Assembly (NCBI GenBank): GCA_027475525.1
Contig: JAMWFC010000058.1
Coordinates: 496,001 to 560,000, forward strand
Reading direction: 5' to 3'
DNA: 64,000 bases
Source: Macrolepiota albuminosa
Taxonomy: Eukaryota > Basidiomycota > Agaricomycetes > Agaricales > Agaricaceae
Shown: positions 1 to 64,000 of the stretch, in pieces
Numbering within the stretch: the stretch's first letter is position 1
How the letters are laid out: each line of letters starts with the position of its first letter
Translations under genes and position numbers: made by a program
The notes under the pieces: generated by a model
Database searches by the model: none
What the model saw: the letters and a program-made list of their open reading frames with translations, nothing else
Told to the model about the DNA's origin: nothing

Positions 1-345
1 ATCGCACAACCTTGACGACTACCCTCCGCGGTACTGCTAGCGCGATCGGATCCAGGACACGCGAGAAGTTGGAGAAAATTGGCAGGACTTTTGTTAAGGC
101 GGGAAGGAAGGAGAGTTGGTCGGTCTGCCGTGTGACAGAGAAGGGAGGAATATTGTCATCGAAGGGGGAGGTTATCGTGTTTTTTTTCGGAGGAGGACGT
201 TTTAAAAGGCGAAGGGGAAAGACACTGTGGGTAGACATCCCCTCAGCAATCGAGGAGAACGATCATTACAACCCACCACAAATTCAATCTGGCCCGTACC
301 CGTTCCCAAGTCCAGCGTCTCCGTCGTCCTAGTTCGTCTTCTCAC

Positions 346-1472
346 TTGCATTCTCGTTCTCGCTCGCATTCTCGTTCTCCTTCCCGATCTCGTTCCCTGT
401 CTCGTCCTCACTCTCGTGCCGGGTCGCAACGCTCCACCTTAGAGCCTTACGCCATGCCGATACCACCGTCCCGTCCACACTCTAGAGCCAGATCCTCGAG
501 TTTATCGGATCCGCCAGGTACACCTGACCCCTCCCGCCCGACCTCTCCTGCATTGTCCACATCGAGTTCCTCATCAGACGAGTCTGGATTGTGTTCGACT
601 GTTCCACAAATTCTGATGTCTTCCTTTGGCACCGTTTACTCGGCCGAGGTTACCCAGGCTTCGGCCAGTCATGCTCCTCTTATTACGCGGGGTACCATCG
701 GCCCTCGTCAGCTCGACGCATTCGAACATTACGCTAAGAGGTATTTCAGCCACAAAGGGATAGGCGCTGAGAGACAGGTTGAGAAGGTACTCTACAATAT
801 TGATTCCAGCGACGTGCGGGCGTGGGTCAAGGAGAATGAGTCTGAGCTCAAGTCCTTGACGTTTCCTGTTTTTATGACGCGGCTTAGGGGGGAGGTTTTG
901 TCGACGGATTGGATGTGGGAAACTGCCCAGGCCTTGACGAAGAAACAGGGGGAAGAGAAGAGGTTTGCGGAGTGGGCGAGTAACCTTAGGGAGGCCAATG
1001 ATACGCTGAGTTCCGACACTCGTTTCTATATCAGCCCTGACAAGATGCGGAACTACCTCCTGTTGCACTGTCATGATGACTTGCGACGTGAATATCAAAT
1101 TGGGAACAAGGATGGGTGCTACGATGGAATCAAGGAGTTCTCAAGGTGGTTCCGTACGGTTGCAGACTTAGATATGGCGTTGGCAGCTCGAAAGGCACAA
1201 ATTAGTAAGCACTTGGCGGCAGCCATGGCAGCGTCGTCGAAACAGTCGAAGAACGTACCCACGGCGAGTCAAACGTCCAAGACTCCAGGAGTCGGTAATG
1301 AAACTGCGACGGCCTTGCAGTCGACTCGCACTTACGTTTATGCCCTTACGACGGAGGAGCGAAGTATTCTGGATGAGCATCAGGGTTGCTACCAGTGTCG
1401 GAAGCTTTATGTGGATCATCGTGCGAGGGATTGTCCCGATAAGGGGAATGCACTGACATTGGTAGAATACGC
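346..1472 (+). CDS. gag: Element A gag (chromovirus nucleocapsid), 3' end cut off by element B1
   Basis: Gag-like polyprotein of a Ty3/gypsy chromovirus, which would form the virus-like particle. The first 60 or so residues are rich in Arg-Ser repeats, followed by Ser/Pro-rich sequence, then a helical capsid-like region. Near the end is a retroviral-type zinc knuckle with spacing C-x2-C-x6-H-x4-C (CYQCRKLYVDHRARDC), two residues longer than the usual C-x2-C-x4-H-x4-C. No ATG exists in this frame back to the stop at 232-234, so the true start is not visible; 346 is a TTG and the frame is open from 235. The frame ends where LTR sequence begins at 1473. Skipping B1, it continues without a frame break at 23834 into the protease, so A is a single gag-pol frame. 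Its 5' LTR must lie left of the window. Confidence 0.8.
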
Positions 1473-2427
1473 TGATGACGCCCAAAGTTTTGGTCAGCAA
1501 CAAATGTAGCAATTGTGTTACCGTACCAAGAGTGTGCGTTGGGCGCGCTATAAGTGATATGAGGAGTCCCGGGCAGGTCCCAGAGAACGCGTCTGTGAAA
1601 AAGGGTAAAAGTCGGTAACGAAGTCGGCAAGTGTCAAGCGCTAAGGTAAAGCGCCTAAGGAAATGCGGTAAGTGAAGACGGCAAGGGTGAGCGGCAAGAG
1701 CACGATAAGCTTAGCGAAGTTCTAAGCGTTGATAATGCCTGCCGTAGTTGCAAGGCGCGAGTATGTCGAGTGTTGGCGAACGTCTGCAACTGCCGATGAG
1801 TTTTGACGTTGCCGACCGTAGCGTAAATGAGCTCTTGAGCGTAAGGGAGAGACTGAAGTAAGGGGAGTAAACTGTGGTCTATTCGTCTCCTGCTGTATGT
1901 ACAAGTCGGTAAGTAATATATATACTACAAGGAGTTCACCGTCGCCAGTGGCTAATGACGCCAGAGTGCGGTAAACTGGAAAATTTCAAAGGGGTAGCTC
2001 CAACGGTTTCAGATCCCTACCGTCCATTCAAGAGCTTTAGCGACGCCAGGCGACAGATCGCGAAGCTAAACCATCACTCCATCACCCTTCTGTCTGTCAG
2101 AACACCTAAGCGACGTTGGGCGCCAAATCGAGACGGTAAGCGGTGTCAGACGCCAAGGTCAAACACCAAGCTGTCCGTCAGTTTTTGATAGATCATCAAG
2201 CTTCTCGCTAAGCGCTGTCGTCAGTGACTGATGCCATCTGTCAGTTGTCATTCTTGCTGCCGATCGGCGCTATCACTGATTGGATCTGCTTCTTGCCGTG
2301 CGCGGCCGTCAGAAATGGCTTAAAATGGGTAGAACGCGTGCGCTAAGTTCGGAACGAATGCGGCAAGGTTTCCGGAGCCGGTGCCGAGCCTGCCGTTGAT
2401 GCGCCTAACCTGTATAGGGTCCTATCA
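1473..2427 (-). repeat. LTR of B1 (3' LTR)
   Basis: 955 bases. Plus-strand termini are TGATGACG...CCTATCA, giving TG...CA ends on both strands. It contains the TATA-type run (taatatatatac) seen in the other copies and is dense in TTRSCG/CGSYAA hexamers, with 9 in 1561-1860 by hand count. Its close relatives are at 3741, 14105, 22805, 27354 and, inverted, 28543. Confidence 0.93.
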
Positions 2428-2436
2428 TCTCCCCCC
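2428..2436 (-). other. Polypurine tract of element B1
   Basis: Reads GGGGGGAGA on the minus strand directly against the LTR end (TGATAGG...). This is the expected position and composition for the plus-strand primer site of an LTR retrotransposon, and it fixes B1's orientation as minus. B2 has the same tract at 4692-4700. Confidence 0.85.
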
Positions 2437-2597
2437 GACTGAAAAATTGACTGTCCTCAGTCACCAAATAAGGCTACCGTTACCGTTTTTGTGACAAGTG
2501 GCCCGTGCGTTCTTGAGATTTGGTTTATAGTCCTGGCGCATAAGTGTGGACTTCGTTTCTCCTCCCCATCTTTACCTGGCGCTCAATTAAAATTTAT

Positions 2598-3740
2598 ATG
2601 TCTTTCCGCATTCCAACTCCGCCCCCCGTTCCCTCCCGTGAGGCTCAAGACGCTGCCTCTGCCTACATCGACAAGGCCAACAACTTCATTAGGCGCATCG
2701 AGGGTGTGGGCGCGGAGGCGCCTCCAAACTTGGTCGTTGCCGTGATGAAGTTGTTGGAGCGCTGGTACGAAGTTCGCGTCCTTGGCGTCGGCTGGGACAG
2801 AGAAATTGAAGTGCGGGAGTGGTGCCGGGCGCGGTACGTCGACAATCGTGGCGCCGACTGGTTAGCGCCATTTTCTCGTTTTGTAAGTTGTTTTAGTCCT
2901 TGCCGTGTCGCTAGCTGATTGGGTTCCTAGGCGCCTCCGCCTGTCCCAACGATCGAGGACGAGTTGGAGGACATTTTGTCTGGTGCCTTGCCGATGACGG
3001 TAAGCGCGCCAGCGGCAGAGTGAGTATTCCTAACCCATTTTTGACTTAGCTTTGGTCTGACTTGTCACCACACAGTAAACAAGAGGTGTTGGCGCCTTTG
3101 GCGCGCATGCAGGTTGCGGAGGAGGTCGCGGCAAGGCAGGAGGAGATATCTCAGGACGCCCGTGAGATCACCAGGGCGCTAGAGGAGAGAGAGAGAGTGG
3201 CCGCATTGGCGGCAGAGATGGAGGACGTTGCCGCTGGGAAGGCGCCAGTCGCCAGGGAACAGAGCAAGGTTTCGCGCGCCGGCAGTGCACAGAGCCCAGC
3301 ACTGCCGGCTAGCAGGAAGGGCTCCCCAGTAAAGCCGGGTAAGGCTTTGAAGAAAGTGAGTTTTTGCTCTTGCCGCTGCCGCGCCACGCTAACCACTGTT
3401 TCCAAGTCTCGCAAGGGAAAGGCTCCCCAGTACGCGGTAAGCGGTCTTTTGGAAGTCTGATTATTTTTATTTACCGTGTTTTGTCTAGGCGCCCACGCAG
3501 TCTAGCTTCGACGACAAAGAGCTGAAGGGACTGCTCTTGCCGCGTCGCGATGAGGCCGTCCTTGACGAGGGGCAGGAGGCCGGGGTGACGACAAAGAGCT
3601 GAAGGGACTGCTCTTGCCGCGTCGCGATGAGGCCGTCCTTGACGAGGGGCAGGAGGCCGGGGTCGTTATGGAGGAGATGAAGGGGAAGAAAACCGTTGCC
3701 TTGGCGACCCGGCAAGCGTTTAAGGAGGCTCGGGGGGCGG
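2598..3740 (+). CDS. B1 antisense accessory gene, exons 1-5 (cut by B2 insertion)
   Basis: First five exons of the gene that runs against gag-pol in element B: 2598-2882, 2931-3019, 3076-3355, 3407-3436 and 3489-3740. Introns are 48-56 bases with GT-AG ends. The exon sizes 285, 89 and 30 are identical to those of B2, and exon 3 is 36 bases longer, in frame. Exon 1 encodes an unrecognised domain of about 95 residues with a conserved core (LLERWYEVRVLGVGWDRE). Exon 3 is Ala/Glu-rich then Ser/Lys-rich. Exon 5 contains one 77-base duplication (second copy from 3587) that breaks its frame and is probably an assembly error. B2 inserted at the splice donor that ends exon 5. The gene resumes at 14766 with intron 5 and exon 6. 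Confidence 0.82.
3510..3663. repeat. 77-base direct duplication in exon 5 of the B1 antisense gene
   Basis: Two adjacent copies of one 77-base unit (3510-3586 and 3587-3663). B2 has a single copy at the corresponding place. It has the same length as 38 other duplications in the window and is best read as an unmerged assembly overlap. Confidence 0.9.
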
Positions 3741-4691
3741 TGATGACGCCCAAAGTTTGGTCAGTAACAAATGTAACAATTGTGTTACCGTACCAAGAGT
3801 GTGCGTTGGGCGCGCTATAAGTGATATGAGGAGTCCCGGGCAGGTCCCAGAGAACGCGTCTGTGAAAAAGGGTAAAAGTCGGTAACGGGGTCGGCAGGTG
3901 TAAAGCGCTAAGGGAAAGCGCCTAGGAAAGAGCGGTAAGCGAACACGGCAAAGGTAAGCGGCAAGAGCACGGTAAGCTTAGCGAAGTCTAAGCGTCGATA
4001 ATGCCTGCCGTAGTTGCAAGGCGCGAGTGTGTCGAGTGTTGGCGAGCGTCTGTAACTACCGATGAGTTCGACGTTGCCGACCGTAGCGTAAATGAGCTCT
4101 TGAGCGTAAGGGAGACTGAGGAAAGGGGAGTAAACTGTGGTCTATTCCTCTCCTGTCCGTATGTACAAGTCGGTAAGTAATATATATACTACAAGGAGTT
4201 CACCGTCGCCAGTGACCAACCATCGCCAAAGTGCGGTAAACTGGAAAATTTCATAGGGGTAGCTCCAACGGTTTCAGATCCCTACCGTCCATTCAAGACC
4301 CTTGGCGCCACCAGGCGGCAGATCGCGGTGCTAAATCATCAATCCATCACCCTTCTGTCTGTCAGAAGACCTAAGCGACGTTGGGCGCCAAATCGAGACG
4401 GTAAGCGGTGTCAGACGCCAAGGTCAAACGCCAAGCTGTCCGTCAGTTTTTGATAGATCATCAAGCTTCTCGCTAAGCGCTGTCATCAGTGACTGATGCC
4501 ATCTGTCAGTTGTCATTCCTGCTGCCGTTGGCGCTATCATTGATTGGATCTGCTTCTTGCCGTGTCCGGCCGTCAGAAATGGCTTAAAATAGGTAGAACA
4601 CGTGCGCTAAGTTCGGAACGAGTGCGGCAAGGTTTCCGGAGCCGGTGCCGAGCCTGCCGTTGATGCGCCTAACCTGTATAGGGTCCTATCA
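3741..4691 (-). repeat. LTR of B2 (3' LTR)
   Basis: 951 bases with the same termini and motif content as the 1473-2427 LTR. Substitutions relative to it are clustered, for example around 4295-4345. It is followed at once by the polypurine tract (GGGGGGAGA, minus strand). Confidence 0.93.
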
Positions 4692-4861
4692 TCTCCCCCC
4701 AACTGAAAAATTGACTGTCCTCAGTCACCAAATAAGGCTACCGTTACCGCTTTTGTGACAGGTGGTCCGTGCGTTCTTGAGATTTGGTTTATATTCCTGG
4801 CGCATGAGTTTGGACTTCGTTTCTTCTCCCCATCTTTTTCCTGGCGCTCAAAAATTAAAAT
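4692..4861 (+). promoter_or_regulatory. Leader between the B2 LTR and the antisense gene
   Basis: Holds the minus-strand polypurine tract (4692-4700), a short inverted repeat (TGACTG-TCCT-CAGTCA, about 4710-4727) and an AT-rich TATA-like stretch (tttatattcc, about 4788) some 70 bases before the ATG at 4862. The matching B1 leader (2428-2597) keeps the inverted repeat and most of the sequence. Placement suggests that the antisense gene has its own promoter here or uses the LTR; this is inference. Confidence 0.45.
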
Positions 4862-7102
4862 ATGTCCTTCCGTATTCCAACTCCGCCCCCTGTCCCATCT
4901 CAGGCTGCTCAAGAAGCCGCCTACGCGTACATCGCCAAGGCGAACCGTTTCATTCGCCATATCGAGGGCGTTGGCGCCGAGGCGTCTCCAAACTTGGTGG
5001 TTGGCGTGATGAAGTTGCTAGAGAGGTGGTATGAGGTGAGAGTCCTTGGCGTCGGGTGGGATCGCGAAATCGAGGTGCGGGAGTGGTGCCGCGCCCGGTA
5101 TGTCGACAATCGTGGCGCTGAGTGGTTGGCGCCTTTCTCCCGTTTCGTAAGTTGCTTTCTGTCTCCTGCCGTGTCGCTTAGCTGATTGTTACCTAGGCGC
5201 CTCCCCCCGTCCCCACCATTGAGGATGAGCTGGAGGATATTCTCTCTGGCGCGTTGCCGATGACCGTAAGCGCATCGGCAACCGAGTGAGTATCTCCTGA
5301 CCTTTCCTTTCCTAGCTCTGGACTGAACTATCCCCTCGTAGCAAGCAAGAAGTACTAGAGCCCCTTGCTCGATTGCAGATCGAGCAAGAGCAGGAGGAGG
5401 CTGCCGCTGCCGCTGCCGCACACTCCTTGGCGGTGGCAAGGGCCGAGCTCGCCAAGGAGCAAAAGAAGGAGTCTGTTGCCGAGGGTTCTAGCAAGGGGTC
5501 TCGCGCCGGCAGTGTTCAGAGCCCCACACTGCCGGCAGGCACACAGGGTTCACCTTCAAAGCCTGGCAAGGCTTTGAAGAAAAAGGTGAGTTTCCTGGTG
5601 TTGGCGTCTCTCCTTACCGACTGTGACTTTTGCTAGTCTCGCAAGGGGAAGGGCCCTCAATACGAGGTATGCCGTAGTAATTCTTTGCCGACTCTCTGCT
5701 GACTCTCTCCCAGCTCCCTAGCCAGACAACTTTCGACGATAAGGAGTTGAAGGGTTTGCTCTTGCCGCGCCGGGATGACGTCGTAATGGACGAGGGTATT
5801 GAGGGAGGAGTGGAGCTGCCGGAAATGAAGAACAAGCGCACAGCTTCCCTGGCGACGCGCCAGGAGTTCAAAGATTCGCGTGGAGCGGTAAGTTGTCTTA
5901 GCCTTTTTCGTATGACTTTTGTTCTCAAGCATGGGTAGTGTGACAAATGCTGGGCCGACAACGACCCCGAAAGTTGCTGGTTCCCCACTGGCGCCCAACC
6001 ATGTTACCGCTGCGGCACTCTCAAGCGTGCCTGTACGATCGACGGCGCCAAGAGTCGTGAACGTGGCGGCGCGCCTGATGTCTTTGTCGAGAAGACCTTT
6101 TCCCGGGCGGTTTTGGTCAAGCGGGCGAGGGAGTTTGTGGAGAGGGAACGTAGCGAGGTTGCCGCTGGGAGAGCGGCGAAGATCAGCAAGTCCTCCTTGG
6201 CGCTGCCGACGCGTCAAGGAGATGAATCGGAATCGGTCGGCAAGCGCGGCGCTGGCGAGCGCCAAGAAAAGCGCAAGGCCTCCTCCCCAAGCAAGGGCAA
6301 GGGTAAGGCCAAGCGCGTACGCATCGAGTCGCCCCCCTCCTCTCCAACTGCTGAGGACACGGAAATGAGGGAGCTTGGAGAGGCCCTTGCCGCCAGTCGC
6401 CTCCCTCCCGTTAGCGGTGAGGCTGGCCCCAGCCGCCTACTATCCCCCCTCGTCTTACCTGAAGACGCGCCACTCGATGTTTCGACTGCTGGCGCCCCAG
6501 GAGAGGAGGGCGACGTTGTAATGGAGGATCCCGCTGGCGCACAGGAGTTGGCCGGGGAGGAGGAGAAAAGGGAAGGGTCGCCAAGCCGCGAGGAGGAAGA
6601 GGGCGGCAATGAGGATGCTGAGGGAGAGGCAGAGGAAACTTTGCGGGAGGTTCCTGGCGAGTCCTCGGAATTGCCGATGGTGGAGCCTGCCGCCCCCTGG
6701 ATAAGCGAGGGCGACTTGGCGACGCAGCTCTGGACGAGCTCGAGTGGGTCTTCTTCGTGGACCCCCCAGCCTCAGCCAAGAGTCACTGGCGACTCGTACG
6801 AGTGGCTGGGGGAGGACTTGGTTTATCCTGTGGTGGCCCTGTACCCTCCTCAGGTTATCGAGCAGTTGGGAGCGCGGGCGGCAAGTATGCGGGCGGTATT
6901 GGGTCGCGAGCGCGAACGCGCTCGGCAACAAATCATGGCCTCGCGACTCCGGTATTCAAACTTGACCCGTAGCATGGAGACTCTCGAAGAATACCAAGCC
7001 GACTGCAACGAGGCGCTAGAGTGGCAAGCCCTCAACCAGGTACAGGTTGGCGATCTCCTGCCGTTCGACGACTCCTTGCCGCTCCCCGAGGATGAAGACT
7101 GA
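4862..7102 (+). CDS. B2 antisense accessory gene: six exons, unknown N-terminal domain plus Zn2Cys6-like cluster
   Basis: Exons are 4862-5146, 5197-5285, 5342-5585, 5637-5666, 5714-5887 and 5939-7102. They total 1986 bases, an exact 662 codons including the stop, with GT-AG introns. Residues 1-95 form an unrecognised conserved domain (motif LLERWYEVRVLGVGWDRE). Next come an acidic linker and an Ala/Glu-rich segment with likely coiled coil. At residues 275-306 six cysteines are spaced C-x2-C-x8-C-x8-C-x2-C-x6-C, close to the fungal Zn2Cys6 binuclear cluster (C-x2-C-x6-C-x5-12-C-x2-C-x6-8-C) but with x8 in the first loop. Basic patches (KGKGKAKR) and a long acidic region follow, then a conserved C-terminal part (TPQPQP...DLVYPV, then a charged helix). 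A nuclear DNA-binding protein is inferred. It runs antisense to pol and ends 431 bases before pol's end. It has no 77-base duplications and no frame breaks. Its function is unknown. Confidence 0.88.
5939..6034 (+). other. Zn2Cys6-like cysteine cluster in the B2 antisense protein
   Basis: Exon 6 opens with CDKC, then Cys after 8, Cys after 8, CYRC and Cys after 6 residues, followed by a basic stretch (SRER). B1 has the same arrangement at 14819-14914. Over the first 47 codons of exon 6, B1 and B2 differ at 27 bases but in only 2 amino acids (Ser/Gly and Thr/Ala), and all six cysteines are kept. Confidence 0.85.
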
Positions 7103-7535
7103 CGGACCTTAGAGTAGATAGGCCGTCGTGTATATATATTTTTGCCTTTGGTCGTTTTCGTATATATAAACCTTGCCGCCTCGTTTCTGAGTGGAAAGAT
7201 AAGTCTCATTTCTGAGTTAGCGCAACCGCAGAAAGCAAAGAAAGTAAAGCAAAGAAAAGGTAGGCGGCAAGTATTCTAAGGGTAAGTTTTAGCAAGAGGA
7301 GTAGTAGGTGAGGGACTTAGACAAATTTTAAGGAAAAGGGAAACGCTCAGTAGATCATCATAGCGAAAAACCCTTGGCGAGAGTTGCGCAAGGCGCTAAG
7401 CGTTGGCGACACGCTAGCGCTGCGACTTGACTATGTAAAGAAATGTCTGTTGAATATAGTATAGTAAGTCACGGCAAGAAAGATAAGTAAGGTATCTAAT
7501 AGAAAAATAAGAGCTTATCAGTATAGTCTTTTCTA
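7103..7535. other. Convergent intergenic region between the antisense gene and pol of B2
   Basis: AT-rich 3' flank with runs such as tatatatatttttg near 7131 and tatatataaa near 7160, probably the 3' UTRs of two converging transcripts. No ORF seen. B1 has the shorter equivalent at 16136-16494. Confidence 0.6.
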
Positions 7536-9351
7536 ATCATTTTCTTCTTCTTCAACTAAAGTCGGCAAGTCATCATCGTCCAATAATTCGGTTTCTTCAA
7601 GTTCTCTCAGCTTGGCGGTGTCGATATCTAGCGCTTCAAGCGGCAAGTCGATTCGTTCCCTGGCGAGATACGGTAGTAGGCGAAAAGCGGCAACAGGTCG
7701 ATGCAGTACTGAACCATCTAGTTCACAGAGCACGTAAGCGCCTCCACGGTTACGAGAGATAACTACCAAAGGTCCAAGATAGCGCGGGAACCATCTAGTT
7801 CACAGAGCACGTAAGCGCCTCCACGGTTACGAGAGATAACTACCAAAGGTCCAAGATAGCGCGGTCGCATTTTCTTGTTGTAGAGGTCTCGATTTTGGAG
7901 TTGCGCATGAGCACTAGCGCTCCTCTCGGGAAGTTGTAATCTTTGATGGTGGCGCTATGCTCGGTTTCGAATCGCAGGGCTGCTTGGCGACGGGCGCTAA
8001 AGACTACTTCATGAAGTCGCTCCAAATCTTCTTTCCTTCGCTGGAGATCAATGGCTCGTCTGGCGACAAGGTCGGTAGTCGCTAAGATACTATTAGGTGC
8101 TGGCTGAAGATAGGTCGCTTCTATAATGTCGGCAGGGAGTAAAGGATGGGTGCCAGTAGCCGCGTAGTAGGGAGAACAACCCATGCGCTTACGAATTCTA
8201 TAATGTCGGCAGGGAGTAAAGGATGGGTGCCAGTAGCCGCGTAGTAGGGAGAACAACCCATGCGCTTACGAATGTAACTCTTTCCGACCAAAATACTGAG
8301 TAGGTCGCTTCACTCCAACGAGACTCGTCGCCATCGACTGCCTTGAAGAGTGCTTGCCGAACGTCAAAGTGTGGTCTCTCTACCAGGCCATTGGCGCGCT
8401 TGTTGTAGCCAGATACTCGAATGTGGTGAATGTTGTATTTCTTGGCGAGGTATGTTAGCGCTTTGATAATGCGCGCTTGTTGTAGCCAGATACTCGAATG
8501 TGGTGAATGTTGTATTTCTTGGCGAGGTATGTTAGCGCTTTGATAATGGCGCACCATTATCCGTGACGATTTCTCTTAGCGCTCCCCAACGGCAAATGAC
8601 GTCCTCAAATAGCCACTTGGCGACCGCGTCGGTATTTTCTCTCTGAAGCATTCGAAATTCAGGCCAGTGGATTAGCGAGCAACGACCTTGAATGATGTAC
8701 TTGTAGCGACCAGATCTCTCTGAAGCATTCGAAATTCAGGCCAGTGGATTAGCGAGCAACGACCTTGAATGATGTACTTGTAGCGACCAGATTTGGCATA
8801 TGCATGGTGTCGACGTAGATTTTGCTGAAGAGGGGAGCTGGCGTTGCAACGGTTGGCGGTATGAGTACTTGGCGTGTCTGTTGAATTCGACGTAGATTTT
8901 GCTGAAGAGGGGAGCTGGCGTTGCAACGGTTGGCGGTATGAGTACTTGGCGTGTCTGTTGAATTTGGCAAGGTGGCAAGTCCTAATGTACCAGGCGATGT
9001 CGGCACTAGCGTGTGGCCACCAAAAGCGTTCTAGCAGAGAAGCTCGGGTAGCGTACAGACCTCTATGTCCTAGCTCGTCATGCATAGCGCGCAAGACTCG
9101 TAAGCGACCTTCTGGCTTGATGATCAGCTTGTGGGCGCCATCTCGATTTCGTCGCCAAAGTCGGTTGTCGGTAAAGAAGAAGTGGGTAGCATAGCGGATA
9201 AAGGTAGCGTATTGTTCGTCGGTAAGGTCTGGGGGTCGCTTAAGGTCTTGTAGCCATTGTTCAACGCATAGCGGATAAAGGTAGCGTATTGTTCGTCGGT
9301 AAGGTCTGGGGGTCGCTTAAGGTCTTGTAGCCATTGTTCAACTATTAACAA
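7536..9351 (-). pseudogene. pol: B2 integrase (zinc finger, core, GPY/F-type C-terminus), frame broken by 77-base duplications
   Basis: Would insert the cDNA copy into the genome. On the minus strand, the HHCC finger region starts near 9094 (MHDELGHRG) with its Cys half repeated by duplication. The core includes the segment SGYNKRANGLVERPH near 8400-8460, with the catalytic Glu in VER. The C-terminal module reads RYLGPLVVISRNRGGAYVL in B1 (16755-16690), as in GPY/F modules. The protein ends in an acidic tail with stop near 7533. Six 77-base duplications (first copies near 7711, 8124, 8396, 8641, 8811 and 9189) each shift the frame; single copies occur in the equivalent B1 sequence where it exists. 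Called pseudogene on the sequence as given, but it may be intact in reality. Confidence 0.75.
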
Positions 9352-10570
9352 GCGACTGTCTCTGCCTTTGCCTTGGCGGATCGGGGAACGGCATCGTAGG
9401 TCAGGTTTTTGCTGTCTTCTCTTAGCGACTGGGGTTCCTGTACGACTTTTACTGGAGGCAAGTCTTGTCCAAGGATGCTTGCCGTGTAGAATGTGAGGGG
9501 TGCGCTAAAGGTCTCGGGGCGGTAAGGGACGATGGGATGTATTGTCCAAGGATGCTTGCCGTGTAGAATGTGAGGGGTGCGCTAAAGGTCTCGGGGCGGT
9601 AAGGGACGATGGGATGTAAAAATATGCTGGTAGGCTGTTGCCGTCGTAGTAGGGGAATCGGTTGTTGTATGAGGTGCACGAAACCATGTAGTCGGTCGAT
9701 CCAGTCCTCGAAATCGCTATCAGCCTGTGGGTCCACTGCCGGGTCGCCAGGCTGCCGTGGTCGCCTAGAAAGTCCATCTGGTCCGTGGAAAGAGCTCTTG
9801 ACGTGTACCAACTCAAAGTGAAACATGAGGATGGCGACTACCCACCGGTTCATGCTAGCGGATGGCTGGATCTCTTGACGTGTACCAACTCAAAGTGAAA
9901 CATGAGGATAGCGACTACCCACCGATTCATGCTAGCGGATGGCTGGATATCGGGATTCTGCAGCATGCCAAGTGAAACATGAGGATGGCGACTACCCACC
10001 GGTTCATGCTAGCGGATGGCTGGATATCAGGATTCTGCAGCATGCCTTGATGTACCTAGCGTCGACCTCAACAATAAGGTTCCGCACGCCAATCAAATAC
10101 ATCTTTAGCGACCGGAAGGCTTTGAAGAGTCCATAGAGCTCTAGCTTAGGCTGGCTGTAGCGAGACTCTCTGTCGTTTAGCGTAATAGACCCAAAGCGGT
10201 TGTAGCGTCGCTGTTTCCGATTGTCGCTAAGGCATTGGCACAAGAAGTAGCCAACGGCAATGTACGAGGTGTCCACCGCCAAGATAACAGGGTCGGCAGA
10301 GGTATAATCGATGGGGACTAGGGGCTTGGCGTCCTGCAGAGCTTTTACTAAGTCGCGTTGGGCAGTGACCTGGTCTGGCCCAAATTCGAAGGGCTCGTTG
10401 GCGCGGGTGAGTCGGTTAAGGGCGTGTGCGCGATGGGCAAAGTTTTTGACGAATATCCTGAGAACGCCAACGGTGCCAAGAAAGGCGCGAACTTCAGATA
10501 AGTCGCGGCAAGGACCCCAGCGCTCCAAGAGTGCTAAGCGAGATTCGTCGGGAACAGAAAGGCGCGAACT
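9352..10570 (-). pseudogene. pol: B2 RNase H region of pol
   Basis: RNase H follows RT on the minus strand. Recognisable parts are the segment starting near 10310 (PVIL-AVDTSYIAVGYFLCQ), the motif ESRYSQPKLELYGLFKAFRS near 10165-10105, and a downstream strand (LIVEVDARYIK). The catalytic order D-E-D of RNase H is compatible with these. The linker towards integrase includes the usual FHFELVHVKSS...GPDGLSRRP motif near 9830-9760. Duplications near 9465, 9795 (three copies) and 10481 shift the frame. Confidence 0.72.
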
Positions 10571-11640
10571 TCAGATAAGTCGCGGCAAGGACCCCAGCGC
10601 TCCAAGAGTGCTAAGCGAGATTCGTCGGGAACGACCGTCGGGAGTGCAGATGTGACCAAGTATTTTGAACCTTGGCGCGCAAAGGAGGAGTTTGTGACCG
10701 CTAAACGTACCACCGCTATACTTCATACGTTGGAGAACTCGATTGAGCAGCTGGAAAAAGTCCCATAGCGCTAAGCGAATATTGGAGTTGTCGGGATGGG
10801 TCGCCGGTAAGCCGTTTACGAGTCGCCAGTCTTTGGGGCCTTTGACGCCAACGTCGTCGATGAAGCTAAGGACGTTATGCGGTATCTCGGATTGGAGGAT
10901 GAAAGTGATGTCGTCATGGAATATGGGGACTGAGTTTGTCCAGCCCATCGGTAAGGTGACTAGGCGCAAGGCGCCAAACGGAGTTTGAAAAGTAGTGAGG
11001 TCGCGGGAAGAAGGGTGAATCAAGCGCTCATCGTAGCCAACGTAAAGATCAAGGGTGGCGCCACAGATACGCCCGGCAAAGGACTCGGCAAAGTGGTCAG
11101 GGAAAGGCGGTACGCCAGAGTGTCGTATGGTGACTCTATTCAGCGGTTCAAGACTGTGAACTATGCGTAGATTGCCGTTCTTTTTGAGGACGCAAAACCA
11201 ACGGGAGCGGTAAGAACTATTAGAGGGCTCGTAGACGCCAGCCTGTATCTTGGTCCTAATAATCTGGCAGACCTCGGCTTCGATCCCAGGCGGTAACGGT
11301 CGGTTGTGCTCAGTCCACGGTACGTGAGGAATGGTCGGGATGACGACAGGCGGGAAGAAATCTGTACGTAGACTGCCGCGTTGTGCTCAGTCCACGGCAC
11401 GTGAGGAATGGTCGGGATGACGACAGGCGGGAAGAAATCTGTACGTAGACTGCCGCGTTCGGAGTCCTCCCAAGCAAAGGCTTTGTCTTGCTTAGCGACA
11501 AGATCGGTAAGGACGTTCAACTCATCTTTGGTCAAAAATCCTGTGTCGTGCTCCTTGGCGAACTGCTGTTGGCGTTCCTCGGTAAAACGTCCTGTGGGCT
11601 GAAAGGGTGGCGGATTCGGTGACAAGGTCGGCATGTCGGC
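10571..11640 (-). pseudogene. pol: B2 reverse transcriptase region of pol
   Basis: Ty3/gypsy-type RT on the minus strand. The fingers motif lies near 11190-11160 (RSRWFCVLKKNGNLRIVHS in the B1 equivalent). The palm has SRDLTTFQTPFGALRLVTLP, then the active-site box FIDDVGVKG near 10870-10840, where Phe-Ile-Asp-Asp replaces the common Tyr-x-Asp-Asp. The fungal gypsy clade with the LPMGWTNSV segment is recognisable. Duplications near 10481 and 11304 shift the frame. B1 encodes the same enzyme at 18651-17420. Confidence 0.8.
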
Positions 11641-14104
11641 AAGAGGGTCGCCAATGATCTGGCGCTCGATTCTGAAAGTCTCGGGAGAGTGCGTAGCGAT
11701 GGGTTTTGTTTTAAGCGCAACTGGCTTATATTTCTTTTTAACTTGAACCCCTTTCCTTTTGGGAGCGTTAGCTTGGTTATATTTGTTTTAAGCGCAACTG
11801 GCTTATATTTCTTTTTAACTTGAACCCCTTTCCTTTTGGGAGCGTTAGCTTGGTTATAACAGAGGTGGAAAGGGGAACTGTAGCCTGAGGAGCGGCAAGT
11901 CCAAGAACGGCAGGAGACGAGGCTCCGGGAAGAGTAGTGAGATAAGTATCGGTAGACGCAATATTTTGGCGGCAAGTCCAAGAACGGCAGGAGACGAGGC
12001 TCCGGGAAGAGTAGTGAGATAAGTATCGGTAGACGCAATATTTTGAAACGATTCAGAAGCGGTAAGGTATAAGTAGGCTAGAGCTGAGTCGGTAATATCT
12101 GGTTTTTCTGGAAAGCTCAGCGTCGGTAACGGTAGAGGAAAGCAAAACTTCGTCAAGAAAGCGGTAGATATAATATTTACAAGACCAGTTGAATGGTCAT
12201 ATTCCAGCGTTAGCGCTACATCTCCGTGATCGTCGCCAATCACCTCCTCGATGGTCTGTGAAAACACCGGTGGGGAGGCTCGTTGGCGTGCTGGTCGGTA
12301 AACTCCGGGGGCTTAGCGCGGGCGCCTTTTCGTTGTCCCCTAGGGAACGTTGGCACCGTTCGTCGGATTCCGGAATTGGGGTCGCTAATTGTGAGGGTCG
12401 TTTCCTCGTCGGTAACTGTCTTGACGACTGATCGCGCCAAGACGTCGAAGAATTGGGGTCGCTAATTGTGAGGGTCGTTTCCTCGTCGGTAACTGTCTTG
12501 ACGACTGATCGCGCCAAGACGTCGGGTCTGCCGAGTAGTAAGTCGTAAGCCGGGGAGCGTAAAATGTGGATCTGAAGATAAAACGTAATGTCGCCAAGGG
12601 TGCACGGCACATTCTTGGCGAGGCCTAGGGATCTGTCTACCGTACCGTTAGCGCTCTGCATGTTTAGTATAACAGGGTGCACGGCACATTCTTGGCGAGG
12701 CCTAGGGATCTGTCTACCGTACCGTTAGCGCTCTGCATGTTTAGTATAACGTAGGGTCGTAAATGAGGCCTAGATCGTTAGCGACTTCTGCTGCCATAGA
12801 AATAATCTGAGACCCGCTATCCACGATTGCCTCTACTTCGTGCTTGTTGTCTACGGTTAGCGCTACCGAGCGGATAGCGTGCGATTCTTGAGCGACGGTA
12901 AGGATTGCTCTACTTCGTGCTTGTTGTCTACGGTTAGCGCTACCGAGCGGATAGCGTGCGATTCTTGAGCGACGGTAAGGATTGCGGGTCTTCTCCATGG
13001 TCTACGACCTAAGGTAGGTCTCCACTGGGTCCACAGAGGTGGCGTTAGCGATGGGTCGGCAGAGAGTCTTCAGTGTCGGGAGAGTCGATGGTAACAAAAA
13101 CCAGGAAGCGCGTCGTCGAGTTCATCAACCTCGGCAACGGCTGTCGCCAAGGGTCGTCGGGGAGTGACTGCCGTCTTGACGGAAGCGCGTCGTCGAGTTC
13201 ATCAACCTCGGCAACGGCTGTCGCCAAGGGTCGTCGGGGAGTGACTGCCGTCTTGACTGGTTGCGGACGTCGGGAGCAATACTACAAAGTTCTTCTACTG
13301 ATAAGGTGACGGTTTTCATGATACGGTTAAAGACGTGGTTGATTTTCGATGTCGAAATTGGCGCAGTAGGTCGGTAGCCACCCTCAGGACGTTTCTCGGG
13401 AGCGGCAAAGTTTCGTTGTGCGGGAGCGTGATAACGGTCGGGAATCCCTGAGTAGGGATGTCAGGACGTTTCTCGGGAGCGGCAAAGTTTCGTTGTGCGG
13501 GAGCGTGATAACGGTCGGGAATCCCTGAGTAGGGATGGAGAGGCGGCAAAGGCGGTTCGGGAGCGGTAGCGGACGACGATGGTTCTGACGGTCGGGAATC
13601 CCTGAGTAGGGATGGAGAGGCGGCAAAGGCGGTTCGGGAGCGGTAGCGGACGACGATGGTTCTGAGCAGGAGCAGGGCAGTGGCAGGAGGTGCGGCAGGA
13701 GCAGGTGTCGGTAACTTGCTAGCGGGAGGCATGGCTTGTATCCTTTAAGAGGTTGTTTAGGCTGCTTAACTTCAACCCCATCAAAGACCTGATTTTTAGC
13801 GAATCTAATTCCTGCTGCAGCTTGGCGATACGCTCTTCCCGCGAAAAAGTAGGGTGGTCGCCAACGCTGTCGAAATGTAGGACCTCGTGAATCATCTGCT
13901 GTTGGGTCGCCTGTTCCGCGAAAAAGTAGGGTGGTCGCCAACGCTGTCGAAATGTAGGACCTCGTGAATCATCTGCTGTTGGGTCGCCTGTTCGGGTCGG
14001 GGTTGGCGTTGCCAGATAGCGTGCCGGTAACGATTTGTCCTGGATTGCGCCTATGCCACTCATCAACTCGCTCCTGGAAGGACTTCTTGTCTGGGTAGTT
14101 GGGG
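11641..14104 (-). pseudogene. gag-pol: B2 gag C-terminus and protease region, 5'-truncated
   Basis: Minus strand. Starts inside gag at the deletion junction with LTR sequence (about 14104). It continues through a coiled-coil-like segment (SREERIAKLQQELDSLK) and a Pro/Ala-rich linker to a retroviral-type aspartic protease whose active site reads AIVDSGSQIISM near 12845-12810. The flap/strand region LRSPAYDLLLGRP follows near 12560-12525. Ten duplications (first copies near 11708, 11892, 12373, 12598, 12831, 13104, 13384, 13511 and 13839, with one region doubled again) cause most of the apparent frame breaks. Confidence 0.75.
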
Positions 14105-14765
14105 TATGTCGAGTGTTGGCGAACGTCTGTAACTACCGATGAGTTTTGACGTTGCCGACCGTAGCGTAAATGAGCTCTTGAGCGTAAGGGAGACTGAGGA
14201 AGGGGAGAAACTGTGGTCTATTCGTCTCTGTCCGTATGTACAAGTCGGTAAGTAATATATATACTACAAGGAGTTCACCGTCGCCAGTGACCAACCATCG
14301 CCAAAGTGCGGTAAACTGGAAAATTTCATAGGGGTAGCTCCAACGGTTTCAGATCCCTACCGTCCATTCAAGACCCTTGGCGCCACCAGGCGGCAGATCG
14401 CGGTGCTAAATCATCAATCCATCACCCTTCTGTCTGTCAGAAGACCTAAGCGACGTTGGGCGCCAAATCGAGACGGTAAGCGGTGTCAGACGCCAAGGTC
14501 AAACGCCAAGCTGTCCGTCAGTTTTTGATAGATCATCAAGCTTCTCGCTAAGCGCTGTCATCAGTGACTGATGCCATCTGTCAGTTGTCATTCCTGCTGC
14601 CGTCGGCGCTATCATTGATTGGATCTGCTTCTTGCCGTGCCGGCCGTCAGAAATGGCTTAAAATAGGTAGAACGCGTGCGCTAAGTTCGGAACGAGTGCG
14701 GCAAGGTTTCCGGAGCCGGTGCCGAGCCTGCCGTTGATGCGCCTAACCTGTATAGGGTCCTATCA
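14105..14765 (-). repeat. Partial LTR of B2 (truncated 5' LTR)
   Basis: Matches the portion of the other LTRs from the tatgtcgagtg segment (about 4027 in the 3741-4691 copy) to the end CCTATCA. The left end is fused to gag at TTGGGG/TATGTCG. It is followed by the GCGG target duplication. The missing part corresponds to about 290 bases of LTR. Confidence 0.88.
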
Positions 14766-16135
14766 GCGGTAAGCGACATTTCTGTCTCCTTTAGTCTCTT
14801 GCTGACTTGTAGCGCTAGTGTGATAAGTGCTGGGCCGACAACGACCCAGAAGGCTGTTGGTTCCCGACCGGGGCCCAGCCTTGCTATCGCTGTGGTGCCC
14901 TCAAGCGCGCTTGCACCATCGACGGGGCCAAAAGTCGCGAGCGTGGCGGCGCGCCAGACGCCCTCGTTGAGAAGACATTTTCGCGCGCGGTTTTGGTGAG
15001 GAGGGCCAGGGAGTTTGTGGAGGGCCAGAAGCGGAAGGTCGCTGCCGGTGGCATGGCAGCTATTGGACAAGCCGCCTTGGCGTTGCCGACACGCCAAGGG
15101 GATGGGACGGAATCTGTCGGCAATCAAGGCGCCGGCGAGCGCCAAGGGACTTTGGTCCCAGAAAAACGACAAGCCCCCTCCCCAAGCAAGGGGAAGGGCA
15201 AAGCAAAGCGCCCCCGTGTTGTATCGTCGTCGCCTTCCCCCTCGCCAGCGCCAAAGGACACCGAAATGGAGGACCTGGAGAAGGCGTTGGCGGCTAGTCG
15301 CCTCCCGCCTCGTGACTCAGAGGCTGGCCCAAGTGGCCTCTTGTCGCCTATTCATTTGGCGGCACGGTCCCTTGGCGAGGAGCAGGTGGAGGCAGAGCGG
15401 GAAGAAGCTGGCGACTTGGCGCCACAAGAGGAGCGAGAAGAGGCCCCCGCCGACATCGAGATGGGGGAGGAGAAGGCAGAGGGAGCGGCAGCTGGAGGGG
15501 ATGAGGACGCTGAAGGGGAGGAAGACGAAACCTTGGCGACGCAGCGCCAAGGCGACGAGGAGGTGGTAGCGGGAGAGGGTGAGGGAGAGGCATCGGCAAG
15601 GGAGGTAGTGGCGGAAGTCGAGGGCGCGGCAGGAGTTGCCAGGGAGGAGCCAGAGTGGCACTGGCTACCTCCCTACGGTAACGTTGCCCCCTGGGAAGTC
15701 TCAGACCCTGAGGACGTTGCCGGATTGGAGCCGAGGCGCCCCGTGATCGCTAGGGTCGATCCCACTTGGACTCCCCAGCCACAGCCAACGGTTACTGGCG
15801 ACGCTTTCCAGTGGCTGGGGCAGGACCTCGTTTACCCGGTCATTGCGCTAAATCCTCGCGAGATGCTGGAGCGGTATTCGAGGAGGGCGGCAACGATGGC
15901 AACGTCGATGGAACGGGAACGGGAACGGGTGCGGGGACAGCTCATGGCGCTTCGCTTGCGCTACTCCAACTTGGGGCGCAGCCTGTGCGTTCTGCGAGAT
16001 TACCAGGACGACTGCCAAGCCGCCATGGATTGGCAAACCGCCAACAACATCTTGCCGGGCGACCTTTTACCGCTTCGCGACTCCTCTTTGCCGATTTCCG
16101 ACGACTCTTTGCCGCTGGAAGATGAGAGCGACTGA
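14766..16135 (+). CDS. B1 antisense accessory gene, exon 6 (after the B2 insertion)
   Basis: Resumes with intron 5 (donor gtaagcg directly after the duplicated GCGG) and exon 6 from 14819. Exon 6 begins with the Zn2Cys6-like cluster CDKC-x8-C-x8-CYRC-x6-C, then a Lys/Arg-rich nuclear-localisation-like stretch, a long Glu/Ala-rich acidic domain, the conserved TPQPQP...DLVYPV segment near 15770-15840 and an Arg/Glu-rich helix. It ends with DESD and stop at 16133-16135. Compared with B2 the acidic domain is diverged, while the cysteine cluster and C-terminal segment are conserved. Joined to exons 1-5 the gene would be complete but for the B2 insertion and one 77-base duplication. Confidence 0.82.
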
Positions 16136-16494
16136 GCGGACCTTAGCGTAGAGTGGCCGCTTATGTATATAATTTTCTTTTGCCGTCGTTATATATATAT
16201 CTGTTTTTGCCGCCTCCTTGCAGAGTGGACGGGTAAGCCTTGTAAGGTAGGTTTTAGTAAGAGTAGTAGGTGAGGGACTTAGACAAATTTTGAAGAAAAA
16301 GGGAAACGCTCAGTAGATCATCATAGCGAAAAACCCTTGGCGAGAGTTGCGCAAGGCGCCAAGCGTTGGCGACACGCTAGCGCTGCGGCTTGACTATGTA
16401 AGAAATTGTCTGTTGAATATAGTATAGTAAGTACCGGCAAGAAAGATAAGTAAAGTAAGTAATAGAAAAAGGAGCTTATCAATAATATTCTTTT
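16136..16494. other. Convergent region between antisense gene and pol of B1
   Basis: AT-rich, with tatatatatatctg-type runs near 16190. No ORF. Same role as 7103-7535 in B2. Confidence 0.55.
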
Positions 16495-17204
16495 CTAATC
16501 GTTTTCTTCTTCTTCAACTAAAGTCGGCAAGTCATCATCGTCCAATAGCTCGGTTTCTTCAAGTTCTCTCAGCTTGGCGGTGTCGATATCTAGCGCTTCA
16601 AGCGGCAAGTCAATGTGTTCTCTGGCGAGATATGGCAAGAGGCGAAAAGCGGCAACAGGTCGATGCAGTACTGAACCATCTAATTCACAGAGCACGTAAG
16701 CGCCTCCACGGTTACGAGAGATAACTACCAAAGGTCCTAGATAGCGCGGGCGCATTTTCTTGTTGTAGAGGTCTCGATTTTGGAGTTGCGCATGAGCACT
16801 AGCGCTCCTCTCGGGAAGTTGTAATCTTTGATGGTAGCGCTATGCTCGGTCTCGAATCGTAATGCTGCTTGGCGACGTGCGCTAAAGACTACCTCGTGGA
16901 GTCGCTCTAAATCTTCTTTCCTTCGTTGGAGGTCAATGGCTCGTCTGGCGATAAGGTCGGTAGTCGCTAAGATGCTGTTGGGTGCTGGCTGAAGATAGGT
17001 CGCTTCTATGATGTCGGCAGGGAGTAAAGGATGGGTGCCAGTAGCCGCGTAATAGGGAGAGCAACCCATGCGCTTACGAATAGTAACTCTTTCCGACCAG
17101 AACACTGAATAAGTCGCTTCGCTCCAACGAGACTCGTCGCCATCGACTGCCTTGAAGAGTGCTTGCCGAACGTCAAAGTGTGGTCTTCTACCAGGCCATT
17201 GAGC
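16495..17204 (-). pseudogene. pol: B1 integrase C-terminal remnant
   Basis: Minus strand. Encodes the C-terminal third of the integrase: a charged helical segment, the GPY/F-like strand RYLGPLVVISRNRGGAYV and the acidic tail ending in VEEEEND. It closely matches B2 7536-8395: 13 differences over about 240 bases by hand count in the last segment. The zinc finger and catalytic core are absent because the sequence jumps at about 17204 to RNase H. This contains no 77-base duplication, which is why it reads open in two frames only. Confidence 0.8.
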
Positions 17205-19380
17205 GTGATAGACCCAAAGCGGTTGTAGCGTCGCTGTTTCCGATTGTCGCTAAGGCACTGGCACAAGAAGTAGCCAACGGCAATGTACGAGGTATCCACC
17301 GCCAAGATAACAGGGTCGGCAGAGCTATAGTCGATGGGAACTAGGGGCTTGGCGTCGCAATGTACGAGGTATCCACCGCCAAGATAACAGGGTCGGCAGA
17401 GCTATAGTCGATGGGAACTAGGGGCTTGGCGTCTGCAGAGCTTTTACTAAGTCGCGTTGGGCAGTGACCTGGTCTGGCCCAAATTCGAAGGGCTCGTTGG
17501 CGCGGGTGAGTCGGTTAAGGGCATGTGCGCGATGGGCAAAGTTCTTGACGAATATCCTGAGAACGCCAACGGTGCCAAGAAAGGCGCGAACTTCAGATAA
17601 GTCGCGGCAAGGACCCCATCGCTCTAGGAGTGCTAAGCGAGACTCGTCGGGAACGCGACCGTCGGGAGTGCAGATGTGACCAAGTATTTTGAACCTTGGC
17701 GCAGGAGTGCTAAGCGAGACTCGTCGGGAACGCGACCGTCGGGAGTGCAGATGTGACCAAGTATTTTGAACCTTGGCGCACAAAGAGGAGTTTGTGGCCG
17801 CTAAAGGTACCACCGCTATACTTCATACGCTGGAGAACTCGATTGAGCAGCTGGAAAAACTCCCATAGCGCTAAGCGAATGTTGGGGTTCTCGGGATGGG
17901 TCGCCGGTAAGCCGTTTACGAGTCGCCAGTCTTTGGGACCTTTGACGCCAACGTCATCAATGAAGCTAAGGACATGGTGCGGTATCTCGGGTTGGAGGAT
18001 GAACAGTCTTTGGGACCTTTGACGCCAACGTCATCAATGAAGCTAAGGACATGGTGCGGTATCTCGGGTTGGAGGATGAAGTGATGTCGTCATGGAATAT
18101 AGGGACTGAGTTTGTCCAGCCCATCGGTAAGGTGACTAGGCGCAGTGCGCCAAACGGAGTTTGAAATCATGGAATATAGGGACTGAGTTTGTCCAGCCCA
18201 TCGGTAAGGTGACTAGGCGCAGTGCGCCAAACGGAGTTTGAAAGTAGTTAGGTCGCGGGAAGAAGGGTGAATCAAGCGTTCATCGTAGCCAACGTAGAGG
18301 TCAAGGGTGGCGCCACAAATGCGCCCGGCAAAGGACTCGGCAAAGTGGTCAGGGAAAGGCGGTACGCCAGAGTGTCGTATAGGGTGGCGCCACAAATGCG
18401 CCCGGCAAAGGACTCGGCAAAGTGGTCAGGGAAAGGCGGTACGCCAGAGTGTCGTATGTAACTCTATTTAGCGGCTCGAGACTGTGAACTATGCGTAGAT
18501 TGCCGTTCTTTTTGAGGACACAGAACCAGCGGGAGCGGTAAGAACTATTTGAGGGCTCGTAGACGCCAGCCTGTATCTTGGTCCTAATAATTTGGCAGAC
18601 CTCGGCTTCGATTCCAGGCGGTAGCGGTCGGTTGTGCTCAGTCCACGGCACGTGAGGGATAGTCGGGATTGGCAGACCTCGGCTTCGATTCCAGGCGGTA
18701 GCGGTCGGTTGTGCTCAGTCCACGGCACGTGAGGGATAGTCGGGATTACGACAGGCGGGAAGAAATCTGTACGAAGGCTGCCGCGTTCTGAGTCCTCCCA
18801 AGCAAAGGCTTTGTCTTGCTTAGCGACAAGATCGGTAAGGACGTTCAACTCATCTTTGGTCAAAAATCCTGTGTCGTGCTCCTTGGCGAACTGCTGCTGG
18901 CGTTCCTCGGTAAAACGTCCTGTGGGCTGAAAGGGTGGCGGATTCGGCGATAAGGTCGGCATGTCGGCAAGAGGGTCGCCAATGATCTGGCGCTCGATTC
19001 TAAAAGTCTCGGGAGAGTGCGTAGCAACGGGTTTTGTTTTAAGCGCAACTGGCTTATATTTCTTTTTAACTTGTACCCCTTTCCTTTTGGGAGCGTTAGC
19101 TTGGTTATACACAGAGGTGGAAAGGGGAACTGTAGCCTGAGGGGCGGCAAGTCCAAGAACGGCAGGAGACGAGGCTCCGGGAAGAGTGGTAAGATAGGTA
19201 TCGGTAGACGCAAAACTTTGAAACGATTCTGAGGCGGTAAGATATAAGTAGGCAAGAGAGGAGTCGGTAATATTTTGATTTTTCTGGGAAGGCTCTGCGT
19301 CGGTAGTGGGTAAAGTAGTTAAAACGTCTTCGTCAAGAAAAGCAGTAGACAAAACAGTTACAAGACCAGTTGAATGGTCA
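17205..19380 (-). pseudogene. pol: B1 reverse transcriptase and RNase H region of pol
   Basis: Minus strand. RT fingers (RSRWFCVLKKNGNLRIVHS near 18540-18480) and palm, with the FIDDVGVKG-type box near 17960-17935, are followed by the start of RNase H (AVDTSYIAVGYFLCQ near 17305-17260). Downstream RNase H and the tether are cut by the deletion at about 17204. Duplications near 17281, 17626, 17927, 18091, 18304 and 18592 shift the frame. Closely similar to B2. Confidence 0.75.
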
Positions 19381-20705
19381 AATTCCAGCGTTAGCGCCAC
19401 ATCTCCGTGATCGTCGCCAATCACCTCCTCGATGGTCTGTGAAAACACCGGTGGTCAAATTCCAGCGTTAGCGCCACATCTCCGTGATCGTCGCCAATCA
19501 CCTCCTCGATGGTCTGTGAAAACACCGGTGGGGTCGTTCGTTGGCGTGCTGGTCGGTAAACTCCGGGGCTTAGCGAGGGCGCCTTTTCGTTGTCCCCTAG
19601 GGAACGTTGGCACCGTTCGTCGGATTCCGGAATTAGGGTCGCTAATGGTTAATGTCGTCTCGTCGTCGGTAACAGTCTTGACGACTGATCGCGCCAAGAC
19701 GTCGAAGGGTCTGCCGAGTAATAAGTCGTATGCTGGGGAGCGTAAGATGTGTATCTGAAGGTAAAATGTAATGTCGCCAAGGGTGCATGGCACGTTCTTG
19801 GCGAGGCCTAAAGATCTGTCCACTGTACCGTTAGCGCTCTGCATGTTTAATATAACGGTAGGGTCATAAATGAGGCCTAGATCGTTAGCGACTTCTGCTG
19901 CCATAGAAATAATCTGAGACCCGCTATCCACGATTGCCTCTACTTCGTGCTTGTTGTCTACGGTTAGCGCTACTGAGCGGATAGCGTGTGATTCTTGAGC
20001 GACGGTAAGGATGGCGGGGTCCTCTCCATGGTCCACAGATCTAAGGTAGGTCTCCACTGGGTCCACCGAGGTGGCGTTAGCGATGGGGTCGGCAAGAGGT
20101 TCATTGGTGTCGGGAGCGTCGATGGTAACAGAGAAACCAGGAAGCGCGTGGCGTTAGCGATGGGGTCGGCAAGAGGTTCATTGGTGTCGGGAGCGTCGAT
20201 GGTAACAGAGAAACCAGGAAGCGCATCGTCGAGTTCATCAACCTCGGCAACGGCTGTCGCCAAGGGTCGTCGGGGAGTGACTGCCGTCTTGACCTGGTTG
20301 CGGACGTCGGGAGCAATACTGCAAAGCTCTTCTACTGACAAGGTAACGGCGGTTTTCATAATACGGTTGAAGACGTGGTTGGATTTCTCGATGTCGAAAA
20401 TTGGCGCGGTAGGTCGGTAGCCACCCTCAGGACGTTTCTCGGGAGCGGCAAAGTTTCGTTGGGCGGGAGCATGATATCGGTCGGGAATCCCTGAGTAGGG
20501 ATGGAGAGGCGGCAAAGGCGGTTCGGGAGCGGTAGCGGTCGATGATGGTTCTGGAGCGGTAGCAGGGGCAGGTAGGGATGGAGAGGCGGCAAAGGCGGTT
20601 CGGGAGCGGTAGCGGTCGATGATGGTTCTGGAGCGGTAGCAGGGGCAGTAGCAGGCGGTGCGGCAGGAGCAGGTGTCGGTAATTTACTTGCGGGAGGCAT
20701 CGGCT
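19381..20705 (-). pseudogene. gag-pol: B1 protease region with Pro/Ala-rich linker
   Basis: Minus strand. Aspartic protease with active site EAIVDSGSQIISM near 19940-19900, the strand HILRSPAYDLLLGRPFDVL near 19755-19700, and a Pro-rich linker upstream (PAPAAPPATAPATAP near 20670). One frame is open from 20066 to 19455. Duplications near 19376, 20071 and 20496 shift it elsewhere; at 20071 the two copies differ by one inserted base. Confidence 0.78.
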
Positions 20706-22760
20706 TGTATCCTTTAAGGGTTGTTTAGGCTGCTTAACTTCAACCCCATCAAAAACCTGATTCTTAAGCGAATCCAACTCCTGTTGGAGCTTGGCGATAC
20801 GCTCTTCCCGCGAAAAAGTAGGGTGGTCGCCAACGCTGTCGAAATGTAGGACCTCGTGAATCATCTGCTGTTGGGTCGCCTGTTCCGCGAAAAAGTAGGG
20901 TGGTCGCCAACGCTGTCGAAATGTAGGACCTCGTGAATCATCTGCTGTTGGGTCGCCTGTTCGGGTCGGGGTTGGCGTTGCCAGATAGCGTGCCGGTAAC
21001 GATTTGTCCTGGGTTGCGCCTATGCCATTCATCTACCCGCTCCTGGAAGGACTTCTTGTCTGGGTAGTTGGGGATGGTGGCGCCAGTGGTGAGGACTATC
21101 TTGCCGTCGATAGCCCTTCGAATTCTACCTTGGCGAACGTAATTCTCGAGGGTAGCGCAGCGTCCTCTAGTCATGGTATGGCCAATTTCCCCACAGAAGT
21201 GGCAAGGGCCAGGCGCGGGTACGTTAGCGGGTCGGTTAGCCGTGAGGTTGGTGGTTGGCCAATTTCCCCACAGAAGTGGCAAGGGCCAGGCGCGGGTACG
21301 TTAGCGGGTCGGTTAGCCGTGAGGTTGGTGGTGATCATGGTTTCGATACGTGTCATGGCGGAAGCGACAGCGGCGGTAATGGCAGCATTGAGCTCCTCTT
21401 TCTTAACGAAGTCGGTAGTGGGAGGCGGGATGGGAATGATACCGTTAGTTCGCTCAGGGCAGCATTGAGCTCCTCTTTCTTAACGAAGTCGGTAGTGGGA
21501 GGCGGGATGGGAATGATACCGTTAGTTCGCTCAGGGGGTGGGCTCGTCCTAGCGCGTTGTATACCAACGCCAGTGTCCGTTCCCTTGAGAACCCATTTAC
21601 CGGCTTCAAAGACGTCGGCAACGTTATAGGGCTCGTCAGGGTGATGGGCCTGATGAACTATCTCTAGGCGACGGGCAATACGAGTCCACAGTGAAGTCGG
21701 GATGCCCTGCTGAAAAGGGTGATGGGCCTGATGAACTATCTCTAGGCGACGGCAATACGAGTCCACAGTGAAGTCGGGATGCCCTGCTGAAACAGGCGAC
21801 GCTCCTCGTTAATATAGAGCTTGCCGTTCTGCAGAAGCCACCTAGCGACTTTCTGGAACTCGCGGTAATATGTAGAGAATGCGCCAAGCGACGATGTGCC
21901 ACTGTCGAAAGATTCCTGTACTAGTTTCTGTAACTCGTTTACCGTGTATCGGGTAGCCTCCTCGGCGCCAGGGTACAGCTGGATCACTGCTGTCTTCCAG
22001 TCCTCATACGAAGCGCCTTGGGCTGGAACGGGTGGGGCGGCAGGGACAAAGGCGGCAAACTCGGTCAAACCTGTCCACGTCTCTGCCGTGTCATACGACA
22101 CGTATCTTGCCGCGCGGCAGGGACAAAGGCGGCAAACTCGGTCAAACCTGTCCACGTCTCTGCCGTGTCATACGACACGTATCTTGCCGCGTACTCCTTC
22201 ATCTGCGTGTGGTCGGTAATGTTACAATCCTAAACAAATACTCTAATTCCTTGAAATACTGGGAGAGCTCCCGTGGCTTGGTCTCGTCCCATTTCGGTGC
22301 CGAGAAGTGGTTGCGTGGCGGCATGCGCTGGACTTGTTGTTCCATAGCGACTGGTTGGTCTCGTCCCATTTCGGTGCCGAGAAGTGGTTGCGTGGCGGCA
22401 TGCGCTGGACTTGTTGTTCCATAGCGACTGGTTGGCGAGTTCGGTTAGCGGTTGTGGGGAAGGAGTTCTAGAGGTTGGCGACGGGGTGAGCGAAATGACG
22501 AGTTGTGAAAGCGGTGTTAACGGAGTGATAGGGGTAACTGATTGCGGTAAGGTAAAGGGCGACGCTAAGGGGTCGTCGGTACTATAATCGAGGGAATGCG
22601 GGAAGAGATCAGGAAAAGCGTCTACAGTGGCGTTCTGTAGTTCCTGGGCGAGAGAGAGACCCGGTAAGGCACCAGGTGGTTGTGGAGTTGATGGGTGGGA
22701 AGGAGCAATGCCTTCTGCCGACTGCTCTAGCAGGCGGCGCCTACGCTGGAGACGGGTTTC
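20706..22760 (-). pseudogene. gag: B1 gag
   Basis: Minus strand. The N-terminal part near 22420-22200 contains a segment typical of fungal Ty3/gypsy Gag (PKWDETKPRELSQYFKELE), followed by the capsid-like helical region (22155-21640) and a zinc knuckle CHFCGEIGHTMTRGRC near 21215-21170. Its spacing is C-x2-C-x4-H-x6-C, slightly longer than canonical. A helix with heptad-like Leu (AKLQQELDSLK) follows. The start codon is not certain; gag probably begins between 22420 and 22760. Duplications near 20808, 21180, 21382, 21638, 22037 and 22278 break the frame. Confidence 0.75.
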
Positions 22761-22780
22761 TGGCGGAATTCTGCCCTAGA

Positions 22781-22801
22781 GATCCCTCGCGGTGGGCTCC
22801 A
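22781..22801 (-). other. Primer binding site of element B1
   Basis: Reads TGGAGCCCACCGCGAGG... on the minus strand, starting 3 bases inside the 5' LTR edge at 22805. TGG at the LTR-proximal end pairs with the CCA tail of a tRNA. I could not assign the tRNA species; the plus strand here (ending GGTGGGCTCCA) would be the tRNA 3' end. Position, TGG start and GC content support the call and the minus orientation of the element. Confidence 0.75.
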
Positions 22802-22804
22802 ATT

Positions 22805-23833
22805 TGATGACGCCCAAAGTTTGGTCAGCAACAAATGTAGCAATTGTGTTACCGTACCAAGAGTGTGCGTTGGGCGCGCTATAAGTGATATGAGGAGTCC
22901 CGGGCAGGTCCCAGAGAACGCGTCTGTGAAAAAGGGTAAAAGTCGGTAACGCGCGCTATAAGTGATATGAGGAGTCCCGGGCAGGTCCCAGAGAACGCGT
23001 CTGTGAAAAAGGGTAAAAGTCGGTAACGGTCGGCAAGTGTCAAGCGCTAAGGTAAAGCGCCTAAGGAAATGCGGTAAGTGAAGACGGCAAGGGTGAGCGG
23101 CAAGAGCACGATAAGCTTAGCGAAGTTCTAAGCGTTGATAATGCCTGCCGTAGTTGCAAGGCGCGAGTATGTCGAGTGTTGGCGAACGTCTGCAACTGCC
23201 GATGAGTTTTGACGTTGCCGACCGTAGCGTAAATGAGCTCTTGAGCGTAAGGGAGAGACTGAAGTAAGGGGAGTAAACTGTGGTCTATTCGTCTCCTGCT
23301 GTATGTACAAGTCGGTAAGTAATATATATACTACAAGGAGTTCACCGTTGCCAGTGGCTAATGACGCCAGAGTGCGGTAAACTGGAAAATTTCAAAGGGG
23401 TAGCTCCAACGGTTTCAGATCCCTACCGTCCATTCAAGAGCTTTAGCGACGCCAGGCGACAGATCGCGAAGCTAAACCATCACTCCATCACCCTTCTGTC
23501 TGTCAGAACACCTAAGCGACGTTGGGCGCCAAATCGAGACGGTAAGCGGTGTCAGACGCCAAGGTCAAACGCCAAGCTGTCCGTCAGTTTTTGATAGATC
23601 ATCAAGCTTCTCGCTAAGCGCTGTCGTCAGTGACTGATGCCATCTGTCAGTTGTCATTCTTGCTGCCGATCGGCGCTATCACTGATTGGATCTGCTTCTT
23701 GCCGTGCGCGGCCGTCAGAAATGGCTTAAAATGGGTAGAACGCGTGCGCTAAGTTCGGAACGAATGCGGCAAGGTTTCCGGAGCCGGTGCCGAGCCTGCC
23801 GTTGATGCGCCTAACCTGTATAGGGTCCTATCA
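22805..23833 (-). repeat. LTR of B1 (5' LTR), with internal 77-base duplication
   Basis: 1029 bases; removing the 77-base repeat (22875 onward) gives 952, like the other copies. It is nearly identical to the 1473-2427 LTR over most of its length, as expected for two LTRs of one insertion. Confidence 0.93.
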
Positions 23834-26379
23834 ACGCAAAGCGGAAGTTGACGCCTGCCTTTGCGGAAGGAGCGAAGGTGAACTTTTTAGGCAGGGGAGA
23901 GGCAGCAAAGGGGAAGAGTGGTGGAGCTTCTATCACGGTGGCAGCGGTGTTTGAGGGTTCTGAGTCGGATGAGTCCAGTAGCGATGGGGGGAGCGAGTAC
24001 GTCATTCCACGACACATCACTTATCCCTGTTTCGTGTCAGGGCCTTCTATGGCCCCTGTCCTGGTTTCAAATGCCCTTATTGACACCGGCTCTCCTCCAG
24101 CGCTGATTTCCTCAACGTTAGTGAAGACCTTGGGTCTACGAACGCGTAATTTGGAGAGGCCGTTAGTAGTGTCAGGGGTGTTTTTGTCGCAAGGGTCCGA
24201 GTCGCAAAGAGTGCTTTCGCAATACGTCAAACTTGTAATTATATCTCCGTGTTCTCAATGGCAATCGCGCCCCCAAGTGTTCATTATATGTCCAAAACTT
24301 CACACGGATCTCATTCTTGGACTCGATTTCTTGAAGCGCAATAAATTGATCATCGACCCTGAGGCTGGCTTACTGACGGATAAATTGACGGGGTTCGATT
24401 TGTTGCATTCCTTGGGCACCGACGACGTTCCAAAAGGAGCAAAAGAAAAGCCTCAGGTTCAGCGGAAGAAAGTGAAGACTCGAGATAAGAATGAGAAGGC
24501 ATGGATAAGGCAGGGGCAGAAAGAGATGAAAGAACATCGAAAACTCGTACATTTTGAGTTGAACGCGCTGTTTATGAAGGAAGCCGACAAATTTGCGAGG
24601 TTAGAGGAGCACACCGTCTCGGGAGAACCTCGGCTGTTAGGAATGGTTCGTGCTCGGATCGAACAGTTAGCGTGGAAGGAAAAGTTGAAGGAGATGGATG
24701 CATCAATGAAGCGACGCTTTAAAAATCTATTCCCGGCTGGTATTCCGCATGCAGATGAACTCCCAGACAGTGTATACCACCGAATTCAGGTCAAGCCTTT
24801 GGCAAAGATTACGGTAGCACGTTCTTATTCATGCCCACGGAAATATCGTGATGGATGGAAGACCTTAATCGATCAGCATGTCGCGGCGGGACGAATTAGG
24901 CCGTCATCGTCACCTTATGCAAGTCCGTCCTTTGTGATCCCTAAAGCGGATCCTACGGTTCTCCCTCGATGGGTAAACGATTACCGACGTTTAAACGCTA
25001 GCACGGTGCCTGATCACTTTCCACTGCCACGAATTGATGATATTTTGGCAGATTGCACGAAGCCAGGGATGAAGGTGTGGGGGAAGATTGATCTAACGGA
25101 CGCATTTTTTCAAACGTGGATGCATCCCGATGACATCAAATACACAGCGACATTGACTCCGTTTGGATTGTGGGAATGGGTCGTCATGCCCATGGGCCTT
25201 CGAAACGCCCCTGCCACACAACAGCGTCGTATCACGCTCGCATTGCATAAATACATCGGCAAGATCTGCCACGTCTACCTCGATGATATTATCATTTGGT
25301 CGACGTTGATTGAGGAACATGAGAAGAATGTCTCATTGGTGTTACAGGCCTTGAAGGAGGCGAGTTTGTTTTGTTCGATGAAAAAGAGTCAATTGTTTTG
25401 CACCGAAATTGATTTTCTGGGCCACCATATTTCGGAGAGGGGCATCGAGGCTGACCTTTCGAAGGTGGAAAAAATCTTAAACTGGCCAGTTCCCAGGAAA
25501 GCAAAGCACGTTAGGCAGTTCCTAGGGCTCGTGCGTTACATCGCAGCGTTTCTTCCTGCACTAGCTGAGCATACCTCGGTACTCACACCACTAACACGAA
25601 AAGAGTTCAATGGCAACTTCCCACCCTGGACGCGTGCTCATCAGGTCGCTTTCGATGGCATTAAGGCTCTTATTGTCGGACGTGACTGTCTTACAACGAT
25701 CGATCACAAGACGGCTGGCAAGAACAAGATTTTTGTGACATGCAACGCGAGTAAGAGGAGGACAGGAGCGGTTCTGTCGTTTGGAGAGACATGGGAGACG
25801 GCACGTCCTGTTGCTTTTGATTCACGGCAATTAACATCAGCGGAGAAAAATTATCCAACGCATGAGCACGAGTTATTAGCTATTGTTCGTGCTCTACAGA
25901 AGTGGCGGACAGATTTGCTTGGCTCGACGTTTTCGATTTTCACCGATCACAAAACGTTGAAAAATTTTGAAACTCAACGGGACTTGTCAAAGAGACAAGC
26001 ACGATGGATGGAATACATGTCCCAGTACGATTACGACATGAACTATATAAGAGGCGAGGAGAATACGGTCGCCAACGCACTGTCGAGGATGCCGGAAACG
26101 GACAATTTGATAGTAGGACAGGTTTTGATGTTGAGGGGCGAGGAAACGACCTTAGAGGAGGTTAAGAAGGGTTATGAAGAGGATCCGTATACGAGGCGAT
26201 TGCTTGACGATGCTAAGGCTGGATTACTCACGAGCGGTGTGGAGTTACGAGATGGGTTGCTCTTTGTGGGCAATCGATTGGTTATCCCCAGATATAAGCA
26301 GTTGAGGGAGAGTCTTTTCCGAATCGCACACGACGAACTCGGACATTTCGGGGCGGATAAAACATATGTGTCTCTGTGA
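23834..26379 (+). CDS. pol: Element A pol: protease, reverse transcriptase, RNase H, start of integrase
   Basis: Continues the gag frame of 346-1472. The aspartic protease active site is ALIDTGSPPALIS near 24076. RT follows, with VNDYRRLNAS near 24975, the palm TLTPFGLWEWVVMPMG near 25150, and the active site YLDDIII near 25275. RNase H shows VTCNASKRRTGAVLSFG near 25735, where the first catalytic Asp expected in T(C)DAS is Asn. Later come RQLTSAEKNYPTHEHELLAI and FTDHKTLKNF. The tether (YDMNYIRGEENTVANALSR) is followed by the start of the integrase zinc finger (AHDELGHFG). TGA at 26377-26379 interrupts it. Base composition and motif content are unlike element B, with only one TTRSCG-type hexamer in 24841-25790. 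The element is probably inactive. Confidence 0.9.
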
Positions 26380-27353
26380 TACTCTTACTACTGGCCGAAC
26401 ATGCGGCGGGACCTCATTAATGGGTATATTCCTTCCTGTGTCGACTGCCAACGTAACAAGAGTCAGACTACGAAACCGAGAGGTCCTTTACACCCCTTGC
26501 CTATCCCAGAACATCGTTTTGGTTCCGTGACGTTGGACTTTGTGGGCCCTTTGCCGATGGACAAAGGTTTCGACCAGTTCTGTTCGATGACCTGTCGTGC
26601 GGGTGCTGACTTGCAAATTTCGCCAACGAAAACAGATCAGACAGGAGAGGATTTTGCTCACATCTTTTTTCGGGATTGGTATTGTGAGAACGGGTTGCCC
26701 TACGAGATTATCACAGATAGGGACAGTCTGTTTACGTCCGCATTTTGGCGAGCCTTGATGAAGCTTACGGGAGTGAAGCACAAGATGTCCACTGCCTTTC
26801 ATCCCCAGACGGACGGTGCTTCGGAGCGTTCTAATAAGACGATCGTTCAGTGCATCCGTTACCATGTCGACCGCATCCAGACAGGGTGGGTAAAGGCCCT
26901 ACCTCGAATCCGATTCGGAATCATGAACACGGTAAATGCTTCCACAGGATTTTCTCCTTTTCAGCTTAAATCAGGATTTTCTCCCCGTGTCCTTTTGCCC
27001 TTATACCCGCCACCGCCCACTGATACTCCAGCTGAAGACCTCGCTCTCCGTGTATTACAAGAAATCGAATCGAATTACTTGGAAGCCATGGACAACTTAA
27101 TTACGTCTAAGATAAGTCAGGCGCACCACGCTAATTCACACCGTGCACCGGAAATCGAGTACAAGGTCGGGGATAAGGTCATGTTGTCCACGGCCAATCG
27201 TCGTCGCAAATACGTTCAGAAGAAGGATGGCCGAGTGGCGAAGTTTATGCCAAGGCAGGATGGTCCTTTTATCGTTCTCGAGGCCTTCCCTGACTCGTCG
27301 GAGTATGTATTGGACTTACCGTCATCGATGAGGATCCTTAATCGTTTCCACGC
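26380..27353 (+). pseudogene. pol: Element A integrase after an in-frame stop
   Basis: Same frame as the preceding part. It starts with YSYYWPNMRRD, so the TGA just before replaces a codon in the zinc-finger linker. The Cys pair is CVDC. Catalytic positions are seen in LDFVGP, ITDRDS and ASERSNKT (Asp, Asp, Glu). The C-terminal GPF-type module is DGPFIVLEAFPDSSEYVLDLP. TGA from CGA would be one C-to-T change at a CpG, consistent with decay of a methylated repeat. The frame is then cut by the solo LTR at 27354 and continues at 28309. Confidence 0.85.
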
Positions 27354-28308
27354 TGATGACGCCCAAAGTTTTGGTCAGCAACAAATGTAGCAATTGTGTT
27401 ACCGTACCAAGAGTGTGCGTTGGGCGCGCTATAAGTGATATGAGGAGTCCCGGGCAGGTCCCAGAGAACGCGTCTGTGAAAAAGGGTAAAAGTCGGTAAC
27501 GAAGTCGGCAAGTGTCAAGCGCTAAGGTAAAGCGCCTAAGGAAATGCGGTAAGTGAAGACGGCAAGGGTGAGCGGCAAGAGCACGATAAGCTTAGCGAAG
27601 TTCTAAGCGTTGATAATGCCTGCCGTAGTTGCAAGGCGCGAGTATGTCGAGTGTTGGCGAACGTCTGCAACTGCCGATGAGTTTTGACGTTGCCGACCGT
27701 AGCGTAAATGAGCTCTTGAGCGTAAGGGAGAGACTGAAGTAAGGGGAGTAAACTGTGGTCTATTCGTCTCCTGGTCCATTGTACAAGTCGGTAAGTACTT
27801 TTATACTACAAAGAGTTCGCCGTCGCCAGTGACCAACCATCGCCAAAGTGCGGTAAACTGGAAAATTTCATAGGGGTAGCTCCAACGGTTTCCGATCCCT
27901 ACCGTCCTTGGAGGACCCTTGGCGCCACCAGGCGGCAGATCGCGGTGCTAAACCATCAATCCATCACCCTTCTGTCTGTCAGAGCACCTAAGCGACGTTT
28001 GGCGCCAAATCGAGACGGTAAGCGGTGTCAGACGCCAAGGTCAAACGCCAAGCTGTCCGTCAGTTTTTGATAGATCATCAAACTTCTCGCTAAGCGCTGT
28101 CATCAGTGACTGATGCCATCTGTCAGTTGTCATTCCTGCTGCCGTCGGCGCTATCATTGATTGGATCTGCTTCTTGCCGTGCGCGGCCGTCGGGAATGGC
28201 TTAAAATGGGTAGAACGCGTGCGCTAAGTTCGGAACGAGTGCGGCAAGGTTTCCGGAGCCGGTGCCGAGCCTGCCGTTGATGCGCCTAACCTGTATAGGG
28301 TCCTATCA
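27354..28308 (-). repeat. Solo LTR of element B in the integrase-chromodomain linker of element A
   Basis: 955 bases with the same termini as the B1 LTR. The target duplication ACGC is at 27350-27353 and 28309-28312. No internal B sequence is present, as after LTR-LTR recombination. A's frame reads through when it is ignored. Confidence 0.93.
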
Positions 28309-28542
28309 ACGCGTCTCTCCTTTCACCATTTCACCCGAACGATGACGACCTTTTCCCATCTCGTCACTTGGAAATGCCTGGCCCCGTGGTTACAGAAGAA
28401 GGCCAGGAAGAACATTTCATTGATAAAATCTTGGATGAACGAAAGCGTGGAAGAGGCGTCCAGTACCTCGTTCGATGGCGAGAATACGGTCCAGATCATG
28501 ACGAGTGGAAGAGTGGTAGGGAGATGGAGGACACGGTCGCGC
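28309..28542 (+). CDS. pol: Element A chromodomain (first part)
   Basis: Continues the integrase frame: SLLSPFHPNDDDLFPSRHLE, then a chromodomain at about 28389-28540 with EEHFIDKILDERKRGRGVQ and YLVRWREYGPDHDEW. The aromatic residues Phe, Tyr and Trp are present at the usual cage positions. Chromodomains at integrase C-termini define chromoviruses and guide integration to heterochromatin; that is family knowledge. The inverted solo LTR cuts the domain's C-terminal helix. Confidence 0.88.
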
Positions 28543-29492
28543 TGATAGGACCCTATACAGGTTAGGCGCATCAACGGCAGGCTCGGCACCGGCTCCGGAA
28601 ACCTTGCCGCACTCGTTCCGAACTTAGCGCACGCGTTCTACCCATTTTAAGCCATTCCCGACGGCCGTGCACGGCAAGAAGCAGATCCGATCAATGATAG
28701 CGCCGACGGCAGCAAGAATGACAACTGACAGATGGCATCAGTCACTGACGACAGCGCTTAGCGAGAAGCTTGATGATCTATCAAAAACTGACGGACAGCT
28801 TGGCGTTTGACCTTGGCGTCTGACACCGCTTACCGTCTCGATTTGGCGCCCAACGTCGCTTAGGTGTTCTGACAGACAGAAGGGTGATGGATTGATGGTT
28901 TAGTACCGCGATCTGCCGCCTGGTGGCGCCAAGGGTCCTCAAAGGACGGTAGGGATCTGAAACCATTGGAGCTACCCCTATGAAATTTTCCAGTTTACCG
29001 CACTTTGGCGATGGTTGGTCACTGGCGACGGTGAACTCCTTGTAGTATATATATTACTTACCGACTTGTACATACATCATCAGAACAATAGACCAGAGTT
29101 TCCCCCACTTACTTCAGTCTCACTTACGCTCAAGAGCTCATTTACGCTACGGTCGGCAACGTCAAAACTCATCGGCAGTTGCAGACGCTCGCCAACACTC
29201 GACATACTCGCGCCTTGCAACTACGGCAGGCATTATCGACGCTTAGACTTCGCTAAGCATATCGTGCTCTTGCCGCTCACATTGCCGTGTTCACTTACCG
29301 CATTTTCCTTAGGCGCTTTACCTTAGCGCTTGACACTTGCCGACCCCGTTACCGACTTTCCTCATTTTCATAGGCGCGTTCTCTGGGACCTGCCCGGGAC
29401 TCCTCACATCACTTATAGCGCGCCCAACGCAAACTCTTGGTACGGTAACACTTTTGTTACATTCGTTTCTGACCAAACTTTGGGCGTCATCA
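28543..29492 (+). repeat. Inverted solo LTR of element B inside element A's chromodomain
   Basis: 950 bases, oriented TGATAGG...CATCA on the plus strand, opposite to the other copies. The target duplication GCGC is at 28539-28542 and 29493-29496. A TATA-like run (tagtatatatattac) is at about 29043. It contains 22 TTRSCG/CGSYAA hexamers by hand count. Confidence 0.93.
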
Positions 29493-29540
29493 GCGCTAGA
29501 TAATTGGGAGGAATGGAAAGCATCAGTGGGGAGACAGTGA
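29493..29540 (+). CDS. pol: Element A chromodomain, last residues and stop
   Basis: After the LTR the frame resumes with LDNWEEWKASVGRQ and a TGA at 29538-29540. This supplies the missing end of the chromodomain C-terminal helix, which supports the inverted LTR being a simple insertion. Confidence 0.85.
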   Translation, partial: ALDNWEEWKASVGRQ

Positions 29541-29560
29541 ATTTTTTGAAGGATGGGCGA

Positions 29561-29714
29561 GTGTAAGCATGAAGCTTACAACTTCGGACATCGGGACATC
29601 GGGCCGCGTAATAGGGGGTGGCTGAGGAGTAGGATGGGTGTAAGCATGAAGCTTACAACTTCGGACATCGGGACATCGGGCCGCGTAATAGGGGGTGGCT
29701 GAGGAGTAGGATGG
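29561..29714. repeat. 77-base direct duplication at the start of A's LTR
   Basis: Unit at 29561-29637 repeated at 29638-29714. It has the same period as the duplications in B1 and B2 although the sequence is unrelated. Confidence 0.9.
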
Positions 29715-29908
29715 GATCGAGCCAAGGGGGGATTCATCGGTCGGAATGAGTGAGTACAAACTTTAATTATGAACCTTATAGCGACGGATATATATACGAG
29801 GGTAGTACATTGTAGAAGGAGTTTTAGTTTTCCCTTCCGAATTCTATTGTTGTGCCATTCTGTCGGCGTGTGTTCTCAGTGAAGTCGGACGCGTAGAGTC
29901 CGCTTACA
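29562..29908 (+). repeat. 3' LTR of element A
   Basis: Starts TGTAAGC and ends GCTTACA, so it has inverted termini with TG...CA ends, and begins 22 bases after the pol stop beyond a purine-rich stretch. It contains a 77-base duplication (29561 and 29638), leaving about 270 bases. A TATA-like run (gatatatatacg) lies near 29788. The partner 5' LTR is outside the window, so the target duplication cannot be checked. Confidence 0.75.
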
Positions 29909-31060
29909 CCAAACCCTGATCACTTCCAGAAGGGGTTACCAGTAGGCACTGCCACTTGATGAGGCACCTCAATCAGAAGTCTAAAAAATCAATAACAACG
30001 GCACAGGATATACTCAAATCTGACATTTTAACCTATCAGAAATTGATACAATGTGTAGTGCCAATGTTAGCACTCACAGCATCTGTCGGGAATTTTCTGA
30101 CCATACCCTAGAGTGTTCTGGCCAATCAGATTTATATTAAAAAGTGAGCAGACTCTTATGATTCTAAGTCAATTTAGAGTCGCTGTGTCCAATGAATTAT
30201 AATGCTGTTGGTCACCATCACCCATGTGCTGCCAGTCACCATTGACAGGTCACCATTAGCTGGAACCATGAGGAGAGGTGCTAATTAGTAGCACTGTGAA
30301 TGGACCCATCTTGGAAATACAGTAGCACATAGTATAAAAGATAGCTACTACATGTATATATAAAAACAAATTGTAACTCTTTGAGCACCTAAGTTACACT
30401 CAGCATTCAAATCATGCTAGCTTGTCCTAACCTCATCACTAAGTTGGGCACTAGCTTTGTCTTTATCATCTTTGTCATTTACAGTGCCACTTACAGGCAC
30501 ATTACATTGTGCTATTCTTTCTCTTCTTAGTATCTTTGCCTTAACTACAGCACTCACAGTTTGCTAGGTAGCATCTGAAGCACTATCATTAAACATGTCG
30601 TCCTATTACATCCGCTCGAGCATACTGGGACCCTGTCAGGACTCCTCACAAACCCACATGCCAGGTGCTAGAGACAGTGTTGTACTGCATAACGTCTAGC
30701 GCATCCAACCACAGTTGGCATCATCAATGCTAGCATGATAATAGAGAGGTGACTCTGACCAAACCCCAATCAATTCTGAAAGAGGTTAGCATTAGGTGCT
30801 GCCATTTGTCAAGGCACTTCAATCAGAAGTATAAAGAATTAACAATGATAAAACAGGATATACTAAAACCTAACATTTTAACCTATCAGAAAGAGGTACA
30901 ATGTTTAGTGCTGAAGTTAGCACTCACAGCATCTGTTGAGAATTTTCTGACCATATCCTGGAGAAGCCTGGCCAATCAGACTCATATTAAAAAGTGAGCA
31001 GACTCATACAATTTTAAGTAGTTTTGAAGTTGCTGTGGCCAATAGGCTGTAATGCTTTCT
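29909..31060. repeat. Diverged direct repeat pair, non-coding
   Basis: About 290 bases starting ccaaaccctgatc (29909-30200) recur in diverged form at about 30760-31055. Shared landmarks are caatcagaagt, acaggatata, acattttaacctatcagaa, gttagcactcacagcatctg and attaaaaagtgagcagactc. Element A's LTR ends exactly where the first copy starts, so A may have inserted into this repeat. The sequence is AT-rich with no ORF. It could be an old non-coding transposon remnant; the family is not recognised. Confidence 0.7.
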
Positions 31061-31387
31061 CAGGAGTTTCCCAGGCCCTCAGGGAGGCAAAAATCTTACA
31101 GTCATGGTATTTACAACCTCAACACCTCCTAACTGAGTAAATGTTCACTTAAGACAAGAAACTGCTTAAATTGCACAATTGACCTGCCTTAGGTGTAGTG
31201 AGGTATATTTCTTTCAGGGCTACTGAAAGAGATTGCTGTATTGTCAATTGTATTCTACAAGTAATCTGTGCGAGAACCAACAACTTTTGTTCCAGATAGA
31301 AGGGAATGTGGAAACCCAATGTGAGGGCACAATAGACATATCGTAGGCTAGATTGACATGGCAGAAAAGGGTAATATGCACTGGAAA
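31061..31387. other. Intergenic, no gene seen
   Basis: AT-rich sequence between the repeat and the 3' end of the RasGEF gene. Nothing recognisable on either strand. Confidence 0.5.
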
Positions 31388-34300
31388 TTACCAGAATATC
31401 AGTTTACGAAGAATTGCAACATCCCGTGGTGGGCCACTCCCAGGCTGATTAGAACGATAGTCATCAGTTTCCATCTCAATAGGGGCAATACGAGATTTCT
31501 GCATCTGGCATCGTATGTATGAGGACAAAGAAAGTACTGATCAGTTTGAGAGCCTACCTGGAGGGTCATTACCGGCTTTAAGAGGAGTTCTTGAATATGG
31601 ATCCGCTCCGTAAAGTTGTAATCAGCGGCTGTCCTACATTGCGCCTGACATTGCACAGTGCTTGAGATAAACTTTCCCATCATATTGAATTTGCCCCAAT
31701 GGAGTTGAGTGGGGTCAGACGAGTTCAAGTCACCGTTGCCTTCGTGGGCCTTGATAAGATCGGACATATGTACTTCGCTGGAGCGATACTCTTCAAGGAC
31801 AGAAAAATGAAGAATACACACATGACGTACAGGGCAGGTATGCATGCGCCCTTCGAATTTCGAAGGGCAAGACGATATGCACGATGTGCGCGTATGTGCT
31901 GTAGTAGAACATCCCAAGATTGGAGGTTTTTAGCCTGATCAGGAGATTTGGCTTTGAACTGCTCCATGGTTTCGTCGCCTGGAAATGTCGCATTATTAAT
32001 ACCTGCAACGAACGCACGCAGGGCAGAGTAATTGTTTAATGCTCGTAATCTCTGCGCAATCTCGACAAGTTTCTCGATTTGCTTGACACGTGCCCTTGGT
32101 GTCTTATGGCATAGTATCAAAGACACGACCCTAGAGAGAACGGGAATTAAAGATTGTTCATGGCTTTGCAACCCCAACTGACTTACCAATCCGCAAGATG
32201 GTTTGATACAGCATTGAAAGCAGAGATAGGATCCTTTCCGTCCTTCTTGCCAGACACAAACGTATACGCAAGCCAATGTCGCGGCTGGTCATGCATAAGA
32301 GACAGTCAAGAGATCTTAAGTAGGATGGCGCACTTTTATATCTAAAAATAGCTTCACTTCAACGCGGGTTATCTCCTGAGCAATCTCTTCTGGCTCCAGA
32401 GCCTGAATTTCTTGAGACACTTTAAGAAGATCTTTAATTAGCTGCTTCTCAGACAAATCCGCGTCAGGTTGTTTCAGCCCAATGGCCAGCCTCGAGGGAA
32501 GAGGAAAACTGGATTTGCGCTCTCGAGCTGTCACAGAAGGTATAGAGTCTGGTTGCTCCTGAACAGGAGAGGAGGAAGCCGAATCATTCTTTGAAGGATG
32601 AACTTCTTCATCGTCATATGGATCGTCAATGTCATCAGCTGTGTCGATCTTCACTGCCCAGGCAGCATCATAGTCAATGAGAGTTGGCAAGATTTCCAGA
32701 AAAGGCCGAAATTCAGAGCCGTAATGGAGGAGATGGGTTTTGGAGATAATTGACGTAATTAGGGCAGAGAGCGCGCTTGCTGTTCCCCTGACAGCAAAAT
32801 CATAGGGATAGTCACGTATCCAAATGTCAAGTAAATGACAGATCCTAAACAAATATATATACTAACACTGAGAAAACAACAGTCAGGAACATACCTCATC
32901 TGCGCAAAGCACGCGAACATGGGATCCCCCGACGATTTTTCGTCCAGTTCACGTATTCGTGATTGCATCTTAAGCACTACACTCCTGGGGCTTGCAAATC
33001 GACGGTAAGTCAACAAGAAATGAGTAATGTACGAGGGATCTTAGCCAGTGTGAACAATGATATACTGAGAATAGATGGAAAGTCACACACCATCCCCGCT
33101 TACAGCTAAGAAGAGGAGCTTGTTCAACAGGTCATCCAAAGTGGCCCATTGTCCTGGTCGGGCGGCATTCCTATGCGGCTTCCTGACAAGATTTTCTCGT
33201 AAAAATAGAAAAGGACATACGACTCTTTCTCTTTTATCTCTTTCACCTTGATTTCTTTCGGAACGTACGTGTCCACCTCATCTTTCACAACGTCAGGCGC
33301 CTGTAACTTGTCGTATTCAGCCTTTTTGGGTATGTTTAACCTGCTCGATGGCGGTGGTGCTGAGCCTCGTAGGGTTATGGGCGGTTCTTCTATTTCGTTG
33401 GAAATCCCCTCAGACCGTGAGAAAACAGAAGGGGCGAGAAACGATTGAGGACCAGGTGGCGGTGTCGTTTGAGGTGTTTTTGTCTCTTCCTGATCATTGT
33501 CCCCGACGGATGAAACCTTTGTTGTTGTTCTCAAAGAATCGCGTGACTGATGGTTGTAGAGGATAGAAGTTGGTGGTGGGTTTTGGTACTCGTAGCCTTG
33601 AATGCGATATGTGCCTATAGGCTTATTAAAATCTTCGAAACCAAGAAACCATATCAAGTCAGACCTTTGTCAGATTCATCCCTTCCCGTAAAAGTGTGAA
33701 ACCACGTAAAAGCCTTCCAAAGTCCGTCTTGATCCGACTTCGTAACCTGTAACAACTCCGAACCATATTGGCCTGCGATTCTCATTGCCTCGTAGGTGTC
33801 CACCTCAGGTTGGGTATCAGCTTTACAAGCAAGAACGATAGTTGGTAACTTCAAATCGTTATAATAGTCTAGGAGAACCTCAGTGTCCAGGTGGTTTAAG
33901 CTCCGTGAAGAACCTACGAAGAAGTCCTTCGACAGCATTGAACGAGACCTTATGGCCTGTGTCGTAACAAATGAGGACTCCATTGATCGTGGAGTTGTCT
34001 AGCCAATCCGGGGGCTCTGCAGGGACGCCTGATACGTTTATTTCAATGACACAGATAGGGAGAGTAGACCCCTCATAGCCTACTTCCCCATCCCAATAAG
34101 AACCTGTAAGAAGGCGGAAATAAGCCACCAAGGTAAACTAAAGGCAATTAAGGGAGATAATACATCTTGTAAAAGTTCCTTGTAAACGGCCGCGTATCCC
34201 ATTTTTGATCATAGTCGACTTTCCACATCCAGTTGTTCCCACCACAATCAGGGTGTAAGGTGAAGTAGAGGCTGAGCTATTAAGTTTGTCTGATGAACGT

Positions 34301-34947
34301 TGTCGACTGTTCATTGACATGACACTCCGACTTTGAAGGCTTTGAATGCGTCCCCGAGTGGCTATTGATATCGGTCGTGATATGGAAGGTTCTGCCAAAG
34401 CCAACGGCTGTTGTGGCACTTCTATTGTGCCAGAATTCACGGACCTGCTAGTCGCGCTGCTCATACTGGACAACGAACTCAGGGTCGGAGTGCGAGAGGG
34501 AAGAGCGCGAGAAGGAAGAGAGAGTTCACCGCCACGAATGTGAGGTCGTGATGAATTCTTGAGTGAGGCATGACGGTAACGTTCATTGGGATCTGATCGT
34601 TCAAAATCCGAATCGACAGACATATCCCCTTCACCTGTGGAGTCAATGCTCGGCGGACGGGTTTGCCCGGGTAAGGGGCAATCATGTTCAGAAGTCCTGG
34701 GTAGGTTGAATGCCGATCCCAAAGTACCCTGGTTAGGATGGGACAGGACAGAAGGGTCTTCTGGACCAACGTTGATGAAATGATCAACTGACGCTGACTT
34801 TCCTTGAACGGTAACGAAGGACACTGCTAAATCGTCCGGGGATGGATAGGCTGTCACGAATGAATCGGCAGACGAAGGGGATAGAGAGAGAACGTCAGGA
34901 TCTTCTGGAGCAGGCGAGAGATCGTCGGAATTTGCGCCTTCAAGCAT
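31388..34947 (-). CDS. Fusion protein: Ras-like GTPase domain plus RasGEF_N and RasGEF (Cdc25) domains
   Basis: Multi-exon minus-strand gene. The N-terminal 250 or so residues are Ser-rich and low-complexity. A GTPase-like fold follows, with P-loop VVGTTGCGKSTMIKNG near 34230-34170, a DTG segment and a G4-like ACKAD near 33835. The middle linker contains a RasGEF N-terminal domain (IWIRDYPYDF near 32820). The catalytic Cdc25 domain includes FVSGKKDGKDPISAFN-type sequence near 32250, PRARVKQIEKLVEIAQ, NNYSALRAFVAGINN and LHWGKFNMMGKFI. It would activate a Ras-family GTPase by GDP release. The last exon is short, ending LRKLIFW with stop at 31388-31390. The start at 34947 (MLEGANSDD) was chosen over an upstream Met at 35049. 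Exon borders are approximate. It is divergent from the SurE gene 164 bases away. Confidence 0.78.
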
Positions 34948-35111
34948 TTCAGGAGGGAGAAGTAATAGAGAAAAAAGGCGAGTGGACGACGGTGTATAAG
35001 GTATTGCTCTTGAAGAACGAAGATGCTTCAAACGCTGATGATGGGACACAGGTCACACAAATATTACTCAACTGGTGACAGTGGTTTGGTTTAACCACTT
35101 AGTACTTATCT

Positions 35112-36461
35112 ATGCCTGCACTAAGGGTCCTACTCACTGTATGCCTACGTTTTTCTCGGTTTCCATTGTCTAATTCCAACAGAATGATGATGGTCCCCCT
35201 CATCCAAAGGATTCTCCCTATATCTTAGGCTTATATCGTTACTTAACGGAAGAGATTGGTATGCCGACCAGATTATCCCTTCAGGTTCTGTCTTGATAAA
35301 CACCCAAAGGTTGGAACCTTAAGGTCGTCCTACCAAGTACTCAGAAATCTTGGATTGGTAGGACAATTCCTCTCTTTGCGTTGCGGCTTACCTGATTCTT
35401 TTCCCTAGGTAAAGCATATCATATAAAGGAAATCACTAAAGGATCGTATTATTACCCGAAAGAGGATGGAACGGGCGAAACATCAATACTTCCTAGGCCT
35501 TTGCAAGATGGAGAGATTGTTCGTACTCGTTCTGCGCAAACTATCTATTCTGATCTAATACTATTTTGTATAGGCTGAGTGGATCCTGTTGAACGGTGTA
35601 CGACGCTGTCGCATATTTTCTAAGGTCATCTCTAATCAACAATCAGACTCCAGCAACATGTGTGAATGTAGCACTTCACAATCTTTTCCCAGGAGAGATT
35701 GACCTCGTAGTAAATTGATGTCCTCCCATCTGTATTGCTCTTGATATCTGATCTCGTTCATCAGGTTTCTGGACCTAATCTTGGTCGAAACACTTCTGGT
35801 TGGCTTCGGACTTCCACACGCTCACTACTGGCAGCTAACTACTTGCTCTGCAGCTGCATTCGCTTTGTCGTCTGGCACTATTGGGGCAGCATTGTCTTCT
35901 TCTCTGTCAAAGGTCCGGTCAATCGCGTTGTCGTACGGGACCGTACTTTACCCGACTCCGACGGAGCTTTTCGCGCCTGCACATAGACTGGGGTCGTCAA
36001 TCATTGTTCACCTGTGGAACAATTGGGGCAAGGATGAGGGAGGACTTAGAAATGGCGAGGTAGACTTGTATAGCATCAACATCCCTTTGGGCGAGAACTT
36101 GTTGACAGAGCAAGGCTTAAAGATATGCACAACAACGATGTGGCGGAATTCCTATGGACGCTTGTTCAAGCGCCTAACAGATCGGGCGCTCCCTGTAGGA
36201 CTAGATGCGCTGGGTCATCCCATGCAGGAAGCTGATCGTCGAATAACAACTGCCCATGACGACGGAGAATTGGCCTTTAAATTCTCACCAGATATGACTG
36301 ATCTCATTACTCCTTCTTTCTCATCACTACCGGTCGGCACTGATGCGTGGGCTCTGCATCAAGGCTGGATCAGCGTGACACCCCTTCGTGCATCGTTTGA
36401 AGAACCAGAGAAGAATGATAAAGAAGACTTAGAGAGTAGAATATGGAAACTAAAACTCTAG
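35112..36461 (+). CDS. SurE-like phosphatase/nucleotidase
   Basis: Eight exons: 35112-35138, 35183-35258, 35310-35357, 35409-35518, 35574-35597, 35647-35709, 35765-35798 and 35854-36461. All junctions are GT-AG and in frame. The protein starts MPALRVLLTNDDGPPHPKD, which carries the SurE metal-binding Asp-Asp. It continues with VVLPSTQKSWIGK, NGTPATCVN and SGPNLGRNTS, all SurE hallmarks. The large last exon carries SSGTIGAALSSSLSK and the C-terminal beta segment (ISVTPLRASF). SurE proteins are metal-dependent nucleoside/acid phosphatases. In yeast Pby1 the same domain is fused to tubulin-tyrosine ligase; here the protein ends right after SurE, so it is SurE-only. The substrate is unknown. Confidence 0.88.
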
Positions 36462-36481
36462 AATCCTTTATTTTACATTGA

Positions 36482-38334
36482 TCATAGACAGGAAACAAAC
36501 TCAAATATTGTCAGTATAATTGCAAAGATAGTCATTCGAAAAGTCGTTAGCATGAGCGGGAAGTGTATGGGGGCAGCATTAGCAACGTGGCCTTTGAGCA
36601 ACTGTTTCTTGTAAACCTTGAGTGAATTAATGCTCCAGGTAGCATTCTGAGGGAACAGGCAGACTTCACTATCAAAGCCAAAAACAATAACCAACAACAT
36701 ACCACGAAGTTTGCAGGATCCATCAACCTCTGTTCACATGTTCCAGGACAGTTTGAGCTAGCATATGAGTTTCCTGCCCAGTCACCTAAGATGACGCAAG
36801 CATTTATTTCATACTTCCTATATCAAAGTGGAAAGAAAGTACCGCAGAAAGTGATGTCTGCGTTGACCATTAGTACTTGTAATCATAGCAATACCATCGA
36901 ACAGCTCTCACCAAATACTAGGGAATGGTTGTAGAAAAACTCTAGAGGATTACAGCGTGTCGATTCAAGAGCAGCAGATGGGTTACCCCACTGGGAAGGA
37001 TCTGGATTGCCGTCCGTTATGTCCTTGGGGATCGCAGCACGGTAGAACGACCCTTTCATAATAATGATGAGACATAAGCTTCAGACAATATTCACGGGAG
37101 TGAACTAACAGACAGCAATGCCATTCTCGTCCCATTTCATCGCGAAAACGCCCCCACCTGTAGAATCAAAATATTGACCGTAGGATGCTCGGCTCAGTTC
37201 AATAATACTACATCCAGAATTTTGGTTGACATTTCCATTGCAAACGAGGTTAGGTTGTCCGTTTGATTGCTAGCGAGGTAAGAACATGAAATACATTTGT
37301 CAAAGGTATAACCAACCACGATTGTCCCAGTAAAATTAGATTCAGGTGTCAAATAACAGCCTAAACCATTACTTAATGCCTCGAACTGCAGAGAAAACAT
37401 TCGGTATTACCGTCTCTTGTGTGCCAGGCGACCTGATTGTGTTCATTATCATGCACACCTTCTATGATGTCGATTTCACCAGACTGAAGGCACGATATGA
37501 GTTATTGCTCGCCTAGATCACGAATTCGACACACCTGGGGCCATGGATCACTGCCCAGAGTCCAAAAGGCCGGCCATACTCCTATGCCCCGTCACCACAT
37601 CGACTTTCAAAAACAGCTAGGTGTTACAGGATACGTACCACAACCCCAAGGTGCTGTATTCAGATCGAGGATAAATAGACCGGTCGTATATTGTGCATAG
37701 CTCGATATTCGGACACTTGAATCTAGGATCATGCGTGGAACATGTGAGGCGTAAGAGAATTCACTGACCTATTTCGATAGACACCCTGATCTAACCAGCT
37801 TGTGTTGTCGCCCTTCATTATAACAACTCCGTCGCCCCGTACGTATGCCAGGCCCAATTCAAATGCCTGACTTTGATTGACGTAGCTGAAACTTGCCCTC
37901 AGTGCAAGATCGAAATCACCCTTGATAGCACCAACTTGACCTGTCCGCTGGTGAAGAACATCAATTTCTTGTTCTCAGCTCCAACGTCGCATGACTTACT
38001 TAGTAGGATCTTTGCCGGTGAAGAATGCAAAATTGCTGCGACATGATGACTCCTCAAAACCCTAATATATATGCATCTTGAGTACCTACTCGAAGAAGGT
38101 TTCCCCTGAGTATTCATCTTGAGGGAGCCAGAGGAATGTGGATCCGTCAGGGTTGGTATTTAGATTGCTCCTCTTAGTTATGGACGGATGCAAATCGCCT
38201 GGTAATGTATCCATTTGAATGAAGGACTCGTATAGATGGGTCGCCCTTTGTGGGCCGAGGTAGAGTCGGGAGGTCGATGCATACCGCGGCAAATCCAACA
38301 AGATGAGGAATAGAGATAGAGTAAGAACGGACAT
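36482..38334 (-). CDS. GH16 family glycoside hydrolase (laminarinase / beta-glucanase type), secreted or membrane-anchored
   Basis: Minus strand, many small exons. It starts MSVLTLSLFLILLDLPRYAS, a signal peptide or signal anchor. FLWLPQDEYSGETFFE and NFAFFTGKDPT follow, the usual N-terminal GH16 strands of basidiomycete enzymes. Then come YVRGDGVVIMKGDNTSW, SVRISSYAQYTTGLFI and WPAFWTLG. The catalytic signature GEIDIIEGVHDNEHNQV (nucleophile and acid/base Glu in E-I-D-I-I-E) lies near 37470-37420. Late exons encode CSIIELSRASYGQYFDSTGGG, RAAIPKDITDGNPDPSQWG, CPGTCEQRLMDPANFV and WSINSLKVY. A hydrophobic C-terminus suggests GPI or membrane attachment. The likely role is cell-wall beta-glucan remodelling. 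It ends 20 bases from the SurE stop (convergent). Confidence 0.85.
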
Positions 38335-38650
38335 AGTCACGAGACAAATATCTTTAGAGAAGTGTTTCAGCGCATATAAAGGGCTAGAGAGTACTCTATA
38401 TGATGTGCTCGGAAACAATGACCCACAACACGTTGTCGGCTAAATTAACCTCATGTTTTCCACGACCCAACGTTCAACGTCCAATGGTCGTTATGTAAAC
38501 AATCATATATGTTCAAGGTTAACGGCTTCCATCTGAATCCTCTCAGGGCAATTTCATAGACAAGGCCGAGTCATGTTTTTTGGGGGGCATGGTTTTGTAT
38601 ATAACGCATGGGCATACAAGTCAGAAAGATCAACAATGAATAGCACAAGA

Positions 38651-39475
38651 TCAACGGTAACGACGGAGACTGAGGGTGTTGTGCTTCTTCCAGGTAGAAC
38701 GAGCAGGTGCATGATTATGACGATGTCCCTTGCCCAAACCACGGTTCTAAAGTGAAAATAAGGTGAGACAAGAATGACAGTTTCAAAACTCGACTAGAAC
38801 CAACCTGCTTGCCAACACTTGTCAAGCCACGAGCCTCACGACGTTTGTGCACAGGGTTGGTGATCCAATTAATCCTTGGGTCACGACGGATCTAGTTTTT
38901 CATGAGATACGAAACAAATGAAAACGATGCGAGAAGGGCGCACCGCCTTATGATTGGGGTCCACAAGGATGACTTCGTAGTATTTGTAAACGCCATCCTG
39001 ATTTACCCAATACGAGTTCAAAACCCTCAGATTTCCGCAACGCCTGCCTACGCGCTCTTCCGCCGTGCTCCTGAGACTGCGCTGGAACTTGAGGTGGTTG
39101 ACACCATGGCGAACCGGTTTACCATAGGTTGCTCCTATGATATTAATTAATGAATCTGAACATCGCTATGTTCTTGAACGATGTCCTCACCCTTGGGAGC
39201 ATGCTTTTTTCTATTGCCACGTCGGACACGAACACGGTAGATAACGTAGCCCTGCTTGGCCTTGTAACCTAGGCGGCGAGCCTTGTCTGGACGGGAAGGA
39301 CGAGATGCGCGGTGGATGACATTAAGTTGACGATATTCCCAGCATCTTAACACTCGATGAGTTATGACAGGGTCGGAAAAAGTAGTCCAATGAAGTACCG
39401 GACACGCAAAAGGAATCGGAGAACGTCCGATTGCTTCTTCTTATACAACTCGCCAATGTATTTGTATGCGCCCAT
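38651..39475 (-). CDS. RPL15: 60S ribosomal protein L15
   Basis: Highly conserved eukaryotic large-subunit protein eL15. Exons in order encode [20 protein letters not shown], then [20 protein letters not shown]...[12 protein letters not shown], then [20 protein letters not shown]...[10 protein letters not shown], then [19 protein letters not shown], then [20 protein letters not shown] with stop at 38651-38653. Introns are GT-AG and phase-consistent, and total length is normal for the family (about 200 residues). The start at 39475 begins the invariant MGAYKY. Confidence 0.93.
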
Positions 39476-40125
39476 CTTGCGGCTGGAGAATACAAAATCA
39501 GGAATGATATCGTTGCTATATGCCTCTGGTCGAACGACATACCTTGCGTCTTGACGTCTTTTTGAGGCCGGCGTAGACAATTATTTCCCAATGTACAACG
39601 CAGGCTTGGGAACGACTGTGTAGTTTCATCGGCAACTTCCGTAGCCCTAACCTCATTTTGAATCCCACCTCATCTGAAAAACAAACGGTAATTAGTTGTA
39701 GTATACGTATATTGTACTATTGGAACCTCTCAGTAGTATATTTCACTTGTCACCACGGGTCTGGGCTTCTATCATGGCGAGGCCTGTCAATAAAATGAGT
39801 TCCATTGACTGGAGCAAAACATCACTTTTTATTCTAGCCAGATAAGTAAACAACTTCCTCGAGAAGTCCTCTGGATCCCTGGGAGATGGCTAAAGACCCG
39901 CTGAGTATATGGATAACATCAAATATCGAAACTTCTAGGTCGTGGTAAGCAATCTAAATCGGACACAGCAATCACTCAATGCACTTCACTTGTGATCTGT
40001 CAGTAATCAAAATTATTACATCTAGGCGACTGCTATGATACTAATAAATGCATCAAACTACCAGCATCGACTTTATAATCATACAATTTGTGATCGCTCT
40101 AAGTATAAGTGATGTAAGGAATTAA
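39476..40125. other. Intergenic, no gene seen
   Basis: Upstream region of RPL15 and 3' flank of the MFS gene. AT-rich; no RNA gene or further coding exon recognised. Confidence 0.5.
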
Positions 40126-42303
40126 TTATGTTCCCCCCTCTCTCCCAAGCCGAAACCACGCCGTTCCCAAGAACAAAATCCAGGCCATCACGATAAGGGC
40201 TACACTGAGTATTGCAAAAACCACACCCCTCCTTATCTCAGATCTGCTAATAATCCCTGGTTCTCGATTCCGACCGCCCATATAACTGGTTTGAAGTTCA
40301 GCCCCACTTATCAAGCCTTGATTTTCTTCATTCGTTGAGCGGCTTCGTTTCTGTATCATGTCTCGCGCCTTCATTTTCTGTAACCCGGCGAGTCCTAGGA
40401 TACTGAACAACTGAAGGACGTTGACAGCGAAAAATACATTGAGAAAATGTTGTAGAGCTGCTTTGCTAGTCCTACGATCGCCTCGCTTTCGTGCATCAAG
40501 AGCAAGTCCAGCAAGTGTTTGGAATATTGTCGATCCGGTTTGCTCGAGCTAAAAAAAAACAAATTGTGGTATTGTGAATCCAGATAGTCAATAAAATATC
40601 AACTTACACTTTTATGAGCACCGAGTGCCGTGGAGACATATTTTAAAGAAACAATTTTCGGGACCAGGACGACGAGTAATACTATTGATTCATGAATGAC
40701 CACAACCGGTCAATAAAGCACGAAAGCAGCAAAGATTCAAAAGAAGAAGACTAACGAGGTGAAAAGCCATGGCCTATTGCAAACAGCGCTATCGCTGGTG
40801 CGGGTATTCGCGTCCACGTGGGTGGTAGGACAAGCCACAAATATGATAGGAGAGTCAGGCACGATGAGGTGAGCAGCAAGCGGACAATAATGGAACTGTG
40901 TTTAAATCGATCGACAAGATAGCCGCACTGAGGAAGGATAGTTTAAATTTGCAAACGATCGATTAAGGAATATCGGCGTACGGCTGGATACAGTACCAAG
41001 CTTCCAGCGAGGAGATAAGATGCTTGAGTTGCAGCATCTCTTTCACGCAAATTATATCGAGTTTCGATGATGTTGCTGTGAAGCATAAGATAAAAATACA
41101 CGTAGACCGAAGCCGAACACTCACGCAGCAAGATGTGTGAAAGGCGACCACATCATACCACAGAGAACATTAAGCCCGATATATCTGGTGGAAATCGTGC
41201 TTCAACACATCTATGTCACAGCAAGCGAAGAGATAATTCCCGTACGCCCAAAAGACGTCCCCCAACCTGGTAACTTCATGAAAATTCACTTTTCGTTTTT
41301 CAGCCACCTTTTTCAGGGCTTGCGCTTCTGATACGTTGGCCACTAAACGAGTTTGGGCTTCTTCCGCTATGTCTGTTGCTTCCAGCTCTGCGCCCGCGCC
41401 GTCGATCAACCATTTAGAAGCAGTGATGTAGATGAGGTTGATGACTACTGATAGAGCTGCAAGAAGCGTTGCAACGTAGAAAGGTGCTCGAGGACCACAG
41501 CATTCTGTAAGAGGATATGATGTACGAGCGGCAATAAAGGAAGCGCCTTTCCCGGCAATAAGGCCAAAGGCCATGGAAACGCCGAGTCCGTGCGATTTAA
41601 AAAAGCGAACGATGATTGTCTCTTGTACGACGGCAAGAGGACTGACTCCGAGTCCGAAAATAAACAGGCCTAGAACCATCAGTCGTACGTTTTCGCAGAT
41701 GTCGCCGAGAAGGAGCAATAGCTGCCCTACAAGTACCCAAAAGTTAGAAACGGAAACATGACGATCGGATGGCAATCTTTACCTACAAATATCACACCCG
41801 TAGCAAGAATGCTAGTGAGGGTAGTTCCCAGCCGGCTTGCAAGCAGTCCGCCAAAAAGTGGTGTCCATGTACTATTCAAGCTGAAGGCGGCGATCAAGAG
41901 ACCGAAATCCGTGTGCGAGGTTCCGATCTCACGAGCCAGGCGACTCTTGAGTGGTCCCAGGATATACGAAGCACTAGGACAGCGTGAGCGCTGCACGGAT
42001 AGGACAAACGACAAAGAACACATACTAATGACTTCCAACGCTAAGGCTACAAGTACACAAAAGGGCCAGAGTTCGAATGAAAAACGCTCTTCGTCTGAAG
42101 AAAGGTGCCGGCTGCTCCTGCAACAAGGCTGTTGTAGTAGAAGGGTTCACTTCATCTGCCATACCATCGTGACTGGTACCGATGAATTCGTACTCGAACC
42201 TCGAGTCGATGCCACTTGAAGGGTGCGTAGCAGTGGCAAGAAGCTCATCACATGAAGAGCGACGATGGTGATAGCTACCAGAATCTTGGGCGGCCGGTAC
42301 CAT
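40126..42303 (-). CDS. Major facilitator superfamily transporter
   Basis: Minus strand. The N-terminal cytosolic region is Ser-rich (MVPAAQDSGSYHHRRSSCDE) with the first membrane helix FFIRTLALLCTCSLSVGSH. YILGPLKSRLAREIGTSHTDFG follows, then GLLIAAFSLNSTWTPLFGGLLASRLG, matching MFS helix 2-3 with a loop. The 41170-41775 segment has several helices (LMVLGLFIFGLGVSPLAVVQ, FYVATLLAALSVVINLIY), a charged central loop, then further helices to 40700. The last helix (VVFAILSVALIVMAWILFLG) precedes stop at 40126-40128. The overall layout resembles MFSD1-like carriers, but I cannot assign a substrate. Exon borders in the 40400-41160 part are uncertain. Confidence 0.75.
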
Positions 42304-42487
42304 GTAAAGAGAAAAAGAGAAGATGGAACCAAGTGAGAAAAGTCCTTTACATACGTGGGCAACTCAGTGTCTCTGCTGAGTGCCGGCAGCGGCTATTTAC
42401 TATGATCACACGGATCAGATAAGCTCTACACGGAAGACCCGGGCCCGCGGTCCATATTACGTATACGTGGCTACTGAACAATGATTA

Positions 42488-43324
42488 TCAGACGACATAA
42501 TAATTGCGCTGTATCTAATCAAAAGGAACCGTCGAAACTGTGTACAACGAATTTACAGAGAAACGCGAGAGTACTCACCTCGCTTTTCCGGGGTCTGTCA
42601 AGCCACAAACATGTGGCCATCATCGTGAGTACACAGAGACCAAATTCCGTCCAACCTAAAGCTTCTACCGTCAACGACTGGCGACATCTACAGTTGTTTA
42701 TGTCTCGGTCAAGGATGTTAAAAAACTTGAATGTCTTTTGGGCTCACCTGGATATGGTCGCGCTTCCTGCACAGTTTCCTCCGCCTCGCGTGTTGTGCAT
42801 CACTCCTGCAGCAGTCCCCTACCAGTTGTTGTTGGTCAAAATCAACTCGAAACGATAATTACGTCTAGAGCGATCTACCCATAAAATACTTGTAGCCAAC
42901 AGCCAGATGACCGAGCTCGCGACGTTGGCCAGAAAGTGGCTTGCACCGTCAAAAAACCAAAGAACGTACGCAGTAGAGAACAGAGTGGTCCAAGCCGCAT
43001 TGAAGACAAAGAGTATCAGCCTGGAAGCAGTTATTTGCGTTTAAGATGGCTGCCAATGATAACTTACAACACATGATACCGTTTACTTGGCCAAGTGCCG
43101 TGTTCATTTCCAGCGCTGACCAAAAAGGCGGTGAGTCCCAGCTCAGCGAGAGCAGAACATGTCATTAAAGTAAATAAAAATGGGTGGTATGTTGATTTAT
43201 TAGAAGCCGGCCTCTGCTGAGGAGTCATTAGACGTTCCATTGGAAATTCCTCACGATGGCGATTTCGGTGCCTAAGAGAGGGCGTTGGGACAGGTAAACG
43301 AAGGATGGTACCCTCATGAGGCAT
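42488..43324 (-). CDS. MARVEL-like four-helix membrane protein
   Basis: Minus strand. The first exon gives a cytosolic N-terminus and helix 1 (FLFTLMTCSALAELGLTAFLV). Exon 2 (about 43020-42850) gives helices 2 and 3 (LILFVFNAAWTTLFSTAYVLW and ANVASSVIWLLATSILWV). A later exon has LTVEALGWTEFGLCVLTMMAT, the typical Trp/Gly-rich helix 4 of basidiomycete MARVEL-domain proteins. The last short exon ends IQRNYYVV with TGA at 42488-42490. Start codons at 43366, 43324 and about 43243 are possible; 43324 is preferred. Function unknown, plasma-membrane scaffold likely. Confidence 0.6.
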
Positions 43325-43580
43325 GCTGGCTAAAGTACTGTTTAGACGACAGCATAGGGCACACAAGAGGAATTGTGACGCAAGCCCATTGAAACCTCAT
43401 TGTCGTTCGACATCGCCTCGAGGCATACACACTACACGTTGTTTATCCATGGCTCAGTCTTGGCTGCCTTTGCAGATCACCGCAGACAAATGACAACACG
43501 AGGCCCTCAAATGCCACGAGGTTGATTAAAAGACGCAATATGAATTACTTCAGAGATGAAATGAGACGATAACAATCATT

Positions 43581-44963
43581 TTACATTTTTAATGCAGCCC
43601 TGGCTATTTCCAGCGCCCCCTCTTTAGTTTTATTGCCTTCCAACCATGTGTGAGCTGTGGCCTGTGAATATGATCAAAAGTAACTTACCTCCAATGAAAC
43701 CCGAGGCATGTATAAAGATTCCTCCTGGGATCCCAGATACTTTCGACAGCTCTTCATCCCTTAGCCCGCGCCATTCTTCTGGCAACGCCTTTCTACTCTC
43801 GAAACTTTCTGGTGAAACGGGGACTGCTTGGACGCGCCAATTATTTGCAGTCTCATCAGGGTACACGACATATATAGCTTCTCCTGGAACGATACCGGAC
43901 GATGCGTCTGCTTCTAGCTCAAACAGATGTTCCTAAGCATGGGAGTCAATGCTGTTTTTTTTTCTCGAGATGACAAGAACCAACCTTCCAAGGCAGGAAT
44001 TGCTCAAGAAGGATGACCTTGCCGGTTGAGTCGATAGTTTCTTTGCTTTTAGTGACAGATGCGAAGAGGAGATCTCTGGCAGGCAACCAAGCATTTGCAT
44101 AGTAATTCAATCGCCCCAGGAATTCTTCGCCTGTGAGCTGAGACGCTTTTGCAAATTGGGTCTGAGAAAAGGGTGATTAGGAGATGTGATTGAAGGGAAT
44201 ATGACAGCGTACGTCGACAGTTTGGGGGTCTGAAGGCTGGTTCCAAGCGGGGTTGAGATGGGCAACACGACTGGAAAGATCAGTACGACCTCTGTACTTT
44301 GGCTTGATATCATTAGGATATTGGGAGACGCCGTTGTCAATCGCGTCGATCGCTTCAATGAACTCCTATCAAGTTGATTGGTTATTTTGAAGAGGTAGAA
44401 CAGCTGTCACGTACCCTATACAGCTTGAGCCATAATTGTTGCACCCTTCCGTCGTCGACCGAGAGTTGCGTCGCGTTTGCAATGATTTCTTTGCCGAAAT
44501 GTCTATAATATATGAGAGATTGGGAGATTGTTCAAGTGCGACTAACTCACTTGTAAACCAAACCTGCCGACGACAATTTTGTGGTAAAACCGTGGCCGAA
44601 AACTTGGTCGAAACCGCGCTGATGATGATCAAAACGCTGGATGCTTTCATCGTAGACAGCGCCGACATCTACGACGATATCGCACGTGTCGAGGACAGCG
44701 AGGTCGCGAGTTCGTATCAAATCTACAAAAAGCGGGTTGAAGGCAAATGGAAAAAGACTTTGTGTAGACAGACGGACCGGCGTCACGATACTTGTTAGTG
44801 TGGCGAAGTAAAAAGACGGCGAGAGCTTCATCGCAGTGAAAAGTCCCGTTGTGAGTGCCGATGACCTGGGGAGAGGTTTGGCAAGGCCTCGGGAGCTCAG
44901 TGGTGATCAAACCTGCTGCAATTTCTGCCTCTTTGCTGGAGTTTCCTGAGACACGGCAGTCAT
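43581..44963 (-). CDS. MYG1: MYG1 family protein (DHH-type exonuclease/hydrolase)
   Basis: Minus strand. It starts MTAVSQETPAKRQKLQQ, then after an intron VIGTHNGTFHCDEALAVFLL, the N-terminal MYG1 signature with metal-binding His/His/Asp. LAVLDTCDIVVDVGAVYDE and FDHHQRGFD follow (DHH-like), then FTTKLSSAGLVYKHFG, IDAIDNGVSQYP, RTDLSSRVAHLNPAWN, REDLLFASV-type sequence and LPWKEHLFELE. Near the end are WRVQAVPVSPESFESRKALP and GIFIHASGFIGG, with a final exon ending ARAALKM and TAA at 43581-43583. Known members act in nucleus and mitochondria on RNA. Length and motif order are normal. Confidence 0.9.
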
Positions 44964-45143
44964 GATAGGGCGTAAAACAAAACGGTAATGATTGATTGAT
45001 GGATAGCAGTTTGTAAAACGGAGAAAAAGCATATGTATGGGTATGGGTGGCCGGTGTTTGCCGCGTGGAGTGTAGATTACGAGTCTTTTCTGTATCCTAA
45101 ATTGTCCGGAAGTATGAAATATGTAAGGAAAACATCCAAGTAT

Positions 45144-45662
45144 CTAGAGCACCATCAAGGCTCCAGACAGCAGTAGACCTCCTACTCCAACAAGGATCGA
45201 GTTTTTCGCTATCGTCGATGCAGCAGCGATATATTTGTCATCTGGACCATTTTGTGCTCCCGAGGCACCTGGAAGGGGCGCGCCGTTGGGCCCGCCGCCG
45301 GCAGCGACTGCGGTGGGTGCGGTGGGAAGAACGACGGTTGTTGAGGGGGAGGCGGAAGCAGTGTTGTTGCCAGAGACGGTGCTGTTGCCCGAAACAGTGT
45401 TGTTACCCGAGACGGTGCTGTTTGAAGAGGCCGACTGGGAGGGAGCAGCAGTGGACGTGAAGACGACGGTGCTGGTGACTGTGTCGAGCTGCCTGCTCGG
45501 GCCAAGAATGGTAAAGGTGGTGAGACTGGTTATGGTGGCCACGGACTGGGAAGAGTTTGTGGCATTGGACTAGGACAGTGAGACGGGGCAGACAAGGAAG
45601 GAATAGAGACGCACCTGGGCGTGGGCCAGCAGAGCGAGTCCGAGCACAATTGCAGCCTTCAT
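45144..45662 (-). CDS. Small Ser/Thr/Asn-rich secreted protein, probably GPI-anchored
   Basis: Two exons. Exon 1 encodes a signal peptide (MKAAIVLGLALLAHAQ, start 45662). Exon 2 encodes SNATNSSQSVATITSLTTFT..., a Ser/Thr-rich stretch, then four short near-repeats of (N/S)TVSGNN with N-glycosylation sites. A Pro/Gly linker and a hydrophobic C-terminal helix (ILVGVGGLLLSGALMVL) preceded by a small-residue site follow, as in GPI-anchor signals. Likely a cell-surface mannoprotein; no enzymatic domain. Its start is 42 bases from the start of the divergent gene at 45705. Confidence 0.75.
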
Positions 45663-45704
45663 GGTCGCTGGGAAGTCGGTCACGTGTGCTGCAGTGCTCT
45701 CCTG

Positions 45705-46715
45705 ATGACAACACCCGAGCCTCTATCACAGGCCCTCGTCGCGCTTGTCCTCGAGTACATTGCAGGCCCCGTCCTCGCGCTGCCCGCCCATCTAATCTCT
45801 GCTCCACTCGCCCAGCGCCACCATTTCCTTCACATCACCCCTGATCAGCCCGCACAGTATCTCGCTTGGCCATCTGATCTTCATCCCAATGCCCAGCAAA
45901 CCGCCGTCCATCTCCTCCAGTCCCTCCACTCCCCTCTCCAGCATCCCGTCTACACCATCCGCTACACCGCAGATGCCGAGTCTTCTTTCGCCCACGTCCC
46001 CGTCTCTACCCATGATCCACCAGGACTCCGTCTCGTCTTCCAATGGTCTCCAGACGGCTGGAAATTTCACAATCTTGCCCTGATGCCTTTCCCGCCCAAC
46101 ACCCATGATTCCGTATATGACATCCCTGATCGTCCCTCTGACTCCTATTGGGATGCTTACGCCCACAATGACGATCAGGAATCCATCACAGAGGATGCTT
46201 ATTGGGCTCAATATTCTACTGTCCATGGTCCGTCTCGTTCTTTTTTTAGATGGCCCTACTCATCTATTTTAGGATCGGCCGATTCTGGGCGCCCTACGCC
46301 ACCCGCAGCAAGCCGCCAGCTTGAAAACGAGCGTGTCGTAGTAGACTACCCCTTCCATCGTACGTCTTCCCCTTACAACCCGCTCGCGCCCCCATCCCCC
46401 GGAAGACTTGCCCGTCTTCTAGCCAACGTTTCTCCTCGACCTCCTTCGCCCTCTTTGGATGGTTCTGACTCTGGATTCGACTCAGCATCCCCCTCCGAAG
46501 ATACGATGAAATCTTCGTTCCAAGCCGTGGTGCACGCTCCGCCCTTGCTTTCCAACTCTGCTGCCTCTTCAGCGGTCATGCCAGACAACGAATCGCAAGT
46601 TGCCCTCAAGAATACCATTCGTGGTCTCTACCAGCTATGGAAAACCAGCAAGGTAACGGACTCTAAGGACCGCGAAGAGTTTCTGGAGATCGTCCGGCAG
46701 GCTCTTGATCAGTAG
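45705..46715 (+). CDS. Conserved hypothetical protein, single exon
   Basis: Open frame of 336 codons from MTTPEPLSQALVALVLEYI to TAG. I do not recognise a characterised domain. The N-terminal half looks globular, with a helix (ALVALVLEYIAGPVL), a Trp-containing strand (LVFQWSPDGWKFHNLALMP) and acidic segments. The second half is Ser/Pro-rich and probably disordered (PPRPPSPSLDGSDSGFDS), and the C-terminal helix is basic/hydrophobic (LKNTIRGLYQLWKTSKVTD). ATG 45705 is chosen because upstream codons overlap the divergent gene's start region. Function unknown. Confidence 0.7.
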   Translation: MTTPEPLSQALVALVLEYIAGPVLALPAHLISAPLAQRHHFLHITPDQPAQYLAWPSDLHPNAQQTAVHLLQSLHSPLQHPVYTIRYTADAESSFAHVPVSTHDPPGLRLVFQWSPDGWKFHNLALMPFPPNTHDSVYDIPDRPSDSYWDAYAHNDDQESITEDAYWAQYSTVHGPSRSFFRWPYSSILGSADSGRPTPPAASRQLENERVVVDYPFHRTSSPYNPLAPPSPGRLARLLANVSPRPPSPSLDGSDSGFDSASPSEDTMKSSFQAVVHAPPLLSNSAASSAVMPDNESQVALKNTIRGLYQLWKTSKVTDSKDREEFLEIVRQALDQ

Positions 46716-47036
46716 TCTGTGCATAGCTAGCTGTACTACACCATACCTTTTGCACCTGGTTTCTCTGCATACACGTACATTGGGCTTTTCTTCATATTCG
46801 GCAATTCATTCAAAAGATTTCCTGAGCAAGATCAAGGTTGGATATTTATATACTGCACAAAATCTGAGGTGATTGTCCGTAAGTTATATACATGAAATAT
46901 CAATGACACCAGCTTAAGCATTTGGATATATCACAATCAAGAAGTATATTACAATCAAGAAGAGTCCGAACCAAGGTAGTTCAAGCTTCCGCGTTAGCAT
47001 TAGCAATTTCAGTTGCGTCTTGTCCCGAGTTTTTTC
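46716..47036. other. Convergent intergenic region, no gene seen
   Basis: 3' flanks of the hypothetical gene and the SRA gene. Contains a small direct repeat (atcacaatcaagaag / attacaatcaagaag near 46930-46965). Nothing else recognisable. Confidence 0.5.
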
Positions 47037-48605
47037 TCATTCCGTGTCTTGGTCCAAGTCTTCGCCGCTATTCTCAGAGCCGGGATTTTCTTCCTCTCCA
47101 TCCCCATCTACGGCTCTGACTGGCAAAGGCGGCTGGTCGGGTAACCTCTGCGAACAATGGTATTAAGGACCTCGGTGTACCAATGGTGGAAATCAAATAA
47201 CCTTGAAGGCAAATTTGCAAACAAGATATTTCCCTGGGTTCAAGCCTTGTTCTATCCACGCCTGAAAGAATTCCAAATTAGCAGATGAACAATTCTGGCT
47301 CCTCAAGTTATTCGTTCATGCCTTTTCGACTTTGTATAGGCCGTCATACCGATACCTGCAGCGCCGAATCAGGATCAAAGTCGAATGGCGACTTACAAAA
47401 AGGACGATTACCCTTCACTCGGAGCATACTTGGAATGAAGCTTGTATCCTCGAACCACCCGAATAGGTTTACCACTTTCGCAAGAGTGCTGTATTCAGGA
47501 TCAGAAATGGTGCACAAATGTAATCTTTGCGGCTCACCTTCAACGCACTGTTGAACTAAAAGCAAGAAAATGAAGACTTCAGTAAGTTTAATCATGTTTC
47601 GCAAAAGTGAAAAAAAAATCAGTCCAACAGGGTTATCGAAACTTTGATCAGAGCTCTGCGGTGCTGTACGAAGCTACGAGGACATCGACGCCATAAGAAC
47701 AAGAATATTGCACGTTGCAACGCAGATGGACTAACATTCTTCGGAGCTGCTTTCGTTCCCTTGAGATCCCTGCCACCTAGAAACCCTTCAGATTCCAACT
47801 GCCACGAATCCCTCAAAGGGGCGTAACCAACCAGAACCAGTGTACGTGCTGATTGCAAAATCTAAGTGATGTCTTTTCAGTAAGGTACAGTGATCAAGAA
47901 CTCACAATGCGTATCCAAGATCAACGTCGTCCTCGTATCCCCCGCTGAGGGCTACACTATAGGCACCTTTCGGGCCGCCAGAAATCCCTGCTACCGTAGG
48001 ACTTTATTTTTTTGTGAGGTTCGACTGCTTCCTGTCGACTGCAACGGACACGTACGCGTGAATTGAGTCTCGACTACACTCCATCCTCGTAGCCCACCAA
48101 GAACCAATCTCAACACCTGGTATCGACCCAAACATTTTCCTGAATTAATTTGAAATCACTCCAGCTTATCCCAAGTCCGTTAGAAACCACTTACGGGTCA
48201 TATCGCCGAACTTGATTTAGTTGGCTAGGAGCGCGAGGTGGTTTCTTCTTGTCTGTTTTCGGAAGAGGTACACGTCGCTGCTGTTCCGCAGTATAGTCTA
48301 CTTTTTTCCCAGACGTCCTAGAGCTTCGACGGACTCCACCAGAAACAGGCGATTCTACTCGCGTCACTTTGGCCACCGGACTGCCTTCTTCACTGTCGAC
48401 CGACGCTTTCCGTTTTTTGACTAGTTTGGTTTCCTTTGGCTTCTGTTCTACTGGCTCAAAGAGAGGCTGGTGGAGTCCAAGACTTCTCAATATAGCTGCA
48501 TTCTAATAGGCTTACATCGTCAGTAAAAAAAAGTCATGCAATGTTTCAGGGGCTCTTTACTCTCTCGATATTTCGCGCTTTTTCTTTTTCATATTCAGAA
48601 ACCAT
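47037..48605 (-). CDS. SRA-YDG domain protein (UHRF1-like methylated-DNA reader, no RING seen)
   Basis: Minus strand, about ten exons. It starts MVSEYEKEKARNIER, with a basic region (KLVKKRKASVDSEEGSP). The SRA domain follows: MFGSIPGVEIGSWW, GAYSVALSGGYEDDVDLGYA, FTYTGSGGRDLKGTKAAPKN, QSSDQSFDNP, KPIRVVRGYKLHSKYAPSEG, YRYDGLYKVEK (the YDG motif), then WIEQGLNPGKYLVCKFAFK and RLPDQPPLPVR. The protein ends in an acidic tail with TGA at 47037-47039. SRA domains flip and bind (hemi)methylcytosine. The C-terminus is short, so there is no RING ligase domain. One intron appears to start GC rather than GT (after YKVEK, about 47312). Presence of this gene suggests that cytosine methylation is used in this genome. 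Confidence 0.88.
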
Positions 48606-48841
48606 GTTCAAAGATGTGCGAAAATGAAAAGATACGCGAGTTGAAGTGGTTTACCAAGTGTTTTTGTTGGCAAAGGTGGTTGAAGTCAACTTGAACGGAA
48701 CCAAAAACGGATACTAATTTTTTCTCGACCAAAGTCACATGAATTGCTTGTGATCGTGTAGAATCTAGATTACATAATTAAGGAGTGCATGTGGAGATAA
48801 TAAGCTCTGTCAAAGAGACTGGTGCGCACTGCGCAGCTGGA

Positions 48842-50054
48842 TTATTTGATATTCTTGAGCTATAGTAGGGCTGCGTGAGAAGAGATAGCGATGGAAAGGC
48901 GTAGCGACTTACACGTTGAGTATTCATGTGGAGCTTTTGCTCAACACGAACGGCTTTGCCCTCAATCCTGTCAATTCTACTATTCTGATTGTCCAGTTCA
49001 GAACCCATAGCCATGCCAAGCGCTTTGAGCCGTTTAGAGACTTCACTGATCTCATCCAAATTGTTGTCCAGCTCGTCCTCGAGCTCATCATCGGAAGCCG
49101 TCGCTTCGAATTGATACCGTTTCCTCTGCTCTTTGCTGGTCGCCTGTTGTTCTGCTGTCTTGAAACGGGCTCGAACTCCACTACCAAGGAGTTCTTCATC
49201 CTCGTTGCCACGACCATAAGTAGCTGCTCGTCCAAGGCGGTTCTGAGATTCCCGAATGTCCATCATAGTCTTTTCTCTCTCCTCACGTTCTTCGTCATAA
49301 CGCGCCTGTACTTTCGCTTCCTGCGCAGCACGTTTGGCGTCTTTGTTGAAGACGATAACTGGTCGGAAGATAGAACGGTTAAGCTGTTTGAGTTCGCTGG
49401 TATTATCCTCGGCGCGAGCGGAATGGCCCTTGGCCACATCCAAGTGACGTTCAGTATTCGCAAGCTTTTCTACGGATCTCAAGTCAGACACAGGAATATC
49501 AAGTGGATAAGAAGAGACAGACCTGATTGATCGCCAAGACGCGTTAATGTGCCGCGGGCGGTTTCCTCAGCTTCCCGCGCCATCCGGAGAGCATTTCTTG
49601 TCGAGCTAACGCTCTCTTGTTTGATGAAGCGGGTTTGTTGTTTGATCCCCTCGATGTCCTCTTCGTTCTCTTCGCCTGGGTTAGGCTCCGGGCGTCCAGA
49701 TTGTGGACCATCAAAAAACCGTCCAGATCCAGACTTTGATGGTTGGTAACCAGCAAAGAGCTCGTTACGGTCTTTCTCGATCTCTGCTGTACCACGGGAG
49801 TAAACATCACCAACTCCGTTACTCCTGCTGTATTTATCTCTGAAAGTATCTTCTGTAGCATACGAAGCAGCTCGACTGCTGGGTGTGTTAAAGTTGCTAG
49901 GGGTATTGTAAGGATCGCCGTCTCGGCTAGCGACGTATGTGCTGGCATTCGAATGATATGTCGATCGGGGGGTGGGACTGACCCCATTCGAGCGAGGTGG
50001 GTCTTGCACCACCGGAGGAATAAGATTCCGGTCTTTCCGTTTGAATAAAGGCAT
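48842..50054 (-). CDS. SEC9: Sec9/SNAP-25 type t-SNARE
   Basis: Minus strand. It starts MPLFKRKDRNLIPPVVQDPP and continues with a disordered Ser/Pro/Thr-rich N-terminal region as in fungal Sec9. The first SNARE helix is about EENEEDIEGIKQQTRFIKQE...SVSSTRNALRMAREAEETA. A linker with SIFRPVIVFNKDAKRAAQEA follows. The second SNARE helix is DELDNNLDEISEVSKRLKAL...GSELDNQNSRIDRIEGKAV, which contains the central Gln layer. After the last intron a short exon encodes LKNIK and TAA at 48842-48844. It acts in exocytic vesicle fusion at the plasma membrane with syntaxin and synaptobrevin partners. Confidence 0.88.
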
Positions 50055-50759
50055 GATAAGTGTCTTGTGGAAGGTTGTAGCTGATGAATTCAAGTCGACT
50101 GATTTCGCTTCTCGTTTCGCCAATCATGTGACAGGCACAGCTTTGGTTGTCACACATCAATTCATTCATAGCCCCCAGGCCGCCGTTAATTGAATGTATA
50201 CGATGGTTTCAACGCTCTAACAACCCGGTACATCTGCAAGCATTGAAAAATATGGGACTCCACGACTAATTTAATCTGGACTGGGCTGAGAGAGGAACGC
50301 CCGCGTACGTGTGTTTTCAAAACAACCTTGTAAGCTTGAGCTCGAGCTTGAACGTCAAAAAGGCACCTTTATAATCTGTTGTCTACTGACTATGGGAACA
50401 GCAGAGTCAAAATGGACAGCAAGTGCGTGATGAAACTCTTGTCCCATATTGGGAAGAAATACAAGAAATCAAACAACCTTCATCGAGATTCTTCATTCTG
50501 CAGTTACCCCGATCCTGGAACCTCGTAAAAGGGGTGTCGTCAAGCAGATACGGATTATGTAGTGTATGGTTTTGACACAACTATGTATGTCAAAAAGAAC
50601 GCTTCATTTGTATCAAGGATCGAATGGCCGACACATCGATGACTTGCTCAGCCATTGCACTTCAGGTTCACTGCTGGTGTAGCACCTGTAACAGATACAG
50701 GTGTATGAAGAACATATTTATGTTTCGAGTTTCTACCCTAGGTATTCAAGACTTTTAAT
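50055..50759. other. Intergenic, no gene seen
   Basis: Promoter side of SEC9 and 3' flank of MPP10. No tRNA-like fold, ORF with recognisable domain or repeat found by eye. Confidence 0.5.
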
Positions 50760-53218
50760 TTATGTTGATCGTTTTCGCCGACCCTTCCCCGTGTCTTTTT
50801 TTGATTTGCCGACAATTGTAACCCCTTTGCCGCTCTTGACGATGCTTTCCAGGGCTGCCTCCTTCTGCTTCTTGACCGAGCCAATACGTTTGGCTCTCGC
50901 AAACTTATCAACGCTTTTCTCCAGCGCGTCCCGAGACTTCTTCCTTGCTTTTCGTTCCCGTCCTCGTAAAGCTCGTTTTTCGGCAGGTGTGAGTTCACTT
51001 CGTGCTCGAGGGGGAGCGGCTGAAGGAGCCAACACTTCTTCGGGCGCCAACATGGTAGCGACTGACTTAGTTGTAGGGAGTGCAGACTCCAAAGTCGCCG
51101 TAGACACATTAGAAACAGTTGAGATAATGGCCTTTGGCTGATGCAAGCGTTAAGCTAGTTAAAGTCAGGGTCTAAAGAAATAACGCACCTGTTTGGGTAA
51201 GAAATAGGAGTTACACAGCGCGTCAAGCTTGTGACATATGCCTTCCCAGAGTTTCTCGATGTCTTCATGTTCCTTCTTGAGTTTCCCATCACGATCCTCG
51301 CCAGCTACTCCACCTGTTTGACTCGCAATATATTCGTCCTCGTAGATCTGAGCCAGTGATTGGACTGATTTTGTATCCTTCAATTCAAATACCCGAGAGG
51401 GTAAGAAAGCTCTGTCATCTAATGGACGGACGCGAATAACGTCGTCGAAACGGTTTTCGGATATTCGAGCTTTGATTCGTTCTTCAAGACTACGCACTGT
51501 GTCTTCCGTCACGACGGGCACAGCTTTCATCGCTCGTTCGAATTCGAGATCTTCTTCAAGAACAGAATTCTGCGGACGTGACCTTGAACTAGCCTCTCCC
51601 ATCAAGACCCAGTCTTTGGGTCCGACATTTTCAGACTCCAATTCTGCTATCTGTTCTCGCAGTTCAATCATTCTCTTTTCATGTGTCGAAAGATCTGTAG
51701 TAAGAGATATTAGACGCAAACATACACAGGACACGGTTAAAATCGATGGCTTCACCGTTTGTGTCGGTATTAACATTCTCATCAGCGAAAAGGTCGTCTT
51801 TTAACCGTTCTATTGTTTCTCTTGAATTATCGAAACCATTCTCGTCATTTTCGTTTGATAGCTCAGAGCCCTCAGAATCGACCTCAAACCGATCCTCATC
51901 GTCGAAGTTCCTCTGACTTTGAAATGCACTGTCAGGTTCACTTTCGTCGTCGTCGTCGTCGTCGTCGTCATCTTCCTCTTCGGCATCTTCCTCTTCGTCA
52001 TCGTCGTCGTCGTCGTCGTCCATTTTGTAGAGTGGGAGATTCTTCCCCTTTGCCCTGATGTTCCTAACTCTAACCTCCTCATGGAACCGGACTTTTCCAG
52101 ACTTCGATGCTGTATCTACTTGATGTTTGACTGAAGTGGTCCTTCTGGGTGGTGCGAAGAAATCATCATACATAGCCTCTGAGAACAGATGTTTTAAAAT
52201 GGTTAATAATGGAAGTTACGCTCTTACCTCCCGGGCTTTCCCCATTATCATTCAGATCTTCCTCCCCTTCCAAGGCAGCAAAGAGATCAACCGATGCATC
52301 GTCGTCTGAGTCCCCCTCTTCACTTAGTCGACCCCGAGAGGATGACTTAGCTTCTGCCTTTTCTGTCTCGGCATTGAAGGAAGCCAAATCAAAAAATGTA
52401 TCATCAAGCTCAGGATGTTTTCCAGATCTAGACCCGCGAGATTTGCGTTTTGAAGGGGGAGATGAAAAGTCCGTTCCTGTATCATTTTCGTCCGAGGATG
52501 GGTCGTGCAGGTCTGTAACACTTTCTGGCAAGCCATCTTCGTGTTCCGAATCTTCCTCGTCACCCTCATCACTTTCTCCCTCGCTGCTCCCAGTGACATC
52601 CTCGTCAGAGGAAGAATTGTCTGCGTCCTCAGGTGCATCAAAATCGATGACTTCACCATTCGCCATCGCTTTTAACATCTTGTTCAAATCCTCGTCGTCA
52701 TCATATTCATCATCGGAACTGCCATCCTCCATTGATTCTTCCTCGTCGGGATCGCCTTTCAGAACGTGCTCAAGAGTTTTGCATATGTGTTTGGTACGTA
52801 GGTCCAGCTGTGTCCAGACCTGTTCATCGTTCATGCCTTCGACAAAGAGGTTATCAATTGGTGTACTGTCTATGACAGATTTGAGAGGAGGTGGACTGGG
52901 CGTTCGCTTTCGTTTTCCTTTTGAAAGACTCTGCGATCGCGTCTGCGGAGCGTAAGACGGGTCGAGAGAATCTATCAGTTGGTTTATATGGTGTTTTGAA
53001 TATTTCTCAGAAGATACAGCTATAGAAAGGTGTATCATAGCGACAGACAAATGCAGAGGAGGAAGAGTCATACCGAGGTCGAACAAAAATTTGCTGGCAT
53101 CCAGGGCAACTGAACAAATATCTTTGCTTCCCTGTGCAAAACATTCTGCATTGGTATTGACAAGATCTGAAAGGACTTGCAAGTCAGAAAATTGAGAGCG
53201 CGGGATAGCGATGGTCAT
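50760..53218 (-). CDS. MPP10: U3 small nucleolar ribonucleoprotein component Mpp10
   Basis: Minus strand, four or more exons. It starts MTIAIPRSQFSDLQVLSDLV. Long acidic stretches follow (DEEESMEDGSSDDEYDDDED and a poly-Asp/Glu run near 51950-52020). Then come DLFADENVNTD / STHEKRMIELREQIAELE, the Mpp10 core GPKDWVLMGEASSRSRPQNS, and LEEDLEFERAMKAVPVVTE. IRVRPLDDRAFLPS, LAQIYEDEYIASQ, KEHEDIEKLWEGICHKLDAL and CNSYFLPKQ precede a basic C-terminal tail (LTPAEKRALRGRERKARKK). It ends with GKGRRKRST and stop at 50760. Mpp10 works with Imp3/Imp4 in the SSU processome for 18S rRNA maturation. Motif order and length fit the family. Confidence 0.9.
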
Positions 53219-53619
53219 GAGTGTCAGCTGAAGGTACTAAACTCGAATCTATTTTGGTACTCTTCATTGTTTAGAAGTATTGATGTCAAAAAAATCCCAT
53301 CATCAACTTGACACAAATCTTGTCTTGAGACGCACCCTCGTCGTCAAAATGGCCACGGCGCGTTCCATTCCAACGCTTATGTACAACAATAGCTGTTAAC
53401 GTTATCCGTTGTCCTGAACTATGGACTTTTGTCCTTCTCATTCTCTTGCTCTCGTTCGGGAACAATGGAAGGCACGTCCTCACGCTATAAGAACCTGTCG
53501 TGTTCAGCATCAAGAGAGAGCATTAAGCCGCAGAGCGAGCTACTTGGCACATCCTCACCTGTTCTATTCTCAGTCCTAATTTTTTTTACTTCCCTTTTAT
53601 ACTTCTTAGACTAGTCTCC
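53219..53619. promoter_or_regulatory. Divergent intergenic region between MPP10 and the SUR7-like gene
   Basis: Two 60-75-codon open frames overlap here on opposite strands but neither shows a domain or splice continuity. It probably holds both promoters; no clear TATA. Confidence 0.45.
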
Positions 53620-54520
53620 ATGATTGCAGGTCTATCCAAAGCCGCTACCCAATACCTTGCTCCCCTTCTGCTTCTCACAGCACTCTTGCTTTCCTCGTTT
53701 GCATTTTTGGCTCCAGTCGTCATGTTGCACAATCAGGTTGCTCTACTCACTGTGACGCCCTCAACGTCATCTCCCCAAGGAAACAATGTAGACGGACCAA
53801 GTATTTTCTTGGGCCTCTTAGGTTTGTCGTTCACATGGTATACCAATATGAGACAACTGACACGACAGCAGGCTCATGCGGTCAAGCCTCTAAATCGGCC
53901 CAGCTGAATTGTACGATTCCAACGTTGTCTCCAGTCTACGGTGCATACATTCTATCTACCTTGTTGCCTCTCCACTTCTCTAACTATCTTGTGTTAGACA
54001 CGTCGGTCCTTCCCAACAGTGCGCCAAGCCTGCTCTTGTCTCCTCCAACGGCTTCAACGCCTGCGTTTATCGCCATATCCTTAGGGTTCCTGGTCTCATT
54101 CTTTGTCACTTTCACCCTGATTTCTTTCCATCACAAAATGGGGAAGTTTGGCATGGTGTTTCATAAACCTATGGTCCAGCGCACTTCGGCGTGGGTCGGC
54201 TTCATTGGGTTTTTCATAGGTAGCATAAATATTCCCATCTCATCTCAATTGAGCTGAAAGTAAAACAGGTCTCACCGCGTTTCTAATCGTGCGCATGTGG
54301 TTTGGAAAAGCCGTTCAGGATTTCAACAATACCATTACTCTTGAAGGACAACAAGGACCAAAACTCGTGGCAGCAACAGGAAATGCTTTCACTAGTAAGT
54401 CACGTTTTCGCTTGTGGGTTTTACCACATTAATGTCGTACCAGTGGCTTGGGTTGCATTCGCATTCTACGCCATTCCGGTCATCATTTCTTTGACCAGAT
54501 TTAACGTAACTTCACAATGA
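53620..54520 (+). CDS. SUR7/PalI-like tetraspan membrane protein
   Basis: Four exons: 53620-53821, about 53868-54219, about 54269-54389 and about 54439-54520. All junctions are phase-consistent. Helix 1 (YLAPLLLLTALLLSSFAFLAPVV) is followed by an extracellular loop with two cysteines (SCGQ...LNCT), as in the SUR7/PalI family. Helix 2 and 3 regions are FIAISLGFLVSFFVTFTLIS and SAWVGFIGFFIGLTAFLIV. The last helix is AWVAFAFYAIPVIISL and the protein ends NVTSQ. SUR7 proteins mark eisosome/MCC domains; PalI/Rim9 members assist ambient-pH sensing. I cannot choose between them. Confidence 0.7.
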
Positions 54521-55081
54521 TCACATAGACTGTATGATTCTCGGACTATCTCCCACTCTCACGGGGGCGAATGGAGAAATATGCAACATGACCCCTCCCA
54601 AATCTCGGATCATTTAGATGAAAGGATTAATTTACTCAGAACATATGTTAACGCGAATACCCTTAATGATTCTTGATTGCAAGGCTGCTGGCAAAAAAAA
54701 AGATTCAACAGATAATAGCAGCTGGATATTAATTTTGCAGAAAATGGCCAATCGCTAATGATTGTACTCGTTACAAGTCAAGACAAGAGAATGACCAGAG
54801 ACCCCTGGTTACAGTCTACATATTCTTTGACTCTGGGACTCTGGTTCAGCTTCTCACGGCTTTCTCTGTATCTGTCCATAGATCTATGGCCAAAGGGTTG
54901 ATTTGGGTAAATTCTTTTGGACGATAATGGCGATAGCCTTCCTTCCCAGGGCCGCAGCTCTATGCCTTGTATGCGAAGTGACTCCGAGTCTTAAGGAACC
55001 TGTAAATATGTATGCTACCATTTTTCGGCCATTCTGCGTTCTACTCCTCGAGCCTGGGTCACACGCAGAGAAGTGCTGAGG
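54521..55081. other. Intergenic, no gene seen
   Basis: AT-rich, with a poly-A run near 54690. A minus-strand open frame across 54884-55309 overlaps the lyase start and shows no domain, so it is not called. Confidence 0.5.
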
Positions 55082-55089
55082 TATAAATA
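55082..55089 (+). promoter_or_regulatory. TATA-like box of the PL8 gene
   Basis: tataaata, 49 bases before the ATG at 55131. Position and sequence fit a core promoter. Confidence 0.55.
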
Positions 55090-55130
55090 TTGAAAGTATC
55101 TGGATCCCATGTACCGGTCCCCTCGCCGAG

Positions 55131-57876
55131 ATGAAGCGAAATTTTTCCGTCGCTGTGGTCTTCCCACTCATTTCTCTTGTTTTTACTACAGTCTTTGGCG
55201 CCGACATTGATGTTGTTCGCAGCAACAGACTAAACGGGATAATATATGGAACCACTGGGGCAACGTCGATAGCGACTTGGTAACATTTGACATTATTGTT
55301 GTCGTCCATTTTTCTCGCTGAGATTCAAGTTGCCTAGGCTCTCTACTTTGACTTCAAATGGGTCATGGCCTGATATCAATTATGCCACTGGTTGTGACGC
55401 CCAACAGGCGAGTTGGCCCGCTCAAAGTCACTGGAGCCGTATCAGTGCGTATTCCTTTCGGCTTCCTGAGGGGCCCTTTTCATTCCTCTTAGACACATTC
55501 GCGGCTGCATGGCATGGCGGACTCAAGAATGCAAATCAATATATGGGAGATACTCGACTGAGAGCTGCAATATCAAGTGCCATGAACTTTTGGTTCTCTC
55601 AAGATTTCACAATAGCTGCATGCCTAGATTCTGGGGGTACAACAGCCTGCCCATGTTCGACACCTGGGTTCTGGAATCAAAATTGGTTTTCCAACGTGAG
55701 TTACTCCCATGCTCTTCTATTTTCATTCTCTTTAGCCCGTTCCTACAGGTCATTTTAATACCCACATGGGTTGGTCAAGTGTTTCTCCTGCTTGGTAATA
55801 GCCTTACTGCACAGGAGCAATCTAGTTGTGCTTTGACAACAGGAAGAGCTTACAACACTTTTCAGACCGGTATCAATGGAGTCAGCGCAATTACCGGTGC
55901 GAATACACTAGACATTGCCAGCATCGGCATCGACCTAGGTTTATCCACTTCGAACATAACTTTAGTGTCAGATGCATACGCCAGGATTCACTCAGAGCTT
56001 GTTATTAAAAACGGCATCAAAGCAGACGGCATAAGAGCAGACGGTTCTTTTGGTAACTTAGCATTTTTATAAAGTCCAAAGAACTACAGATCCCGATATG
56101 GCTTTCTTTTTACCTAGGACAGCATGCAGGCATTATCTACAACGGAAATTACGGTGAGCGCGGCACTAGATTCTTTTCCGCAATATTGATTCAGGTTTGT
56201 GTCTTTTAGGCAAAGATTAGTATGTCAATTGACGTCACTGTTTACCAAGGGGTAAAAGAACTTCAGTGCCAACGATGTCCTGGCCTTAGAAATTGCAGCA
56301 GACGTTACGGAATTTCAGGCCACGAAAGCGTCAAAAGATGCCTTTACAACTTTGCTTGACGGAAGCCAATGGATGATTTTCCGCAACGTTGTCACCGCTG
56401 TCCTACACTGGGATTTCGTCAGTGACAATGTCCCAATCTGCTAAATTCTTACTAATTTGAAATCTTCAGTCGGTTTTAGGTCGCATCATCAGCCTTCCAG
56501 TCTCTCTCAACCAGTATGTTAAGTTAATTTAACCTGTAGGTTTTGTCTCATTGGCCTATAAGAGCCACTGCCAATTTGAAAATCAACACTACACAAATCC
56601 AAATTCTGGGTCAGCTATGGAACTCCTCAGCCATCTCTCAAGTATACGACCACTTGCTACTAAACACAACTGATGCAAACGCCGGTGCACTACAAGGGAA
56701 TCGTATGTTTTATGCAAATGATTACATGGTAAGGCATCATCACATTTTTCTTCTCAATATCTTATTATGAATCTCCAGGTACAAAGGGGAAATGGATATG
56801 CCACTACACTTCGGATGTTTTCCAACCGAACTCAGAACACCGAATGTACAAACTCTCAGAATCCTTTTGGATTTCACCTTTCAGACGGCACTCTTTATAC
56901 GTATGTCCAAGGCAATGAATACGAAGACATTTTTGCTGCATGGGATTGGAATCTTGTTCCAGGAATCACGGTGGATTATGATGCCACCCCTTTGACCTGC
57001 AGCACTGCCCGTAAAACTGGTACCCAGCCGCTTGTTGGGGGAGCCTCGGACGGTTCCATCGGTGTCGCAGCAATGAGGTATGAAACTCCATCGACGAAGA
57101 CGTTGAATTGGCGGAAAACATGGTTCTTCCTCGAAAACGATGTCCAATTCGTCATGGTTGCCAGAATAACTTCTTCGACATCTGCACCCATATTCTCCGT
57201 TTTGGATCAACGTAGGCGTTCCGGAGATGTGATCATCGATGGTGTCACTGCTGAGAGCGGTAATTTTACATCTGCTCAATCTTTGTGGCATGGTGGGGTT
57301 GGTTACACGTTTAATACATCAAACCCTGGAACCTCGCTTTCGTTGCAACTTGGTAACCGTACTGGGTCTTGGCAATCAATCGGGACTGCGACTGGTCCTC
57401 CAACCACTGTTGACTTGTTTGCTGCGTGGCTTAATCACAGCGACACAACCTCTTCTTCCTCGTACATAATCTATCCTGGGACCACCCTCGCTTCATTTCA
57501 ACAAAAGTCACAAGCATCTCAGCTTCAGTCAATTCGGAACGACGGTAGCATTTCCGCCCTATTAGACGTTATTCATAACACAGCCATGTTGGTATTCTGG
57601 GTTAAAACAGGTGGATCAGTTACCATTCCCTCTACAGTTGGAGATGCACCTGTCACGGTAAAATCGACAGGAAACTGTGCTGTCATTCTTCGCACAGATA
57701 GTTGGGTTGTGACCATCGCAGACCCCACTCAATTGCTCACAAGCATTATACTTAACTTTACCCTTGGATCCGGTTCTAGCCCTTCCTCCTGGGGAACAGA
57801 TAGATTCAAAATTTTGGCGATCAACTTACCAACAGGCGGGCTTGCCGGAAGTAGTGTTACGCAGTCTTTGGTTTGA
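55131..57876 (+). CDS. Polysaccharide lyase family 8 (hyaluronate/chondroitin/xanthan lyase type), secreted
   Basis: Start 55131 encodes a signal peptide (MKRNFSVAVVFPLISLVFTTVFG). Several exons give the alpha/alpha toroid part: WPDINYATGCDAQQASWPAQ, LRAAISSAMNFWFSQDFTIA, CPCSTPGFWNQNWFSNV with the catalytic-region Asn-Trp, IPTWVGQVFLLLGNSLT and GIIYNGNYGKDYSNDVL. The beta-sandwich part is largely in the last long exon (56776-57876): NRMFYANDYMVQRGNGYATT, RMFSNRTQNTECTNS, YTYVQGNEYEDIFAAWDWN (a PL8 hallmark near the active site), KTWFFLENDVQFV and the C-terminal domain. It cleaves acidic polysaccharides by beta-elimination; exact substrate unknown. Exon borders between 55690 and 56780 are approximate. 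Confidence 0.85.
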
Positions 57877-58137
57877 AATATGCGAAGTACTTATTTCTGT
57901 GCCTAAATATATCTTCGTCCGAACTATTTCTACATTTTCCCGTCTTTCGATAAATCGCAACAACTTCGAATCTTCAAAACCACTTTCTCGGGATGATGTC
58001 GGAAAGATGTGCGGCAATTCAACGTCACTTGTGACCTGGAGCATGGGAATCGGTTGATCGCATGTACATAAAGCTCTTGCCTTATCTCTCTTCCCCTAAC
58101 CCTTGCCTTATCCCTCTATTTCTCTTCGACTCCCTTA

Positions 58138-58990
58138 ATGTCAGACATTCACCTGACTCATGACCCACTCTCGAGTGCATCAGAGGCCTCTCTTTTGTTG
58201 AACAGGTTGATTTAAACTCGATTGCGTCCCTAGCAACAGCTGCCCGCAAACGCACCACCTTGATTAATGTGGCGTACACAGTCAATTCCCTTCCCAAAGC
58301 TGGTTTGAAGGAACAATGTGGTCTGGTATGTCGACTTCGAAGATAACGTCCACTGGGTATTTCCTACCCCTTCAAGCTGAATGGAACCCTTGGTTGGAAA
58401 GGCGTTTGCAGTCGGACATCATTACCATGAAACTCATTCAGAGTTGCACAAACATCCCTATACCTCTCATTCACGACTTCTCACTCAATGCCAAGAATGC
58501 CTTTGGCCAACCGTATATGATTTTTGATCGCGTTGGGGGCACCCAGCTTTCTAAGCTGTGGTTCGATCCAAAGTGGTTTACAGAGGAACGGCGCAAAACC
58601 GTCTTCCATTCTCTCGGTTCATGATCTCGAATTCCCAGCTATTGGGCGTCTTGATTATGATCCAAAGACTGATTCTAATGTTGTGGGTCCTCTGCTTCCT
58701 AGCATCGGTGAGATCTTGGACAAAGAAAGAGAAGAAAATATAATTTTGAGGGGTCCGTATAGCACTGTACATGCATATCTGTTTGACAGCATTGCCAGCG
58801 AGGTCTCTGCGGTGTCTGTAGAGCATCAGGAATCTTGCTTGTCGCTGTTATGCCTTTTTGCAGGGTTTGCCTGATTAATCACTCGATGGCCCTTTATCTA
58901 TGCCCAATCTTGGCTACCAAAATATTTTTGTCAATGAATAGGGCATGTCACAGGTCTGATTGATTGGGATAATGCAAGTACTTGCACAGC
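58138..58990 (+). pseudogene. Decayed APH-type (aminoglycoside phosphotransferase-like) kinase gene
   Basis: Fragments of a fungal APH-family kinase in several frames: SLATAARKRTTLINVAYTVN, FEDNVHW, then frame-shifted LPLQAEWNPWLERRLQSDII, IPIPLIHDF, GQPYMIFDRVGGTQLSKLWF, FPAIGRLDYDPKTDSNVVGP and ENIILRGPYSTVHAYLFDS. Near 58890-58975 are NLGYQNIFVNE and LIDWDNAS. The catalytic loop normally reads His-x-Asp before this; here it is Met-Pro-Asn, so His and Asp are lost. At least three frame shifts and two stops are seen. No 77-base duplication explains them, so this looks like real decay. Confidence 0.75.
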
Positions 58991-59212
58991 ATAAGATCAA
59001 AAATTATGCAAGTTGGGTAATATAATGAATTTTGAGATTTCGCTGGAATACTCCCACATTTTCTTTCGATAGATTTTCCTTTTGCAAAATCTCCTTGTAT
59101 TCTCAAAAATACATACAATACATCTCATGGGTATTCAGTGTGCACCGTGAACGCGACTAAGTCCGAATTGAGAGCTGTGTACACACTTTTCTGCATTGTC
59201 TCCTCCACTAAT

Positions 59213-62200
59213 ATGCCAGTTCCCGTACCTACCTTCAAATGCACCTGTGCAAAGTGCTCGCGCCACCCTGACGGCTATGAATATCAGTCGAGGAACCTCA
59301 TTACGAAGCATATCTCACAGTATGGGCCAGCCCTACAGCCAGACCATCAAGCAGCCATTCCAAATCCAGCACGTATACAGGCACGAGAAGACTTACTGCA
59401 GCGGCAGCAGAACAATCTACAGGCAACAGCAATTGAAATCGAAGGCCCTCTAGATCATGGTCAACGTTTAAATCAAGTGGAAGCTACAGGCGACAACTTC
59501 TTTGATGATGACGATTTCTACTGGGACGAGCGCGAACTTGTCAGAACTTGGCCACATATTGACAATCCCCAGCCTCAACAGTTTCGAGAACCTGAACCAC
59601 ATGTTGGTTTCTATGATCAAGAACCTGGACAGGGTGTTGCTGGACCTGCTGATTCTGTCTGGACTTTGATTGCGCCACCTGATGTACGAACCCCTGGATC
59701 AGATACTAATGAAGGGGATCGACCAGCAATTGTACCTCCTGCTTTCACTGAACGGCCTTCTATTCGCTTGGCATACCTTCGTGCTGCAATTGGAAATGTT
59801 TACGATCACCTCTCTGTAGTGCAGGCAACTAATGGACTCAACGCGACACTTGATTCTTTGTTCATCGAGAATGTACTTCCAATATTTCCACGACCTGTAC
59901 GGACTCTGGAAAGCGCCAAACGCCGTCTTGGAATTGATCCAGATCAGCACATTACACAATATGCGGCCTGCCCGAAGTGCTGGAAGCTTCATACACCGAA
60001 GCAAATGAATGAGCTTGTATCACCAGCCTGTAACGTTTCGGACTGCTCGGGAATTGTATATGAACTGTATACTGATGGTAACAGGCAACAAAAACGTCGT
60101 CCATTTAAGGTTATACCACAGATGTCAATTATAGAGACTCTACGACGTTTTTTTATGCGCCCAGGATTTGCACGAAGCATCAAAGACAGCCGAAACCGAC
60201 CCCTGCGTGACTTTGGTGATGAACATTTTGTCATGACAGATATATGCGATGGAGAGGACTGGGATTCTCTTTATACCAATACTGTTCGTGAAATCGGAGA
60301 GTTTGGCACAATACGAGATCGAGCTCATGCCATTGGAACTGGACCAATCAAACTGACAAGCCATCGTTTCGGGCTCCATCTTACAATCAATATGGACTGG
60401 TAAGATAGAATTGCATTGATGGATTGTTACTAATGTAGACTAGGCTTCAGCTTCTCTCAAATCGCCCCCATTCCACAGGCCCCATATATATTTCAATTAA
60501 TGACCTACCACGAGATCAACGCTTTCTGCAAGTCAACGTGATTTGTCCTTGCATCATGCCAGGACCTGTCGAACCGAACACACAGCAACTCAATCATCTT
60601 CTTGAGCCCTCGACTAAAGAGATGATGATTCTCAAAAATGGTAAGTCACAATTTCATAAAGACTTGGTGTACTGATTGTTTCCTAGGTGTTCGCATGGAT
60701 ATCTATGGCCAAGAACCTGAGGATATCTATGCTGACTATATTTTCAACAATTGTGACACTCCAGGAGCACGTAAGGTATCAGGAACAGCTGGTCATAATC
60801 ATGACTTCCATCCCTGTCCATATTGCGAGATTTTCATGGTTGAGATCAATAATCTTAATACGTACAAAAAGAACGGCAAGTGCAATTTTATATTCATGTA
60901 CTCGATTTAATGCATATTTTTTGCAGGCACTACTCAAAAGGATGACTATCAGCTTCTTCAGCAAGCCTTTGCATCAAAATCTGCATCAATACCCCGTCAG
61001 CATCAAATATTGAAGGATTATGGAGTCCGATGGTCGACTTTGAATTCTCTTCCCAATTGGTTACCGGCATCGAAGACAGCCCTCGATTTTATGCACAATG
61101 TGTTCCTTGGATTGATCTGCCATTTCTTTTCCCAAGTTCTCTTTGCAGGTCATTTGTTTCCAGGTGCTGGCGGAGAGCAATCGGCAAAGCAAAAATTTGA
61201 ACGTCTTATCAACAGTGTTTGTTGGCCAAGTCATATTACTCGTCTCCCAAAAAATGTATGTTTATTTAATTACCTAGCTATTCTATTCAATGCTTTTTAG
61301 ATGGGCGAAAATCAATCCTTGAAGAAGGCCGATGAATGGCGGCGACTTCTAACCATTACTCCAATCTTATTATGGTATACTTGGAAGAATAGCCAAGATC
61401 AACTTCGAAATTCAGCACCGCGTGTCTCTGCCAATGAGAAAATTCCAACTACTCACTCTAGGAACCGATGAGATTTATACTCTGCTGCTCTTCTTCTCTG
61501 CACTGGTGTTCGCTTGCTTGCTACACGATCCATCTCCCTCTCACAGGCCCGCCTTGGTCAAGATTTTCTTCTCAAGTTCTGTCATGCATGTATTGATCTC
61601 GAAATACCTCTCGTCATTAATCATCATTTATCAACACATTTCTATGATATGATTCGTCAGTTTGGCCCTGTCTATGGGTGGTGGCTTTTTGCATTCGAGC
61701 GCTTCAATGGAATGCTCGAGAAAGTGAACCACAATGGCCATGATGGTGGCAAGATGGAAGTTACTCTTCTTCGCAACTGGGTACAGACGCAGCTGATATA
61801 TGAATTACTGCTTTCTCTTCCACCGACAGCTCATGATAAAGAACGGGAGATGATTGAGCAGGTTATTCATGGCCAAGGACAACAACGCGGTGCTATGATG
61901 ACTCAATTAGCAATCTTTCGCAGTGAAGATTTGTATTCATTTGATTGTTACTGATTATAGCCATCATATTCAGACAGCGTGAAGCTTCCAAAACGCATTG
62001 GCAAGCCTATCAATGTACGAAACCTGGAGCCTATTGGAGAAGTCTATGCACTTCTTCTTGGCTATTGCCAACGCCTATGGCCAGATCTCAATCTTGTTCC
62101 TGAGTTTTCACCCATCTCCGGCATGTCTTTTGTTGCATCTCAAGTTGCCAGATTGATCCCTTATATTCGAAAGGATGGAATCCGATATGGATGTACTTAT

Positions 62201-62765
62201 AATAAACGTACTCAAGCAGACAGCCTGGCTTTTATGTCAACTCCGAATGAAGATGATCTACGAGTAGCCATCGAGATTCAAAATCTCTTTGTAATTCAAG
62301 TTCCAAACTCAAACCAGGAACCACATGTATGTGGATTGATTAGGCGCTTGCAAGATGGGGCAAACATTCCTCCATTTCCTTGGGATATGTAGTAAGTCAA
62401 ATTTTGAATACTATCCCATATTAGCAAATAATTATCTTCTTAGCGCATCAACCCTTGGAATTCAGGTGACATTTGCCGATGAATTCTTGCCATCCGAAGT
62501 CATTCCAGTCTCTCAAATTGAGGCACCCCTTGCATTGATTCCTATTTATTCTCGGGTCATCAAACGGGATCTCTGGGTATCAATTTCATTTGATCATGTA
62601 TGTGCTATAGTTCTCATCTCTGACTTTACTACATTTCAATTTATAGATGGGTGCTATCAATTTCATTTGATCATGTATGTGCTATAGTTCTCATCTCTGA
62701 CTTTACTACATTTCAATTTATAGATGGGTGCCGAACCTGAAGATTACGATTTTGACATGAACTAG
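59213..62765 (+). CDS. Tnp2-family transposase of a CACTA-like DNA transposon
   Basis: Start 59213 (MPVPVPTFKCTCAKCSRHPD). Exon 1 runs to about 60399 and includes Cys motifs (CPKCWKLHTPKQ...CNVSDCSG) and YELYTDGNRQQKRRPFKVIP. Further exons encode PIYISINDLPRDQRFLQVNV and MPGPVEPNTQQLNHLLEP, then DIYGQEPEDIYADYIFNNCD and FHPCPYCEIF. Next come YGVRWSTLNSLPNWLPASKT, LDFMHNVFLGL, VCWPSHITRLPKN, ENQSLKKADEWRRLLTITP, ATRSISLSQARLGQDFL, FGPVYGWWLFAFERFNGMLE and a C-terminal part ending YDFDMN, TAG 62763-62765. These segments and their order match basidiomycete Tnp2 (Transposase_21-like) proteins. An intron near 62600-62730 carries a 77-base duplication. It ends 11 bases from the convergent partner ORF. 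Confidence 0.85.
62578..62731. repeat. 77-base direct duplication in the last intron of the Tnp2 gene
   Basis: Unit beginning tatcaatttcatttgatc at 62578 is repeated at 62655. Same period as elsewhere. It spans the exon end, the intron and the start of the next exon, so splicing can hide it. Confidence 0.9.
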
Positions 62766-62776
62766 CAAGCACAAGC

Positions 62777-64000
62777 TTAAATAGCCAGACAGCCTTCTTC
62801 ATCTGTCGTCTCTGTAAATTCATCGGAGTCCTTCCCTACCTCCAGATCCTGCATCTTCGCTTTTCCTTTTCCCTTCTTCTTTTTCTCTTTGACCTTGACC
62901 CTCTTTGCCTCAACTTCTTCAACTTTTAATTTCTTACGCCGAACTTTGCTCTTTTCTTCTCGTGCCCTTTTTTGCTTTTCTTCAAGTTCCTCTGGATCGA
63001 TTGCATCACCCCAAAGTCTGCCGTTGTCAGCAAGGAGTTTATCACAAGCTTTGTTAGCTGGATTTGAGTCTAACCATTCCTGACGAACCATCCATCGTCG
63101 GGCTTTGTTTTTGATTGAGTTTGCATGTGGCGGTTTGTAGTCTTTAGCTTCTCCTCGGACCCTCAGTGTATATTTGATTGACTGGTCAGGGTCAGGTACA
63201 GCATCGAGTGCTTGGTAGAATTCGTTCAGCTAAATGCTAGTGAGTAACTTATATGCAATGCTTAGCGGAAATTAACTCACAATATCAGTTCGGTAAACAG
63301 GAGGATGCGAGATATATCGACCTGGAACAAGCTTTCCATTGTCATCGTAACAGTCTTCATCATCCGACATTAGAGTTGAAGTCATGGCGGCGTTATACTT
63401 CGGGTCCCGCCATTTGCTGTCATGTGGAAGTTTGTCACGTTTCTTGATACGCACTTTCAATTTCTAATTTTTGACAGGGATCAATAGTTTATGAATGTTG
63501 AAAATTGACTTACTCCTTGCTGTCGTGAGACTTTCAATTTCTAATTTTTGACAGGGATCAATAGTTTATGAATGTTGAAAATTGACTTACTCCTTGCTGT
63601 CGTGAGTGACGACTAGATCTAGCTGTTTCGGTAATTTCCATGCTGTTCCGTACACCTTTCTGACCATCATTATCAGCTATCTCCATATCTTGGACCATGC
63701 CAATATTTGACGAGATCGCCTTCTTGCGTTGGGCTCGTTTGAACTCTTTCGCAAGGTCTTTGAATTTCTGAATTATGCGAGCTTCACGATCATCTTTACT
63801 GACGTGTTCGATGGCAGCAGTAGCAGAGGGTATGGTCTGTTTTCCATTTTCAAGCACTTCACGGCTAATCAGCATAAGATTAGCCCAGTTATCAGGATCA
63901 GTGTGTGGCCGGTCCCAGTGGAAACGTATGGCTTTCACTTCTGTTCCAGGTCTCACCGGCCATTCATCATTCGATTTAGGATAAAGTGGCAAGACATCTG
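62777..64000 (-). CDS. Partner ORF convergent with the Tnp2 transposase, 5' end beyond the window
   Basis: Minus strand. Exons visible: from the right edge (a Met at 63992 begins MPLYPKSNDEWPVRPGTEVK but may be internal) to about 63600; about 63460-63290 (KLPHDSKWRDPKYNAAMTST, MSDDEDCYDDNGKLVPGRY); and about 63235-62777. The last encodes LNEFYQALDAVPDPDQSIKY, KNKARRWMVRQEWLDSN, then a very basic Lys/Arg/Glu helix (KVRRKKLKVEEVEAKRVKVK) and an acidic end. Basic and coiled-coil content would fit a DNA-binding accessory protein like the second gene of plant CACTA elements; that is inference. A 77-base duplication (63453/63530) affects the exon 2 boundary. Confidence 0.6.
63453..63606. repeat. 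77-base direct duplication in the CACTA partner ORF
   Basis: Unit beginning actttcaatttctaattt at 63453 is repeated at 63530. It duplicates an exon edge and intron. Confidence 0.9.

Follow-up and report, generated by a model that had tools for sequence, protein, structure and literature searches.

Element B, by its sequence a Ty3 LTR retrotransposon of about 10-12 kb in the fungus Macrolepiota albuminosa, carries the hexamer CGSYAA, or its complement TTRSCG, across its LTRs, its genes and their introns, about once per 68 bp, counting either strand. The words are dense, specific in sequence, independent of codon choice and CpG, and slow to evolve. We propose that KCGSYAAG, with the core CGSYAA, is a dispersed binding site that is kept by selection and most likely read by the element's own six-cysteine protein, a reading to which we give a probability of roughly one half (0.52). 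The pattern suggests that element B labels itself at the DNA level, probably for recognition by one of its own gene products.

Element B in the window and in the genome

The window analysed here is a stretch of 64,000 nucleotides (assembly GCA_027475525.1, contig JAMWFC010000058.1, positions 496,001 to 560,000, forward strand), of which a preliminary description had assigned the interval 1473-29492 to element B. The interval is mostly B, with copies that are nested or adjacent, but it also includes pieces of element A at ~24010-27349 and 28313-28537, the first border being approximate and lying past the LTR end at 23837 (Table 1). LTR copies of B flank gag, protease, reverse transcriptase (RT) and integrase, and these domains lie on the minus strand. 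Specifically, the first gag-pol gives Pfam matches to Integrase_H2C2 (2.5e-13) and to RVT_1 (9.2e-05, below its cut-off), with reading frames interrupted by 77-bp artefact duplications, while the second gives a match to gag-asp_proteas (1.4e-08). Element A pol contains RVT_1, RT_RNaseH and integrase domains in Pfam. A 5-bp target duplication was looked for around the inverted LTR, and GCGC was found on either side, the junctions being read by eye only.

The 36 tandem duplications of period 77 in the window are an assembly artefact, and their second copies were masked before density counts. The motif is not a component of the 77-bp repeats, as its density persists with the second copies masked, and the only other tandem arrays within B are a few short ones. 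The truncated accessory gene was recognized by self-BLAST, in which 1470-3035 matches 3738-5302 at 89.7% identity.

Table 1. Parts of element B and of element A in the window, with CGSYAA/TTRSCG sites
Feature	Position	Strand	Sites and details
B LTR copy	1469-2427	+	20 sites, 20.9 per kb; self-BLAST 95.7% to 27350-28308
Truncated accessory gene, 5' part, ATG ~2598	2428-3736	+	19 sites/1,232 unmasked bp
B LTR copy	3737-4691	+	23 sites, 24.1 per kb; self-BLAST
Accessory gene, antisense to gag-pol	4862-7102	+	last exon 5939-7102
First B element gag-pol	7103-14103	-	RT 10571-11386, integrase H2C2 8672-9316; 92 sites/5,687 unmasked bp
Partial B LTR	14104-14768	+	14 sites, 21.1 per kb; self-BLAST
Second accessory gene, last exon, 438 aa open frame	14819-16135	+	upstream exons absent from this copy
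Second B element gag-pol	16136-22804	-	protease 19455-20153; 88 sites/5,577 unmasked bp
B LTR copy containing one 77-bp artefact duplication	22805-23837	+	21 sites/955 unmasked bp
Element A pol, internal control without enrichment	24010-27349	+	11 sites, 3.3 per kb
B LTR copy sitting within element A	27350-28312	+	23 sites, 23.9 per kb; self-BLAST
Inverted B LTR copy	28538-29496	-	22 sites, 22.9 per kb; self-BLAST

Element B is repeated in the genome. Among the 45 LTR matches listed, drawn from 1,606 first-look candidates, 40 are near full length at 95-100% identity. Paired LTR matches elsewhere lie mostly 9.2-11.1 kb apart, and at least five pairs enclose the accessory gene. This gene is present at no fewer than 96 places, and 30 of its 97 listed matches contain in-frame stops.

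The motif is dense in every part of element B

Every part of B contains 13-24 sites per kb, with 20.9-24.1 in LTRs, 15.8-16.2 in gag/pol and 13.3-16.1 in the accessory gene, whereas the controls contain 2.0-3.3 (the two longer pieces of element A) and 1.4 (host). The whole interval 1473-29492 holds 432 CGSYAA/TTRSCG, and the element A pieces inside it hold 11 in 3,340 bp and 0 in 225 bp, that is, no enrichment. Our recount reproduces the 22 hexamers first counted in the LTR at 28543-29492, the 9 in 1561-1860 and the 2 in host DNA at 49481-50430, and gives 2 instead of 1 in element A pol at 24841-25790. The observation that the motif crosses coding and non-coding parts on both strands holds for LTRs, accessory gene, gag and pol, and so does the extension to CGSYAAG, with G at +6 in 52% of 370 sites. 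In addition, G or T occupies position -1 in 72% of these sites. All four words share the 5' G or T and the 3' G, as expected from one binding specificity.

Site counts per 250 bp are more even than Poisson (variance-to-mean ratio 0.62, 46 bins), and no helical or codon periodicity was found at the periods examined (3 and 9.5-12). We attribute the value at period 147 to a low-frequency effect of the method. Among direct repeats, spacings of 13 and 30 bp are prominent (14 and 13 pairs) and are not independent, since the two elements share positions.

Among the retroelements compared, the density is almost confined to B. Specifically, 49 of 50 other Ty3/Copia loci, obtained from two Pfam searches in a set that lies outside the closest non-B relatives of B pol, contain the motif at 0-5.4 per kb. 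Conversely, all 31 stretches read with the accessory gene (L001, the window's own copy, to L030, and L081) contain 12.9-16.9 sites per kb, and L040 is one further motif-dense piece beyond them. Since gene and motif belong to a single element family, their co-occurrence amounts to one observation. A search for distant paralogues with protein P0007 yielded one locus that was read, L081, a near relative of B in which the motif is present.

Composition and codon usage do not account for the excess

With CpG and GC controlled by an order-2 Markov model of the element, 377 sites are seen against 60.7 expected, an enrichment of 6.2-fold that exceeds the 3-fold limit set in the preliminary description. 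The four motif words rank top among B 6-mers by z under this model, and the motif in B is 12.5-fold over host. One-base neighbours at positions 1-5 reach 0.4-1.9 of the order-2 expectation, and CGSYAG (2.9-fold) is the sole clearly enriched neighbour. The comparison with host is less sharp, with CGSYAG at 10.9-fold, CGSYTA at 7.2-fold and CGSYAC at 4.1-fold, and GCGCTA, which overlaps the motif, heads the 6-mer list ranked against host.

Codon usage is likewise insufficient, as had been surmised, for synonymous-codon shuffles of the B coding pieces expect 19.3 sites where 75 are seen. Five of the seven pieces exceed every one of 1000 shuffles each; of the other two, the integrase piece equals the shuffle maximum (2 against a mean of 0.4) and the gag2 piece has no excess (2 against 2.2). 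None of seven element A and host pieces exceeds its own synonymous shuffles. Together, the shuffles and the order-2 model rule out codon usage, CpG and GC as the cause.

The motif words are maintained by selection

In the non-coding LTRs, 48 of 3,440 motif bases have changed (0.014), against 1,158 of 22,258 bases outside the motif (0.052); for LTR CpG outside motifs, 116 of 2,857 have changed. The motif change rate is below that of all random sets (1000 for the LTR and 100 each for upstream, ORF and pol) and below that of all 68 slid sets in the LTR and the three internal regions, the internal test covering 20 stretches other than the window's first accessory region. Furthermore, CGSYAA is the most conserved of 60 CG-containing permuted patterns, and among all 360 permuted patterns it ranks second by class and third by identity, 10 of the 31 stretches having been dropped as more than 97% alike to another. 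Changes at the Y position are C to T or T to C in 79% of cases and keep the class, whereas only 191 of 572 changes at the S position keep it. The control pattern CGYSAA, which shares CGCCAA with the motif, changes almost as slowly. In another Ty3 family, CGSYAA words are unconserved (0.165 against a slid mean of 0.159; L040 and 8 near-duplicates were dropped from 30 Ty3 loci).

Slow change, specificity and codon independence form the pattern expected of a binding site under selection. The binding-site shape proposed in the preliminary description thus gains support from the sharp specificity, the presence on both strands and the slow change in coding and non-coding parts.

A gene antisense to gag-pol with a conserved six-cysteine cluster

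The accessory gene lies on the plus strand, opposite to gag-pol on the minus strand, and adjoins the LTR between pol and the 3' LTR. Its exon-intron structure was inferred by eye from GT..AG sites. The exon 5939-7102 starts with C-X2-C-X8-C-X8-C-X2-C-X6-C, and in the second copy (14819-16132) the cysteine cluster is followed by a basic, NLS-like region and an acidic region; the protein is probably nuclear. The cluster is strongly constrained, with pN of 0.019, pS of 0.508 and pN/pS of 0.04 among 23 distinct copies, 9 of 32 having been dropped as identical. Of the 68 related proteins listed, all of them named as Termitomyces, 17 show the complete six-cysteine cluster with identical spacing and fall into two types (B-like and P0009-like); the other 51, among them many fragments and database gene models, lack the full pattern.

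Zn2Cys6 proteins follow the rule C-X2-C-X6-C-X5-12-C-X2-C-X6-8-C. In the window copies and the 17 relatives, the second and third cysteines are separated by 8 residues, where the rule has 6. No Zn_clus match was found in Pfam with alignments of 23 and 7 members, and PDB profile searches returned no zinc-cluster chain; two PDB matches, noelin (E 2.4) and the chain 'M678F nab' (E 0.25), look like chance. AlphaFold2 gives a pLDDT of 25-39 in the blocks holding the cysteine cluster (two models), values too low for fold comparison. The two window exons and the 23 alignment members, taken without the upstream exons, give no significant Pfam match, TRP28 (PF04195) included.

Discussion

We suggest that the reader of the motif is most likely the antisense-encoded six-cysteine protein of B. 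Such a protein would bind single sites of the kind bound by zinc-cluster regulators, and could coat the element so that activators are recruited or silencing is held off. This coating would favour transcription of B and keep the element active. Because the words lie everywhere, fragments and solo LTRs would remain recognizable as self.

It is possible, though we think it rather unlikely, that the sites are instead read by a host factor, a zinc-cluster regulator or chromatin protein exploited for transcription or nuclear position, and that the accessory protein has another role. Fungal zinc-cluster regulators with such sites are reported (PMC8928461, PMC5559640), and the Pfam and PDB profile searches found no zinc-cluster homology for the accessory protein. 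However, the density in coding sequence goes beyond what a promoter needs, and among the loci read the dense motif occurs only in gene-bearing stretches and L040.

Action at the RNA level, in which the words would direct packaging, export, splicing or decay of sense and antisense transcripts, is very improbable. CGGTAAG does include a 5' splice-donor-like word, and the LTRs favour one orientation, each of the four near-full-length plus-orientation copies having 14-16 CGSYAA and 6-7 TTRSCG. However, each part of B holds both orientations (the two gag/pol spans together have 105 CGSYAA and 75 TTRSCG), and enrichment is similar for the three words that lack GTAAG (4.9-7.5-fold) and for the one that contains it (7.7-fold). 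We give slightly less credence still to integration targets that guide new B copies into old ones, for which the nested or adjacent copies in the window speak; the small number of LTR junctions inspected by eye have no CGSYAA at the insertion point, and two or more insertions entered element A, where the words are scarce. A compositional signature, whether of codon usage, CpG retention or a former host's background after horizontal transfer, agrees with the higher GC content of B relative to host and is nonetheless next to excluded, as the excess outlasts both controls, one-base neighbours at positions 1-4 are unenriched over the order-2 model, the sites are constrained in non-coding LTRs, and dense words are missing from 29 of the 30 other Ty3 loci rich in GC.

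As a tentative and, in our view, doubtful generalization of self-reading by B, fungal Ty3 elements might each write a family-specific self-recognition word over their full length, coding sequence included, to be read by their own protein. Such an element-wide barcode would act as self-activation at the chromatin level, with CGSYAAG for B and possibly TCCSGGA for another Ty3 family in the same genome, where this palindrome is conserved and exceeds synonymous shuffles (8 of 30 loci chosen for shuffling). If antisense accessory genes do encode self-acting DNA-binding proteins, fungal retrotransposons would have arrived at self-recognition along the whole element separately from the VANDALs of plants, and even coding sequence can be shaped to carry it. 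Saturation of a whole element with a motif can be detected by sequence analysis alone, which opens other families to screening.

Antisense accessory genes of plant LTR retrotransposons have been known since the 1990s, with their function described as unsettled (PMC7264820, PMC11963269). The antisense gene of B comes with a candidate target, a single sharp motif that is selected and element-wide, and the idea that such genes encode self-acting DNA-binding proteins becomes testable. In the literature searched, which covered few subscription papers, we found neither a motif nor a gene of this kind described for fungi.

The sites resemble those of Zn2Cys6 regulators, among which XlnR binds CGGNTAAW as a monomer (PMC8928461) and Pho7 has the site TCG(G/C) (PMC5559640). 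The B protein likewise has six cysteines arranged C-X2-C ... C-X2-C-X6-C, but its middle spacing is 8-8 instead of 6 and 5-12, and it lacks a Pfam or PDB profile match. Drosophila gypsy uses clustered sites for the host protein Su(Hw) as an insulator. B shares with gypsy the Ty3-like type and the many repeats of a candidate site for one protein; unlike the single cluster there, read by a host protein, the B sites span the whole element.

The aORF-3R genes of the plant elements Retand, Grande and RIRE2 run antisense between pol and the 3' LTR and may code for a DNA-binding protein, with a function described as unknown, and for Retand the proteins are reported to carry TRP28 (PF04195), together with family-specific tandem repeats (PMC11963269, PMC7264820). 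The antisense gene of B has the same location, but its predicted protein has a six-cysteine cluster in place of TRP28, and its element has dispersed hexamers instead of tandem repeats.

VANDALs are DNA transposons, whereas B is a fungal LTR retrotransposon. In Arabidopsis, the VANDAL-encoded protein VANC binds a short motif that has built up within the element encoding it, in non-coding tandem repeats, and removes silencing marks from that element (PMC5735166, PMC10398659). Element B, known from its sequence alone, similarly pairs an accessory gene with an element-specific motif, but here the motif lies outside tandem arrays and fills the coding sequence too.

CGSYAA is a dense and selected word of element B

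The Ty3 LTR retrotransposon of the window, element B, carries a dense, sharp and selected DNA word, CGSYAA (TTRSCG on the other strand). Motif counts per 500 bp rise from 0–2 outside to 5–13 at the B border, and fall back to 0–4 in element A, a second retroelement. With artefact copies masked, there are 20.9–24.1 sites per kb in the B LTRs, 15.8–16.2 in gag/pol and 13.3–16.1 in the accessory gene, which lies antisense to gag-pol. Host DNA has 1.4 sites per kb, and element A 2.0–3.3 in two longer pieces and 0 in a 225-bp piece. The counts in the preliminary description were reproduced for 28543–29492 (22), 1561–1860 (9) and 49481–50430 (2), while its element A control contains 2 sites rather than 1. 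Four near-full-length plus-orientation LTRs show an orientation bias, with 14–16 CGSYAA versus 6–7 TTRSCG.

The words CGGCAA, CGGTAA, CGCCAA and CGCTAA occupy ranks 1–4 among 6-mers in B by z-score under an order-2 Markov model of B itself; when words are ranked against host instead, GCGCTA, which overlaps the motif, comes first. The family occurs 377 times, compared with 60.7 expected from the order-2 model and 30.2 scaled from host. Among 16 one-base variants, the 10 changed at positions 1–4 occur at 0.42–1.30 of the order-2 expectation, while changes at position 5 or the last position give 1.9 (CGSYTA), 2.9 (CGSYAG) and 1.6 (CGSYAC); against host some run higher (7.2, 10.9 and 4.1, respectively). 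The CpG-decay products TGSYAA and CASYAA are at 0.72 and 0.64 of the order-2 expectation. Each of the four words is preferentially preceded by G or T and followed by G. In pieces of 3.2 kb, a ranking in which palindromes score inflated, the top word belongs to the motif family in 6/6 B pieces (z 7.8–11.0); non-B loci have other top words, mostly at z 4–6 and at most 8.7, except for the Ty3 locus L040, whose top word is motif-like.

Codon usage alone does not explain the excess, as the preliminary description had argued. Synonymous-codon shuffling, which preserves protein and codon usage (1000 shuffles per piece), predicts 19.3 sites (summed means) in seven B coding pieces, in which 75 are observed. 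Five of the seven exceed all shuffles, the IN piece only ties the maximum (2 vs 0.4), and the gag2 piece shows no excess (2 vs 2.2). The motif occupies several reading phases in B coding sequence. Element A and host pieces have 20 sites against 16.1 expected, with 0/7 above shuffles.

The preliminary description raised whether the excess is specific to B, and this is borne out among the loci read. All 31 stretches with the accessory gene, including the window's own copy (L001), have 12.9–16.9 sites per kb. For comparison, 30 Ty3 and 20 Copia loci were counted, and 49 of these 50 have 0–5.4. The exception, L040, has 26 sites within its first 1.5 kb and none beyond, perhaps an adjoining B piece. 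Across 100 Mb in 129 contigs, CGSYAAG occurs 68,709 times versus 32,699 for the reversed control, an excess that would correspond to about 4 Mb of B-like DNA at B's density.

Motif sites change slowly. Twenty-one stretches of about 4.3 kb were taken to represent the 31, whose median identity is about 87%; in these 21, motif bases change at 0.03–0.08 and flanks at 0.118. Changes at the Y position are C-T exchanges in 79% of cases, and changes at the S position keep the class in only 191/572. Among 17 control patterns, one, CGYSAA, changes almost as slowly, and it has the word CGCCAA in common with the motif. Ranked by class conservation, CGSYAA comes top among the 60 permuted patterns that contain CG and second when all 360 are compared. 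Both in the LTRs and in each internal region compared (three in all), motif positions change more slowly than any of the control sets, whether random, random with CG, or slid (displaced-position). Specifically, LTR motifs change at 0.0139, against means of 0.0469 for random and 0.0367 for CG-containing sets; since LTRs are non-coding, protein constraint does not explain this. CpG loss affects 11.8% of pair cells within motifs versus 24.7% outside. Individual sites turn over: between the first accessory region of the window and L001, 22 are shared, 26 lost and 11 gapped, with high density in both.

Element B encodes a conserved cysteine protein

Protease, RT and integrase matches all lie on the minus strand, placing B in minus orientation. 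Elsewhere, LTR matches mostly form pairs whose start points lie 9.2–11.1 kb apart, with two further pairs at 6.7 and 13.5 kb, and the accessory gene lies between the LTRs in at least five pairs, so B is about 10–12 kb long.

Features of element B and tandem duplications in the window
Feature	Position	Strand	Remarks
Accessory gene	ATG about 4862	+	adjoins LTR
Last exon of accessory gene		+	starts with CDKCWADNDPESCWFPTGAQPCYRCGTLKRAC; a basic stretch of KGKGKAKR type and an acidic region follow; composition measured on second copy
Period-77 duplications (examples)	8119–8273, 17280–17433, 62578–62731		

The accessory protein is a conserved, element-encoded cysteine protein. Its gene has at least 97 matches at at least 96 places in the genome, with in-frame stops in 30 of the 97 listed. 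The cluster C-X2-C-X8-C-X8-C-X2-C-X6-C has pS 0.508 and pN 0.019 (36 codons, 23 distinct copies). In two protein searches, each scoring about 8,000 candidates, the relatives among the matches listed were from Termitomyces strains only (8/8 and 67/67; 68 distinct together), which makes Termitomyces or a near relative the probable source of the DNA. Of these 68, 17 show the complete cysteine pattern; fragments or gene models account for many of the rest.

Identity is 95–100% for the best LTR matches, and 30 accessory exons (L001–L030) have a median pairwise difference of about 28% at third codon positions; the gene looks older or reshuffled relative to the LTRs, the two sets being different copies. 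Upstream exons amounting to about 1.2 kb are missing from the second accessory gene at 14768–14819, where they would separate the LTR from the cysteine exon; either a true deletion or an assembly collapse would account for this.

Probable assembly artefacts and CpG depletion

Between 3510 and 63606 the window contains 36 tandem duplications, each perfect or almost so, and all have period 77; when periods of 15 to 499 were tested alike, only 77 passed. In total, 31 fall in B's two gag-pol spans. A k of 77 is a common assembler setting, and the duplications are very probably untrimmed overlaps of joined contigs from a k=77 assembly graph, which break reading frames; it is thus probable that many frame breaks in B have no biological origin.

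In most bins of 500 bp, B has about as much CpG as expected, or more. Seven Copia loci (L063, L065, L066, L067, L069, L071 and L079) are strongly depleted, with 22–33 CpG in 3.4–3.7 kb, as methylation decay would leave. Two repeat copies at 29908–31056, 79–81% alike and 850 bp apart, lie under bins 30001–31500, with CpG at 0.1–0.28 of expectation.

A possible second word in another Ty3 group

The 30 Ty3 loci fetched by PF17921 (L031–L060) contain 251 TCCSGGA sites over 95 kb, versus 0 in 32.5 kb of host; the enriched group comprises all but L040. CCSGGA/TCCSGG exceeds synonymous shuffles 1.9–3.1 fold in 8/8 loci tested of the 30 (0/500 shuffles reach each), and CGSYAA does so weakly in one of the eight (L043, 4/500). 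TCCSGGA sites change slower than 66/66 slid sets. CGSYAA is not conserved in this group (44/68 slid sets lower), the core CCSGG shows no clear slowness by itself (6/70), and a different word, ACGACA, changes almost as slowly as TCCSGGA (1/68). TCCSGGA is possibly a second family-specific word, hinting that such words are family-specific; the case is weaker than for CGSYAA, as it covers pol and surroundings only.

Discussion

We propose that the accessory protein is probably nuclear, that it binds the motif either as a monomer or in a loose array, and that its acidic region would activate or open chromatin. The main rival is that a host protein reads the motif. Two results do not fit an element-encoded reader of the zinc-cluster type: zinc-cluster homology went undetected in Pfam and PDB profile searches, and structure prediction gave no usable model. 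One cysteine interval also falls outside the zinc-cluster spacing rule. On the side of the element-encoded reader, some zinc-cluster proteins recognise single sites similar to B's motif, namely XlnR, which binds CGGNTAAW (PMC8928461), and Pho7, with the site TCG(G/C)... (PMC5559640).

Among the matches listed by searches of the open literature, we found none describing a fungal retroelement that carries such a motif or such a gene, and as far as these searches reach, an LTR element saturated with a motif through its coding sequence is new. Element-encoded motif recognition is already known from VANDALs. VANC proteins are element-encoded and act against silencing via an accumulated motif (PMC5735166), and by analogy they may serve as a model for an element B protein that reads its own accumulated motif.
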